From Microglena sp. YARC (Eukaryota > Chlorophyta > Chlorophyceae > Chlamydomonadales > Chlamydomonadaceae): 64,000 bases of DNA. Positions within the stretch are counted from its first letter, which is position 1, and every line of letters starts with the position of its first letter. Location of the stretch: positions 46,510,495 to 46,574,494 of the forward strand of contig CM039465.1 in NCBI GenBank assembly GCA_022414725.1, read 5' to 3'. Below are positions 1 through 64,000 of the stretch, one piece after another. A program made the position numbers and the translations under genes. The notes below the pieces were generated by a model. The model made no database searches, was not told the origin of the DNA, and was given only the letters and a program-made list of their open reading frames with translations.

Positions 1-39
1 CCTGCATTGGAGATGACTACTACTCGAGAGCTATTGACC

Positions 40-110
40 ACACGTTGTATGTATGCATGTTACAGTCCAGGGGTATTCCAATATAGGCTAAAGGAACACG
101 TTATTCATCC
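40..110 (+). repeat. Fragment of interspersed repeat A
   Basis: Contains the signature GTTACAGTCCAGGGGTA followed by a degraded ...ATAGGCTAAAGG. The same 150-bp family recurs at about a dozen places in the window. As elsewhere, TGTATGTATG lies directly before GTTACAG. Confidence 0.75.
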
Positions 111-128
111 CTCGTCCTGGGGACTCAC

Positions 129-353
129 CATCAATTTGTTTTGTTGCTGATATGGTCGTTGGGATCCTGAGCTCTGTGTTTGCACTAAGCTGTGTACTCA
201 GATTTGTGACCATCTCCACGTTGTCTAGCATGAAAGGGGAGGTCCACACAGCCTGGGTTACCGGTAGTGGGGGCAGCACATGGAAGTTGGCAATCGCCGC
301 TAAAGCTTGCCTGGCTGCTTCATCCATCTCCGCTGATTCTGTGCTGTTGAAGC
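129..353 (-). CDS. FAS1 (fasciclin-like) protein, exon with second half of a FAS1 domain
   Basis: Minus-strand exon with acceptor TTTTGCAG before position 353 and donor GTGAGT after 129. It opens in phase 1 and reads FNSTESAEMDEAARQ, then ALAAIANFHVLPPLP, then MVTNLSTQLSANTELRI, and leaves in phase 1. The block xxANFHVLPPxxV followed by a TxLSxQLSANTxL stretch matches the second conserved half of FAS1 domains (the yHvlp motif and the following TL.G..L segment), which are extracellular adhesion modules. The upstream partner exon is 4481-4613. It ends CTA-G, so the join gives NL-G-FNST in frame. The intron between them is about 4.1 kb. The next exon lies left of the window. Family assignment is by motif only. 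Confidence 0.72.
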
Positions 354-1135
354 CTGCAAAACAAGCATCGGAATATGCAGTTCAGTGTAGCATGCATCGA
401 CAGCACTTGAACAGGATCTGTGCTGTTGAAGCCTGCACCCGGCGTATGAAGAGGACACAGTGGTTGTGGTTGTGCTAGTTGCCGTTCCTGTTAAAAACAA
501 AAATGAACACACTGGGGGCATGAAGAAGAAAAGTAGCATCAGAATATGCAGTTCAGTGGTTGGTTAGTTGGTTGGCTCGTTGGTTGGTTGGCTGGCTGGT
601 TGGCTGGTTGGTTGGTTGAGTACTCACCTGGCAAGGATGACCGGTCGACGCGAGCATGGTTTGGCTTGGTGAGTTGGTTGGTGAGTGAGTAGCATCAGAA
701 TATGCAGTTCAGTGGTTGGTTAGTTGGTTGGCTGGTTCATCTCCATCCCATCCATCTCCGCTGCTTCTGTGCTGTTGAAGCCTTTCAAAAGTAGCATCAG
801 AATATGTAGTTTAGTGTAGCATGCATCGACTGTACTTGAACAGGATCTGCGCTGTTGAAGCCTTTCAAAAGTAGCATCAGAATATGCAGTTCAGTGTAGC
901 ATGCATCGACTGTACTTGAACAGGATCTGCGCTGTTGAAGCCTTGCAAAAGTAGCATCAGAATATGCAGTTCAGTGTAGCATGCATCGACTGTACTTGAA
1001 CAGGATATGCGCTGTTGAAGCCTTGCAAAAGTAGCATCAGAATATGCAGTTCAGTGTAGCATGCATCGACTGCACTTGAACAGGATCTGTGCTGTTGAAG
1101 CCTTGCAAAAGTAGCATCAGAATATGCTAGCATAA
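354..1135 (-). repeat. Acceptor-type exon-edge array upstream of the FAS1 exon
   Basis: About seven copies, mostly 80 bp apart in the right part, of a segment that on the minus strand reads ...CTTTTGCAAG then GCTTCAACAGC, the same bases as the acceptor and first codons of the exon at 129-353. Copies sit near 425, 775, 850, 930, 1010 and 1090. A second element, a (GGTT)n tract ending in a CACCTGGCAAGGATGACC block, is interleaved at 535-715 and again at 1209-1381. Confidence 0.8.
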
Positions 1136-1381
1136 GAAAAAAGTGTCTCTACCTAACATGTTCTCATGGCTACCGAATATGAGAACACACATGGGTGGGT
1201 GAAGCCTTTCAAAAGTAGCATCAGAATATGCAGTTCAGTTATTGGTTAGTTGGTTGGCTGGTTGGTTGGCTGGTTGGTTGGTTGAGTACTCACCTGGTAA
1301 CCATGAACGGTCGACGCGAGCATGGCTTGGCTTGGTGAGTTGGTTGGTGAGTGAGTAGCATTAGAATATGCAATTCAGTGT

Positions 1382-2056
1382 AGCATGCTTGCATTCTCTA
1401 CGATGGGCGCACGAGTGGGATGGTGGGTAGGTGGGTGGGGTGGGTGACCACCCACCCCGACCCCCACCCACCATGTTCCCCCCACCACTCCACCAGAACG
1501 ACTTTCATCCTGCACATGCTCGCTCATGCCTAAGGTCGGCTATGTTATATAATATTAGTGAATCAATAATATTATATAATATTATATAATATTAATCGGA
1601 CGAGCCGTCTCACCAGAATTCTGAATTTATTTGAAAAACTAATATTATTGTGACACTATAATTATATTAGTTAATATTAGTTTTGTAAACACTAATATTG
1701 GTCGCCGTTCCCTACTCATGCCCTCAGGGAGTGGTTCCCACCCTGGATCCTCCATTCCCAGACAGATCCTCACCTCCCGCCCCCACACCGACCCCCACCC
1801 CATCCCCACCCACATCGATTGCATTCTCTATGAGCTCACGTACGGTAAGAGTTGTGATTCATTGTTTTGCACCCTAACTAACTAACTAGCTAACTAGCTA
1901 ACTAATTAACAATCTAACTAACTATCTAACTAACTAAATAGTGCGCTGGCGTGCGATCAAGGGGGCTAGCCCGTTTGCTTTCACTGGGGCCAACCACCAA
2001 GTGTTTGCACCCTCTTAGTTTGTTATCCTGTTTCACCATTGTGCATGTCATTACTC
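1382..2056. other. Non-coding intronic stretch: GGGTGG, AATATTATAT and CTAA tracts
   Basis: No supportable gene. It holds a GGTGGG/CCCACC inverted stretch near 1420-1490 that could fold, AT-rich AATATTATAT repeats at 1547-1700, and a (CTAA)n tract at 1875-1940. It lies inside the inferred 4.1-kb intron of the FAS1 gene. Confidence 0.5.
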
Positions 2057-2280
2057 ATGCCTTGGCCACATTTTCATTTTTGGCGGAGCCTTTCTTCAAG
2101 AGGGCGGAAGCCCCCAGGGTTACCCATTTGTCCATCAGAACAACCGACCAACCGTCTGACCGTGATGAAGCCTGACACGTCAGTCAAGGGGCTTGTAACA
2201 AACTCGCTTCCGTTGCCACCTGTTGCTCCGTTGCAATCACTCTTTGACATTTTTTAGCGTCGCATGCGACACTGCATATA
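2057..2280 (-). repeat. Interspersed repeat C, minus copy
   Basis: About 200 bp that is the reverse complement of the elements at 2942-3145, 18,140-18,338 and 50,163-50,378. Shared landmarks are CTGCGTCGC near one end, GGCAACGGAAGC, TGACGTGTCAGGC, GACAAATGGGTAACCCTGGG and a terminal GGCTCCGCCAAAA. No coding potential is recognised. It is probably a non-autonomous mobile element. I did not find target-site duplications. Confidence 0.75.
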
Positions 2281-2312
2281 ACTTTTTGGGCTACGCGTAT
2301 TAGCTTTCACCC

Positions 2313-2461
2313 AGCTCCATTAGCCAGCAACCGAGTCAAGCCCACCAATAACCCCTGCATTGGAATGCCTGTCGTGCCAGCTTCCACACAGCTCCATTAG
2401 CCAGCAACCGAGTGAAGCCCACCAATAACCCCTGCATTGGAATGCCTGTCGTGCCAGCTTT
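2313..2461. repeat. Tandem duplication of about 77 bp
   Basis: The block beginning CAGCTCCATTAGCCAGCAAC and ending GTCGTGCCAGCTT occurs twice in a row with one or two differences. Confidence 0.8.
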
Positions 2462-2771
2462 CAGACGCGCTAGCTAGCTTCAGGCTTGGCCCAAGGGTGC
2501 GTGAAAGGAGCTGCCAAGAAGCTGCTACGCGTAGCCCAAAAAATAAACAGTGGCCTTGGATTATTAAAGGAGCTAACGCTGCAACCGATCATTTTGACAC
2601 CTACAGAATTGAGAATTTCGATCGACCTCAGGTAAACGTTGTTACACAATTTGATTGCGGTCCAGCCACACAGGAATCAAAAACAAAAAAATAACATTAC
2701 GAATAACTGAATAAGTAATCTAGTCAACCCTATTATAGAGAAAGTACAGTAAGCCATCTAACTAAGATCTA

Positions 2772-2792
2772 GGGGGGGGGGGGGGGGGGGGG
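2772..2792 (+). repeat. Poly-G tract
   Basis: A run of about 20 G directly 3' of AGATCTA. It is one of several long G or C runs in the window. Run length is unlikely to be reliable in the assembly. Confidence 0.8.
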
Positions 2793-2941
2793 AGGTCCCT
2801 TCAGAGCTTGTCATGGCTTTTTTTTTGCTTTGTGGGTGCTTTTTCTTTTTGTTTAAAGCACAGAGTCTCATACACCCTCGCGGTGTCAAGTAGACTTTAA
2901 CATGTAATGTAACGTAAGAGCACAAAAATCTTTCCATCTCA

Positions 2942-3145
2942 ACAAGTTCTATGCTGCGTCGCAAGCGGCGCTAAAAAATGGCGGAGAGTGTTCGCGACTG
3001 AGCGGCACGTGGCAACGGAAGCAAGTTAGTTACGAAACCGTTGGCTGATGTGTCAGGCTCCATTTCGGTCAGACGGTCGGACGGACAAATGGGTAACCCT
3101 GGGGGCTCCCGCCCCCTTGAAGAGGGGGCTCCGCCAAAAATCGAT
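2942..3145 (+). repeat. Interspersed repeat C, plus copy
   Basis: Runs from TATGCTGCGTCGCAAGC through GGCAACGGAAGC, TGATGTGTCAGGC, GACAAATGGGTAACCCTGGG to GGCTCCGCCAAAAATCG. This is the plus-oriented mate of the copy at 2057-2280, giving a large inverted pair about 660 bp apart. Confidence 0.8.
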
Positions 3146-3262
3146 CTCTGTGATTATACACCAATGCCCTCTCTGTTTAAACCTTCCTATCACGGTTGAG
3201 CGTGTCCCTTTAGCCTATTTGGCCTACCCCTGAAATGTAACATACATACATACATCTCTCTC
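3146..3262 (-). repeat. Interspersed repeat A, reverse copy
   Basis: Reads CCTATCACGGTTGAGCGTG...TTTAGCC...GGCCTACCCCTG then TGTAAC followed by (CATA)n. This is the reverse complement of the repeat A end, again with the CATA microsatellite at the same border. Confidence 0.75.
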
Positions 3263-3297
3263 TATATATAAACATACCGGAATGTTACCTTCGTCGT

Positions 3298-3350
3298 TTG
3301 TTTGTTTGTTTGTTTGCTTGTTTGTTCGTTCATTCGTTCGTTCGTCCGTT
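3298..3350 (+). repeat. (GTTT/GTTC)n tetranucleotide tract
   Basis: TTTGTTTGTTTG passing into TTCGTTCATTCG. A simple repeat with no coding value. Confidence 0.7.
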
Positions 3351-3630
3351 CCTCGTGAAGGTGGACGGGGGGCAGGGGGGTGTACACGGACAATTGCGGT
3401 ATGTTACTGCCAAGTGCGAACTTCACTTTTCAAACTTTACCAGCCCAAAGCGGCTGAAAGAAGAGCGCATACATACAACTTTCAGCAATTAAATATGATT
3501 AAGCAGATGAGCTTGATCTATATATCTTGATCACACATCTAGCATATTTTCAAGTGCAGGAGCAATCACTCGGCTGATCTTTTGTGTTGTTGTAGTACCC
3601 ACCTAGGTTCTGAAGTAAAGAATTACATGA

Positions 3631-3850
3631 CAGCCCGTTTCAGTGATACAGATTGGTCTAGTGGTACACCAAATCGCTGAAACGAATCAGGGTCGGGGGT
3701 TCGATTCCTCCTACGGTCGCCCTGAGCATTGCAGGGCGTTGTCAACCGCGATGGTAGCTTGTCCAGTTGAGGTGGTAGACCGTTCTCTGCCCGCGTACGA
3801 CGGGTTCCTTTACTACCACGCCCCACAAGGTGTTCTCATTACAAGCGATC
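3631..3850 (+). mobile_element. SINE-1, tRNA-derived
   Basis: Begins AGCCCGTTTCAG. Carries an RNA polymerase III A box (TGGTCTAGTGGT, 3654-3665) and a near-perfect B box (GGTTCGATTCC, 3698-3708), then the family-specific tail GTCAACCGCGATGGTAGC ... GTCCAGTTGAGGT ... ACCACGCCCC ... TCATTAC. The same element recurs at 9245 and 22,130. No convincing target-site duplication was found at this copy. Confidence 0.85.
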
Positions 3851-3999
3851 TGCTGACAGCCGGCCTGCCCACTGTGGAGCACTGCACGTTTAAGGAAAGA
3901 AAACAGTGTCTCTACGTAACATGTTCTCATGTCTACTGAATAAAAGAACAAACATGCGTTATCATTACTTTTAAAGCCATGACTGCTGTGTTGTTGGGA

Positions 4000-4205
4000 G
4001 CAAGCAAGGCTGCCATGAATGGGGCGTTGTATTATGGGAGCCCCGTCTTACGGCGGTAGGGGACAGGCTGCTACTTTACCTGGACAAAGCTACCAGCGCG
4101 GTTGACAGAGACCGCGAACACTAAAGCACACCCGTAGGTATTCCAACTTGGCACCTTCTTCGTTCAAGGAGCTCTACCATTGAGCCATTCGCCGGAAAGA
4201 GGATT
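4000..4205 (-). mobile_element. SINE-2, tRNA-derived, reverse copy
   Basis: On the minus strand it reads GGCGAATGGCTCAATGGTAG (tRNA D-arm/A-box-like), then GGAATACCTACGGGTGTGC, GCGGTCTCTGTCAACCGCG, and ends CGCCGTAAGACGGGGCTC. The plus copy at 22,617-23,053 has the same order. The 3' tail resembles that of SINE-1 (GTCAACCGC, ACGGG), so the two families may share a tail. Confidence 0.75.
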
Positions 4206-4207
4206 GT

Positions 4208-4480
4208 GGTGGTTTACTACCCACCTAGGTTCTGAGGAACCACCAGTAGTAGTACCCACACACCACCAGTAGTAGTACCCACCTAGGTTCTAAGGTACCA
4301 CCAGTAGTAGTACCCACCTAGGCTCTGAAGGACCACCAGTAGTACCCACCTAGGTTCTGAAGGACCACCAGTAGTACCCACCTAGGTTCTGAGGTACCAC
4401 CAGTAGTACCCACCTAGGTTTTAAGGTACCACCAGTGGTAGTACCCACCTAGGTTCTGAAGGACCACCAGTAGTACCCAC
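4208..4480 (-). repeat. Donor-type exon-edge array next to the FAS1 exon
   Basis: About eight copies, roughly 33 bp each, that on the minus strand read CAGAACCTAG followed by GTGGGTACTACTGGTGG. The first part equals the last bases of the exon at 4481-4613 and the second equals its splice donor. A further copy lies at 3596-3615, beyond SINE-2 and SINE-1, so the SINEs were inserted into or after the array. Confidence 0.88.
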
Positions 4481-4613
4481 CTAGGTTCTGAAGCAAAGCT
4501 GTGACTGCTGTGTTGTCGGGAGCAAGCAAGACAGCCATGTACCCAGGCTTATGTATGCTCTCCGAATGCTCTGTGAGCGAGAGCATCCACAGAAACATGC
4601 TGGCGTTGTTGTC
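4481..4613 (-). CDS. FAS1 (fasciclin-like) protein, exon with first half of a FAS1 domain
   Basis: Acceptor TCCAACAG before 4613, donor CTAG|GTGGGT after 4481; 133 nt, entering in phase 0 and leaving in phase 1. It encodes DNNASMFLWMLSLTEHSE, then IHKPGYMAVLLAPDNTAV, then TALLQNL. The segment GYMAVLLAPDNTAVTALL is the hallmark first conserved block of FAS1 domains (T-V-x-A-P-T/D-x-x-A). The tiny preceding exon 5244-5268 (SLPDILWK) ends in phase 0, so the join gives SLPDILWK-DNNASMF, which fits the usual start of a FAS1 domain. The protein would be secreted or cell-surface in this family. No signal peptide or anchor is visible here. Confidence 0.78.
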
Positions 4614-4734
4614 CTGTTGGAAGTTGGTCGGTTGGAAGTTGACTGGAAGTTGGAAGTTGGTTGGAACTTGGTTGGTTCTTGAAGCTGGAAGTTGGTCACA
4701 GTTTGAGAATAGGTGGATGTACGATGGTCGAGTG

Positions 4735-4928
4735 CAGGGTACTTCCATTGACCAAATTGGCCAGCGCTTTAGCGCACTTGAAAAACAAAACTGCGCTTTG
4801 TAGTGCAAAGAGCGCAAAATTAGCTTGCTGCGCCCACATGGGGGTGCAAAAAACTGCGCGAAACGCGCAGTGGGGCTCAAAAAGGCAGCGCGCCAGCACG
4901 CAAAAAGCGCATGCTTGAAAGTACCCTG
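4735..4928 (+). mobile_element. hAT-like MITE, copy 1
   Basis: A 194-bp element with terminal inverted repeats CAGGGTACTT ... AAGTACCCTG, flanked by a perfect 8-bp target-site duplication GTCGAGTG at 4727-4734 and 4929-4936. The interior is GC-rich and palindromic (GCGC, AAAACTGCGC). There is no transposase. Eight-bp duplications and CAGGG termini fit the hAT superfamily. Confidence 0.92.
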
Positions 4929-5243
4929 GTCGAGTGTGAGATTTTTTCCAGAGCAAGTTCCTCTCCCTTTTCCCAAATAGTTATTGGTCAAAATTCTTTG
5001 TTTTGATGCTTGAATGCATTGAATGACTCCATTTGTAAAATGTGGGACGCAAGCCTGAACCGACGTCGCACCGTGTCGCTCAATTTGTAGGGAACGGCTG
5101 AACGGAACGGGAACTTGAGCTTGGTCATATAGATTCAGCCAGCAATTTGGCTGCTCGCCGTCTTCTGCAGTAAAAAAACAACTACCAGGAAAAATGCACC
5201 TCCTACCTTCAGCACCGTTGCCAAGGTTTGGCAGCAGTCGCAC

Positions 5244-5268
5244 CTTCCACAGGATATCTGGCAGTGAC
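5244..5268 (-). CDS. FAS1 protein, 25-nt exon
   Basis: Acceptor TGTACAG before 5268, donor TGGAAG|GTGCGA after 5244. It reads (x)SLPDILWK and ends in phase 0. I chose GTGCGA over the downstream GTAGGAGG donor because only this choice keeps frame with the next exon (4613-4481) and yields a normal FAS1 opening (SLPDIL...). It enters in phase 2, so the upstream exon must end with two extra bases. The exon at 6548-6635 ends with one, so at least one exon between them has been missed or is mis-bounded. Confidence 0.55.
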
Positions 5269-5284
5269 CTGTACAATGAAAGAT

Positions 5285-5428
5285 TGTTTGTCGGTAAAAC
5301 GATTGTAAAACGTCGGTAAAATGATTTTTGGGGTTCAGTTCATCAGTGCTTTATCTTGTTTAAGCCATTCCTATAGGGTTGGGCAAGTCCCTTTAGCCTA
5401 TTGGGCCTACCCCTGGACTGTAACATTC
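5285..5428 (-). repeat. Interspersed repeat A, reverse copy
   Basis: Full-length reverse copy: CGGTAAAATGATTTTTGGGG, TCAGTTCATCAGTGCTTT, GGGCAAGTCCCTTTAGCC, CCTACCCCTGGACTGTAAC, then straight into the CATA microsatellite. Confidence 0.85.
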
Positions 5429-5737
5429 ATACATACATACATACAAAATACATACATACATACATACATACATACCACATACATACTACATACATACATA
5501 CATACATACATACATACATACATACATACATACATACATACATACATACATACATACATACATACATACATACATACATACATACATACATACATACATA
5601 CATACATACATACATACATACATACATACATACATACATACATACATACATACATACATACATACATACATACATACATACATACATACATACATACATA
5701 AATACATACATACATATTTACATACATACATACATGG
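5429..5737 (+). repeat. (CATA)n microsatellite, about 300 bp
   Basis: Nearly pure CATA units starting immediately at the GTAAC end of repeat A. It is translated in all frames into HTYI/MYVC artefacts, which are not proteins. Confidence 0.95.
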
Positions 5738-6365
5738 TCAATTTAGCCTTGCCAGGCCGCCGGCATCATATGATATCATATGATGGCATAATATCATATT
5801 GCCGTTCCCTAGTCATGTAAAGCCTACTGTTAGCTGTAGACAAGCAGCATACTGTACAGTTACAGTGTCTACCGCTAGTGTAAAAAGGTAACATGACCTT
5901 GAACTTGGTTACATGGCTACAGCCAGCATTTGGGCTGGCTGGAGCCATGTACCGGTCTGGCTAATAAGCCCTAGCAAGTTTGAAACTCCTGCTTTGAATA
6001 GTTACATGATTTTACGGCAAGCTTGGGCAGACTTCTTTGTGAGCATGTAACGAGGAAATGTAACAAAGGCATGTAAGCAAAAGGACGATTTCTCAACTGA
6101 ATTTCAGGTCTGTGTTACTGTTAGCTGTGGGCATTTTTTAAACTTTCGAACAGCGGTATTTTCGCCAAAGCGGGAAGGGGTAAAAACTAGCGATCGCTCT
6201 ATGTAGCGGTAGAATAAAAAGCCCTGGATAAGCAGCATACTGAGTAAGGCAGCTCCTCCTGATATTGAGTCAACCAAATAGGGAACGTACAGTACAAAGG
6301 TACATCCATTTGTTCAAGGAGCTCTGCCATTGAGCCGTTTGTCGGAGCGGAAAATTCATTATGTG
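5738..6365. other. Non-coding; SINE-2 fragment at its right end
   Basis: Contains ATCATATGATATC palindromes near 5765. The segment AGTATGCTGCTT(G/A)TC occurs twice on the minus strand (about 5840 and 6232), the second ending in CCAG. 6303-6350 is a reverse fragment of SINE-2 (TTCAAGGAGCTCTGCCATTG). A missing FAS1 exon may lie here, but I cannot fix its borders. Confidence 0.4.
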
Positions 6366-6372
6366 TAACTAT

Positions 6373-6438
6373 ACTTGAACTTGAACTTGGATTTGGACTT
6401 GAACTTGAACTTGAACTTGAACTTGAACTTGAACTTGG
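6373..6438 (+). repeat. (TTGAAC)n hexanucleotide tract
   Basis: About ten units of TTGAAC. The same hexamer forms a longer array at 36,300-36,626. Confidence 0.9.
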
Positions 6439-6547
6439 TTACTATACATGGCTTCAGCCAGCAATTTGGCTGCTCGCCGTCTTCGGCAATAAAAAAACAA
6501 AAATGTAGCTTTATAAGATCTCAAGGAATGCTCATGGTAAAACATAC

Positions 6548-6635
6548 CTTCTGGTAATTCTTCAATCGCATCGAGCATGTATGCTTGTTCGCACACTCCA
6601 GTAAAGCTGCTCTGTTCCCAACAATCATATTCTAC
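6548..6635 (-). CDS. Probable exon of the FAS1 gene
   Basis: Acceptor CACACAG before 6635, donor CAGAAG|GTATGT after 6548; 88 nt. Only one frame is open: VEYDCWEQSSFTGVC then EQAYMLDAIEELPE, leaving in phase 1. Two cysteines and good splice sites support it as a real exon. Phase does not match the next exon found (5244-5268), so a further exon is needed between them. No domain is recognised. Confidence 0.5.
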
Positions 6636-6649
6636 CTGTGTGTGTATGG

Positions 6650-6788
6650 ATGTTACAGTCCAAGGGTAGGCCAAATAGGCTAAAGGGACTTGCCCAATCG
6701 TGATAGGAAGGGCTTAAAAAAAAATACTGATGAACTGAACCCCAAACAATCGTTTTACCGACGGGGGCCTGAGTTCATGCTACAGTGA
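6650..6788 (+). repeat. Interspersed repeat A, plus copy
   Basis: GTTACAGTCCAAGGGTAGGC, CTAAAGGGACTTGCCCAA, CTGATGAACTGAACCCC, CGTTTTACCGACGGGGGCC, GTGCTACAGTG. Close to full length. A second, diverged copy follows at 6829-6930. Confidence 0.85.
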
Positions 6789-6828
6789 TCATCTAATTCT
6801 ACAATATAAAAAAACATGTGAATGTTGT

Positions 6829-6966
6829 TACAGTCCAGGGGTAGGCTTAAGGGACACGCCCAACTATAATATCAGGATGGATTAAAACGAAAACAGCACC
6901 GATGAACTGGAAAAAACGTTTTGACCGATGTGTGTGTGTGTGGGTGGGTGGGTGGGGGGTGTGATG

Positions 6967-6997
<31 letters not shown>

Positions 6998-7002
6998 GGG
7001 GC
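6829..7002 (+). repeat. Diverged repeat A plus GT and G tracts
   Basis: Starts GTTACAGTCCAGGGGTAGGC and runs into (TG)n, (GGGT)n and a poly-G run of about 21 at 6981-7001. Confidence 0.7.
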
Positions 7003-7289
7003 TGACTTCGGGCATAGGCTACCTGCCAGGCAGGTCCTGCCAGGTTCACAGGATACATTGCATTTCATTGTGTGTAGTTGTGAAAGCTATTTACCCCCAG
7101 AGGTGAGTCTCCGATAAATAAATAAAATTTAATAAAATTAAATTAAAATCAATTGAATTCAGAATTAATTTCATTTCATTCGGGACGCGCCTCCAGGCGC
7201 CCTTAATTGTGAAAGGTATTTCACCCCAGGAGGTGGGTCTACCGACACAAACCAGCAACACCGAGGATTCAGTTCGATTGCCACTCCTA
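7003..7289. repeat. Diverged duplicated segment with ACCCCAGAGGTGAGTC motif
   Basis: GAAAG(C/G)TATTT(A/C)CCCC-AGAGGTG(A/G)GTCT occurs at 7082-7112 and 7208-7240, separated by AATAAAATTAAAT repeats. A B-box-like AGTTCGATTGCC lies at 7270-7281, so this may be a worn tRNA-derived element. No gene seen. Confidence 0.4.
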
Positions 7290-7405
7290 CAAAAGAGTAG
7301 ATGCACTTAAGGTCGGGGGGAGATACCGACCCTAAGTCATCGACAGGCCATTGCTGGCCCAAGGCAAGTCCGCTCCACAACAACCGGGAGGGTTCTTCCA
7401 ACAAA
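7290..7405 (-). repeat. Interspersed repeat D
   Basis: Shares CATCGACAGGCCATTG.TGG and CCGCTCCACAACA with the reverse complement at 10,439-10,512 (GTTGTGGAGCGGGCTTG ... CAATGGCCTGTCGATG). Two copies are visible. Confidence 0.65.
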
Positions 7406-7433
7406 TCATCAGAAAAAGAAAGGCAATTTAACA

Positions 7434-7451
7434 GCAAGCAAGGAAGCAAGG

Positions 7452-7542
<91 letters not shown>

Positions 7543-7558
7543 TAAGCAAGCAAGCAAG
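7434..7558 (+). repeat. (AAGC)n microsatellite
   Basis: About 30 units of AGCA. The LACL/KQAS translations are artefacts. Confidence 0.95.
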
Positions 7559-7581
7559 AACTATTATCAGCATGTAGATAC

Positions 7582-7690
7582 GGTAGTTAGAGTCCCGAAC
7601 CAGCATTCTTGCCACACACCGCATGAAGGAGTCTGTACCGCCTGGAATGTTACACTTACTATGTCTGCCATGCATGGTGACTTTCCCCAG
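7582..7690 (-). CDS. Possible exon of the FAS1 gene
   Basis: Acceptor CACACCGCAG before 7690. It reads LGKVTMHGRHSKCNIPGG then TDSFMRCVARMLVRDSN. Entry in phase 0 is compatible with the exon at 10,700-10,802, which ends in phase 0. The donor is unclear (ACC|GTATCT is poor), so the 3' border is a guess. No domain is recognised. Confidence 0.32.
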
Positions 7691-7855
7691 CTGCGGTGTG
7701 AGGGAGGGTCTCCTGAACACCACGCCCCTCCAGGCGTTATCGTTATTTTAGTTAGTGTCCCAAGTAATAAGGGAGCTCAAACTGTGAATACTGTCACAAA
7801 CATTTCACGCCATGGCAGGCTCTGCAAGTATTGCAGCAAGCATGTATATTGCAGC

Positions 7856-8048
7856 AAGGGTACTACTAAGCGCGCACGGCAGCGCAGTGCCGCGCTGCCT
7901 TTTTGAGCCCCTCTGCGCATTTCGCGCAGTTTTTTCAACCCCCTGTGGGCGCAGCGCGCTATTTTTGCGTTTTTGCTCTAAAAACGTTGACCAATTTGAC
8001 GTTTGTGCGCTTTAAGCGCTGACCAATTTGGCAAGAAGTAGTACCCTG
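7856..8048 (-). mobile_element. hAT-like MITE, copy 2 (reverse)
   Basis: A 193-bp element in reverse orientation to copies 1 and 3, with termini AAGGGTACTACT ... AGTAGTACCCTG (first base of the left repeat changed from C to A). It is flanked by a perfect 8-bp duplication ATTGCAGC at 7848-7855 and 8049-8056. Confidence 0.9.
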
Positions 8049-8056
8049 ATTGCAGC

Positions 8057-8618
8057 AAGGAAGCAGTATTATTAGCGCATGTTTAGTTAGTGTCCCAAGT
8101 AATTATCTCTCATAATAATAATCATGTGAATATTGCCATCAACATTTCAGTATTTCACGTCATGCATGTATGGCACAATGAATGTGGTAATTGAAATTGA
8201 AATTGAAATTGTTACATCCGAGTAATGTGCCACTCTCAGGACGTGAAGTTAAGGACACCACTGCGTAAGCCGGAGCTAGCAGTAGTCACCAATGAATGTG
8301 GTATATTAGTATCTATAGTAGTATATTAGTATATAGCTCTGTGAATGCCAACCCCCTCACCCCCCCCCCCCCCCCCCCCCTTCCTCGTGCCTGCATTCGC
8401 AGTATTTCAGGTCATGACATGCCCTGCATGTATTGCACAATGAATGTGGTATATAAGTATCTAGTACGGGAATACTGGTATCTCATGTTTACCTTGCACG
8501 CCTAAGGCAGCTTTTTGAAGGGTCTGATTCATTGCGAACATATATTTTGGTCCATGCAACGTAGATGTTGAGAACATTTCCGTATCAAAACAGGAGAAGA
8601 GCGTCCAGCATGTAGTAG
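8057..8618. other. Mostly non-coding, poly-C tract, weak exon candidate
   Basis: Contains ATTGAAATTGAAATTG, two related GAATGTGGTATAT(T/A)AGTATCTA blocks (8293 and 8443) and a C run at 8360-8381. On the minus strand 8493-8590 reads LHGPKYMFAMNQTLQKAALG with a CAAG|GTAAAC donor, but no good acceptor was found, so it is not called as an exon. Confidence 0.4.
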
Positions 8619-8760
8619 TAGTATTTACAGTCCAGGGGTAGACCAAATAGGCCAAAGGGACTTGCCCAACTATGACAGGAGGGTCTTTAAAGAAAAGCAC
8701 TGAAGAACTGAACCTCAAACAATCATTTTACCGACGGGGGCCCTGAATTCGTGCTACAGT
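8619..8760 (+). repeat. Interspersed repeat A, plus copy
   Basis: TTACAGTCCAGGGGTAGACC, GGGACTTGCCCAACTATGAC, GAACTGAACCTC, TTTTACCGACGGGGGCCC, GTGCTACAGTG. Confidence 0.85.
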
Positions 8761-8799
8761 GAAAATGTAATTCAATGAATGTGGTAGATGTTACAGCTC

Positions 8800-8960
8800 A
8801 TTTCCTCCTTTAATACCTCATCTGCTCACAATTACACTTGAAGTTTCGCCATCTACTATTGCACTTTACGTTTTACCATCTTCAAAAGCACTTTAAGTTT
8901 TACCATCGAATATTGCACTTTTAGTATTACCGTCTTCAATAGCACTCTAAGTTTTACAAG
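8800..8960. repeat. Short diverged tandem repeat (AGCACTTTAAGTTTTACCATC)
   Basis: Three to four imperfect copies of a unit of about 38 bp containing GCACTTTA(A/C)GTTTTACC. No coding frame. Confidence 0.55.
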
Positions 8961-9158
8961 CTTTGGGTTGCTCCGTCAATGACACAATCATCAATGACAT
9001 TGCATCGCAATGTCATCAACATGCCATGAGATTCTCAAGTACATATACAGAGCCATCACGTTACACATATGATGATGATGATTTGATGTGCAATTTTGAT
9101 CGAATCGCAGTTGCTAGCATCTTCATAGGAATTCTCTTCATAGTAAGGAAGAGCACAT

Positions 9159-9214
9159 TTCCAGATCATGAATTATTTCCAGATCATGAATCATTTCCAG
9201 ATCATGAATCATTT
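9159..9214 (+). repeat. 18-bp tandem repeat (TTTCCAGATCATGAATCA)
   Basis: Three copies in a row with one substitution. The predicted peptide FPDHE repeats are not supported as protein. Confidence 0.85.
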
Positions 9215-9244
9215 CGCCATCCTTTAAATAATATAAATCATTAT

Positions 9245-9449
9245 AGCCCCTTTCAGTTATATCAAATGGTCTATTGGTAGACCAGATCGTTTGAGGATTA
9301 AGAGTCGGGGGTCGGGTCTCCCTTTGGTCGCTCTTGGCGTTGCAGGTCGTCGTCAACCGCGATTGTAGATTGTCCAGTTGAGGTAGGAGACCGCTCCCGC
9401 TTACGACGGGCTCCCTTAACACCACGCCCTACCAGCCGTTATCATTACC
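9245..9449 (+). mobile_element. SINE-1, with target-site duplication
   Basis: A 205-bp element running AGCCCCTTTCAG to GTTATCATTACC, flanked by a perfect 11-bp duplication TAAATCATTAT (9234-9244 and 9450-9460). The A box (TGGTCTATTGGT) and B box (GGGTCGGGTCTCC) are more degraded than in the 3631 copy. Duplications of this length fit LINE-mediated retrotransposition. Confidence 0.9.
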
Positions 9450-9504
9450 TAAATCATTATTGAAAGTATTATTTGCGTGCTCTCTTGCACTTTTGGATCA
9501 GCAC

Positions 9505-9675
9505 CAGGGTACTTCCAGTGACCAAATTGGCCAGCGCTTTAGCGCACTGGAAAACAAAAAAACTGCGCTTTGTAGTGCAAAAAGCGCAAAACTTTCTTGC
9601 TGCGCCCACAGGGGGTTGCAAAAAACTGCGAAATGCGCAGAAGGGCTCCAAAAGGCAGCGCTTGGAAGTACCCTG
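9505..9675 (+). mobile_element. hAT-like MITE, copy 3
   Basis: A 171-bp element with CAGGGTACTTCCA ... TGGAAGTACCCTG termini and a perfect 8-bp duplication ATCAGCAC (9497-9504 and 9676-9683). The interior matches copy 1, including CCAAATTGGCCAGCGCTTTA. Confidence 0.93.
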
Positions 9676-9717
9676 ATCAGCACTAGCCTGCCCGTGATAT
9701 TTATATGTATGTTTGTA

Positions 9718-9832
9718 TGTTACTGTCCAGGGGTAAGCCAAATAGGCTAAAGGGACTTGCCCAACCGTAGTAGGAAGGGCTTAAAAAGAAAAAGCACTGA
9801 TGAACCGAACCCCAAACAATCGTTTATTATGT
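9718..9832 (+). repeat. Interspersed repeat A, plus copy
   Basis: GTATGTTTGTATGTTACTGTCC precedes AGGGGTAAGCCAAATAGGC, and the copy ends ...CCCCAAACAATCGTTTA without the ACCGACGG tail. Text split: the CATA-type border is again present. Confidence 0.8.
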
Positions 9833-9949
9833 GACAATGCATTAATTTATTTATCCATTTATCCATGCATGCAGTACATTGTCATAGGCAGGCCAATTAA
9901 ATTATCCCAGCTGAGATGATGATTTAATTATATTGTATAATTAAATTAT

Positions 9950-10090
9950 CACTGTAGCACGAACTCAGCCCCCCCGTCGGTTCAACGATTGTTTGGGGTT
10001 CAGTTCATCAGTGCTTTTTCATTTTAAGCCCTTCCTATACGGCTGGGCAAGTTCCTTTAGCCTATTTGGCCTACCCCTGGACTGTAACAT
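9950..10090 (-). repeat. Interspersed repeat A, reverse copy
   Basis: CACTGTAGCACGAACTCAGC at its left end, CATCAGTGCTTTTTC, CCTACCCCTGGACTGTAAC, then ACATACATACACAC. Together with the copy at 9718 it forms an inverted pair around an AT-rich segment. Confidence 0.85.
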
Positions 10091-10224
10091 ACATACACAC
10101 ATTCAGACAGACAGACAGGCCACTGTAGACCCGGGCCAGGATCACACACCAAAACATTCCAACATCAAATAGAAAACCTACCCATGATAGCATATGGATT
10201 CCATTATTGTTTTGTACGAAAATT

Positions 10225-10310
10225 CACCCCCCCCCCCTTTCAAATAAGGGACATATTGGAGTTGAGATGGGAGGGGGGAGGGGGGGGGGGGGGGGGGAGG
10301 GGGGTACAAA
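10225..10310. repeat. Poly-C and poly-G tracts
   Basis: C run at 10,227-10,237 and a G/GGGA run at 10,270-10,303. They could pair with each other. Confidence 0.75.
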
Positions 10311-10438
10311 AGAGGTTCCTGAGTGTCTTCACTCTTCAGACATTTCACTTGGGATAGGGATGATCTCAAGACCTTCACTTGCGACTCTGTTGCAATGCTT
10401 GCTTCGTGCAATATTTGCTCAATTTATTCTTTTTATGA

Positions 10439-10535
10439 GGACTTGTTGAAAGACCCCTCCCGAATGTTGTGGAGCGGGCTTGTGTTAGGCCAACAATGGC
10501 CTGTCGATGACAATGTAATGTAATGTTTTATAAGG
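10439..10535 (+). repeat. Interspersed repeat D, plus copy
   Basis: GGACTTGTTGAAAGACCCC ... GTTGTGGAGCGGGCTTG ... CAATGGCCTGTCGATGAC, the reverse complement of the copy at 7290-7405. Ends in (TGTAA)n. Confidence 0.65.
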
Positions 10536-10699
10536 ATTAGATTATTGGAGCTGGAGTGCGATAAGATCACGAGATGCCTGCTGACATTTGGTTTGGTTTA
10601 TTGCATGATCTATCAGCCTTCAGACTGCTCATCGTCTGCGGGCAGAGTAAATCAGTAAGCTAACATGGATACTACAAGCACTACACCTGAAGACTTTAC

Positions 10700-10802
10700 C
10701 TGAGCAGCAGTGAAATCCTCTCGAGGGGGCACATCCGAGCACGAGCAGGGCATTGGATTCTGTGGCTCCGCTGGGTCTACTCCTGATTTTGCCCTCGATA
10801 GC
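10700..10802 (-). CDS. Cys-containing exon of the FAS1 gene
   Basis: Acceptor TTATTGAG before 10,802, donor CTCAG|GTAAAG after 10,700; 103 nt entering in phase 2 and leaving in phase 0. It encodes LSRAKSGVDPAEPQN then PMPCSCSDVPPREDFTAAQ. The CxC-x-DVPP-x-x-x-(F/Y)T-x-x-Q pattern resembles cysteine-rich extracellular modules of plant and algal wall proteins. That is a resemblance, not an assignment. It joins in phase with the exon at 11,203-11,295 (AG + G = AGG). Confidence 0.58.
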
Positions 10803-11018
10803 CTCAATAAGCAGAAACCTGATACCAATGCATCATCCAGAAATTAAGATCAAGTCAGCGTGCACTTGCATTGATTTCTAATCTTTCTAAACTTAGATGC
10901 CGGTAGACAGTTCCAAAAAAGGAACCCTGCAGCAGCGCAACTTTCGCGCACAGCTTTGTGGGTTTTGATGAGCAAGATTAAATGTGCATATGGGAGCTAT
11001 GTAGTAGTAGTAGGAGCT

Positions 11019-11160
11019 GTTACAGTCCAGGGGTAGACCAAATAGGCTGAGGGGAATGCCCAACCATGACAGGAGGGGCTTTGACGGGGAAAAAATTGTG
11101 AACTGACCCCCAAAGAATAGTTTTACAGCCGGGAGCCCTGAGTTCGTGCTACAGTGCAAA
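11019..11160 (+). repeat. Interspersed repeat A, plus copy
   Basis: TTACAGTCCAGGGGTAGACC, AATGCCCAACCATGACAGG, GTTTTACAGCCGGGAGCCC, GTGCTACAGTG. It lies inside the inferred intron between the exons at 11,203 and 10,802. Confidence 0.85.
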
Positions 11161-11202
11161 TGTAATTCAATGATGGGAGCTATGGCGAAGTAGGTTCCGT
11201 AC

Positions 11203-11295
11203 CTAGTGCGAGGCTGAATATTCGGAGAAGAGATGGCATCTGTGTAATACTGCAGAATCGTTAAGACGCTATGGCCTATGGATGGATGCAAGAAC
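11203..11295 (-). CDS. Exon of the FAS1 gene (upstream-most recognised)
   Basis: Acceptor TTTATAG before 11,295, donor ACTAG|GTACGG after 11,203; 93 nt, entering in phase 2 (one base completes a codon) and leaving in phase 2. It reads FLHPSIGHSVLTILQYY then TDAISSPNIQPRT. Supported by open frame, splice signals and phase agreement with 10,700-10,802. Function unknown beyond membership in this gene. The linkage to the FAS1 exons is inferred from strand and order. Confidence 0.5.
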
Positions 11296-11464
11296 CTATA
11301 AACTCGCAATAATTGAAAATAATTGAAGTAATTAGCAGACAGTGCACAAGACTGAATTTATCGTCAGGTAAGGGGACAGAGAGTGGAATGTTCATGCTGG
11401 AGTGGTTTCAGCATTTCACCGGGAGGGTGCAAAACCGTTGATGGGGTCTAAACGTTTGAAATTT

Positions 11465-11515
11465 GAAGCGGCGGCGGCGGCGGCGAGGCGCGCGGGGGGG
11501 GGGGGGGGGGGAGGA
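11465..11515 (+). repeat. (GCG)n and poly-G tract
   Basis: GCGGCGGCGGCGGCG followed by GCGCG and about 19 G. Confidence 0.8.
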
Positions 11516-11543
11516 GGACCCGGGACCCGAATTAACTGCTCAT

Positions 11544-11840
11544 CTAACAGCAAATGAATGCAATTATCTCCTTTTTCACACTTTTGTTAGTGCTAATTTG
11601 ACCTCGCTTACGCTTGGAAACGTGTAGGCGGCATTCCCGGTTTCTCAGTGGTTTGTTGATAATGTCAAAAATCGAAGGCAGCAGAAAGTTATGCCACTTC
11701 GTATCATAGACTGACCACGCAACGGTGTCGTGACTACCGGTATGCAACGGTTGAATGCATGGCGAAAAAGTTGCATGCATGGCGGTGCTGGGGCTGTTTG
11801 AATGCCCCTCACCTGGTTGCCAGCAGATGTCAGCGTCACC
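11544..11840 (-). other. Open minus-strand frame, possible terminal exon
   Basis: The frame ending at 11,544 (TAG) reads DTVAWSVYDTKWHNFLLPS then IFDIINKPLRNREC and KRKRGQISTNKSVKKE. Composition looks coding, but I see no family match and cannot set the acceptor. It may be the last exon of another minus-strand gene. Left as unassigned. Confidence 0.3.
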
Positions 11841-12415
11841 CGGGCCCTGTCTGAACCCGAAACGCATCCGTACGCATCGACCTCCTCCGCGGCTTCGCTT
11901 TCGCTGTGCCAGCTCCGGCTCGCCGTCTGGTGAATGGTATTGCGTCACATCGCATTTTCAAAGACAGGCAATTGTTGACGCAAGACAAGCCCGCGCATCC
12001 CGGGGGTCTTCCAACCATTCTATCGTTGAAAAGTAAAGAAGTCAACCGACTCCCCCGTGCCGTTTCTATCGCACTACACTACAAGCTCTCAAGCACTACG
12101 AGCTACCCCAAATCTAAGTAATCTAAGTGCGTTCTGGACTCTTCTTTTCCTTTCCCCCTTTTTCTCTTCCTTTCCCTTTTCGTCATTTCATTTCTAACGC
12201 ACTCAAGGATTGCTCGCTTCGTCCCTGTCTGTTTTTTTTATTCTGTCTCTAACTTCGAAACGCAAGATCCCCTCTTGCAGTCCATCGGAACCCATCCGAC
12301 CTCTGAACGTTTAACATCGCACTTGCAACAGCTGTGCGCGTCGATAAGTCGCATCTAACCATGACTAGAGGAGCGTTATCAAGCCACGCCAAGCCAAGCC
12401 AACTTGCACTAGCAG
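11841..12415. other. No supported gene
   Basis: Mixed GC-rich then T-rich sequence (CTCTTCTTTTCCTTTCCCCC at 12,138). I see no splice-bounded exon. Could be promoter or UTR of the plus-strand gene downstream, but nothing specific is visible. Confidence 0.3.
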
Positions 12416-12508
12416 TGTGGGTCAATCAATCCAAGGGGTCAAGCTAAGCCAAGCCAAGCCAAGCCAAGCCAAGCCAAGCCAAGCCAAGCCAAGCCAAGCC
12501 AAGCCAAC
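12385..12508 (+). repeat. (AAGCC)n pentanucleotide repeat
   Basis: Short run at 12,387-12,400, then about twelve units at 12,443-12,505, both followed by AACTTGCACTAG, so the flank is duplicated with the repeat. Confidence 0.9.
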
Positions 12509-12693
12509 TTGCACTAGGAGAGTGGGTCTAGTACCAGTGTGGGTACATACTACCAGTGGAAGCAGAGCTCTGGCAGGTTCAGGAACAGCACCTGCATTAA
12601 TTACAAGTGTAGGAGAGGTAATGGGAGGAACAGCAGAAGCAACAACAGCTGCTGCACTAGCAGAATAATTAAGTACAACAGGAGCAGAGGTAG

Positions 12694-12696
<3 letters not shown>

Positions 12697-12765
<69 letters not shown>

Positions 12766-12808
12766 CAGCAGCAGCTGCGACAGTATCAATTGTATCAGGA
12801 TCAGAGGT

Positions 12809-12844
<36 letters not shown>

Positions 12845-12845
12845 G
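12697..12845 (+). repeat. Two CAG trinucleotide tracts
   Basis: About 22 CAG units at 12,697-12,763 and a second tract of about 8 at 12,820-12,843, each preceded by AGAGGTAGTGGCA. The frame could encode poly-Ala, poly-Gln or poly-Ser. There is not enough flanking evidence to call it coding. Confidence 0.85.
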
Positions 12846-13021
12846 CCTAATTGCCATGGACAACCGGTCGATCAGCCAACACAGCTGCTCGTCCTACTCC
12901 CAGGAAAGAGCAACTTCAATCGCAGCAGCACTAGCAGGGGGCATGGCTCCCTCGGGCCGTCTCCACATGTTTGTGTAAGGTTCATCAGCTGCACACACAC
13001 TACCGACCTAGCGTGTCCTAA

Positions 13022-13712
13022 CTAAGCGCAGCAGCTGCACACTAAGCGCACCAGCAACACTAGCTAAGGAGCGTGTCCTTACTAAGCGCACCAGCAACAC
13101 TAGCTGAGGAGCGTGTCCTGACTAAGCGCACCAGCAACACTAGCTAAGGAGCGTGTCCTTACTAAGCGCACCAGCAAAACTAGCTGAGGAGCGTGTCCTG
13201 ACTAAGCGCACCAGCAACACTAGCTGATGAGCGTGTACTAACTAAGCGCACCAGCAACACTAGCTAAGGAGCGTGTCCTTACTAAGCGCACCAGCAACAC
13301 TAGCTGAGGAGCGTGTCCTATCTAAGCGCACCAGCAACACTAGCTGAAGAGCGTGTCCGTACTAAGCGCACCAGCAACACTAGCTGAGGAGCGTGTACTA
13401 ACTAAGCGCACCAGCCACACTAGCTAAGGAGCGTGTCCTGACTAAGCGCACCAGCAACACTGGCTGAGGAGCGTGTCCTTACTAAGCGCACCAGCAACAC
13501 TAGCTAAGGAGCGTGTACTAACTAAGCGCAACAGCAACACTAGCTGAAGAGCGTGTACTAAATAAGCACACCAGCCACACTAGCTAAGGAGCGTGTCCTG
13601 ACTAAGCGCACCAGCAACACTAGCTGAAGAGCGTGTACTAACTAAGCGCACCAGCCACACTAGCCGAGGAGCGTGTCCTTTCTAAGCGCACCAGCAACTC
13701 TAGCTGAGGTAG
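13022..13712 (+). repeat. 60-bp minisatellite, about 11-12 units
   Basis: Unit contains CTAAGCGCACCAGCAACAC then TAGCTGAGGAGCGTGTCC with a variable base at fixed sites. Units line up exactly with 60-base spacing. No link to a nearby exon edge was found. Confidence 0.93.
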
Positions 13713-13868
13713 TGGCAGCATCAGCTCCTTTGAGCTCCTAGTATCAATACTTCTGGGGGCCACAGCTTGACAGGTCTTACAGCCAGAACCTCCTGGCAGT
13801 ACTTATAGACATTGCGGGCAGTACTTACAGAAAGTACAAGCAGTACATACAGGCAGTACCATATCAGG
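13713..13868 (+). repeat. Short GCAGTAC-containing repeats before exon 1
   Basis: Repeats of GGCAGTACTTA(C/T)AGA at about 13,795, 13,817 and 13,850. They end in CCATATCAG directly before GATG of the gene start, so CAG|G could also be a splice acceptor for a longer upstream part of the gene. Confidence 0.5.
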
Positions 13869-14119
13869 ATGTCACGGAAGGAGTCTGCGGTTCACTTCTT
13901 TCCAGATGACAATTCACAGGGCTCTGCATTTGGGGTGTCACCCAATCCCCCCACCTCCACGCTACCGAAGTCCGCCGCCACCACGCCAACCAAGTCCGCC
14001 ACGACCATGCCAACCAAGTCTACAACCACCACCTCACAGAGGTCGAGATCCAGGAGCCCTAGTAGCTCCATGCGTACAAGGAATTCCAGTACAGGACGGA
14101 AGAACCAGAGCCGCAACAG
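13869..14119 (+). CDS. Ser/Arg/Thr-rich protein, exon 1
   Basis: ATG at 13,869 and donor AACAG|GTAGGG after 14,119. The three exons (13,869-14,119, 15,304-15,520, 15,732-15,755) join in frame into a 163-residue protein with a TGA stop at 15,753. This exon encodes MSRKESAVHFFPDDNS, a low-complexity T/P/K/S stretch (TPTKSATTMPTKSTTTT), then SQRSRSRSPSSS. The RSRSRSP run resembles RS segments of nuclear splicing-related proteins, but there is no RRM or other domain, so no function is claimed. The start is uncertain because a CAG acceptor abuts the ATG. Upstream exons are possible. Confidence 0.7.
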
Positions 14120-15303
14120 GTAGGGGGAAGTTAGCCTCGGGTTAGCCAGCCCGGGGATGGAGTTTGACCCTAAACCCTAAACCCTAAACCCTAAACCCTA
14201 AACCCCCCTGAACCCTTAAACCCTAAAATCTACCCCCCCACCCCTGGGCTGGCTAACCCCGGGCTGACTTCCCCCCCACCACCGCAGCATCTCTAATACC
14301 CGCTCACGCAGCCCAGTAATACCCCCCCACCCATGGGCTGGCTAACCCTGGGCTGACTTCCCCCCCACCACCGCAGCATCTCAAAATACCCGCTCACGCA
14401 GCCCAGTAATAACCCCCCACCCATGGACAAGCTAACCCCCGGCTAACCTCCCCCACCGCTGCAGCATCTCTAATACCCGCTCACGCAGCCCAGTAATAAC
14501 CCCCCACCCATGGACTGGATAACCCCGGGCTAACCTCCCCCCACCCCGCTGCAGCATCTCGAATACCCGCTCACGCAGCCCAGTAATAACCCCACACCCA
14601 TGGGCTGGCTAACCCCGGGCTAACCTCCCCCCACCCCGCTGCAGCATCTCAAATACCCGCTCACGCAGCCCAGTAATAACCCCACACCCATGGGCTGGCT
14701 AACCCCGGGCTAACTTCCCCCCACCACCGCAGCATCTCTAATACCCGCTCACGCAGCATCTCAAATACCCCGCCGCAGCATCTCTAATACCGGCTAACGC
14801 GGCCCAGTAATACCCCCCCACCCCCGGGCTGGCTAACCCAGGCTAACTTCCCCCACCGCTGCAGCATCTCAAATACCCGCTCACGCAGCCCAGTAATAAC
14901 CCCCCACCCATGGGCTGGCTAACCCCGCGCCAACTTCCCCCCACCGCTGCAGTATCTCTAATACCCGCTCACGCAGCCCAGTAATAACCCCCCACCCATG
15001 GGCTGGCTAACCCCGGGCTAACTTCCCCCCACCGCTGCAGCATCTCAAATACCCGCTCACGCAGCCCAGTAAAAACTCCCCACCCATGGGCTGGCTAAAC
15101 CCCGGGCTAACTTCCCCCACCGCTGCAGCATCTCAAATACCCGCTCTCGCAGCCCAGTAAAACTCCCCACCCATGGGCTGGCTAACCCCGGGCTAACTTC
15201 CCCCCACCGCTGCAGCATCTCAAATACCCGCTCACGCAGCCCAGTAATAATCCCCCACCCATGGGCTGGCTAACCCCGCGCCAACTTTGCCCCACCGCTG
15301 CAG
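14120..15303 (+). repeat. Intron filled by an acceptor-type exon-edge array
   Basis: About a dozen units of roughly 88 bp, each containing CCACCGCTGCAG then CATCTCTAATACCCGCTCAC and GCAGCCCAGTAAT. These are the acceptor and first 30-odd bases of the exon at 15,304. The unit also holds GGGCTGGCTAACCCCGGGCT, whose reverse complement lies at the intron's 5' end (14,127-14,157). A (CCCTAAA)n run is at 14,168-14,205. Choosing an upstream copy as acceptor would read about 20 codons and stop, so the last copy is the only productive one. Confidence 0.92.
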
Positions 15304-15520
15304 TATCTCTAATACCCGCTCACGCAGCCCGGTGATCAAGGGCCCTGAGCCCAATCAAGGAAGGAGACACGTAGTCGGTCTGCTGAAGGAGATGCACCTT
15401 GAACGCCAGCTGGTGGCTGAGAGGCAGGCTGCCCCTGACCAAGAGGCGCAGGCAGTACACTTGCCTGATGTACACGGTCATGCTCACCATCAGCAGGAGC
15501 TGGCTTCAAAAGAGGGCGAG
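15304..15520 (+). CDS. Ser/Arg/Thr-rich protein, exon 2
   Basis: Acceptor CCGCTGCAG before 15,304, donor GGCGAG|GTGTGT after 15,520; 217 nt. It encodes (S)ISNTRSRSPVIKGPEPN, then a charged, probably helical segment VVGLLKEMHLERQLVAERQ, then a His-rich stretch HGHAHHQQE. Phase 2 from exon 1 and phase 0 into exon 3. No domain recognised. Confidence 0.72.
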
Positions 15521-15731
15521 GTGTGTTTGTGTGTGTTTCGGTATAAGCAGTAGATAACTTAACATGCATTATTTACATTTATTTACATTATTTGCATGTA
15601 TTTTTGGTGTACGCAGTATAAAACTCAACATACAATATTTGCATTTATTTCCATTATTTGCATGCATTTTTGGTATAAGCAGCATATAACTAAACATACA
15701 TTATTTGCATTTATTTACATTATCTCCATAG
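15521..15731 (+). repeat. Intron 2 with an AT-rich tandem repeat
   Basis: Three copies, about 62-75 bp apart, of a unit with GTATAAGCAG(T/C)A, TAACATACATTATTTGCATT and TACATTATTTGCATG. The unit includes AGCAG/GCAGTA acceptor-like ends. The real acceptor is ATCTCCATAG at 15,731. Confidence 0.75.
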
Positions 15732-15755
15732 GTGCCTAAGTCAGACCCTGAGTGA
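15732..15755 (+). CDS. Ser/Arg/Thr-rich protein, terminal micro-exon
   Basis: Acceptor CTCCATAG then GTG CCT AAG TCA GAC CCT GAG TGA, encoding VPKSDPE and stop, in phase 0 with exon 2. The exon could continue as 3' UTR. It is short, so confidence is moderate. Confidence 0.55.
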   Translation: MPKSDPE

Positions 15756-16845
15756 TACGGATGGATTGAGCCTACGCCCTCAAGTCCAAAAACAAAGTTT
15801 TTTTGCTAATAAGTAGCCCAACCACATCAGTTAAGCACACAAATACTCAGATTTGGGTTTTCTCAAATGGTGGGGACCAGGTCAAGTGAAACATGCTAAT
15901 TCGTTACTATGGGGTTCCCTAAGTCGATACGGGTTTTACGTAGGAAGTGATACGGAGCCTATCGCGACCGAAACAAGCCATTTAAAAAGAACACTGGTTA
16001 CAAATGTTGTGTAACGTTTTTCCCTACCAGTAGTTACTACGGAAGGTCTTGGAAGGCAGGACACAGGCAGTACAGTTGAGTACGGACCCCCAAAACACTG
16101 ATTATTTACATTTCGTGGGTGTCCTAAGTCTAGGTCAGAGTTGCACAGCCTGAATTGAAACATTTTGGGCCTCGGTTTTGCTCTATCTCAAGATATAGCG
16201 TGCAGAACAACTTTTCCTTTTTTTCGAAAATTCAAAATTCAAAATTCAAATATGTTTTGAAAATAAATTCCAAAAACAAACTTTTTTAAAATTTGTCTTC
16301 AAACATCCACATCTGAACTCAGTTTTTGATTTGGGGTAGATCGATGAAAACACATCCTAATCCTGAGCCATGGTGTCGTAGGCCACAGGGAGGTGAAATC
16401 TTGAGATGTACAGCTATTTCAGTAGATTCCGAGGCCAAGGCTGAAGCGCAGCCTCCGACCTTGTACAAGGGGTTCGATAAGCCTTTCATCCCGAGGTACT
16501 TTTCTTCGGAATAGCTCGCGCAGCCTCGTATCTGACGCGATCTGGATTTGTATCACTAGTTATTGCACATCTGATGTACTGCCACCGGCCTGCCAAACAA
16601 GGCTGCTCGCGACCAGATGCGAACGCGCACGAAAAGTAGCTGCGCGCATAGCTGACACCGTCGCGAACAATATGAGCCTGACAGAATTCGATTCCGAGCA
16701 GTTTGGGCCATGTACGGCTCTGTATCACATTCTTGTATCGACTTAGGGCGTTTTCGGACTTCGGCACCTATGGAGATAAACACAAGTAACAAGCTTATAA
16801 AAACTTGTCGGCCAGGATTAATAGATCACATCAAATTATATTTTA
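15756..16845. other. No supported gene; possible UTR or intergenic
   Basis: Contains AAAATTCAAAATTCAAAATT near 16,225 and open frames of 60-95 codons on both strands (16,326-16,514 plus, 16,486-16,767 minus) without recognisable motifs or splice context. Not called. Confidence 0.35.
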
Positions 16846-16847
16846 TC

Positions 16848-17087
16848 CTATTCTATTCTATTCTATTACATGGCATGACATGACATTACATTACATTACA
16901 TTACATTACATTACATTACATTACATTACATTACATTACATTACATTACATTACATTACATTACATTACATTACATTACATTACATGGCATTACATTACA
17001 TTACATTACATTACATTACATTACATTACATTACATTACATTACATTACATTACATTACATTACATTACATTACATTACATTATATT
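16848..17087 (+). repeat. (ATTAC)n pentanucleotide repeat
   Basis: CTATT units passing into about 40 units of TTACA, with one TGGCA interruption at 16,986. Confidence 0.95.
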
Positions 17088-17171
17088 GAATTAATAGAAC
17101 ACTACGCAGTGTTGACGAGCGATTTACAAAATAATATCACAGTGCAAAACACTTCTTGTGTGTGTGTTTTA

Positions 17172-17520
17172 TAGCCTAGCCGGTAAAGGCATTGCCAAAT
17201 AGGCTACATAGACTTGCCCAACAGGAGTGGAAAAAGCTGCAAACGCCATGCCTCAAAAACCTGAGGAAGGCTGACCCCCACCCCCCCATTAAATATACAT
17301 ACCAATTAAAAAAAAAAAAACTTAGATGTGGATTCAGGGGGTTCACACTAAGGCGCAACCGGAATAATTTATTGACTTATTTGATCATTTGGCACAGAAC
17401 GCTACCTCCTGCGCCCAAGCTCAATATTGGGAAGGGGTGCATTCACAACAAGCACTGGTGAACTGAATCCCCAACAAATCGTAAACAAAGGGGGCCCGGA
17501 GTTTGTGCTACGTCGCTGAT
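17172..17520 (+). repeat. Long diverged repeat A variant
   Basis: Starts TAGCCTAGCCGG... CCAAATAGGCTACATAGACTTGCCCAAC and ends CACTGGTGAACTGAATCCCC ... GGGGGCCCGGAGTTTGTGCT. Between them is about 200 bp of other sequence. The copy at 41,465-41,715 has the same ending (GGTGCCCGGACTGCGTGCT), so this may be a subfamily. Confidence 0.65.
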
Positions 17521-17624
17521 TTAACTTTTAAAGACAAAATCACGACTATTATAAATACATCCTAATTACATTCTACATCCCGTATACATTACTTCTAAAT
17601 ACGCCATAAATACATGCTAAATAC

Positions 17625-17663
<39 letters not shown>

Positions 17664-17961
17664 TTCATACATCCTGAATACATTATACATGTATTCTTAA
17701 TCAATTCTTAATACATTATAAATACATTATTTGTACATTCTTAATACATTTTAATACATTATACATACATTGCATGTACATCCTTAATATATTCTTTATG
17801 CAGTATCAATACTGCTTCAAAATTTGCAAAGCGCGGTCTCCTTGAAATGGCTGCGGATCTTTGAAACAAACATTATAAATACGTGACATGTGCATTAAAT
17901 ATACATTCTTAATACATTCTTAATACAATATAAATACATCCTAAATACATTATAAATACAG
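17521..17961 (+). repeat. AT-rich tandem repeat with an embedded exon-edge copy
   Basis: Repeats of TAAATACAT(C/T)CTAAATACATTA, a (TA)n run at 17,631-17,660, and at 17,826-17,875 a copy of a block from the next exon: GCAAAGCGCGGTCTCCTTGA AATGGCTGCGGATCTTTGAAA, matching 18,014-18,053 closely. The real acceptor is AAATACAG at 17,961. Confidence 0.75.
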
Positions 17962-18121
17962 GTGAAGGAGGAGGAGGAGGAGACGCCAAACAAGAATGGG
18001 CGTAAAAATATTCAAAGCGCGATCTCCTTGAAATGGCTGCAGCTCTTTGAAAACAGAGTGAAGCGTGAAGGCACACCTAGAATGACAACGGCTGACGTGG
18101 TGAGAGCATTCATCATTCCAG
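17962..18121 (+). CDS. FLWVDVFAVNQH-motif protein, exon A
   Basis: Acceptor AAATACAG before 17,962, donor CATTCCAG|GTAGGT after 18,121; 160 nt, phase 0 in, phase 1 out. It encodes VKEEEEETPNKNGRK, then SAISLKWLQLFENRV, then MTTADVVRAFIIP. The acidic start and the (M)TTADVVR.FI.P end are what precedes the SHAW-like core in a family of algal and protist proteins, where TTxxVxxxxIxPxT...CSY is typical. Joining to exon B gives IIP-D-TEAMLCSY in frame across a 1.9-kb intron. Biochemical role unknown. Confidence 0.75.
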
Positions 18122-18139
18122 GTAGGTTGGACTCTCTTT

Positions 18140-18338
18140 GACAAGTCCTGTGCTGCGTCGCAAGCGATGCGTACAATTGGCGGATTGTGTTGGCAACGGA
18201 ACGACAGGTGGACCGAAGCCAGTTAGTTATGAGACAGTCGGCTGACGTGTCAGGCTTTAATATTTTTGGTCGGAGGGACAAATGGGTAACCCTGGGGGCT
18301 CCTGCTCCCCTGAAGGGGGAGCACTGCCCAAAACATAG
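18140..18338 (+). repeat. Interspersed repeat C, plus copy in the intron
   Basis: GACAAGTCCTGTGCTGCGTC GCAAGCGATGCG, GGCAACGGAACGACAGG, GACGTGTCAGGC, GACAAATGGGTAACCCTGGG, ending GCACTGCCCAAAACA. Inserted 18 bp downstream of the exon A donor. Confidence 0.85.
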
Positions 18339-19410
18339 TGAAACAGGAAGGCACTGAGAAAGGCTGATGCGGTGATAGATTTCATCACAACAAGGATGAG
18401 TGCTGAGGTGTGTAGGTAAGCAAGTGGTTCCAAATCTGGGTGTTTCCACAATGCAGAACAACACAATGCAATACAACACAACACAATGCAATACAACACA
18501 ACACAATGCAGCGCAATACAACACAACACAACACAACACAACATAACACAAAACACAACACAATACAACACAACACAACTGAACTGTGCATATTTCATCA
18601 TCCCAGGTAGGTGGGACAAGGCTGAGAGTGCTGAGGTGTGTAGGTAGGCAAGTGGTCCAAAAGCTGGGTGTTCCCACAACGCAGAACAACACAATGCAAT
18701 ACAACACAACACAACAGAACACAAAACAAAACAACACAGAACAAAACAACACAACACAAAACAACAAAAATCAAAACAATTCAACACTCCACAACACTCC
18801 ACAACACAACAATACACACCACAACACAAAACAACACAACACATCACAACACATCACAACACAACACTACATAACACAACACAACACAGCACAACACTAC
18901 ACATCACATCACACCACACCACACCACACCACACCAAACCACACCACACCACACCACACCACACCACACCACAACTCATCACAACACATCACAACGCAAC
19001 ACTACATAGCACATCACAACACAACACAGCACAACACAACACAACACTACACAACACAACACAACACAACACAACACAACACAACACAACACTACACTAC
19101 ACTACAAAACAAAACACAACACAACACAACACAACACAACACAACACAACACAACACTACACAACACAACACAACACAACACTACACTACACTACACAAC
19201 ACTAACACAACACAACACAACACAACACTTCACAACACAACACAACACATCGCAACACATCACAACACTACACTACACAACACAACACAACACAACACAA
19301 CACTGCACAACACAACACAACTGTGCGCATTTCATCATCCCAGGTAGGTAGGACAAGTCTGAGAATGCTGAGGTTGGTAAGGAGGCAGGTGGTCCCAAAG
19401 CTGGGTGTGC
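18339..19410 (+). repeat. (AACAC)n array with copies of the exon A donor edge
   Basis: Pentanucleotide AACAC repeats on the plus strand, interrupted at about 18,378-18,460, 18,590-18,690 and 19,322-19,410 by blocks starting ATTTCATCATCCCAGGTAGG and continuing GACAAG.CTGAGA.TGCTGAGG, AAGCTGGGTGT.CCCA. ATTTCATCATCCCAG is the end of exon A (FIIP) and GTAGGT its donor; the 18,378 copy is imperfect. Confidence 0.85.
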
Positions 19411-19995
19411 CCAACCCAACCCAACCCAACCCAACTCAACCCAACCCAACCCAACCCAACCCAACCCAACCCAACCCAACCCAACCCAACCCAACCCAAC
19501 CCAACCCAACCCGACCCGACCCAACCCGACCCGACCCAACCCGACCTAATCCAACCCAACCCAACCCAACCCAACCCAACCCAACCCAACCCAACCCAAC
19601 CCAACCCAACCCAACCCAACCCAACCCAACCCGACCCGACCCAACCTGACCTAATCCAACCCAACCCAACCCAACCCAACCCAACCCAACCCAACCCAAC
19701 CCAACCCAACCCAACCCAACCCAACCCAACCCAACCCAACCCAACCCAACCCAACCCAACCCAACCCAACCCAACCCAACCCAACCCTACCTAACCCAAA
19801 CCCAACCCAACCCAACCCAACCCAACCCAACCCAACCCAACCCAAACCCAACCCAACCCAACCCAACCCTACCCAACACAACATAACCCAACCCAACCCA
19901 ACCCAACCCAACCCAACCCAACCCAACCCAACCCTACCCTACCCAACCCAACCCAACCCAACCCAACCCTACCCAACTGAACCCAACTGAACCTG
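19411..19995 (+). repeat. (AACCC)n array, about 580 bp
   Basis: Pentanucleotide CCCAA units with scattered CCCGA and CCTAC variants. It differs by one base per unit from the AACAC array just upstream. G-rich on the complementary strand. Confidence 0.95.
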
Positions 19996-20014
19996 GCATA
20001 TTATATCATCCCAG

Positions 20015-20392
20015 ATACAGAGGCCATGCTCTGCAGCTACATCAACAGTGACCATGTGCCAAACGACGCCGTGGCCACCCCCACTTTTTTCGTCTGCCAT
20101 GCTTGGGACAACACTTTCAGCAGCCTAGTGGACGGCGTGTCTGATTTCATCACCGCGGGCGCCGACCCCAGCAAAGTCTTCCTATGGGTCGATGTATTTG
20201 CGGTCAACCAGCACCCCTGGGCGTTCAGAAGAAAGGCGCTGCGCAACCTTGATGACGCTATTAACGAGGCGGCAGCTATGCTCGTGGTCCTGGACAACAA
20301 GGCTCTCACGCTAAGCCGCTGCTGGTGTTTGTTCGAGATCTTCTCGATGCTGAGGAACAAGGGATCACAGGAGGTGCACTTCCTCTCTCCAG
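20015..20392 (+). CDS. FLWVDVFAVNQH-motif protein, exon B (core domain)
   Basis: Acceptor TATCATCCCAG before 20,015, donor TCTCCAG|GTACAT after 20,392; 378 nt. Reads (D)TEAMLCSYINSD, then VATPTFFVCHAWDNTFSSLV, then KVFLWVDVFAVNQHPWAF, then INEAAAMLVVLDNKALTL, SRCWCLFEIFSMLRNKGSQ, EVHFLSP. The CHAW, FLWVDVFAVNQH and RCWCLFE blocks define a widespread, poorly characterised protist and algal family whose order of strands and helices recalls TIR-like folds. That fold link is my inference. The N-terminal part is exon A. Downstream exons were not identified; only damaged copies follow. Confidence 0.82.
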
Positions 20393-20542
20393 GTACATGT
20401 GTGTGTGTATGTCTATGTGTATGGGGGTGTGTTTGTCTGTGCGTGTTTGTTTGTGTGTGCATGTCTGCGTGTCTGTGTATGTGCCTGTGTGTGTATGCCT
20501 GTGTGTGTATATCTGTGTGTGTATGTTTGTCTGTCTGTCTGT

Positions 20543-20819
20543 ATCGCGCTATTAGCGAGGCGGCAGCTATGCTCGTGATCCAGGGCAGCAAGGCGCTCAC
20601 GCTTAGCCGCTGCTGGTGTTTGTTTGCGGTCAACCAGCAACCCTGGGCGTTCAGAAGGAAGGCGCTGCGCAACTTAGACGACGCTATTAACGAGGCGGCA
20701 GGTATGCTCGTGATCCTGGGCAGCAAGGCGCTCACGCTAAGCCGCTGCTGGTGCTTGTTTGAGATCTTCTCGATGCTGAGGAACAAGGGATCACAGGAGG
20801 TGCAATTCCTCTCTCCAGG
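20543..20819 (+). pseudogene. Partial, rearranged copies of exon B
   Basis: 20,543-20,622 copies the part of exon B coding INEAAAMLVVLDNKALTLSR and CWCLF, fused directly to a second copy (20,622-20,819) that starts at FAVNQ(H/Q)PWAFRRKALRNL and runs to the exon's 3' end and donor (CTCTCCAG|GTTTAT). No acceptor precedes the first copy. Both keep the reading frame, so the duplication is recent. Confidence 0.85.
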
Positions 20820-21965
20820 TTTATGTGTGTTTGTATGTGTGTTTGTGTATGTATGTCTGTGTATGTCTGTCCGTGTTTGTTCGTTTGTGTACGTCTGCGT
20901 GTATATGTGTGTGCGTATAACTGCGTGTGTATGGCAGGATGTGCACTGCCTCTCCGCAGGAATATGTGTGTTTGAATGTGTGTTTGTGTGTGTATGTCTA
21001 TGTGTATGTCTGTGCGTGTTTGTTTGTTTGTGTATGTCTGGGTGTATGTGTGTGTGTATAACTGCGTGTGTATGGCAGGATGTGCACTTCCTCTCCACAG
21101 GTATATGTGTGTTTGAATGTGTGTTTGTCTGTGTATGTCTATGTGTATGTCTGTGTGTGTTTGTTCGTTTGTGTATGTCTGTGTGTATGTGTGTGTGTAT
21201 AACTGCGTGTGTATGGCAGGGGGTGCACTTCCTCTCCGCAGGTATATGTGTGTTTGAATGTGTGTTTCTCTGTGTATGTCTATGTGTATGTCTGTGCGTG
21301 TTTGTTTGTTTGTTTATGTGTGTGTGTATGTGTGTGTGTATAACTGCGTGTGTATGGCAGGAGGTGCACTTCCTCTCTCTAGGTATATGTGTGTTTGTAT
21401 GTGTATGTCTATGTGCATGTCTGTGCGTGTTTGTTCGTTTGTGTTTGTCTGTGTGTATGTGTGTGTATAACTGCGTGTGTATGGCAGGAGGTGCACTTCC
21501 TCTCTTTAGGTATATGTGTGTTTGAATGTGTGTATGTGTGTGTATGTCTATGTGTATGTCTGTGTGTATGTGTGTGTATAACTGCGTGTGTATGGCAGGA
21601 GGTGCACTTACTCTCCGCAGGTATATGTGAGTTTGAATGTGTGTTTGTGTGTGTATGTCTATGTGTATGTCTGTGCGTGTTTGTTTGTTTGTGTATGTCT
21701 GTGTGTATGTGTGTTTGTATAACTGCATGTGTATGGCAGGAGGTGCACTTCCTCTCTCCAGGTATATGTGTGTTTGAATGCGTGTTTGTGTGTGTATGTC
21801 TATGTGAATGGGTGTGTGTATGTCTGTGCGTGTTTGTTCCTGTGTGTATGTATGTGTGTCTGTGAATTTCCGTGTGTGTGTATATGCCTGTGTGTATGTG
21901 TGTGTGTGTGTGTCTGTGTGTGTGTATCGCAGGAGGTGCACTTTCTCTCTCCAGGTATATGTGTA
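20820..21965 (+). repeat. Array of a 22-nt exon-end cassette with both splice signals
   Basis: Eight units, mostly about 140 bp, at about 20,938, 21,079, 21,221, 21,361, 21,487, 21,599, 21,741 and 21,932. Each has TGTATGGCAG (acceptor-like), GAGGTGCACTTCCTCTC plus TCCAG or CGCAG, then GTATATGTGTGT (donor). The cassette equals the last 22 bases of exon B (EVHFLSP). Spacers are (TG)n-rich. Each cassette could act as a 22-nt exon. Inclusion of one would shift frame. Confidence 0.9.
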
Positions 21966-21967
21966 CG

Positions 21968-22103
21968 TTGTTGCAGTCCAGGGGTAGCCTTATAGGCTAA
22001 ATGGACTTGTCCAAGCATGGTATCAGAGGGGCTAAAACAAAACAAGCACTGATGAACTGGACCTGAAATAATTGATTTATCGACGGGGGTCCTGAGTTGT
22101 ACT
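21968..22103 (+). repeat. Interspersed repeat A, plus copy
   Basis: TTGCAGTCCAGGGGTAGCC, GGACTTGTCCAAGCATGGTA, GCACTGATGAACTGGACC, TTATCGACGGGGGTCCTGAG. Confidence 0.8.
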
Positions 22104-22580
22104 ATGCTCATGATCCTTGACAGTAAGGAGCCCCTTTCAGTGATATACAATGGTCTAGTGGTTTACCAGATTGCTTTAGGAAGAAGAGTCAGGGGTTAGA
22201 CTCCCCCTTCGGTCGCTCTTGGCGTTGCAGGTCGTCGTCAACCGCGATGGTAGCTTGTCCAGTTGAGGTAGGAGACCGCTCCCTTAACACCACGCCCCAC
22301 CAGACGTTATCATTACCTTATGTGGCAGGTGTAGTGGTGGTGGTGGAGATTCATGGTGTGGGTGTTGTTGTTGTTGTTGTTGTTGTTAATGGGTGCTCGT
22401 ATGCAATCTTGAACCTGCGCTCGAGAGCGCCCTGGAGTTGTTGATCACCTGTTTGATCCGATGTTGGGAGATGCATGTGATTATGACGATATGTGACGTT
22501 ATCATTACCTTTGACAGCAAGGAAATTTCGCTTAGCCACTGCTGGTGTTTGCGCTCAACCAGCACCCATGGGCGTTCAGA
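22104..22580 (+). pseudogene. Exon B relic split by SINE-1
   Basis: The left piece at 22,104-22,129 (ATGCTCATGATCCTTGACAG, MLMILDSK) and the right piece at 22,511-22,580 (SKEISLSHCWCLRSTS then a match to AVNQHPWAFR) are halves of an exon B copy. SINE-1 starts at 22,130 (A/B-box region and tail to 22,318), followed by 190 bp of other sequence with a (TTG)n run that ends again in GTTATCATTACC. TTGACAGTAAGGA and TTGACAGCAAGGA flank the insertion as an imperfect 13-bp duplication. Confidence 0.8.
22130..22318 (+). mobile_element. SINE-1 inserted in the exon relic
   Basis: CCCCTTTCAGTGATATACAA, A box TGGTCTAGTGGTT, degraded B box GGGTTAGACTCC, tail GTCAACCGCGATGGTAGC, ACCACGCCCC, GTTATCATTACC. 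Confidence 0.88.
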
Positions 22581-22616
22581 AAAACTTGTTCAGGCATGGT
22601 ATCAGAGGGGCATCCC

Positions 22617-23055
22617 GTTTCGACGAATGGCTCAATGGTAGAGCTCGTTGGAATAAGAAGGTATGGCGTTTGAATACCTACGGGTGCGCTTTAGTGTGCG
22701 CGGTCGCTGTCAACCGCCATGGTAGCGGGTTTGAATACCTAAGGTGCGCTTTAGTGTGCGCGGTCGCTGTCAACCGCCATGGTAGCGGGTTTGAATATCT
22801 ACGGGTGCGCTTTAGTGTGCGCGGTCGCTGTCAACCGCCATGGTAGCGGGTTTGAATACCTACGGGTGCACTTTAGTGTTCGCGGTCGCTGTCAACCGCC
22901 ATGGTAGCGGGTTTGAATACCTACGGGTGCGCTTTAGTGTTCGCGGTCGTTGTCAACCGCCATGGTAGCTTTGTACATGAGCAGTTGTAGCCCGTTTTAT
23001 ACCGCCGTAAGACGGGGTTCACTTAATACCACGTCCCACCAGGCGTTATCCTTAT
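22617..23055 (+). mobile_element. SINE-2 with five internal 61-bp repeats
   Basis: The A-box-like head TGGCTCAATGGTAGAGC (22,628-22,644) is followed by five tandem copies of a 61-bp unit (GGGTTTGAATACCTACGGGT, GCGCTTTAGTGTGCGCGGTC, GCTGTCAACCGCCATGGTAG), and then by the tail CGCCGTAAGACGGGG ... ACCACGTCCCACC ... GTTATCCTTATC. GGTTTGAATACC resembles a tRNA B box, so the promoter element itself has been multiplied. The reverse copy at 4000-4205 has one unit. Confidence 0.85.
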
Positions 23056-23155
23056 CATAATCAGAGGGGCTAAAACAAAACATGCACTAATGAACTGAAC
23101 CCGCAACAATCGTTCTACCGACAAGGGCCCAGGTAATGATAATACCACGCCCCTG
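23056..23155 (+). repeat. Repeat A 3' fragment at the satellite border
   Basis: GGGGCTAAAACAAAACATGC, CTAATGAACTGAACCCGC, TTCTACCGACAAGGGCCC, then AATACCACGCCCC (a SINE tail fragment), then the satellite. Confidence 0.7.
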
Positions 23156-26100
23156 GTTAATGAAAGAATCTAATAAATATGCATTAAATGAAAGAACCTA
23201 CAAAACAAACATTAAATCAAAGAATCTAATCAAAATACATTAATCAAAGAATCTAATAAAAATACATTAAATCAAAGAATCTAATCAAAAAACATTAAAT
23301 CAAAGAATCTAATCAAAATACATTAAATCAAAGAATCTAATCAAAATACATTAAATCAAAGAACCTAATCAAAAAAACATTAAATCAAAGAATCTAATCA
23401 AAATACATTAATCAAAGAATCTAATAAAAATACATTAAATCAAAGAATCTAATCAAAAAACATTAAATCAAAGAATCTAATCAAAAAACATTAAATCAAA
23501 GAATCTAATCAAAATACATTAAATCAAAGAATCTAATCAAAAAACATTAAATCAAAGAATGTAATCAAAATACATTAATCAAAGAATCTAATAAAAATAC
23601 ATTAAATGAAAGAACCTACAAAACAAACATTAAGTCAAAGAAGCTAATCAAAAACTTTAAATCAAAGAATCTAATCAAAAAAACATTAAATCCAAGAATC
23701 TAATAAAAATGCATTAAATGAAAGAACCTACAAAACAAACATTAAATCAAAGAATCTAATCAAAAACATTAAATCAAAGAATTTAATCAAAATACATTAA
23801 ATCAAAGAATCTTATCAAAAAAACATTAAATCAAAGAATCTAATCAAATACATTAATCAAAGAATCTAATAAAAATACATTAAATCAAAGAATCTAATAA
23901 ATAAACATGAAATAAAAGAATCTAATCAAAAACATGAAATCAAAGAATCTAATCAAAAAAACATTAACTCAAAGAATCTTATCAAAATACATTAATCAAA
24001 GAATCTAATAAAAATACATTAAATGAAAGAACCTACAAAACAAACATTAAATCAAAGAAGCTAATCAAAAACATTAAATCAAAGAATCTAATCAAAAATA
24101 CATTAATCAAAGAATCTAATCAAAATACATTAATCAAAGAATCTAATAAAAATACATTAAATGAAAGAACCTACAAAACAAACATTAAGTCAAAGAATCT
24201 AATCAAAAACATTAAATCAAAGAATCTAATCAAATAAACATGAAATCAAAGAATCTAATCAAAAAAACATTAATTCAAAGAATCTAATCAAAATACATTA
24301 ATGAAAGAATCTAATAAAAATGCATTAAATGAAAGAACCTACAAAACAAACATTAAATCAAAGAATCTAATCAAAAACATTAAATCAAAGAATTTAATAA
24401 AAAAACATTAAATCAAAGAATCTAATCAAAAAACATTAAATCAAAGAAACTAATCAAAATACATTAATCAAAGAATCTAATAAAAATACATTAAATGAAA
24501 AACCTACAAAACAAACATTAAGTCAAAGAAGCTAATCAAAAACATTAAATCAAAGAATCTAATCAAAAAAACATTAAATCAAAGAATCTAATCAAAAACA
24601 TTAAATCAAAGAATCTAATCAAAATACATTAATGAAAGAATCTAATAAATATGCATTAAATGAAAGAACCTACAAAACAAACATTAAATCAAAGAATCTA
24701 ATCAAAATACATTAATCAAAGAATCTAATAAAAATACATTAAATCAAAGAATCTAATCAAAAAACATTAAATCAAAGAATCTAATCAAAATACATTAAAT
24801 CAAAGAATCTAATCAAAAACATTAAATCAAAGAATCTAATCAAAAAAACATTAAATCAAAGAATCTAATCAAAATACATTAATCAAAGAATCTAATAAAA
24901 ATACATTAAATCCAAGAATCTAATCAAAAACATTAAATCAAAGAATCTAATCAAAATACATTAATGAAAGAATCTAATAAATATGCATTAAATGAAAGAA
25001 CCTACAAAACAAACATTAAATCAAAGAATCTAATCAAAAACATTAAATCAAAGAATTTAATCAAAATACATTAAATCAAAGAATCTTATCAAAAAAACAT
25101 TAAATCAAAGAATCTAATCAAATACATTAATCAAAGAATCTAATAAAAATACATTAAATCAAAGAATCTAATAAATAAACATGAAATAAAAGAATCTAAT
25201 CAAAAACATGAAATCAAAGAATCTAATCAAAAAAACATTAACTCAAAGAATCTTATCAAAATACATTAATCAAAGAATCTAATAAAAATACATTAAATGA
25301 AAGAACCTACAAAACAAACATTAAATCAAAGAAGCTAATCAAAAACATTAAATCAAAGAATCTAATCAAAAATACATTAATCAAAGAATCTAATCAAAAT
25401 ACATTAATCAAAGAATCTAATAAAAATACATTAAATGAAAGAACCTACAAAACAAACATTAAGTCAAAGAATCTAATCAAAAACATTAAATCAAAGAATC
25501 TAATCAAATAAACATGAAATCAAAGAATCTAATCAAAATACATTAATTCAAAGAATCTAATCAAAATACATTAATGAAAGAATCTAATAAAAATGCATTA
25601 AATGAAAGAACCTACAAAACAAACATTAAATCAAAGAATCTAATCAAAAACATTAAATCAAAGAATTTAATAAAAAAACATTAAATCAAAGAATCTAATC
25701 AAAAAACATTAAATCAAAGAAACTAATCAAAATACATTAATCAAAGAATATAATAAAAATACATTAAATGAAAAAACCTACAAAACAAACATTAAGTCAA
25801 AGAAGCTAATCAAAAACATTAAATCAAAGAATCTAATCAAAAACATTAAATCAAAGAATTTAATCAAATAAACATGAAATCAAAGAATCTAATCAAAAAA
25901 ACATTAAATCAAAGAATCTAATCAAATACATTAATCAAAGAATCTAATAAAAATACATGAAATGAAAGAATCTAATCAAACAAACATTAAGTCAAAGAAT
26001 CTAATCAAATACATTAATCAAAGAATTTAATCAAATAAACATGAAATCAAAGAATCTAATCAAAAATACATTAATCAAAGAATCTAATAAAAATACATTA

Positions 26101-29100
26101 AATCAAAGAATCTAATCAAAATACATTAAATCAAAGAATCTAATCAAAAAACATTAATCAAAGAATATAATAAAAATACATTAAATGAAAGAACCTACAA
26201 AACAAACATTAAGTCAAAGAATCTAATCAAATACATTAATCAAAGAATCTAATAAAAATACATTAAATCAAAGAATCTAATCAATAACATTAAATCAAAG
26301 AAGCTAATCAAAAACATTAAATCAAAGAATCTAATCAAAAAAACATTAAATCAAAGAATCTAATCAAAATACATTAATCAAAGAATCTAATAAAAATACA
26401 TTAAATCAAAGAATCTAATAAATAAACATGAAATAAAAGAATCTAATCAAAAACATGAAATCAAAGAATCTAATCAAAAAAACATTAACTCAAAGAATCT
26501 AATAAAAATACATTAAATGAAAGAACCTACAAAACAAACATTAAGTCAAAGAATCTAATCAAAAACATTAAATCAAAGAATTTAATCAAATAAACATGAA
26601 ATCAAAGAATCTAATCAAAAAAACATTAAATCAAAGAATCTAATCAAATACATTAATCAAAGAATCTAATAAAAATACATTAAATCAAAGAAGCTAATCA
26701 AAAAACATTAAATCAAAGAATCTAATCAAAAAAACATTAAATCAAAGAATCTAATCAAAATACATTAATGAAAGAATCTAATAAAAATGCATTAAATGAA
26801 AGAACCTACAAAACAAACATTAAGTCAAAGAAGCTTATCAAAAACATTAAATCAAAGAATCTAATCAAAAAAACATTAAATCCAAGAATCTAATCAAAAA
26901 AACATTAAATCAAAGAATCTAATCAAAATACATTAATAAAAGAATCTAATAAATATGCATTAAATGAAAAAACCTACAAAACAAACATTAAATCAAAGAA
27001 TCTAATCAAAAATACATTAATCAAAAAATCTAATAAAAATACATTAAATCAAAGAATCTAATCAAAAAACATTAAATCAAAGAATCTAATCAAAATACAT
27101 TAAATAAAAGAATCTAATCAAAAACATTAAATCAAAGAATCTTATCAAAATACATTAATGAAAGAATCTAATAAATATGCATTAAATGAAAAAACATACA
27201 AAACAAACATTAAATCAAAGAAGCTAATCAAAAACATTAAATCAAAGAATCTAATCAAAAACACATTAATCAAAGAATCTAATCAAAATACATTAATCAA
27301 AGAATCTAATCAAAATACATTAAATGAAAGAACCTACAAAACAAACATTAAATCAAAGAATCTAATAAAAAAACATTAAATCAAAGAATCTAATCAAATA
27401 CATTAATCAAAGAATCTAATAAAAATACATTAAGTCAAAGAATCTAATCAAACAAGCATTAAATCAAAGAATCTAATCAAAAACATTAAATCAAAGAATC
27501 TAATCAAAATACATTAAATCAAAGAATCTAATCAAAAAAACATTAAATCAAAGAATCTAATCAAAATACATTAATCAAAGAATCTAATAAAAATACATTA
27601 AATGAAAAAACCTACAAAACAAACATTAAGTCAAAGAAGCTAATCAAAAACATTAAATCAAAGAATCTAATCAAAAAAACATTAAATCAAAGAATCTAAT
27701 CAAAAACATTAAATCAAAGAATCGAATCAAAAACATTAAATCAAAGAATTTAATCAAAATACATTAAATCAAAGAATCTAATCAAAAAACATTAAATCAA
27801 AGAATCTAATAAAAATACATTAAATGAAAAAACCTACAAAACAAACATTAAATCAAAGAATCTAATCAAAAACATTAAATCAAAGAATTTAATCAAAATA
27901 CATTAAATCAAAGAATCTTATCAAAAAAACATTAAATCAAAGAATCTAATCAAAATCATTAATCAAAGAATCTAATAAAAATACATTAAATCAAAGAATC
28001 TAATAAAATAAACATGAAATAAAAGAATCTAATCAAAAACATGAAATCAAAGAATCTAATCAAAAAAACATTAAATCAAAGAATCTTATCAAAATACATT
28101 AATCAAAGAATCTAATAAAAATACATTAAATGAAAGAACCTACAAAACAAACATTAAATCAAAGAAGCTAATCAAAACATTAAATCAAAGAATCTAATCA
28201 AAAAACATTAATCAAAGAATCGAATCAAAAATACATTAATCAAAGAATCTAATAAAAATACATTAAATGAAAGAACCTACAAAACAAACATAAGTCAAAG
28301 AATCTAATCAAAAACATTAAATCAAAGAATCTAATCAAATCAAAAACATGAAATCAAAGAATCTAATCAAAATACATTAATCAAAGAATCTAATCAAAAA
28401 TACATTAATGAAAGAATCTAATAAAAAAGCATTAAATGAAAGAACCTACAAAACAAACATTAAATCAAAGAATCTAATCAAAAACATTAAATCAAAGAAT
28501 TTAATAAAAAAACATTAAATCAAAGAATCAAAAACTAATCAAAAAACATTAAATCAAAGAAACTAATCAAAATACATTAATCAAAGAATATAATAAAAAT
28601 ACATTAAATGAAAAAACCTACAAAACAAACATTAAGTCAAAGAAGCTAATCAAAAACATTAAATCAAAGAATCTAATCAAAAACATTAAATCAAAGAATT
28701 TAATCAAATAAACATTGAAATCAAAGAATCTAATCAAAAAAACATTAAATCAAAGAATCTAATCAAATACATTAATCAAAGAATCTAATAAAAATACATT
28801 AAATGAAAGAATCTAATCAAACAAACATTAAGTCAAAGAATCTAATCAAAATACATTAATCAAAGAATTAATCAAAAAACATTAAATCAAAGAATCTAAT
28901 CAAAAACATTAAATAAAAGAATCTAATCAAAAACATGAAATCAAAGAATCTAATCAAAAAAACATTAACTCAAAGAATCTTATCAAAATACATTAATCAA
29001 AGAATCTAATAAAAATACATTAAATGAAAGAACCTACAAAACAAACATTAAATCAAAGAATCTAATAAAAATACATTAAATCAAAGAATTTAATCAAATA

Positions 29101-32100
29101 AACATGAAATCAAAGAATCTTATCAAAAAAACATTAAATCAAAGAATCTAATAAAAATACATTAATCAAAGAATCTAATAAAAATACATTAAATCAAAGA
29201 ATCTAATAAATAAACATGAAATAAAAGAATCTAATCAAAAACATGATATCAAAGAATCTAATCAAAATACATTAATGAAAGAATCTAATAAATATGCATT
29301 AAATGAAAAAACCTACAAAACAAACATTAAATCAAAGAATCTTATCAAAATACATTAATCAAAGAATCTAATAAAAATACATTAAATGAAAGAACCTACA
29401 AAAACAAGCATTAAATCAAAGAAGCTAATCAAAAACAAAATCAAAGAATCTAATCAAAAAACATTAATCAAAGAATCTAATCAAAATACATTAAATCAAA
29501 GAATCTAATAAAAATACATTAAATGAAAGAACCTACAAAACAAACATTAAATCCAAAGAATCTAATCAAAAACATTAAATCAAAGAATCTAATCAAAAAT
29601 ACATTAATGAAAGAATCTAATAAATATGCATTAAATGAAAGAACCTACAAAACAAACATAAAATCAAAGAATCTAATCAAAGAATTTAATCAAAAAACAT
29701 TAAATCAAAGAATCTAATCAAAAAAAACATTAAATCAAAAGAATCTAATCAAAATACATTAATGAAAGAATCTAATAATATGCATTAAATGAAAGAACCT
29801 ACAAAACAAATATTAAATCAAAGAATCTAATCAAAATACATTAATCAAAGAATCTAATAAAAATACAAAATCAAAGAATCTAATCAAAAAACATTAAAAT
29901 CAAAGAATCTAATAAAATACATTAAATCAAAGAATCTAATAAAAACATTAATCAAAGAATCTAATCAAAATACATTAATCAAAGAATCTAATAAAAATAC
30001 ATTAAATGAAAGAACCTACAAACAAACATTAAGTCAAAGAATCTAATCAATACATTAATCAAAGAATCTAATAAAAATACATTATATCAAAGAATCTAAT
30101 CAAAACATTAAATCAAAGAAGCTAATAAAAACATTAAATCAAAGAATCTAATCAAAAAAACATTAAATCAAAGAATCTAATCAAAAACATTAATCAAAGA
30201 ATCTAATAAATACATTAAATCCAAAGAATCTAATCAAAAACATTAAATCAAATAACTAATCAAAAAAACATTAAATCAAAGAATCTAATCAAAAAACATT
30301 AATGAAAGAATCTAATAAAATGCATAAAATGAAAGAACCTACAAAACAAACATTATGAAAGAAAATAAAAACATTAAATCAAAGAATCTAATCAAAAACA
30401 TTAAATCCAAGAATCTAATCAAAAACATTAAATCAAAGAATCTAATCAAAATCATTAATCAAAGAATCTAATCAAAATACATTAAATCAAAGAATCTAAT
30501 AAATAAACATGAAATAAAAGAATCTAATCAAAAACATGAAATCAAAGAATCTAATCAAAAAAACATTAAATCAAAGAATCTAATCAAAATACATTATTGA
30601 AAGAATCTAATAAATATGCATTAAATGAAAGAACCTACAAAACAAACATTAAATCAAAGAATACATTAATCAAAGAATCTAATCACAAATCCAAGAATCT
30701 AATCAAAAGCATTAAATCAAAGAATCTAATCAAAATACATTAATGAAAGAATCTAAAAATATGCACTAAATGAAAGAAACAAAACAAACATTAAATCAAA
30801 AGAATCTAATCAAAAACATTAATCAAAGAATTTAATCAAATAAACATGAAATCAAAGAATCTAATCAAAAAAACATTAAATCAAAGAATCTAATCAAATA
30901 CATTAATCAAAGAATCTAATAAAAATACATTAAGTCAAAGAATCTAATCAAACAAGCATTAAATCAAAGAATCTAATCAAAAACATTAAATCAAAGAATC
31001 TAATAAAAATACATTAAATCAAAGAATCTAATAAATAAACATGAAATAAAAGAATCTAATCAAAAACATGAAATCAAAGAATCTAATCAAAAAACATTAA
31101 ATCAAAGAATCTAATCAAAATTCATTAATGAAAGAATCTAATAAAAATGCATTAAATGAAAGAACCTACAAAACAAACATTAAATCAAAGAATCTAATCA
31201 AAAACATTAAATCAAAGAATTTAATAAAAAAACATTAAATCAAAGAATCTAATCAAAAAAACATTAAATCAAAGAAACTAATCAAAATACATTAATCAAA
31301 GAATCTAATAAAAATACATTAAATGAAAAAACCTACAAAACAAACATTAAGTCAAAGAAGCTAATCAAAAACATTAAATCAAAGAATCTAATCAAAAAAA
31401 CATTAAATCAAAGAATCTAATCAAAAACATTAAATCAAAGAATCGAATCAAAAACATGAAATCAAAGAATTTAATCAAAATACATTAAATCAAAGAATCT
31501 AATCAAAAAACATTAAATCAAAGAATCTAATAAAAATACATTAAATGAAAAAACCTACAAAACAAACATTAAGTCAAAGAAGCTAATCAAAAACATTAAA
31601 TCAAAGAGTCTAATCAAAAAAACATTAAATCAAAGAATCTAATCAAAATACATTAATGAAAGAATCTAATAAAAATGCATTCATGGAAGAATCTAATAAA
31701 TATGCATTAAATGAAAGAACCTACAAAACAAACATGAAATCAAAGAATCTAATCAAAAACATTAAATTAAAGAATTTAATCAAAATACATTAAGTCAAAG
31801 AATCTAATCAAAAACATTAAATAAAAGAATCTAATCAAAAACATGAAATCAAAGAATCTAATCAAAAAAACATTAACTCAAAGAATCTTATCAAAATACA
31901 TTAATCAAAGAATCTAATAAAAATACATTAAATGAAAGAACCTACAAAACAAACATTAAATCAAAGAATCTAATCAAAATACATTAAATCAAAGAATCTA
32001 ATCAAAAAACATTAAATCAAAGAATCTAATCAAAAAAACATTAAATCAAAGAAACTATTTAAAATACATTAATGAAAGAATCTAATAAATATGCATTAAA

Positions 32101-35100
32101 TGAAAGAACCTACAAAACAAAGATTAAATCAAAGAATCTAATAAAAAACATTAAATCAAAGAATCTAATCAAAATACATTAATCAAAGAATCTAATAAAA
32201 ATACATTAAATGAAAGAACCTACAAAACAAACATTAAGTCAAAGAATCTAATCAAATACATTAATCAAAGAATCTAATAAAAATACATTATATCAAAGAA
32301 TCTAATCAATAACATTAAATCAAAGAAGCTAATCAAAAACATTAAATCAAAGAATCTAATCAAAAAAACATTAAATCAAAGAATCTAATCAAAATACATT
32401 AATCAAAGAATCTAATAAAAATACATTAAATCAAAGAATCTAATCAAAAAACATTAAATCAAAGAATCTTATCAAAAAAACATTAAATCAAAGAATCTAT
32501 TAAAAATACATTAATCAAAGAATCTAATAAAAATACGTTAAATCAAAGAATCTAATAAATAAACATGAAATAAAAGAATCTAATCAAAAACATGAAATCA
32601 AAGAATCTAATCAAAAAAACATTAACTCAAAGAATCTTATCAAAATACATTAATCTAAGAATCTAATAAAAATACATTAAATGAAAGAACCTACAAAACA
32701 AACATTAAGTCAAAGAATCTAATCAAAAACATTAAATCAATGAATTTAATCAAATAAACATTATATCAAAAAATCTAATCAAAAAAACATTAAATCAAAG
32801 AATCTAATCAAATACATTAATCAAAGAATCTAATAAAAATACATTAAGTCAAAGAATCTAATCAAACAAGCATTAAATCAAAGAATCTAATCAAAAACAT
32901 TAAATCAAAGAATCTAATCAAAATACATTAAATCAAAGAATCTAATCAAAAAAACATTAAATCAAAGAATCTAATCAAATACATTAATCAAAGAATCTAA
33001 TAAAAATACATTAAATCGAAGAATCTAATAAATAAACATGAAATAAAAGAATCTAATCAAAAACATGAAATCAAAGAATCTAATCAAAAAAAAATTAACT
33101 CAAAGAATCTTATCAAAATACATTAATCAAAGAATCTAATAAAAATACATTAAATGAAAGAACCTACAAAACAAACATTAAATCCAAGAATCTAATCAAA
33201 AACATTAAATCAAAGAATCTAATCAAAATACATTAATGAAAGAATCTAATAAATATGCATTAAATGAAAGAACCTACAAAACAAAGATAAAATCAAAGAA
33301 TCTAATCAAAAACATTAAATCAAAGAATTTAATCAAAATACATTAAATCAAAGAATCTAATCAAAAAAACATTAAATCAAAGAATCTAATCAAAATACAT
33401 TAATGAAAGAATCTAATAAATATGCATTAAATGAAAGAACCTACAAAACAAATATTAAATCAAAGAATCTAATCAAAATACATTAATCAAAGAATCTAAT
33501 AAAAATACATTAAATCAAAGAATCTAATCAAAAAACATTAAATCAAAGAATCTAATCAAAATACATTAAATCAAAGAATCTAATAAAAAAACATCTTAAA
33601 TCAAAGAATGTAATCAAATACATTAATCAAAGAATCTAATAAAAATACATTAAATGAAAGAACCTACAAAACAAACATTAAGTCAAAGAATCTAATCAAA
33701 TACATTAATCAAAGAATCTAATAAAAATACATAATATCAAAGAATCTAATCAATAACATTAAATCAAAGAAGCTAATCAAAAAACATTAAATCAAAGAAT
33801 CTAATCAAAAAACATTAAATCAAAGAATTAAATCAAATACATTAATCAAAGAATCTAATAAAATACAATTAAATCAAAGAATCTAATCAAAACATCAATT
33901 TATCAAAAAACATTAAATCAAAGAATCTAATCAAATACATTAATCAAAGAATCTTATAAAAATACATTAAATCAAAGAATCTAATAAATAACATGAAATA
34001 AAAGAATCTAATCAAAAACATGAAATCAAAGAATCTAATCAAAAAAACATTAACTCAAAGAATCTTATCAAAATACATTAATCTATCAGAATCTAATAAA
34101 AATACATTAAATGAAAGAACCTACAAAACAAACATTAAGTCAAAGAATCTAATCAAAAACATTAAATCAATGAATTTAATCAAATAAACATGAAATCAAA
34201 GAATCTAATCAAAAAAACATTAAATCAAAGAATCTAATCAAAAAAACATTAATCAAAGAATCTAATAAAAATACATTAAGTCAAAGAATCTAATCAAACA
34301 AGCATTAAATCAAAGAATCTAATCAAAAACATTAAATCAAAGAATCTAATCAAAATACATTAAATCAAAGAATCTAATCAAAAAAACATTAAATCAAAGA
34401 ATCTAATCAAATACATTAATCAAAGAATCTAATAAAAATACATAAATCAAAGATTAATAAATAAACATGAAATAAAAGAATCTAATCAAAAACATGAAAT
34501 CAAAGAATCTAAATCAAAAAAAAATTAACTTGAAGAATCTTATCAAAATACATTAATCAAAGAATCTAATAAAAATACATTAAATGAAAGAACTACAAAC
34601 AAACATTAAATCAAAGAAGCTAATCAAAAACATTAAATCAAAGAATCTAATCAAAAATACATTAATCAAAGAATCTAATCAAAATACATTAATCAAAGAA
34701 TCTAATCAAAATACATTAAATGAAAGAACCTACAAAACAAACATTAAGTCAAAGAATCTAATCAAAAACATTAAATCAAAGAATCTAATCAAATAAACAT
34801 GTAAATCAAAGAACTCTAATCAAAAACATTAAATAAAGAATCTAATCAAAATACATTAATGAAAGAATCTAATAAATGCACTTAAATGAAAGAACCTACA
34901 GAAACAAACATTAAATCAAAAGAATCTAAATCAAAAACATTAAATCACAAAGAATTTAATAAAAAAACATTAAATCAAAGAATCTAATCAAAAAAACATT
35001 AAATCAAAGAAACTATTTAAAATACATTAATTAAAGAATCTAATAAAAATACATTAAATGAAAAAACCTACAAAACAAACATTAAGTCAAAGAAGCTAAT

Positions 35101-36285
35101 CAAAAACATTAAATCAAAGAATCTAATCAAAAAAACATTAAATCAAAGAATCTAATCAAAAACATTAAATCAAAGAATCTAATCAAAAACATTAAATCAA
35201 AGAATTTAATCAAAATACATTAATTCAAAGAATCTAATCAAAAAACATAAAATCAAAGAATCTAATCAAAATACATTAAATCAAAGAATGTAATCAAAAT
35301 ACATTAATCAAAGAATCTAATAAAAATACATTAAATGAAAAAACCTACAAAAAAAACATTAAGTCAAAGAAGCTAATCAAAAACATTAAGTCAAAGAATC
35401 TAATCAAAAAAACATTAAATCAAAGAATCTAATCAAAAACATTAAATCAAAGAATCTAATCAAAATACATTAAATCAAAGAATGTAATCAAAATACATTA
35501 ATCAAAGAATCTAATAAAAATACATTAAATGAAAGAACCTACAAACAAACATTAAGTCAAAGATAAGCTAATCAAAAACATTAAATCAAAGAATCTAATC
35601 AAAAAACATTAAATCCAAGAATCTAATCAAAAACATTAAATCAAAGAATCTAATCAAAATTCATTAATGAAAGAATCTAATAAATATGCATTAAATGAAA
35701 GAACCTACAAAACAAACATTAAATCAAAGAATCTAATCAAAAACATTAAATCAAAGAATTTAATCAAAATACATTAAATCAAAGAATCTAATCAAAAAAA
35801 CATTAAATCAAAGAATCTAATCAAAATACATTAATGAAAAAAGAAATCTAATAAATATGCATTAAAATGAAAGAACTACAAAACAGAACATTAAATCAAA
35901 GAATCTAATCAAAATACATTAATCAAAGAATCTAATCAAAAAACATTAAATCAAAGAATCTAATAAAAAAAACATGAAATCAAAGAATCTAATCAAAATA
36001 CATTAATCAAAGAATCTAATAAAAATACATTAAATCAAAGAATCTAATCAAAAAACATTAAATCAAAGAATCTAATTAAAATACATTAAGTCAAAGAATC
36101 TAATAAAAATGCATTTAAACGAAAGATCAAATTAAAAAAAAACATTAAATCAAAGAATCTAATCAAAAAACATGAAATCAAAGAATCTAATCAAAATACA
36201 TTAAATCAAAGAATCTAATAAAAAAACATGAAATCAAAGAATCTAATCAAAATACATGAAATCAAAGAATCTAATCAAAATACAT
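23156..36285 (+). repeat. 13-kb A-rich satellite
   Basis: Basic unit of about 24-28 bp, ATTAAATCAAAGAATCTAAT plus CAAAAAC, with variants (ATTAATCAAAG, ATTAAATGAAAGAACCTAC, AAACATGAAATC). Very few G on the plus strand. Variants recur in fixed order: the stretch from 23,711 to about 24,500 is repeated almost unchanged from 24,985, giving a higher-order period near 1.27 kb, with further partial copies (for example 27,840 and 32,500). Spacing is clean up to about 29.4 kb and then carries many one-base indels. No gene. Confidence 0.96.
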
Positions 36286-36299
36286 TTGATCCAGTCTCT

Positions 36300-36626
36300 T
36301 CCTTTATGCTTTTTGAATTTGAGCTATAACTTGAACTTGAATATAACCCTGTTTTTGAACTTGAACTTGAAGTTAACTATTTTGAGCTTGAACTTGAACT
36401 TCAACTGGAAGGTAACTATTTTGAACTTGAATGCGAACTTGAACTTGAACTTGTAGGAAACATTGTTTTTAAACTTGAACTTGAACTTGAAGGTAACTAT
36501 TTTGAACTTGAATGCGAACTTGAACTTGAATTTGACTTCGAACTTGAATTTGAACTTGAACTTGAACTTGAATGTAATTATTTCGAACTTGAACTTGAAC
36601 TTGAACTTGAACTTGAACTTGAACAC
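36300..36626 (+). repeat. (TTGAAC)n array with variants
   Basis: TTGAAC units interrupted four times by GGTAACTATTTTGAACTTGA or ATGCGAAC-type blocks. It is followed by two copies of AACACACCACAACCACCACC AATTTGA. Confidence 0.93.
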
Positions 36627-36669
36627 ACCACAACCACCACCAATTTGAACACACCACAACCACCACCAA

Positions 36670-37200
36670 TTTGAGCAGGTAAGTCTACAGCATTGCCTCC
36701 CTGGCAGGGGCGATGAAGTCGAGTGGGGATCGTTTACACGCTGTGCACTTTTGCAAGGTAGCAGACCGAAACACACGTCGAACCCATTGCTTGCTGGTCC
36801 GGTGCTCTGGCATATCAGGTGTCCATGGCGGGTGCCAGCACTGGCGCACTGGGCCCTGAAGGAGCACGACCTCCCACACACATTCGCCAAAGGACTCAGG
36901 TACTGCTGACCCTGGGGTGGGAGGGTGGGGGTATGGGGGGGTGGGTAGGATGAGGGTAGTGTGGGGTGAGTAGGGTGGGGGGGGGTAGTGTGGGGATGGG
37001 GGTCGTGTGGGGGATGGGTAGTGTGCGGGTGGGATGGGGGTAGGGTAGGGGTAGGGTGGGTAGGGGTGAGTATGGTGGGGGTAGGGTGACGGTAGGGTGT
37101 GTGTGCTGTAGCGCAACTAGTGCAAATGGCGGTGCCAGCACTGGCGCACTGGGCCTGAAGGAACACGACCCAAATCACATCCGTCAAATGAGTAGGTGCT
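36670..37200 (+). other. Two copies of a possible exon of the WD40 gene
   Basis: GGTGCCAGCACTGGCGCACT GGGCC(C)TGAAGGA.CACGACC occurs at 36,830-36,870 and 37,129-37,169. The second copy, after a TGTAG acceptor-like end, reads GGASTGALGLKEHDPNHI RQM in one frame. The first copy has an extra C that breaks that frame. Between them is a (GGGTAGG)n tract. Likely an exon edge duplicated like the others, but I cannot fix its borders or link it to the WD40 exon. Confidence 0.35.
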
Positions 37201-38560
37201 GCCGCACCTCACATACCCATAATGGGGGTGGGGCTAGTGCTTGTGTGTGTGTAGGGTGTGGGTAGGTGTTTTGTGTGAGTGTAGGGTGGGGTGGGGCTAG
37301 TGGCTTGTGTGTGTGTAGGGTGGGGGTGGGGTAGGGGTTTTGTGTGTGTGTAGGGTGGGGTGGGGCTAGTGCTTTGTGTGTGTGTAGGGTGGGTGGTGGT
37401 AGGGTTTGTGTGTGTGTAGGTGGGTGGGGCTAGTGCTTGTGTGTGTGTAGGGTGGGGTGGGTAGGGTTTGTGTGTGTGTAGGGTGGGGTGGGGCTAGTGC
37501 TTGTGTGTGTAGGGGGTGGGGTGGGGTAGGTGGTGTGTGTAGGGTGGGGTGGGGTGGGGTGGGGCATGCTACCGCCACACCACACCACCTTCACACGCCA
37601 CCACACCACACACCCTCAAAGCACACTACCCACCATAACACCACACTCCACACCACACCCACACAGCACACAACCACCACCACCACAGCCACCTCCACAC
37701 TACCCACCATACACCAACACACACTCCACACAGGTTCCACCACACCACACCACCACCAGGCCACACCACACCGACCCACACACACACACACCCACACCTG
37801 TACACACACCACACCACACTCGACCAACAACACACCACCACACACCACCACACGCACACCACACACCAGCACACTGGACACACACACCAAACCAAACACA
37901 CCAGACACCACACTACACAACCCACTATGAACTAAAACCACACACACCACACCGACAAAACCACACGCCAACCAACACACCTCCACACCACAACATAACA
38001 ACACCACACCACCACCACACCACACACACCAGCACACCACACCACCACACACCACACACACCACAGCCACACCACACACACACTGGAGTATAACCACCCT
38101 TTCACCACACCCACGACCACCACTATACCACACCACACAAGTCACACACCCCACAACCACACCACCAACCACAACTAACACACACCACACTTACAAACAG
38201 ACACACCACATCACACACACTACCACATTCACACCACACCACACCACACCACACCACACACACCACACCAACACACACACAGACATACCCACACCACACC
38301 ACAACACCACACCACACCAGGCACTACTTCAATAATACACACACATACACAACACAACACCAACAACATCACACCCACCCAACCCACAACACCACACGCC
38401 AACCCCACCCAACAACAACCACCCACCCCCCAGCCCCACACCAAACCACCCACCCCACCCACACACCAACCACACCACCAACCATCACAACCACACAAAC
38501 CCACACAGACAGTCCACACCACACACACACACACCACCACACATCACACACCACCCCCTA
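37201..38560 (+). repeat. GT-rich then CA-rich low-complexity tract
   Basis: 37,210-37,565 is GGGTGGGG/TGTGTGTG with repeats of GGGCTAGTGCTTGTGTGTGT. From 37,570 it is CACCACACCA-type sequence. Poly-Cys/Val and His/Thr frames here are artefacts. Confidence 0.9.
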
Positions 38561-39509
38561 CAAGATCTATGTGCAAGAATGTATTTGATCTCACCCCACC
38601 CCACCCACACACACAAAACACACCACCCCACCCACCTCACACACACACACACACACACACCACACACCACATCACCACCACCCCTAGCAATGACTTATGT
38701 GGCACAGAATGTGTTTGGCCCACCCCACCTACCACCATTTAACACCACACCACACACACCACACCGACCAACACCCACAGTCGTCTTCCACAACCCCTAC
38801 AGGAGCTATGTGCACAGAATGTGGTTGGCCCACACCCCACCATACCACACCAAACCACACACACCCCTCACAGGAGCCTTCGCTGTATGAGGATGTGTGA
38901 AGGGGTTGACCGCATAAAAACACCCACCCAAATACCCCCCAACACGAGCTCTGTGCGGAGAAAGTGTTTGATCCCACCCACACCACACCACACCACACCA
39001 CACCCCCTACAGGAGCTATGTGCACAGAATGTGGTTGGGTAAACTTCCCCCACCACACCCACCAATACACACCACACCACACACCCCCCTGCACAGGAGC
39101 TGTATGAGGAGAATGTGTTTGACCCCACCCCTCCCCCACCCCCAACACGAGCTCTGTGCGGAGAAAGTGTTTGACACCACCACACACACAAACACACTCA
39201 ACACACCCAAACAACAAAACCACACCCAACCACACACACCACACACAGGCCCCCCACACACAAACTCTCAGGGCACGCCTCTCTCACACACCACACCACA
39301 CCACACACACCACACACACCACACCCACACCATGTTCACACACCACCACACCACCCATCGTACCGTGCACCCACCACACAACACACGAAATCCACTAGGC
39401 CCACACACGACAGCCAGACACCACTCCACTCCACCACAGCAACACCACACCAACACCACACACACCAACGACACACTCATCCACACCCGACTCCCCCCAC
39501 CCCCAACAG
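38561..39509 (+). repeat. Acceptor-type exon-edge array in the WD40 gene
   Basis: Seven to eight degraded copies of CAGGAGCTGTGTGCGGAGAA plus CGTGTTTGA(T/C)CCC, at about 38,563, 38,691, 38,801, 38,872, 38,944, 39,012, 39,098 and 39,143, spaced by CCACACCAC-rich sequence. They equal the acceptor and first codons (ELCAENVFDP) of the exon at 39,510. Confidence 0.85.
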
Positions 39510-39718
39510 GAGCTGTGTGCGGAGAACGTGTTTGATCCCTCGAATGAAACCTTGACAGCTCTCAAGGGTTTGCCTGCGCTGAACCACGTACCAAGGGCCA
39601 GCTGTGTCAAGTACTCGTTCTCTGACGAGGCTGCACCCTGGCCAGTGGTTTCATCGACGGTTCTATTCGCTTGTGGAAGGCAAGCAAAGTGAAGGATATG
39701 ATGTATGGGCCCAGTAAG
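39510..39718 (+). CDS. WD40-repeat protein exon
   Basis: Acceptor CCCCAACAG before 39,510, donor CCAGTAAG|GTAGGT after 39,718. Opens ELCAENVFDPSNETLTALKG, then LPALNHV. Extra bases then break the frame. The partial copies at 39,760 and 40,290 show the intended reading: CVKYSSDGCTLA, SGFIDGSIRLWKASKV, KDMMYG. A FSxDGxxLASGxxDGxIRLW core is one WD40 blade. The LPALNH...CVKYSSDG..A.GF.D.SIR.W arrangement is reminiscent of the first blade of TFIID subunit TAF5, but WD40 blades are too general to assign. Frame breaks here are probably assembly errors, though a pseudogene cannot be excluded. Confidence 0.6.
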
Positions 39719-40860
39719 GTAGGTGGAGGGTTTATGGTTTTGCGTGTATGGGCGCGCACGTACCAAGGGGCCAGCCTGCTTGTCAAGTACTCTTCTGACG
39801 GCTGCACCCTGGCCAGGGGTTTCATTAATGGTTCTATTCGCTGTGAAAGGCAAGCAAAGTGAAGCGACTGATGTATGGGCGCAGTAAGGTAGGTGGAGGG
39901 TTATGGTTTTCAGTGGTTGCCAGCGGTTTCAGCACCAGCGGTTTTCAGCGGCGCTTGCATTCGCTTGTGGAAGGCAAGCAAACTGAAAGATATCGTGTAT
40001 GGGCGCAGGAAGGTAGGTGGAGGGTTTAGGATTTCAGCTGTTTCATTGACGGTTCTATTCGCTTGTGGAAGGCAATCAAAGTGAAGGATAAGATGTATGG
40101 GCGCAGCAAGGTAGGTGGAGGGTTTATGGTATTCAATCAGTGGTTCCAGCGGTTTCAAGAAAAGCGGTTCATCGACGCTTGCATTCGCTTGTGGAAGGCA
40201 AGCAAAGTGAAGGATATGATGTATGGGCCCAGCAAGGTAGGTGGAGGGTTAAGGATCATGCATGGGTGATGGGCGCTCAAATATCAAGGGCCAGCTGTGT
40301 GAAGTACTGTTCTGACGGCTGCACCCTTGCAAGCGATTTCATTGACGGTTCTATTCGCTTGTGGAAGGCAATCAAAAGTGAATTGATATGATGATTAGGC
40401 GCAGCATTGGGGTAGCAGGTGGAGGGTTTATGGTTCGGTGTGGTTCACAGCGCGGTTTCAGCGGTTTCGTGAGCAGCGCTTGCATTTCGCTTGGGAAGGC
40501 AAGCAAAGTGAAGATATCGTGTCTATGGGCGCAGGAAGGTAGGTGGAAGGGTTTAGGATTTCAGCTGTTTTCTATCTCTCTTTAATTGCCCGCTGTGGAA
40601 GGCAATCAATAGAGTAAACGGATATAGATATGAGACACCGTCGTTGACCGAGGGATGAGAAACTTCTGCATCGTACCCCTATGGCCCCCAAAATAACAAA
40701 AGCGTGTAAAGGTAGGTGGAGGGTTTATAAAGGTTTCAGTGGTTGAGCGGTTTGCACATCGATCTCTTGCATTTTGCTTGTAGAAGGCAAGCAAAGTGAA
40801 GGATATCATGTATTGGGCTGGTTTGTGCTGTGGTGGTTAAGTAAGGTAAGTGGAGGTTTC
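39719..40860 (+). repeat. Donor-type exon-edge array of the WD40 exon
   Basis: About eight further copies of TGTGGAAGGCAAGCAAAGTG, AAGGATATGATGTATGGGC, GCAGTAAG|GTAGGTGGAGGG, at about 39,845, 39,968, 40,058, 40,190, 40,362, 40,493, 40,596 and 40,784. Two (39,765 and 40,280) extend upstream to CAAGGGCCAGCTGTGT and include most of the WD40 blade. The rest carry only the last 50-60 bases. All keep the GTAGGTGGA donor or a close variant. Confidence 0.88.
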
Positions 40861-40899
40861 AGCGGTTGTATTGACAGCTGCATTCTTGTGCAACTCACT

Positions 40900-41435
40900 C
40901 GAGGTCCGCCTTCAAAACTCTAAACCCTGAACACCTAGCCGAGAACCTAAACCCTAAAATATAAAACCCTTTAGGTAAATAGTGCCACGCATGAGGGCGA
41001 GGAGTCGGGAGGAGGAGCTAATGGATAAATCGTTTCATGGAAATCGTTAATGTGGCACTAAGATTCCGCCCCCATAACCCTAAAAACCATAAATCCTTAA
41101 ACCCCAAATCCCTGAACCTCATAAACATCCTAAACCCTCATAAATCTGAAGTCCCTCTATTTAGACAAAGATGAGGGTGAGGAGGAGAACGGAGAGGAGC
41201 TAAAGGAAATCGGTTAGCTGTGGCGGCAGATTGTCTGCCTCCAACCCTCCAACATCTATCGCCGCCTACACCCTTAAACCCTAAAACCTAACCCAAACTA
41301 CCTCACCTGAAACTCCTTTAGGATAATGTAGATGAGCCTGGGTGAGGAGGAGGAGCTAAAGGAAAGCGTCAGCGTGGCAGATCTGTGGCGCAGGATCGGC
41401 TAATGGCAGAGGACGAGTTGGAGAATGTTGTGAGT
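40900..41435 (+). repeat. Acceptor-type array of an acidic exon edge, with CCCTAAA motifs
   Basis: Three units of about 190-200 bp. Each has AAACCCTAAAACC-type telomere-like motifs, CTTTAG or TTTAG, then GATGAGGGTGAGGAGGAG ... GAGCTAAAGGAAA. On the plus strand this reads DEGEEE..EELKE. The last unit (from 41,321) runs on to ATGGCAGAGGACGAGTTGG (MAEDELENV) and GTTGTGAG, so it may hold the real exon. Indels prevent a firm frame. Confidence 0.6.
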
Positions 41436-41464
41436 TTTTTTTTTGCATTTTGAGCATTTGTTTT

Positions 41465-41715
41465 TTACAGTCAGATATCGTGTACTTTGAAATAGGCTTA
41501 AGGGACTTGCCACTATATCTTCAACACTGAAAGGCGAATTACAAAAAACAAGCACTGCTAATTTAAATTTATCTGTGCATCTGTTTACTAAAAATATTTA
41601 AAAACAAGCACTGCTAATTTAGTTAAAGGTTAAATTACAGGTATTGCTTCATTAACAAGCACTGCTGAACTGAACCCCAACAAATCCGAAACCACGGGGT
41701 GCCCGGACTGCGTGC
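41465..41715 (+). repeat. Diverged repeat A variant
   Basis: TTACAGTCAGATATCG, AAATAGGCTTAAGGGACTTG, three AACAAGCACTGCT blocks, GAACTGAACCCC, GGTGCCCGGACTGCGTGCT. Same subfamily as 17,172-17,520, with an internally repeated AACAAGCACTGCTAATTT. Confidence 0.65.
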
Positions 41716-42950
41716 TATGCAGATAATTCGACCTAATAATGTGTCATTATAATTTACTTATTATAAGTCACATACAAATTCAGATCATTATTAAATTGTG
41801 TATACATAATAATAATAAATTTATTAATTCAACATACTAATTCAACATAATAATTCAACACTATATCTTCAACATACTAATCAACACAAGAATCAACTTA
41901 CTATATATAATTCAACGTATTAGTTCACATACTAATGCTGTAACATAAAAACTCATTTTATACCATCCGTCAACATTATAGTTCAACTTAATCAAGATAT
42001 CAACATTACAATTCACACAACATTCAATAATTCACTAATAATATTGTCAACATATGATAATTCAACCATATATGATTATACATTATAGAAAATGCAACAA
42101 AATACCGATGCCTTCAACAGTATAGGGAATTCGATTAATTTTACAGTATACTTTCGATAGAAAACATTATAAATACATTAAACATTATAAATTCACAAAA
42201 TTTGAACGTCGTCTTTCAACACTTAAAGATATATATCACATTACCCTTAATTCCAACATACAAATTATCCTCTCACAAATAATTCAACAGTATAGATTTT
42301 ACATGTATATACCCCATATAAGTCTCGTGTGTGAAGCATATATATGCTTTTTCAACATGTTATATGATTCAACAATTATAATTCCAATTATTACTCAACT
42401 TTCAAACATTATATATTCACACAATGTTTGTAATTTACAACACATTATAATGATCTAAACATTATAATTCATCACATATTATATTGTTGTTCAACACTAT
42501 AGTTGGTTGTACTTTCTGTATGTATTATTGAACATGTTATAATCTTTTAACATTATAAGTTAATCAGTACGTTAACATTCTAATTTAATAGTAAGTGTCA
42601 CACTTACAAGGTTCAGTAGTTAGCATTAGATTTTAAATCTATATTGTCTTAATAAACATTCGTGGTGTATATAGACGCAATTTAACGATGGCTCTCGACA
42701 TATGAACTTAGTCTGTATATGGATAACACATTTCGTTCATTATATGTATTTATCATGCATATGAACATAATTGTTATGTTCCGTGCTTAACATTCCTCTT
42801 ACCGACTTCCTGACATCTGGAAGGATCACACACAATGTTACTAAATATAATTAGTGTGTTATGAATCGATCCATTATGGCAATTAACATCGATAATTTCG
42901 ACCATTTAACATTATAATTGTTTGATATTGATAATTAACATGGATATATC
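41716..42950. repeat. AT-rich decayed tandem repeat (AATTCAACATTAT)
   Basis: Irregular copies of TTCAACATACTAATTCAAC and AACATTATAATTCA throughout, with many indels. No exon-like segment or splice-bounded frame seen. Confidence 0.7.
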
Positions 42951-42954
42951 GGTG

Positions 42955-43298
42955 TGCAGAACCTGTAGGGTGTAGGACCACCCCAGGCCAAATTGGTGTA
43001 AATTGATCTGTAGCATGATAATTTGCGATTATTAATGTAATCTTTACCCATGAATATTTCGTGCACCTGTAGGTGGGAGGAAACCCACGCAGTAATGGTG
43101 TAATTGATCATGTAGCATGATAATTTTGGCATTAATAAATTGTTAATAGATATTTAAATGAGAATTTCGTGCAACCTGTAGGTGGGAAGGACACCCCACG
43201 CCATAATTGGGTGTAATTGGATTCATGTGCATGATAATTTTGGCAATTATAATTGTGAATATGATAAACTTTAACATGATATTTCGTGTAACCTGTAG
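42955..43298 (+). repeat. Acceptor-type exon-edge array
   Basis: Three degraded copies plus the real edge of ACCTGTAGGTGGGAAGGAAC, ACCCCACGC, at about 42,959, 43,070, 43,177 and 43,291, separated by ATGATAATTTTGGCAATTAT and TTGGTGTAATTGAT. ACCTGTAG acts as the acceptor for the exon at 43,299. Confidence 0.78.
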
Positions 43299-43391
43299 GT
43301 GGGAAGGAACACCCCCCGCATGGACCAAACGCCGCAGAGCTGCTCAACCAGATGCCTTTGTAGCGGCTTGGGACGCTCAGTCAGGCTCAAG
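43299..43391 (+). CDS. Candidate exon, possibly of the WD40 gene
   Basis: Acceptor ACCTGTAG before 43,299, donor GGCTCAAG|GTAGTG after 43,391; 93 nt. One frame is open throughout: WEGTPPAWTKRRRAAQP then DAFVAAWDAQSGS, entering in phase 2 and leaving in phase 2. A second, longer copy at 43,495-43,588 gives VTDAL.SALV.CSAAGLK with indels. No family recognised; AWDAQSG is weakly WD40-like. Strand and order suit the WD40 gene, but phase linkage cannot be tested. Confidence 0.45.
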
Positions 43392-43982
43392 GTAGTGGGG
43401 GTGGGAGGTGGGTGGGTGGGGAGTGTGGGCGGGGGATTGAGAGTGTTTTGTGTGGGGGGGGTGGGGGTGGGGGTGGGGGGGGGGGGGGGGAAGAAAGGCC
43501 ACACACGCCATGGACAAACACTGTTGGAAACGGGTCACAGATGCCCTTCATAGCGCTTTGGTAGGATGCTCAGCTGCAGGCCTCAAGGTAGGGGTGGGGT
43601 GGGTGGGGGGTGGCGGGGGCTTGGGATGCTCAGTCAAGGCTCAAGTAGGGGTGGGGGGGTGGGGGGTGGGGGGGGGCTTGGGAATGCTAGTCAGGCCTCA
43701 AAGGTAGGGGTGGGGGGGGGGTGGGGGGTGGGGGGGCTTGGGATGCTGCAGCCTCCAGCTCAAGGTAAGGGGGGTGGGGGGTGGGGGGGGCTTTGGTGCT
43801 CAGTTTGTCAGGCCTCAAGTAGGGGGGGGGGGTGGGGGGTGGGGGGCTTGGGATTGCTCAGATCAGGCCTCAAGAGTAGGGGTGGGGGGGTTGGGGGGTG
43901 GGGGGTCTTGGAATGTCAGTTAGGCCCTAAAGGTAACGGGGTGGTGGGGGGCTTGGATGCTCCGCTTCAGGCCTCAAGGGTA

Positions 43983-44043
<61 letters not shown>

Positions 44044-44243
44044 TTGGGGGATGTGCTCATGATGCTCAATGGTAGTGTGTTTGTGTGGGTGGTGGGTGTG
44101 GTGTGGGTGGGGGAGGGGGGGTGGGTTACAGGTTTATGGGTTTAGGGGGTTTTCTAGGTGTGTAGCGCTTGGGGAATGCTCAGTAGGGTCTCCGGCCTCA
44201 AGATCGGTATGTGTTGTAAAGGGGAGGCTGGGGTGCGGGGGCG
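43392..44243 (+). repeat. Donor-type exon-edge array, G-rich, with a 59-G run
   Basis: About nine copies of GCTTGGGATGCTCAGTCAGG plus CCTCAAG|GTAGGGGTGGGG, at roughly 60-80 bp spacing (43,575, 43,635, 43,692, 43,740, 43,800, 43,858, 43,925, 43,968, 44,193). The repeated part is the end of the exon at 43,299-43,391. Between copies are G-runs, the longest from 43,983 to 44,041. Confidence 0.88.
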
Positions 44244-45243
44244 NNNNNNNNNNNNNNNNNNNNNNNNNNNNNNNNNNNNNNNNNNNNNNNNNNNNNNNNN
44301 NNNNNNNNNNNNNNNNNNNNNNNNNNNNNNNNNNNNNNNNNNNNNNNNNNNNNNNNNNNNNNNNNNNNNNNNNNNNNNNNNNNNNNNNNNNNNNNNNNNN
44401 NNNNNNNNNNNNNNNNNNNNNNNNNNNNNNNNNNNNNNNNNNNNNNNNNNNNNNNNNNNNNNNNNNNNNNNNNNNNNNNNNNNNNNNNNNNNNNNNNNNN
44501 NNNNNNNNNNNNNNNNNNNNNNNNNNNNNNNNNNNNNNNNNNNNNNNNNNNNNNNNNNNNNNNNNNNNNNNNNNNNNNNNNNNNNNNNNNNNNNNNNNNN
44601 NNNNNNNNNNNNNNNNNNNNNNNNNNNNNNNNNNNNNNNNNNNNNNNNNNNNNNNNNNNNNNNNNNNNNNNNNNNNNNNNNNNNNNNNNNNNNNNNNNNN
44701 NNNNNNNNNNNNNNNNNNNNNNNNNNNNNNNNNNNNNNNNNNNNNNNNNNNNNNNNNNNNNNNNNNNNNNNNNNNNNNNNNNNNNNNNNNNNNNNNNNNN
44801 NNNNNNNNNNNNNNNNNNNNNNNNNNNNNNNNNNNNNNNNNNNNNNNNNNNNNNNNNNNNNNNNNNNNNNNNNNNNNNNNNNNNNNNNNNNNNNNNNNNN
44901 NNNNNNNNNNNNNNNNNNNNNNNNNNNNNNNNNNNNNNNNNNNNNNNNNNNNNNNNNNNNNNNNNNNNNNNNNNNNNNNNNNNNNNNNNNNNNNNNNNNN
45001 NNNNNNNNNNNNNNNNNNNNNNNNNNNNNNNNNNNNNNNNNNNNNNNNNNNNNNNNNNNNNNNNNNNNNNNNNNNNNNNNNNNNNNNNNNNNNNNNNNNN
45101 NNNNNNNNNNNNNNNNNNNNNNNNNNNNNNNNNNNNNNNNNNNNNNNNNNNNNNNNNNNNNNNNNNNNNNNNNNNNNNNNNNNNNNNNNNNNNNNNNNNN
45201 NNNNNNNNNNNNNNNNNNNNNNNNNNNNNNNNNNNNNNNNNNN
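44244..45243. other. Assembly gap (1000 N)
   Basis: Exactly 1000 N, a conventional placeholder of unknown true size. It falls between the 3' arrays of two converging genes. The last part of CDC23 and of the WD40 gene may be inside. Confidence 0.99.
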
Positions 45244-46290
45244 AAGAGAGAAATTGTGTGTGTGGTGTGTTTGTTGGTGTGTGTGTTTGGTGTATTGTGT
45301 GTGTGTTGTGTGTTTTGTTTGTTTGGTGTGTGTGTGTGTTTGGTGTGTGTTGTGTGTGTTTGTGTTGTGTGTGTTTGGTGTGTGTGTGTTTGTGGTGTGT
45401 GTGTTTGGTGTGTGGTTTGGTGTGTGTGTGTGTGTGTGTGTTGTGTGTTGTTTGGTGTGTGTATTTGGTGTGTGTGTGTGTTTGTTTGGTGTGTGTGTTG
45501 TGTTTGGTGTGTGTTGTGGTGTGTTTTGGGTGTGTGTGTGTGTTTGGTGTTGTGTGTGTTTTGGTGTGTGTGTTGTGTGTTTGGTGGTGTGTGTTGTGTT
45601 TGGTTGGTGTTTGTGTGTGTCGCGGCCACCACTGACCTTGCACCGTCCAGCTAGAAACAACAACAGGGGTGGAAGTGGTGTGTGTTTGGTGGTGGGTGTG
45701 GTTGGTGGTGGGTGTGTGTGTGTGTGTGTCTGCACTCGCGGGCACCAACTGACCTTTTGCCCCGCCAGCCAGAAACAAAAACAGGGGAGGTGGTGGTGTG
45801 TGTGTGTGTGTGTGGTAGTGTGTGTGTTTTGGTGTGTGTGTGTGCCACAATCACAACTGACTTGCACCGTCAGCCAGAACAAACAGGGAGGTGGTGGTGA
45901 GTTTGGTGTGTGTGTGGTGGTGTGCTGTTGTGTGTTTGGTGTGTGTTTGGTGTGTGTGTGTGTGTGTGTGTTTGTTTGGTGTGTGTGTTTGGTGTGTGTG
46001 TGTTTGTTTGTTTGGTGTGTGTGTGTGTTTGGTGTGTGTGTGTGTTTGGTGTGTGTGTGTGTTTGGTATGGATTGGTGTGTGTGTGTGTTTGGTGTGTGT
46101 TTTGGTGTTGTGTGTTTGTTTGTTTGGTGTGTGTGGTGTGTTTGGTGTGGTGTGTGGTGTGTTTTGGTGTGTGTATGTTGTGTGTTTTGTTTTTGGTGTG
46201 TGTGTGTGTGTTGGGTGTGTGTGTGTGTTTGGTGGTGCGTGTTTGTTTGGTGTGGTGTGGTTTTGGTGTGTGGTGTGGTGTGTGTGTTTG

Positions 46291-46321
<31 letters not shown>

Positions 46322-47613
46322 TGTTGTGTTGAGTGTGTTTTGCGTGTGTGTGAGTTTGGGTGTGTGTGTGTGGGTAAGTGTGTTTGGTGTGGTGTGTTTG
46401 GTGTTGTGTGTGGTTTGGTGTGTGTATGTGTTTGTTTGGTGTGTGTTTTATGTGTTTTGTGTTGTGTGTGTGGTGTGTTTGGTATGTGTGTTTGGTGGTG
46501 GTGTGTGTGTGTGCTTTGGTGTTTTATGTGTGTTTTGGTGTGTTGTGTGTTTGGTGTGTGTGTGTTGTGCTTCGTGTGTTTAAATGTGTGTTTGGTGTGT
46601 GTGTGGTTTTGGTGTGTGTGTGTTTGGTGTGTGTGTGTGTTTGGTGTGTGTGGTGTTGTTTGGTGTTGTGTGTGTGTTTGGTGTGTGTGTGCGTTTGGTG
46701 TGTGTGTGTGTGTTGCGGCCACCACTGACCTTGCATAGTCCAGCCAGTAAAAATAACATGGAATGGTGGTGATGTTGTGTGTTTGTGTTGCCGCGATCAC
46801 CACTGACCTTGCAATCGTCCAGCCACGAAACCAACAACGAGGGGAGGTGTTTGGTGTTGGTGTGTGTGTGGTGGTGTGTGTGTGTGTCCGCGGCCACCAC
46901 TCACATTGTTGCACCATCCAGCCTAGAAACAATAACATGGATGGTGGTGGTTGGTGTGTGGTTTGGTGTGGTGGGTGGTGGTGTGTGTGTTTGGTGGTGG
47001 TGGTTTTTTTGGGGGGTTTGGGGTGGGTGTGTGTCCCGGCCACCAACTACCTTGCACCATCCACCAGAAACAAATAACATGGATGGTGTGGTGTGTGGTG
47101 TGGTGTGTGTGTGTTTTTTGTGTGTGTGTGTGTTTGGTGTGTGTGTGTGTGTGTCGCGGCCACACTGACCTTCAGCCGTCCAGCACAGAAACAACAACAG
47201 GGGTGGAAGTGGTGTGTGTTTTTGGTGGTGGTTGGTGTGTGTGTGTGGGTGTGTCTTGTGTCGCGGGCACCACTGACCTTGCACCCGTCCCAGCCAGAAA
47301 GCAAAAACAGGGGAGGTGGTGTGCGTGGTGTGTGTGTGTGTGGGTGGTGTGGTGTGTTTTGGTGTGTGTTGTGTGCACAAATCAACCACTGACCTTGCAC
47401 CGGGTCCAGCAGAAACAAAAACAGGGGAGGTTTGGTGGTGCGTTTGGGTGTGTGTGTGGTGGTGTGTGTGTTTGGTGGTGTGTGTGGTGCCAACAATTAC
47501 ACTGACCTTGCACCGTTCCAGCAGAAACAAAAAAAGGGGAGGTTGGTTGGTTGCGTTTGGTGTGTGTTGGTGGTGTGTGTGTTGGTGTGTGTGTGTGCAC
47601 AATCACCACTGAC
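45244..47613 (-). repeat. Donor-type exon-edge array of CDC23, TG-rich on plus strand
   Basis: Nine to ten copies that on the minus strand read GTTGTTTCTGGCTGGACGGT then GCAAG|GTCAGTGGTGGCCGCG, the last codons (LLFLAGRCK) and donor of the exon at 47,614-47,874. Copies lie near 45,640, 45,760, 45,865, 46,730, 46,810, 46,910, 47,050, 47,170, 47,280, 47,400 and 47,510. Spacers are (CA)n on the sense strand. Between 45,900 and 46,700 only spacer-like TG sequence remains. The multi-hundred-residue Val/Cys and His/Thr frames here are artefacts. Confidence 0.88.
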
Positions 47614-47874
47614 CTTGCACCGTCCAGCCAGAAACAACAACGCCTCCACCGAATCTGTTCCCAGGGGAGGTGAGGGCCCTCCCCCTCCAAGACCCCCTGT
47701 ACTGCCTGCCTCTGCGTCCAAGCGTGCCAGGTTGTAGCGGTACAGCTTCTCAGCCTGCGCGTCGTCATGCCTCCCTCGTACGCTTTGCCAGCATGTGTAA
47801 CGGCGATGCCGTCCGGGTCGTTGTGCTGATTGCACGCCGATAGCAGCGGAATGGCCAGATCGGTCCATGTTGAC
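47614..47874 (-). CDS. CDC23: CDC23/APC8, exon with late TPRs (contains frame errors)
   Basis: Acceptor GATGCGCAG before 47,874, donor GCAAG|GTCAGT after 47,614; 261 nt. Pieces readable across indels: VNM, CYRRA, HNDPDGIAVT, LAK.YEG, DDAQAEKLYRYNLARLDAEA, a Gly/Pro linker, DSVEALLFLAGRCK. This follows the order of plant and animal CDC23: a CYRRA helix, LAKLH helix, an adaptor helix pair (YY..DL.RMDAE), then VEAL.FLA..CK. At least two small indels (near 47,833 and 47,803) break the frame; partial copies at 48,050-48,960 lack the first break, so it is probably assembly error. Preceding exon 49,204-49,276 ends in phase 0, as needed. Confidence 0.82.
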
Positions 47875-49087
47875 CTGCGCATCGAGTTGGGTGTTCCGTG
47901 GGTTAGAATTTGGTGGTGGTGGGTTATAGTTATAAGGTGTGTTTTGATGGGTTATAGTTTTGGTGCTGGTGGGTTATTTTGGTGTTGTGGGTACGGGTTC
48001 ACCTTGGCGGTGTATGGGTAACAGTCGGGTGGTGTTGCCGGGTAATGCCCTCAGGGTCGTTGTGCTTGCTTGCACGCCTGTAGCAGTGGTTTGGCCAGAT
48101 TTGCATTGTTGGCCGTGGGCATAATCGGGCTGGGTTTTGGTGGGTGAGAAAGTTGGGTGTTTGGTGGGTAACGGTCATACTTGGGGGAGCTGGGTGTCGT
48201 TGGGTTAGAGTTTGGCTGGTGCATGGGTAACTGACGGGTGCTGTTCACCATGTGCATTTGAGTTGGGTGTTGCGGGTTAGTGTTGGTGTTGATGGGTAAA
48301 CGGGCCATAACTTGAGCTGTGTATGGGTAACTGTTGGGAGTTGTTTTGCCCGGGTAAATGCCCATCAGGGTTTGTGCTCAATAAGCACGCCCTTGTAGCA
48401 GCGGACTGGCCAGATTCATTCAAAATTGACCTGGACATCAGGTTTGGGTTTGTCGGTGGGGCAAGAGTTTTGAGTTTTTGTGGGTTAAGTTGGGTGGTTA
48501 ATGGGTTTGAGTTGTAGGTGTGTATTGATGGGTTGTCGATTGGTGTTGGTGGGCAATTATTTCGTGTTGGTAAGTTATTGGTTTGGTGTTGGTGGGTAAC
48601 GGGTCATCCTTGGCGGTGTATGGGTAACTGTTGGGTGTTGTTGCCGGGTAATGCCGTCTGGGTCGTTGTGCTCGACAGCACGTCTGTAGCAGCGGATGGC
48701 CAGAACGTGCATGTAGGTCTGGGCATCGGGCTGGGTGTCGTTTACAGGTTAGAGTTTACGGTGTATGGGTAACTGTCGTGCATGTTCACCTGGGCATTGA
48801 GTTAGGTGTCGGCGGGTGAGTGTTGGGTGTTGATGGGTAACGGGTCTTGCTTGGCTGTGTCTGGGTAACTATCGGTGTTGTTGCCGGGTAATACCGTCAG
48901 GGTCGTTGATCTCGATAGCATGCCTGTAGCAGCGGATGGCCAGAACCTTCATATTGACCTAGGCATAGGGGTTTGTGTTGGTGGGGAATCATTTGGTGTT
49001 GGTGGGATCATCCTGGGATCTTAGGGCCCCCCCCCCTACCCCCCGCCCCCCCCCACACACACACACATACCTCCTGTCTGACTGAAA
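47875..49087 (-). repeat. Acceptor-type exon-edge array of CDC23
   Basis: Four copies at about 48,050-48,115, 48,365-48,440, 48,655-48,730 and 48,895-48,965. Each covers the first 60-70 bases of the exon at 47,874. On the minus strand the 48,700 copy reads DAQTYMHVLAIRCYRRA then VEHNDPDGI before diverging. Spacers contain (GGGTGTTG), GGGTAAC and GATGGGTTA motifs. Confidence 0.85.
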
Positions 49088-49203
49088 CGTACGCTGCTCA
49101 TATATGTAGCACTGCCAAGAGCACACCACATCCTAGCCCCCCCACCCACCCACCCACCCACCCACCCACCCACCCACAAACCTCCTGTCTGACCGAACCG
49201 TAC
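49088..49203 (-). repeat. Donor-edge copy of the next CDC23 exon plus (CCCA)n
   Basis: 49,088-49,135 is a copy of the last 45 bases of the exon at 49,204-49,276 (RMWCALGSATY-type reading, one base lost) with its TACG donor region. It is separated from the exon by about ten CCCA units at 49,138-49,177. Confidence 0.8.
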
Positions 49204-49276
49204 CTGCTCATGAATGTAGCACTGCCCAAGAGCACACCACATCCTGGCATCGGTGGGCCGCAGTGCAGCCGCCCGC
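49204..49276 (-). CDS. CDC23: CDC23/APC8 exon (YYYRRAAALRPTDARMW TPR)
   Basis: Acceptor GTTGTGCAG before 49,276, donor GAGCAG|GTACGG after 49,204; 73 nt. Joined to the upstream exon (phase 2) it reads YYYR-RAAALRPTDARMW then CALGQCYIHEQ. This matches the conserved CDC23 segment YYYRRAxxLRPxDxRMxxALGxCYE. Ends in phase 0, joining to VNM...CYRRA. Intact frame. Confidence 0.92.
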
Positions 49277-50162
49277 CTGCACAACACAAAAGTGATATTA
49301 CAACTCAGAGGGCTGGCGCATAGGTGGATGGTGGGCAGGTGCATGGTGGGCAAGATGTATGGTGGATGGTGGGCGGTGTGGCATAGTGCAGGGTGGGATG
49401 ATTGGTGACTGACACACACCTCATCCTGGCATCGGTAGGCCGCAGTGCAGTCGCTCTCTTGCAAAAAACAAAAAGTGGTATTAAACAACCTGACCCCCTT
49501 ATTAACTTGAGGTGACCGCAGGTGGCGTGGGCCCATGGCACATGTTGGGGGTTCATGCGCAGGTGGCGTGGGCCCATGGCCCATGTTGGGGGTTCATGCG
49601 CAGGTGGTGTGGGCCCATGACCCATGTTGGGGGTTGATGCGCAGGTGGTGTGGGCCCATAGCCCATGTTGGGGGTTGAAGCGAAGGTGGTGTGGGCCCAT
49701 AGCCCATGTTGGGGGTTGATGCGCAGGTGGTGTGGGCCCATAGCCCCATGTTGGGGTTGATGCGGCAGGTGGTGTGGGCCCATAGCCGCATGTTGGGGGT
49801 TGATGCGCAGGTGGTGTGGGCCCATGGCCGCATGTTGGGGTTGATGCGCAGGTGGTGTGGGCCCATGGCCCATGTTGGGGGTTCATGCGCAGGTCGTGTG
49901 GGCCCATGGCCCATGTTGGGGGTTCATGCGCAGGTGGTGTGGGCCCATGGCCCATGTTGGGGGTTCATGCGCAGGTCGTGTGGGCCCATGGCCCATGTTG
50001 GGGGTTCATGCGCAGGTGGTGTGGGCCCATGGCCCATGTTGGGGGTTCATGCGCAGGTGGTGTAGGCCCATGGCCGCGGCTGACGCCAAACCCTAAGGTA
50101 TTGTGGCACTTTCCCCGGTGTAACAAGTGTAACGGTGGGGTCTCTGCTACATCGAGAGCTGT
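49277..50162 (-). repeat. Acceptor-edge copy and 57-bp GGCCCATGGCCCATGTTGGG array
   Basis: 49,422-49,465 is a copy of the acceptor and first bases of the exon at 49,276 (TTTTGCAAGAGAGCGACTGC on the minus strand, then ACTGCGGCC). 49,515-50,085 is a tandem array of ten 57-bp units (GCGCAGGTGGTGTGGGCCCA, TGGCCCATGTTGGGGGTTCA). I could not trace the 57-bp unit to an exon edge. Confidence 0.85.
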
Positions 50163-50378
50163 AACAAGTCCTATGCAGCGTCGCCAGCGGCGCGGAAAAT
50201 TGGCGGAGTGTGTTGGCAACGAATGGGGGGGAATGGAAGAAAGGTGCCCGAAGCGAGTTAGTTACACGACCGTAGGCTGACGTGTCGGGTGTCAAGAAAT
50301 GTTTCGGTCGGACAAACGGACAAATGGGTAACCCTGGGGGCTCCCGCCCTAATAAGAGGGGTCTCCACCAAAAAATCA
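50163..50378 (+). repeat. Interspersed repeat C in a CDC23 intron
   Basis: ACAAGTCCTATGCAGCGTCG, GTGTTGGCAACGAATGG, GCTGACGTGTCGGGTGTCAA, GACAAATGGGTAACCCTGGG, GTCTCCACCAAAAAAT. Fourth copy in the window. Confidence 0.85.
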
Positions 50379-50930
50379 CTCAAAATCAGTGGGCTGGAGC
50401 TTAGGTGGATCGTGGGTGGTGGGCGGCGGAGGGGTGGGTGGGTGGATGTGTAGGATGTGTGGGGGTTATTGGGTGGGTGGGGGTGAGTTGGGTGGGTAGA
50501 TGGGCAGGGGTTTGGGTGGGGGTAGTGGTGGGTGGATTCTGGGCGGACGGGTACCTGAAAACACACCCTATTGTTATAATGACATTTGAGCTATGTGGGA
50601 TGGTGGTGCATGGTGGGATGGTGGATTGGTGGGCTGATAGGTGATTTTGAAGGCACACCTAAAGTTATGATGACAATTCGAGCTCAGTGGGATAGTGTGG
50701 TCATGGTGGGGATGGTGGATAGGTGGGCTGATAAGTAACTGAAAGCACACCCTATCCCTTCCAGTTTTTTTTCCAACTCTGCAAGTGGTTTTTTTTTATA
50801 TTTATTGTTGTAGGCCTCCACCAGGGACAGCATTTCTAGCTTTGTATAGCAATTCTACAGCCTTCCTATAGCATTTAAAAAGCATTCAGGGCCATTTAGG
50901 TTGGGTGGGTGGGTGGGTGGGGGACTGATC
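50379..50930 (-). repeat. Diverged tandem repeat with CACACCC(T/A)A and GGTGGGTGGG motifs
   Basis: Three or four copies of (G/A)CTCAGTGGGATGGTG... GGTGGGCTGATAGGTGA ... AGCACACCCTA at about 50,390-50,760, related to the spacer of the donor array that follows. Also a GGGTGGGTGGG run at 50,899. Confidence 0.65.
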
Positions 50931-51672
50931 CCTTCCCATACCCTGCAGTAGTAGACGGCATAGAGGGGAAAGCTTCCGCCCTATTGTTACATTGACATTC
51001 AAGCTCGGTGGCTGGTGTGTGCATGGTGCATGGTGGACGGTGGTCTGATAGGTGACTGAAAGCAAACCTATCCCTATCCCCACCTGTAGTAGTAACACGG
51101 CATAGATTGGGCATATTGAGCAGCTCGTTACACTCCCCCCCCCCCCGCCCCCCCCCCCACACACACACACTCTCTCCTCCCCCATCCCCACCCCAACAAC
51201 AACAACCCACACACACAAAACCAACACACATACACTCCCTGACCCCCCCCCCCCCCCCCCCTCCCCCCACCACCACCACACACACACACACACACTCCCT
51301 GCCCTCCCCCCTCCCTCCCCCAACAACAACCCACACCCCCACAAGCCCACAACACATATACTCCCCCCACCACCACCAACCACACACACACACACACACA
51401 GCACACTCTCTCTCTATCCACGCCTGTAGTAGTAGACGCCATAAGAAGGGCATCTTAAGCAGCTCATTAAACTCCCTGACCCCCCCCCACACACACACAC
51501 ACACCCACCCTCTCCCTGCCCTCCCCCCATCCCCCCCCCAACAACAACAACCCACCCACACAAACCAACACACATATACCCCCCCCCCCCCCCCCCCCCC
51601 CTTTCCCACGCACGCACGCACACACACACACATACACACACACACACAAGCACACCCTATCCCTATCCCCAC
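50931..51672 (-). repeat. Donor-type exon-edge array of CDC23
   Basis: Three copies (about 50,941-50,985, 51,081-51,130 and 51,423-51,470) of the last 40-45 bases of the exon at 51,673. On the minus strand: GAGCTGCTGAAGATGCCC..., CTACTACTACAG|GTGGGG. The sense-strand spacer is G- and GT-rich, with runs such as 51,246-51,262 and 51,580-51,602 (C on plus). Confidence 0.88.
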
Positions 51673-51784
51673 CTGTAGTAGTAGACTGCATAGAAGGGCA
51701 TCTTCAGCAGCTCATACGCCTGACCAAGGCCATACCAGGCTCTGAAATCGTGTCGGTTCAAGTCGATGGCGTGACGGTACGCGT
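51673..51784 (-). CDS. CDC23: CDC23/APC8 exon ([10 protein letters not shown]...[12 protein letters not shown])
   Basis: Acceptor GTACGTAG before 51,784, donor CTACTACAG|GTGGGG after 51,673; 112 nt. It reads (D)[36 protein letters not shown]. This is the most conserved part of CDC23, a TPR subunit of the anaphase-promoting complex/cyclosome, the ubiquitin ligase that drives mitotic exit (family knowledge). Enters phase 1, leaves phase 2; both joins agree with the neighbouring exons. Intact frame. Confidence 0.95.
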
Positions 51785-53215
51785 CTACGTACAAAACACA
51801 AGGTTTGGGCTTAATATGGGATAAGGTTGGGCTTATTGAGGCACACGGTTATGGGTTAGTGCTCTGAAAATGTGTATGTTTAAGTCTATGGCGTGACGGT
51901 ACGCGTCTGTGTACAACACACAAGGTACAGTCTTAATATGGGATAAGGTTGAGCTTAGTGCGGCACACGGTTACGGGTTAGTGCTCTGAAAATGTGTAGT
52001 TTCAACTCGATGGCGTGACGGTACGCGTCTGTGTACAACACACAAGGTCTGGGCTGAATATGGGACAAGGTTGGGCTTATTGAGGCACACGGGTACAGGT
52101 TAGTGCTCTGAAAATGTGTAGTTTCAAGTCGATGGTGTGACGGTACGCGGCTGTACTCAATAAGCAAGTTTTGGTCTTAGTATGGGGCAAGTTTAAGGGT
52201 TAGTGCTCTGGAATTGTATGGGTCCAAGTCAATGACGTTATAGTACGCGTCTGTGTATAATTGTAAGATGTAGGACTGATTTTATGACAATGCTTGGGCT
52301 TAGTGCTCTGAAAAGGTGTGGGTTCAAGTCAATGGCGTGATGGTATGCGTCTGTGTACAACACACAAAGGTACAGGCCGCTTAATATGGGATACGTTGGG
52401 CTTCTTGAGGCACACGGTTACGGGGTAGTGCTCTGAAAATGTGTATGTTTAAGTCAATGGCATGACGCTATTCAGCTGTGTACAGCAAGCAAGGTACAGG
52501 CTTAGTATAGGATAAGGTTGGGCTTATTGCGGCACACGCTTATGGGTCAGTGCTCTGAAATCGTGTGGGTTCAAGTCAATGGCGTGACGATACGCAGCAG
52601 GGTACAGCAAGCAAGGTGCAGGCTTAGTATTGGACAAGGTCGGGCTTATTGTGTCACATAGTTACGGGGCAGTGCTCTGTAAATGTGTATGTTTAAGTCG
52701 ATGGCGCGACGGTACGCATCTGTGTACAACACACAATGTTCAGGCTTAGTATGGGACAAGGTTGAGCTTATTGCGGCACATGGTTACGGGTCAGTGCTCT
52801 GAACTCGTGTGGGTTCAAGTCCATGGCATGACGATGCGCAGCAGGGTATAGCAAGTAAGGTTTGCGCTTGTTATGGAACAATGTTGGGATTATTGCGGCA
52901 CATGGTTACGGGTCAGTGCTCTGAAATCGTGTGGGTTCAAGTCCATGGCATGACACTACACAGCTGTGTACAGCAAGCAAGGTACAGGCTTAGTATAGGA
53001 TAAGGTTGGGCTTGTTGCTACACATGGTTACGGGTCAGTGCTCTGAAATCGTGTAGGCTCAAGTCCATGGCATGACTGTACACAGCTGTGTACAGCAAGC
53101 AAGGTTTGCCCTTGTTATGGAACAATGTTGGGATTATTGCGGCACATGGTTACGGGTTAGTGCTCTGAAATCGTGTGGGTTCCAGTCAATGGCGTGAAAA
53201 TACGCAGCAGGGGAC
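51785..53215 (-). repeat. Acceptor-type exon-edge array of CDC23
   Basis: Twelve or so units of about 115-125 bp. On the minus strand each has GTGTACACAG|ACGCGTACCGTCACG, CCATCGACTTGAA... and ATTTTCAGAGCACTAACCCG, copying the acceptor and first 45 bases ([16 protein letters not shown]) of the exon at 51,784. Spacer contains CATATTAAGCC and AACCTTGTCCCATA. Left-most copies are closest to the exon; those to the right drift. Confidence 0.93.
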
Positions 53216-54591
53216 AAAGGAACACACACACATAATCTACACAAAAAAAAAAAAAAAACCCATACAAAGATATAAACACATGAACATACATATAGCAGCA
53301 GATGTGCTCACCCCATAAATTCGAGCCCTATCAGTGCTTACACACGCACACACACGTACACACATATACACACATACACACACAGACAACCATTCCTATA
53401 GCAGCAGATGTGTTCTTCATTTCCATATACTTGTGCTCCATCAGCGCTTACACACGCACACACACATGCACATGCACATGTATAGCAGCAGATGTGCGTT
53501 CCATCTCCATATACTCGTACCTCATCAGCACTTACACACATACACACATACACACATATAAACAAACACACACAGACACACATGCCTATAGCAGCAGATG
53601 TGCGTTCCATCTTCATATACCCGTACCTCATCAGCGCTTACACACTTACACACATACACACATATAAACAAACACACAGACACACATACCTATAGCAGCA
53701 GATGTGCGTTCCATCTCCATATACCCGTACCTCATCAGCACTTACACACATACACACATATAAACAAACACACAGACACACATGCCTATAGCAGCAGATG
53801 TGCGTTCCATCTTCATATACCCGTACCTCATCAGCGCTTACACACTTACACACATACACACATATAAACAAACACACAGACACACATACCTATAGCAGCA
53901 GATGTGCGTTCCATCTCCATATACCCGTACCTCATCAGCACTTACACACATTCACACATATAAACAAACACACACAGACACACATGCCTATAGCAGCAGA
54001 TGTGCGTTCCATCCCCATATACCCGTACCTCAGCAGCACTTACACACTTACACACATGCACACGTATAAACACACACACACATGCCTATAGCAGCAGATG
54101 TGCGTTCCATCTCCATATACCCGTACCTCATCAGCGCTTACACACTTACACACATACACACATATCAACAAACACACAGACACACATACCTATAGCAGCA
54201 GATGTGCGTTCCATCTCCATATACCCGTACCTCATCAGCGCTTACACACTTACACACATACACACATATAAACAAACACACAGACACACATTCCTATAGC
54301 AGCAGATGTGCGTTCCATCTCCATATACTCGTACCTCATCAGCACTTACACACTTACGCACATACACACATACACACATATTAACAAACACATACAGGTA
54401 CACATTCCTATAGCAGCAGATGGGTTCTTCATCTCCATATACTCGTGCTCCATCAGCACTTACACACACACACAGGCACACATACCTATAGCAGCAGAAG
54501 TGTTCTTCGTTTCCATATACAAGTGCCCCATCAGCGCCGAAGCACACACGCAGGAACACACATACACACTTACACACAAAGACGCACATAC
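53216..54591 (-). repeat. Donor-type exon-edge array of CDC23
   Basis: About thirteen units of 84-110 bp. On the minus strand each reads GATGAG.TACGGGTATATGG, AGATGGAACGCACATCTGCT, GCTATAG|GTATGTGTGTCTG, copying the last 45 bases ([13 protein letters not shown]) and donor of the exon at 54,592. The sense-strand spacer is TGTGTATG-rich. A-run at 53,244-53,260. Confidence 0.93.
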
Positions 54592-54715
54592 CTATAGCAG
54601 CAGAAGTGTTCTTCATCTCCATGTACTCGTGCCCCATCAGAGTCCATGCACCAAGGCAGCTACGGTCCAGGTGTAGTGCTCGCCTGAAGTACACCACCGC
54701 CTTCTCATGTTCACC
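54592..54715 (-). CDS. CDC23: CDC23/APC8 exon ([12 protein letters not shown]...[14 protein letters not shown])
   Basis: Acceptor ATATTGCAG before 54,715, donor GCTATAG|GTATGT after 54,592; 124 nt, phase 0 in, phase 1 out. It reads [41 protein letters not shown]. [40 protein letters not shown] is diagnostic of CDC23. Intact frame. Confidence 0.95.
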
Positions 54716-56517
54716 CTGCAATATATAAATAAATAAATACATAAATAAATAAATAAATAAATAAAAATAATAAATAAACGGTACAATGGAAGCCGTTATT
54801 ATGAGGCTTGAGGTTGAGGGGGCCAGCCAAAAACACCTTGAGAGAGTAGTAGTTTCCCACAATACAGCATGTTTCTGGACTGTACTTGTCCATGGCCACA
54901 GCCCCCCCCACCCCCCCCCCCCCCCCCCCCCCACCCCCACCCCACCCCCCACCGCACACGCACACACACACTACCCTCCAACCACCATCCATACCCACAC
55001 AGCATCACCAATAACACACCTTGAGAGAGTAGAAGTTGCCCACATAGTAGCATGTCTTGGCCTGTACTTTTCCATGGCCACACCATCCCCCCCCTCCCCC
55101 ACCCCACCCACCCACACCACACGCAAACATACACCCACTCGCTACCCTCCCACCTACATCCATACCCGCACCAGCATCACCACCAGCACTCCTAAAGAGA
55201 GTGGTAGTTGCTCACCTTACAATACGTCTCAGGCCTGAACTTGTCCATGGCCACAACATTGCTCCCCCACACGCGACCCCACCCTCCCATACCCCCGCAC
55301 GCACTAACATCCATTCCCACACTACCACAGAGACAAACTATCCATACTCACACTACCCACCCACCTACCCACAAACCCTAAACCCCAACCCACCCACACC
55401 AACACACCTTAAGAGAGTAGTAGTTGCCCACAATACAGTATATCTCTGGCCGGTACCTGTCTGTTTCCACAGCATCGCCCCCCCCACCCCCCGCCCACCC
55501 ACAAACCCTAAACTCACCCCCAACCCAAACCTAAACCAACACCAACAAACCTTGAGTGAGTAGTAGTTGCCACATTACAGCATGTCTCTGGCCTGTAGTT
55601 GTCCATGGGCCACAGCATCCCTCCCCCCCCACCCCCCCCACCCACACACACACACACACAAACCCAAGTATCACGAACCCTAACCCCCACCCCCACTCCA
55701 CCAACACACCTTGAGAGAGTAAGTAGTATTGCCCACATTACAGCATGTCTTCTGGCCTGTAGTTGTCCATGGCCACAGCATCCCTTCCCCCCCCCCCACC
55801 CCCCCACACACACACAAACCCAAGTACTCACGAACCCTAACCCCCACCCCCACTCCACCCAACACACCTTGAGAGAGTAGTAGTTGCCCACATTACAGCG
55901 TGTCTCTGGCCTGTAGTTGTCCATGGCCACAGCATCGCTTCCCCCCCCCCCCCCCCCCCCCCCCCTCACACAAATACACACACACTAACATCCACACCCA
56001 CACTACCACACTATCCATACTCACATTACCCCGCCCACACACACTACCCCGCCATCCTACCCACACCAACACCCATACCAACACCCATACCAACACCACA
56101 AACCTTGAGAGAGTAGTAGTTGCCCACATTACAGCATGTCACTGACCTGTACTTGTCCATGGCCACAGTAACCCCCCCCCCCCCCCCCCACCCCCCCCCC
56201 ACCCACACAAACCCAAGTACTCACAAACCTAACCCCCCCCCACCAACACCCCACATACAAACATTGAGAGAGTAGTAGTTGCCCACAATACAGCATGTCT
56301 CTGGCCTGTTTTGTCCATGCCCCCCCCCCCCCCACACACACACACACACTCACACACACTAACATCCATACCCACACTACCACACTATCCATTCTCACAC
56401 TACCACCCCCACCCACCCCACTATCCCAGACACACCAACACCCATACACACACCAAAACACCTTAAGAGAGCAGTAGCTGCCCACAATACAGCATGTCTC
56501 TGGCCTGTTCTTGTCCA

Positions 56518-56565
<48 letters not shown>

Positions 56566-56600
56566 ACACACATACATCCATACCACCACCACCAACAAAC
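54716..56600 (-). repeat. Donor-type exon-edge array of CDC23
   Basis: About ten copies of the last 60-70 bases of the exon at 56,601. On the minus strand: GCTGTGGCCATGGACAAGTA, CAGGCCAGAGACATGCTG, GGCAACTACTACTCTCTCAA, G|GTGTGTT. Copies near 54,836, 55,019, 55,197, 55,408, 55,553, 55,712, 55,868, 56,103, 56,264 and 56,463. Coding part is almost unchanged while spacers (poly-C on plus, CA tracts, CCCTAACCCC) vary in length. An (AAAT)n tract at 54,722-54,776 adjoins the next acceptor. Confidence 0.94.
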
Positions 56601-56738
56601 CTTGAGAGAGTAGTAGTTGCCCACAATACAGCATGTCTCTGGCCTGTACTTGTCCATGGCCACAGCCCTGTGTGCCAGGTGACTGAGGGCAACGAACTGC
56701 TCCTTCACAAACAGAATGTTGGACAGAGTGTCCATGCC
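56601..56738 (-). CDS. CDC23: CDC23/APC8 exon ([10 protein letters not shown]...[16 protein letters not shown])
   Basis: Acceptor GACTGCGTAG before 56,738, donor CTCAAG|GTTTGT after 56,601; 138 nt, phase 0 at both ends. It reads [46 protein letters not shown]. MDTxSNxLxV and DKYRxETCCxxGNYYSL are CDC23 signatures. Joins upstream to HRLE and downstream to GEHEKAV in frame. Confidence 0.95.
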
Positions 56739-56769
56739 CTACGCAGTCAGAGAATTGCATCGTTGTGTG

Positions 56770-56820
56770 CATCAGTGTGTTTGTTTGTTTGTGTGTTGTG
56801 TGTATGTGTGTGAGAAAGAA

Positions 56821-56875
<55 letters not shown>

Positions 56876-56880
56876 CAACC
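56770..56880 (+). repeat. (GT)n and (GA)n microsatellite
   Basis: GTTTGTTTGTGTGTTG passing into AGAGAGAG from 56,815 to 56,876. Confidence 0.9.
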
Positions 56881-57489
56881 AGCATGGTAACGTGTACCAT
56901 CCTAGTATGTTACCATGTACTGTGTACCATGTATGGTACTGTGTACTGCTCCTTCAAAAGCAGCATGGCACCATGTACCATCCTCAACTCACCTCTACCC
57001 TGTGCGGATCCTTCTATAGGATGCCTTAAAATAGCGACCGAGCGGACCTGACTGGAGGCTGCCGGGCGCAGCCCCAAAAGAAACAGTGATAACGTGTACC
57101 ATCCCCAAGTCACCTCTAACCTGTGTGGTTCCTCCTCTAGGATGCCTTCAAACAGCGACGGAGCGGACCTGGCTGGAAGCTGCCAGACGTAGCCCCCCCC
57201 CCCAAAACAGTGCTAATGACTTGTGCCATCCTCAACTCACCTCTAACCTGTGTGGGTCCTTCTCTAGGATGCCTTCAAACAGCGACTGAGTGAACCTGGC
57301 TGGAATCTGCCAGACGTAGGCCCCCCCCCCAAAACAGTGCTAATGACTTGTACCATCCTCACCTCACCTCTGCCCTGTGCAGGTTTTTCTCTAGGATGCC
57401 TTCAAACAGCGACCGAGCCGACCTGGCTGGAAGCTGCCAGACGTAGGCCCCCCCCAAAACAGTGTTAACGTGTACCATCCTCAACTCAC
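56881..57489 (-). repeat. Donor-type exon-edge array of CDC23
   Basis: Four copies (about 56,995-57,050, 57,112-57,170, 57,240-57,295, 57,363-57,420) of the 3' part of the exon at 57,490. On the minus strand: CGCTGTTTGAAGGCATCC, TAGAGAAGGACCCACACAGG, TTAGAG|GTGAGTTGAGG. The true exon reads LFEDIIEKDPHRLE. Spacers include CCAGCCAGGTCCGCTC and GTTAC-type ends. 56,881-56,960 holds repeated GTACCATG blocks. Confidence 0.9.
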
Positions 57490-57570
57490 CTCTAACCTGT
57501 GTGGGTCCTTCTCTATGATGTCTTCAAACAGCGACTGCGCCTCGTCAAAGTTTTGCAGGTTGTAGTGTGC
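57490..57570 (-). CDS. CDC23: CDC23/APC8 exon (AHYNLQNFDEAQSLFEDI)
   Basis: Acceptor CTCCTACAG before 57,570, donor TTAGAG|GTGAGT after 57,490; 81 nt, phase 0 at both ends. It reads AHYNLQNFDEAQSLFEDI, IEKDPHRLE. It matches the CDC23 TPR that precedes MDTxSN. It is the most N-terminal exon seen; the region coding the first part of the protein lies beyond 64,000, past a satellite of more than 6 kb. Confidence 0.93.
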
Positions 57571-57671
57571 CTGTAGGAGGTGTGGGGTGGGTTTGTGTGG
57601 GGTGGGTTGAGTGTACAGCCTGTGTGTGTTTGTGTGGGGTGGGTTGTGTGTGCAGCCTGTGTGTGTGTGTG

Positions 57672-57714
<43 letters not shown>

Positions 57715-60700
57715 AAACACAATCCGCACCCCTGTGACAGATCATGGAGGCATAGTGCATTGGGGTTTAGTGTAGCTTGTAGTGCGCATGCGACAGGTTA
57801 TATAGTGGTGGTGTTTCAGGTAATATAGACAGGTAATCGAGAGGTGGTATGTCAGGTTGTGGTGTGCCTGTGACAAATCATATTGGCATAGTGCATTGGG
57901 GTTTAGTGTAGTTTGTTGTGTGCATGAGGTAATGTAGTGGTAATATAGACAGGTACTAAAGAGGTTGTATTTCAGGTTGTCGTGTGCCTGTGACGCAGCA
58001 TAGTCGCATAGTGCACTCGGTTGTGTAGTTCGCAGTGTGCATGAGGTCATAAAGTGGTGTTTGTTTCAGGTTGTGGTGTGCATGTGACACATCATGGTGG
58101 CATAGTGCATTGGGGTTTAGTGTAGGTTGTAGTGTGCATGCGTCAGGTAATAGAGAGGTGGTGTTACAGGTTGTGGTGTGCATGTGACACATCATGGTGG
58201 CATAGTGCATTGGGGTTTAGTGTAGGCTGTAGTGTGCATGCGTCAGGTAATAGAGAGGTGGTGTTTCAGGTTGTGGTGTGCATGGTTGGTGGTAGTGCAT
58301 TGTTTAGGTGCAGGTTGTGGTGGTGCACCATGCATGGGGGTGGCATATGGTGCATTGGGTTTAGTGTAGGTTGTAGTGTGCATGCGTCAGGTAATAGAGA
58401 GGTGGTGTTTTTCAGGTTTGGTGTGCATGTGACACATCATGGTGGCATAGTGCATTGGGGTTTAGTGTAGGTTGTAGTGTGCATGCGACAGGTAATAGAG
58501 AGGTGGTGTTTCAGGTTGTGGTGTGCATGTGACACATCATGGTGGCATAGTGCATTGGGGTTTAGTGTAGGTTGTAGTGTGCATGCGTCAGGTAATAGAG
58601 AGGTGGTGTTTTAGATTGTGGTGTGCATGTGACACATCATGGTGGCATAGTGCATTGGGGTTTAGTGTAGGTTGTAGTGTGCATGCGACAGGTAATAGAG
58701 AGGTGGTGTTTTGTGACAGGTTGTGGTGTGCATGTGACACATCATGGTGGCATAGTGCATTGGGGTTTAGTGTAGGTTGTAGTGTGCATGCGTCAGGTAA
58801 TAGAGAGGTGGTGTTTCAATTTGTAGTGTGCATGTGACACATCATGGTGGCATAGTGCATTGGGGTTTAGTGTAGGTTGTAGTGTGCATGCGTCAGGTAA
58901 TAGAGAGGTGGTGTTTTAGGTTGTGGTGTGCATGTGACACATCATGGTGGCATAGTGCATTGGGGTTTAGTGTAGGTTGTAGTGTGCATGCGACAGGTAA
59001 TAAGAGAGGTGGTGTTTAGGTTGTGGTGTGCATGTGACACATCATGGTGGCATAGTGCATTGGGGTTTAGTGTAGGTTGTAGTGTGCATGCGTCAGGTAA
59101 TAGAGAGGTGGTGTTTCAGGTTGTGGTGTGCATGTGACACATCATGGTGGCATAGTGCATTGGGGTTTAGTGTAGGTTGTAGTGTGCATGCGTCAGGTAA
59201 TAGAGAGGTGGTGTTTCAGGTTGTGGTGTGCATGTGACACATCATGGTGGCATAGTGCATTGGGGTTAGTGTAGGTTGTAGTGTGCATGCGTCAGGTAAA
59301 TAGAGAGGTGGTGTTTCAGGTTGTGGTGTGCATGTGACACATCATGGTGGCATAGTGCATTGGGGTTTAGTGTAGGTTGTAGTGTGCATGCGTCAGGTAA
59401 TAGAGAGGTGGTGTTACAGGTTGTGGGTGTGATGTGACACATCATGGTGGCATAGTGCATTGGGGTTTAGTGTAGGTTGTAGTGTGCATGCGTCAGGTAA
59501 TAGAGAGGTGGTGTTTTCAGGTTGTGGTGTGCATGTGACACATCAATGGTGGCATAGTGCATTGGGGTTTAGTGTAGGTTTGTAGTGTGCATGCGTCAGG
59601 TAATAGAGAGGTGGTGTTAGGTTGTGGTGTGCATGTGACACATCATGGTGGCATAGTGCATTGGTTTAGTGTAGGTTGTAGTGTGCATGCGTCAGGTAAT
59701 AGAGAGGTGGTGTTACAGGTTGTGGTGTGCATGTGACACATCATGGTGGCATAGTGCATTGGGGTTTAGTGTAGGTTGTAGTGTGCATGCGTCAGGTATA
59801 GAGAGGTGGTGTTTTCAGGTAGGTTGTGGTGTGCATGTGACACATCATGGTGGCATAGTGCATTGGGGTTTAGTGTAGGTTGTAGTGTGCATGCGACAGG
59901 TAATAGAGAGGTGGTGTTTCAGGTTGTGGTGTGCATGTGACACATCATGGTGGCATAGTGCATTGGGGTTTAGTGTAGGTTGTAGTGTGCATGCGACAGG
60001 TAATAAGAGGTGGTTTTCAGGTTGTGGTGTGCATGTGACACATCATGGTGGCATAGTGCATTGGGGTTTAGTGTAGGTTGTAGTGTGCATGCGTTCAGGT
60101 AATAGAGAGGTGGTGTTTCAGGTTGTGGTGTGCATGTGACACATCATGGTGGCATAGTGGCATTGGGGTTTAGTGTAGGTTGTAGTGTGCATGCGTCAGG
60201 TAATAGAGAGGTGGTGTTACAGGTTGTGGTGTGCATGTGACACATCATGGTGGCATAGTGTTGGGGTTAGTGTAGGTTGTTGTGTGCATGCGACAGGTAA
60301 TAGGCAGGTTGTGGTGTGCATGTGACACATCATGGTGGCATAGTGCATTGGGGTTTAGTGTAGGTTGTAGTGTGCATGCGACAGGTAATAGAGAGGTGGT
60401 GTTACAGGTTGTGGTGTGCATGTGACACATCATGGTGGCATAGTGCATTGGGGTTTAGTGTAGGTTGTAGTGTGCATGCGTCAGGTATAGAGAGGTGGTG
60501 TTTCAGGTTGTGGTGTGCATGTGACACATCATGGTGGCATAGTGCATTGGGGTTTAGTGTAGGTTGTAGTGTGCATGCGTCAGGTAATAGAGAGGTGGTG
60601 TTTCAGGTTGTGGTGTGCATGTGACACATCATGGTGGCATAGTGCATTGGGGTTTAGTGTAGGTTGTAGTGTGCATGCGTCAGGTAATAGAGAGGTGGTG

Positions 60701-63700
60701 TTTCAGGTTGTGGTGTGCATGTGACACATCATGGTGGCATAGTGCATTGGGGTTTAGTGTAGGTTGTAGTGTGCATGCGACAGGTATTATAATAGAGAGG
60801 TGGTGTTTCAGGTTGTGGTGTGCATGTGACACATCATGGTGGCATAGTGCATTGGGGTTTAGTGTAGGTTGTAGTGTGCATGCGACAGGTAATAGAGAGG
60901 TGGTGTTACAGGTTGTGGTGTGCATGTGACACATCATGGTGGCATAGTGCATTGGGGTTTAGTGTAGGTTGTAGTGTGCATGCGTCAGGTAATAGAGAGG
61001 TGGTGTTTCAGGTTGTGGTGTGCATGTGACACATCATGGTGGCATAGTGCATTGGGGTTTAGTGTAGGTTGTAGTGTGGCATGTGGCGTCAGGTAATAGA
61101 GGGTGGTGTTTTCAGGTTGTTGGTGTGCATGTGACACATTCATGGTGGCATAGTGCATTGGGGTTTAGTGTAGGTTGTAGTGTGCATGCGTCAGGTAATA
61201 GAGAGGTGGTGTTTCAGGTTGTGGTGTGCATGTGACACATCATGGTGGCATAGTGCATTGGGGTTTAGTGTAGGTTGTAGTGTGCATGCGACAGGTAATA
61301 GAGAGGTGGTGTTTCAGGTTGTGGTGTGCATGTGACACATCATGGTGGCATAGTGCATTGGGGTTTAGTGTAGGTTGTAGTGTGCATGCGACAGGTAATA
61401 GAGAGGTGGTGTTTTAGGTTGTGGTGTGCATGTGACACATCATGGTGGCATAGTGCATTGGGGTTTAGTGTAGGTTGTAGTGTGCATGCGACAGGTAATA
61501 GAGAGGTGGTGTTACAGGTTGTGGTGTGCATGTGACACATCATGGTGGCATAGTGCATTGGGGTTTAGTGTAGGTTGTAGTGTGCATGCGTCAGGTAATA
61601 GAGAGGCGGTGTTTCAGGTTGTGGTGTGCATGTGACACATCATGGTGGCATAGTGCATTGGGGTTTAGTGTAGGTTGTAGTGTGCATGCGACAGGTAAAA
61701 GCGAGGTGGTGTTTTAGGTTGTGGTGTGCATGTGACACATCATGGTGGCATAGTGCATTGGGGTTTAGTGTAGGTTGTAGTGTGCATGCGTCAGGTAATA
61801 GAGAGGTGGTGTTTTAGGTTGTGGTGTGCATGTGACACATCATGGTGGCATAGTGCATTGGGGTTTAGTGTAGGTTGTAGTGTGCATGCGACAGGTAAAA
61901 GAGAGGTGGTGTTTCAGGTTGTGGTGTGCATGTGACACATCATGGTGGCATAGTGCATTGGGGTTTAGTGTAGGTTGTAGTGTGCATGCGTCAGGTAATA
62001 GAGAGGTGGTGTTTCAGGTTGTGGTGTGCATGTGACAGGTGATGAGGGGCATAGTACATTGGGTTGTAGTGTAGGTTGTAGTGTGCTTGCAACAAGTTAT
62101 ACAGTGGTGGTGTTCAAGGTTGTGGTGTACATGTGACAGATCATGCAGGCATAGTGCATTCGGGTTTAGTGAAGCTTGTAGTGTGCATGAGGTAATATAG
62201 TGGTGGTGTTTCAGGTTGTGGAGTGCATGTGACAGGTGATGAGAGGCATAGTACACTGGGTTTTAGTGTAGCTTGTAGTTTAGGTTGTAGTGTGCATGCG
62301 ACATGTCATTATAGTGGTGGTGTTCAGGTTCTGGGAGTGCATGCAACATGTGATATAGTGGTGGTGTTTCAGGTTGTGGTGTGCATGTGACACATCATGG
62401 TGCATAGTGCATCGGGGTTTAGTGGAGGTCACGGTGTGCATGCGACAGGTCATACAGTGGTGGTGTTTCAGGTTCTAGTATGCATCTGACAGGTAATGAG
62501 GGGCATAGTACATTGGGTGTTAGTGTAGCTTGTAGTGTAGGTCGTTGTGTGCATGCGACAGGTTGATTATAGTGGGGGTGTTGCAGGTTGTGGTGTAGGT
62601 TGTAGAATGCATGTGACAGGTGATGAGGGGCATAGTACATTGGGTTGTAGTGTGCATGTGACAGGTCATACAGTGGTGGTGTTTCAGGTTGTGGTGTGCA
62701 TATGACAGGTGATGAGGGGCATAAGTACATTGGGTTGTAGTGTAGCTTGTAGTGTAGGTTGTAGTGCGCATGCGACAGGTCATATAGTGGTGGTATTTCA
62801 GGTTGTGGTGTGCTTGTGACAGGTGATGAGGGGCATAGTACATTGGGTTGTAGTGTGCATGTGACAGGTCATTTAGTGGTGGTGTTTCAGGTTGTGGTGT
62901 GCATGTGACAGACCACGTATGTAGAGCACATTGGGGTTTTAGTGAAGGTTGTAGTTTAGTTAGTAGTGCGCATGCGACAGGTAATGTAGTGGTGGTGTAT
63001 CAGGTTCTAGTATGCATGTGACAGGTCATGGTGGCATAGTGCATTGGGGTTTAGTGTAGGTTACGGGTGCATACAACAGGTCATACAGTGGTGGTGTTCC
63101 AGGTTGTGGTGTATATGTGACAGATCATGCAGGCATAGTGCATTCGGTTTTAGTGTAGCTTGTAGTGTGCATGAGGTAATATAAGTGGTGGTGTTTCAGG
63201 TTGTGGTGTGCATGTGACACATCATGGTGGCATAGCGCATCGGGGTTTAGTGGAGGTCGTGGTTTGCATGCGACAGGTCATACAGTGGTGATGTTTCAGG
63301 TTGTGGAGTGCATGTGACAGGTGATGAGAGGCATAGTACACTGGGTTTTAGTGTAGCTTGTAGTTTAGGTTGTAGTGTGCATGCGACATGTCATATAGTG
63401 GTGGTGTTTCAGGTTCTGGTGTGCATGTGACAGGAGATGAGAGGCATAGTACATTGGGTTTTGGTGTAGCTTGTAGTGTAGGTTGTAGTGTGCATGGGAC
63501 ATGTCATATAGTGGTGGTGTTTCAGGTTGTGGTGTGCATGTGACAGGTGATGAGGGGCATAGTACTTTTGGTTGTAGTGTAGGTTATGTGTGCATGCAAC
63601 AGGTCATGCAGTGGTGGTGTTCAAGGTTGTGGTGTACATGTGACAGATCATGCAGGCATAGTGCACTCGGGTTTAGTGAAGCTTGTAGTGTGCATGAGGT

Positions 63701-64000
63701 AATATAGTGGTGGTGTTTCAGGTTGTGGAGTGCATGTGACAGGTGATGAGAGGCATAGTACACTGGGTTTTAGTGTAGCTTGTAGTTTAGGTTGTAGTGT
63801 GCATGCGACATGTCATATAGTGGTGGTGTTTCAGGTTCTGGAGTGCATGCAACATGTGATATAGTGGTGGTTGTTTCAGGTTGTGTGTGTGCATGTGACA
63901 CATCATGGTGGCATAGTGCATCGGGGTTTAGTGGAGGTCACGGTGTGCATGCGACAGGTCATACAGTGGTGGTGTTTCAGGTTCTAGTATGCATCTGACA
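57571..64000 (-). repeat. Satellite of more than 6 kb derived from a CDC23 exon edge
   Basis: Roughly 60 units of about 101 bp. On the minus strand each unit contains two copies of ATGCACAC(T/C)ACAACCT, matching GGCACACTACAACCTGCAAA at the start of the exon at 57,570. The rest of the unit is TAAACCCCAATGCACTATGC, CACCATGATGTGTCAC and CACCACCTCTCTATTACCTG. Units are almost identical from 58,070 to 62,030 and more varied on both sides. A (GT)n tract lies at 57,657-57,713. The array runs off the window. Confidence 0.93.

Follow-up and report, generated by a model that had tools for sequence, protein, structure and literature searches.

Intron gain through tandem duplication was reportedly proposed by Rogers in 1989. 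In volvocine green algae, according to the accessible portion of PMC3887541, tandem repeats are densest in introns and commoner near intron-exon junctions, and a link with splicing has been suggested; the same text gives a repeat density of 4.2% for Chlamydomonas reinhardtii and stresses short motifs, with GT/AC dinucleotides in introns (for background on volvocine introns see the available part of PMC8226300). Human genes in segmental duplications contain internal tandem repeats, with units of up to 228 bases, which straddle exon-intron boundaries and are either spliced out or kept (PMC2812944, in excerpt). Introners, finally, are dispersed copies of one sequence (PMC9860276, in excerpt).

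The stretch of Microglena sp. DNA analysed here (64,000 nucleotides, the window) resembles the human case in that its tandem units straddle exon boundaries. The human repeats, as far as the excerpt of PMC2812944 goes, amount to 27 intron modifications in recent paralogs, whereas in the present genome copies occur at 19/46 sampled boundaries of conserved chaperonin (CCT) genes outside the window. The volvocine repeats appear in PMC3887541, in the sections at hand, as short motifs, whereas the median unit of the present arrays measures 90 bases (arrays of period at least 30) and the units include exon edges; the repeat densities are not directly comparable because the methods differ. With the Rogers-type case our arrays have in common that splicing tolerates a tandem duplication across an exon-intron boundary. 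Such a duplication, however, creates a new intron, whereas the present arrays enlarge existing introns and give no signal of donor-acceptor similarity. Different from introners, as the excerpt of PMC9860276 describes them, the arrays overall are not one sequence dispersed in many introns: 169/184 lack a match in the other fetched stretches, which are a small sample of the genome. Moreover, the CDC23 exon-D acceptor unit has 15 scored genome matches, and 14 of them fall within its own intron or at the exon-D edge. Both results support the original prediction that the units vary from intron to intron, and most units are local. No match to Rfam was obtained at gathering thresholds, and splice-junction arrays at this scale are not described among the open-access literature matches listed.

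Arrays at the exon edges of CDC23/APC8 and other exons

Exons A to E of the CDC23/APC8 gene (Table 1) align to human CDC23 (4ui9_C), their best natural match (E 3.5e-75), with no gap across the four joins, as would be expected if the arrays between them are removed from the mRNA. In the five introns downstream of CDC23 exons A to E, the terminal 40 bases of the preceding exon recur 4, 10, 13, 3 and 1 times; ahead of an exon, its initial 40 bases recur up to 12 times, whereas exon interiors and shuffles yield almost no copies. All 5/5 CDC23 introns contain a junction copy and 9/10 boundaries carry arrays. The copies stand head to tail and include the exon end together with its splice site, as in a junction-spanning minisatellite. 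In the exon-C donor array, identity among the eight inner units is mostly 90-100%, with two drifting to 86%, but their identity to the true exon edge is only 77-82%, so that satellite-type homogenisation among inner units is apparent in this one array examined. By reading, the final copy of the exon-B donor array runs into a short leftover stretch of intron.

Table 1. Arrays, exons and inverted arms in the window
Feature	Position	Strand	Remarks
Open exon	129..353	-	no Pfam family
Acceptor array	354..1135	-	6 copies, mostly 80-base unit
Open exon upstream of introner-like intron	13869..14119	+	no Pfam family
Left inverted arm	14119..14160	+	begins at donor
Right inverted arm	14238..14275	+	77 bases from left arm; arm sequence also dispersed in genome
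Acceptor array	14275..15303	+	12 copies of right arm, AG and exon start
Open exon	20015..20392	+	no Pfam family
Donor array	20393..21985	+	9 extra copies, mostly 141-base unit
WD40-type exon, acceptor array	38558..39509	+	6 copies
WD40-type exon	39510..39718	+	
WD40-type exon, donor array	39719..40860	+	7 extra matches
Donor array	43392..44041	+	8 extra matches; putative exon
CDC23 exon F, donor array	45620..47613	-	11 extra copies between CA runs
CDC23 exon F	47614..47874	-	assigned by reading; outside the human-CDC23 alignment query
CDC23 exon F, acceptor array	47875..48970	-	4 copies
CDC23 exon E, donor copy	49085..49203	-	1 extra copy
CDC23 exon E	49204..49276	-	alignment to human CDC23
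Intron-internal array without exon edge	~49530..50080	-	unit ~37 bases; by reading
CDC23 exon D, donor array	50931..51672	-	3 extra copies
CDC23 exon D	51673..51784	-	alignment to human CDC23
CDC23 exon D, acceptor array	51785..53215	-	12 copies, unit ~122 bases
CDC23 exon C, donor array	53250..54591	-	13 extra copies, homogenised internally
CDC23 exon C	54592..54715	-	alignment to human CDC23
CDC23 exon B, donor array	54820..56600	-	10 extra copies
CDC23 exon B	56601..56738	-	alignment to human CDC23
CDC23 exon A, donor array	56972..57489	-	4 extra copies
CDC23/APC8 exon A	57490..57570	-	alignment to human CDC23
Satellite ahead of exon A	57571..64000	-	~15 bases common with exon start, by eye

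Ten donor and eight acceptor arrays had been predicted for the window. In nine of the ten donor arrays the exon end plus donor is indeed present in two or more extra copies, among them the array at 18-19 kb, which has two, with its exon edge at 18,121, amid CACAA/CCCAA runs. The tenth, at 4208-4480, is a 32-base array of 6.8 copies whose three matches to the supposed exon edge are weak (10-13 edits in 42); an open frame lacking a Pfam match adjoins it. The acceptor arrays are clear in five cases (354-1135, 14,120-15,303 and those at 38,561, 47,875 and 51,785) but not at 42,955-43,298 (three copies, putative exon), at 40,900-41,435 (a single weak copy) or at 57,571-64,000, where a satellite with some 15 bases in common with the start of exon A gives 118 loose matches to that start as compared to 4.8 in shuffles. 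For the clear arrays of the window, shuffle controls yield a mean of 0 to 0.1 copies. The WD40-type exon scored E 8.5e-6 and 26.5 bits against Pfam WD40 (cut-off 27) in a hand-joined translation. Of the window pieces scanned, four others, near 20, 0.1, 14 and 5 kb, gave no Pfam family.

It is scarcely credible that the arrays were invented or misjoined by the assembler out of noisy long reads. The window does contain a 1000-base N gap (44,244-45,243), there are probable indel errors within exon F and the WD40-type exon, and the frame breaks in exon F suggest assembly indels. However, the copies in the array that was compared differ by up to about one third and form structured variants, and several chromosome-scale contigs have loci that show the pattern, each with units of its own.

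Junctions, intron bodies and the origin of the arrays

The assembly comprises 568 Mb in six contigs of 19-195 Mb and a number of small ones. Among the best 120 of 7990 matches listed, a SAM synthetase exon of this genome has 100% identity to a EukProt gene model and 86% to Chlamydomonas eustigma, so that the alga probably belongs to Chlamydomonadales. At random loci (n=11), TRF arrays of period at least 20 cover a mean of 0.45 of the sequence and 0.000 of shuffles; close to half of the DNA sampled consists of local tandem repeats. For a sample of genes elsewhere in the genome we turned to the CCT introns, whose junctions were modelled by script for 26/38 adjacent exon pairs, of which 23 were kept, with exon lengths that are estimates. 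Copies were found at 9 donors and 10 acceptors, affecting 14/23 introns, whereas a single shuffle for each of 52 CCT boundaries gave none. When CCT and CDC23 are pooled, 19/28 introns have a junction copy, and donors and acceptors carry copies equally often (14/28 each). The original description of essentially every intron as a satellite of its own boundary is therefore too strong. Intron-internal arrays free of any exon edge also occur.

Do the arrays then arise from a process directed at splice junctions, as was also proposed? A dedicated mechanism that copies DNA there, for instance through breaks tied to splicing or R-loops, could account for the copies at all five CDC23 donors and at 28/56 boundaries overall. 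Tandem repeats of C. reinhardtii and Volvox carteri, too, are reported to be denser toward intron ends (PMC3887541, in the part available). The comparison of junctions with intron bodies nevertheless lends this proposal no support: over 28 introns local-repeat coverage is 0.46 at donors, 0.36 at acceptors and 0.45 in the body (paired Wilcoxon p = 0.51), with a junction/body ratio of 0.90 (bootstrap 0.66-1.17). The bootstrap interval leaves room for junctions that are modestly richer or poorer in repeats than the body. In addition, random loci are about equally repetitive (0.07-1.00 on a similar measure), and the inner copies of the one array examined are closer to one another than to the exon. 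We thus regard such a mechanism, and with it a junction hot spot, as unlikely. The five CDC23 donors taken alone have a mean coverage of 0.92, as compared to 0.71 in the body and 0.36 at acceptors, so that with n=5 a local donor bias is possible.

Exon bodies are different. Their coverage in the 28 introns' genes is 0.03, and for the 23 CCT introns coverage is 0.3-0.4 at the exon edge but only 0.00-0.08 some 90 bases further into the exon. Exon-interior windows are not entirely clean, with a match in 37/408, 12 of these from models dropped later. In 27 cases the reach of the copies into the exon has a median of 55 bases, does not exceed 115 and never takes in a whole exon, whereas random placement of the observed unit lengths leads one to expect 3.6 whole-exon cases (P(0) = 0.02) and a longer reach (median 70, KS p = 0.077).

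We believe that these observations are best explained, with good probability, by local tandem duplication that occurs everywhere, is purged from exon bodies and is tolerated across splice junctions. The genome is exceptionally rich in local tandem duplications, which would turn into minisatellites both within introns and at random loci. A duplication spanning most of an exon would break the message and presumably be removed by selection, whereas one that lies inside an intron or straddles a single splice junction would be tolerated, because it leaves the mRNA unchanged provided that splicing takes the outermost donor and acceptor. As soon as there are two units, unequal exchange or slippage may amplify and homogenise them, and the intron beside the exon would thereby be filled with repeats of the exon edge together with its splice site.

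That the introns themselves were born through tandem duplication of AGGT-bearing exon segments is very unlikely. The geometry is similar, and a duplication described for potato spans an intron-exon boundary (PMC4974935, in excerpt). However, donor and acceptor regions of the same intron score a mean of 10.9 and other pairs 10.8, so that no excess of own-pair similarity is seen over 29 introns, and the top own-pair score, 18, coincides with the 99th percentile among other pairs.

An introner-like intron

The intron at 14,120-15,303 looks like an introner that was later amplified at its acceptor. It starts with an arm of a dispersed sequence, and its array repeats the inverted partner of that arm, in likeness to introners as described in the accessible part of PMC9860276. 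The arm at 14119-14160 is 76-87% complementary to that at 14238-14275 or to later copies of it (8 pairs listed), and by eye about 7/8 bases are alike beside the two arms, where a target site duplication would lie. As to dispersal, 57/71 matches lie outside the array, all of them within unit bases 39-88 and including several inverted pairs (40/86 candidates scored). In a cruder test, the end-to-end inversion score of this intron is 34, the second highest, which is below the 99th percentile of mismatched ends (36, perhaps inflated by G runs); the case therefore rests on dispersal and the arm pairs. The highest inverted-end score (37) comes from a run of G. That introns generally have inverted ends was rejected, as own pairs score 16.3 and others 15.1 over 29 introns. 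The view that the arrays are not one transposon family thus applies to most of them but not to that part of 14,120-15,303 which is dispersed sequence with inverted arms.

Decoy splice sites

The splice dinucleotide is retained in 68/91 donor and 38/47 acceptor copies. At the ends of CDC23 exons A to F, GT is kept in 31/42 copies, and in the exon-C donor array in only 5/13. Relative to the flanks no loss of decoy sites was detected (p = 0.85 for donors, p = 0.195 for acceptors), which lends no support to an inactivation of decoys by selection. Since the copies keep their dinucleotide, splicing must ignore many decoys, and exon definition is the likely explanation: a copy would offer only one of the two splice sites that an exon requires and would be passed over.

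Alternatively, the arrays might heal themselves in splicing. With AG at the exon end and GT at the intron start, each GT...AG unit would be an intron that can be removed individually and in any order (recursive splicing), and arrays would be tolerated only where the exon end can serve as a 3' splice site. In keeping with this, AG terminates 24/28 modelled exons, a pyrimidine-rich stretch precedes the AG at several exon ends, and by reading the intron 18,122-20,014 seems to finish on a degenerate repeat of its own exon end, with a score of 16 that lies above the 95th percentile of other pairs but below the 99th. Yet acceptor scores do not separate exon ends with and without donor arrays (means -4.9 and -6.3, p = 0.22, 14 vs 14, low power), AG-ended exon ends are no better acceptors than interior exonic AGs (p = 0.35), and exons start with GT in 5/14 cases with acceptor arrays as compared to 7/14 without. 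Moreover, most acceptor arrays would be beyond the reach of such a mechanism. With no support from acceptor scores or GT starts we consider it rather doubtful.

More tentatively, some 40-50% of splice sites may lie inside arrays that repeat them, for the most part intact, together with 20-115 bases of true exon context, the arrays being removed unit by unit or by strict exon definition, so that introns could lengthen at their junctions at hardly any cost. If this reading is true, the genome would be a natural experiment in which splice sites stand against near-perfect decoys. Studies of splice-site choice usually deal with one or few competing sites, whereas here a single gene has many decoys; should RNA confirm correct splicing, context beyond the site itself would decide. 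Duplication at the edges would then be a simple route for intron growth in a genome with arrays over 0.45 of the random loci sampled.

Exon-edge repeats in the window

The repeats at exon edges are real. They were measured in the CDC23/APC8 gene, whose exons A-E match human CDC23 without a gap at the joins, so that their boundaries are based on homology and are independent of the repeats. The protein joined from exons A-E aligned with human CDC23 (4ui9_C) over 172 residues (E 3.5e-75, all four joins gap-free), which was its top natural protein, outscored by one engineered repeat protein; exon F was assigned by reading. The assembly holding the window comprises 568 Mb in 2390 contigs, five of 46-195 Mb and a sixth of 18.6 Mb.

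Each intron was searched with 40-base segments taken from the exons on either side. For the donor-side edge, introns A-B, B-C, C-D, D-E and E-F hold 4, 10, 13, 3 and 1 copies, respectively. For the acceptor-side edge the counts are 12 (C-D), 4 (E-F), 1 (D-E), 1 weak copy (A-B) and none (B-C). Segments from the middle or far end of an exon matched only twice, weakly, both times in intron C-D. In shuffled introns, copies were absent for the donor edges and for the acceptor edges of C-D and E-F; the acceptor edges of A-B and D-E gave no more than one, and no segment gave more than two. Tested singly, nine of the ten donor arrays and five of the eight acceptor arrays listed in the original prediction hold; the remainder (donor array at 4208, acceptor arrays at 40,900, 42,955 and 57,571) are weak or adjoin an unproven exon. 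In a Pfam scan of five window pieces, the WD40 piece was the sole match.

One further intron (18122-20014) has an acceptor region that reads like its own upstream exon end, as if a decayed array copy were the acceptor; the similarity scores 16, against 95th and 99th percentiles of 15 and 18 for other pairs. The window also contains an AT-rich satellite, and a single copy of the exon-D acceptor unit of CDC23 lies on a different chromosome.

Features and their coordinates (G000, the Microglena assembly; C2, C3, C4 and C6, its contigs)
Feature	Location	Strand	Remarks
Window	G000:C4:46510495-46574494
CDC23/APC8	window 57,570 to 47,614	minus	exons A-F
Inverted-arm element	window 14119-14275		about 157 bases, CCCTAAA-like middle
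AT-rich satellite	window 23159-36286		13 kb; unit 27-28 bases, 83-base period also given by TRF
Copy of exon-D acceptor unit	G000:C2:86005121-86005234		84% identical
Long-open-frame chaperonin/HSP90 match	G000:C6:13962293-13963762
Long-open-frame chaperonin/HSP90 match	G000:C2:11022851-11024356
Locus L015	G000:C3:10000001-10010000		series of long ORFs

Distribution of repeats over introns and genome

Outside the window, chaperonin (CCT) exons were located with Pfam PF00118 (64 matches). Twelve stretches representing eleven loci were taken; ten of the loci were used, and eight of those yielded introns. When 48 exon matches were scanned in tiles, copies turned up at many of the exon edges but seldom inside exons. 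From 38 pairs of neighbouring exons, 26 junction models were obtained by script, and the 23 that scored well were retained; 9 of their donors and 10 of their acceptors have copies, affecting 14 introns. Together with the five CDC23 introns, which had been picked by the finder, this gives 14 donors, 14 acceptors and 19 of 28 introns. A stricter first count over all 26 models gave 9 donors and 11 acceptors (shuffled, 0/52), and at the same stringency 37 of 408 exon-interior windows had copies, 12 of the 37 from models later dropped. Junction copies are thus genome-wide yet not universal, and the proposal that essentially every intron is built in this way goes too far. Some chaperonin and HSP90 genes match as a single long open frame, next to relatives divided among several exons.

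A process targeting junctions, as originally proposed, should make repeats peak there. Measured as the share of 24-base pieces having a second copy nearby, coverage for the 28 introns was 0.46 (donors), 0.36 (acceptors), 0.45 (intron bodies) and 0.03 (exon bodies). No excess of junction over body was found (ratio 0.90, 0.66-1.17; paired p = 0.51; junctions more covered than the body in 13 introns and less in 12), nor in the CCT introns alone (0.36, 0.36 and 0.40 for donors, acceptors and body; p = 0.65), while CDC23 donors taken separately exceed the body (mean 0.92 vs 0.71). The sample therefore lends no support to a process acting on splice junctions. Eleven random loci gave 0.07-1.00 by the same kind of measure with a 700-base reach, and TRF arrays (period at least 20) covered a mean of 0.45 of them (0.04-0.95; shuffles 0.000). 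Equal coverage of junction and body, together with repetitive random loci, argues that exons are islands and that the repeats lie in the sequence around them.

The series of long ORFs at L015 is probably a virus-like element integrated in the alga's genome; one of the ORFs may, as judged by eye, encode a packaging ATPase, and a Pfam scan of another gave a single match far under the cut-off.

Array growth, splice sites and known systems

In the exon-C donor array, the eight inner units (54,293 to 53,585) mostly resemble one another at 90-100%, the less similar ones at 54,085 and 53,987 reaching 86-90% and 86-95% to the rest, whereas all eight match the true exon edge at 77-82%. The end units diverge more, the last one most (65-72%). 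In this single array, the pattern looks like satellite evolution by exchange among units, unlike repeated copying from the exon. The copies extend 20-115 bases into the exon and include a whole exon in none of 27 cases (about 3.6 expected under random placement, P(none) = 0.02); their median reach is 55 bases, where random placement predicts a somewhat longer one of 70 (p = 0.077). With exon lengths being estimates, both features are compatible with selection removing whole-exon copies.

The copies mostly retain their splice sites, GT in 68 of 91 donor copies (19 arrays) and AG in 38 of 47 acceptor copies (13 arrays), with no deficit of the dinucleotides relative to neighbouring bases (p = 0.85 and 0.195, respectively). 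The conserved protein can result only if splicing picks the first donor and the last acceptor. Exon definition would overlook a copy because it has a single splice site only. Unit-by-unit removal through AG-ended exons found no support in a small sample.

Intron 14,120-15,303 opens with a 42-base arm whose inverted partner follows 77 bases further (14,238-14,275) and recurs along the acceptor array (8 pairs; partner sequence at 12 places). Copies of the arm half of the array unit lie scattered over the genome, several of them as inverted pairs. Among 40 of 86 candidates scored, 57 of 71 matches lay outside the array, all in unit bases 39-88, and the half with acceptor and exon start was found nowhere else. 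Judged from its sequence, this intron resembles an introner-type element in which amplification of the right end and the exon edge came later; introners bearing inverted ends have already been described (PMC9860276).

Related arrangements have been described elsewhere: introns, and especially their ends, dense in tandem repeats in C. reinhardtii and V. carteri (PMC3887541), boundary-spanning repeats in human paralogs (PMC2812944), and intron gain through a boundary-crossing duplication in a potato gene (PMC4974935). What is new in Microglena seems to be the scale, with a median unit of 90 bases, 19 of 46 CCT boundaries affected and decoy splice sites mostly intact.
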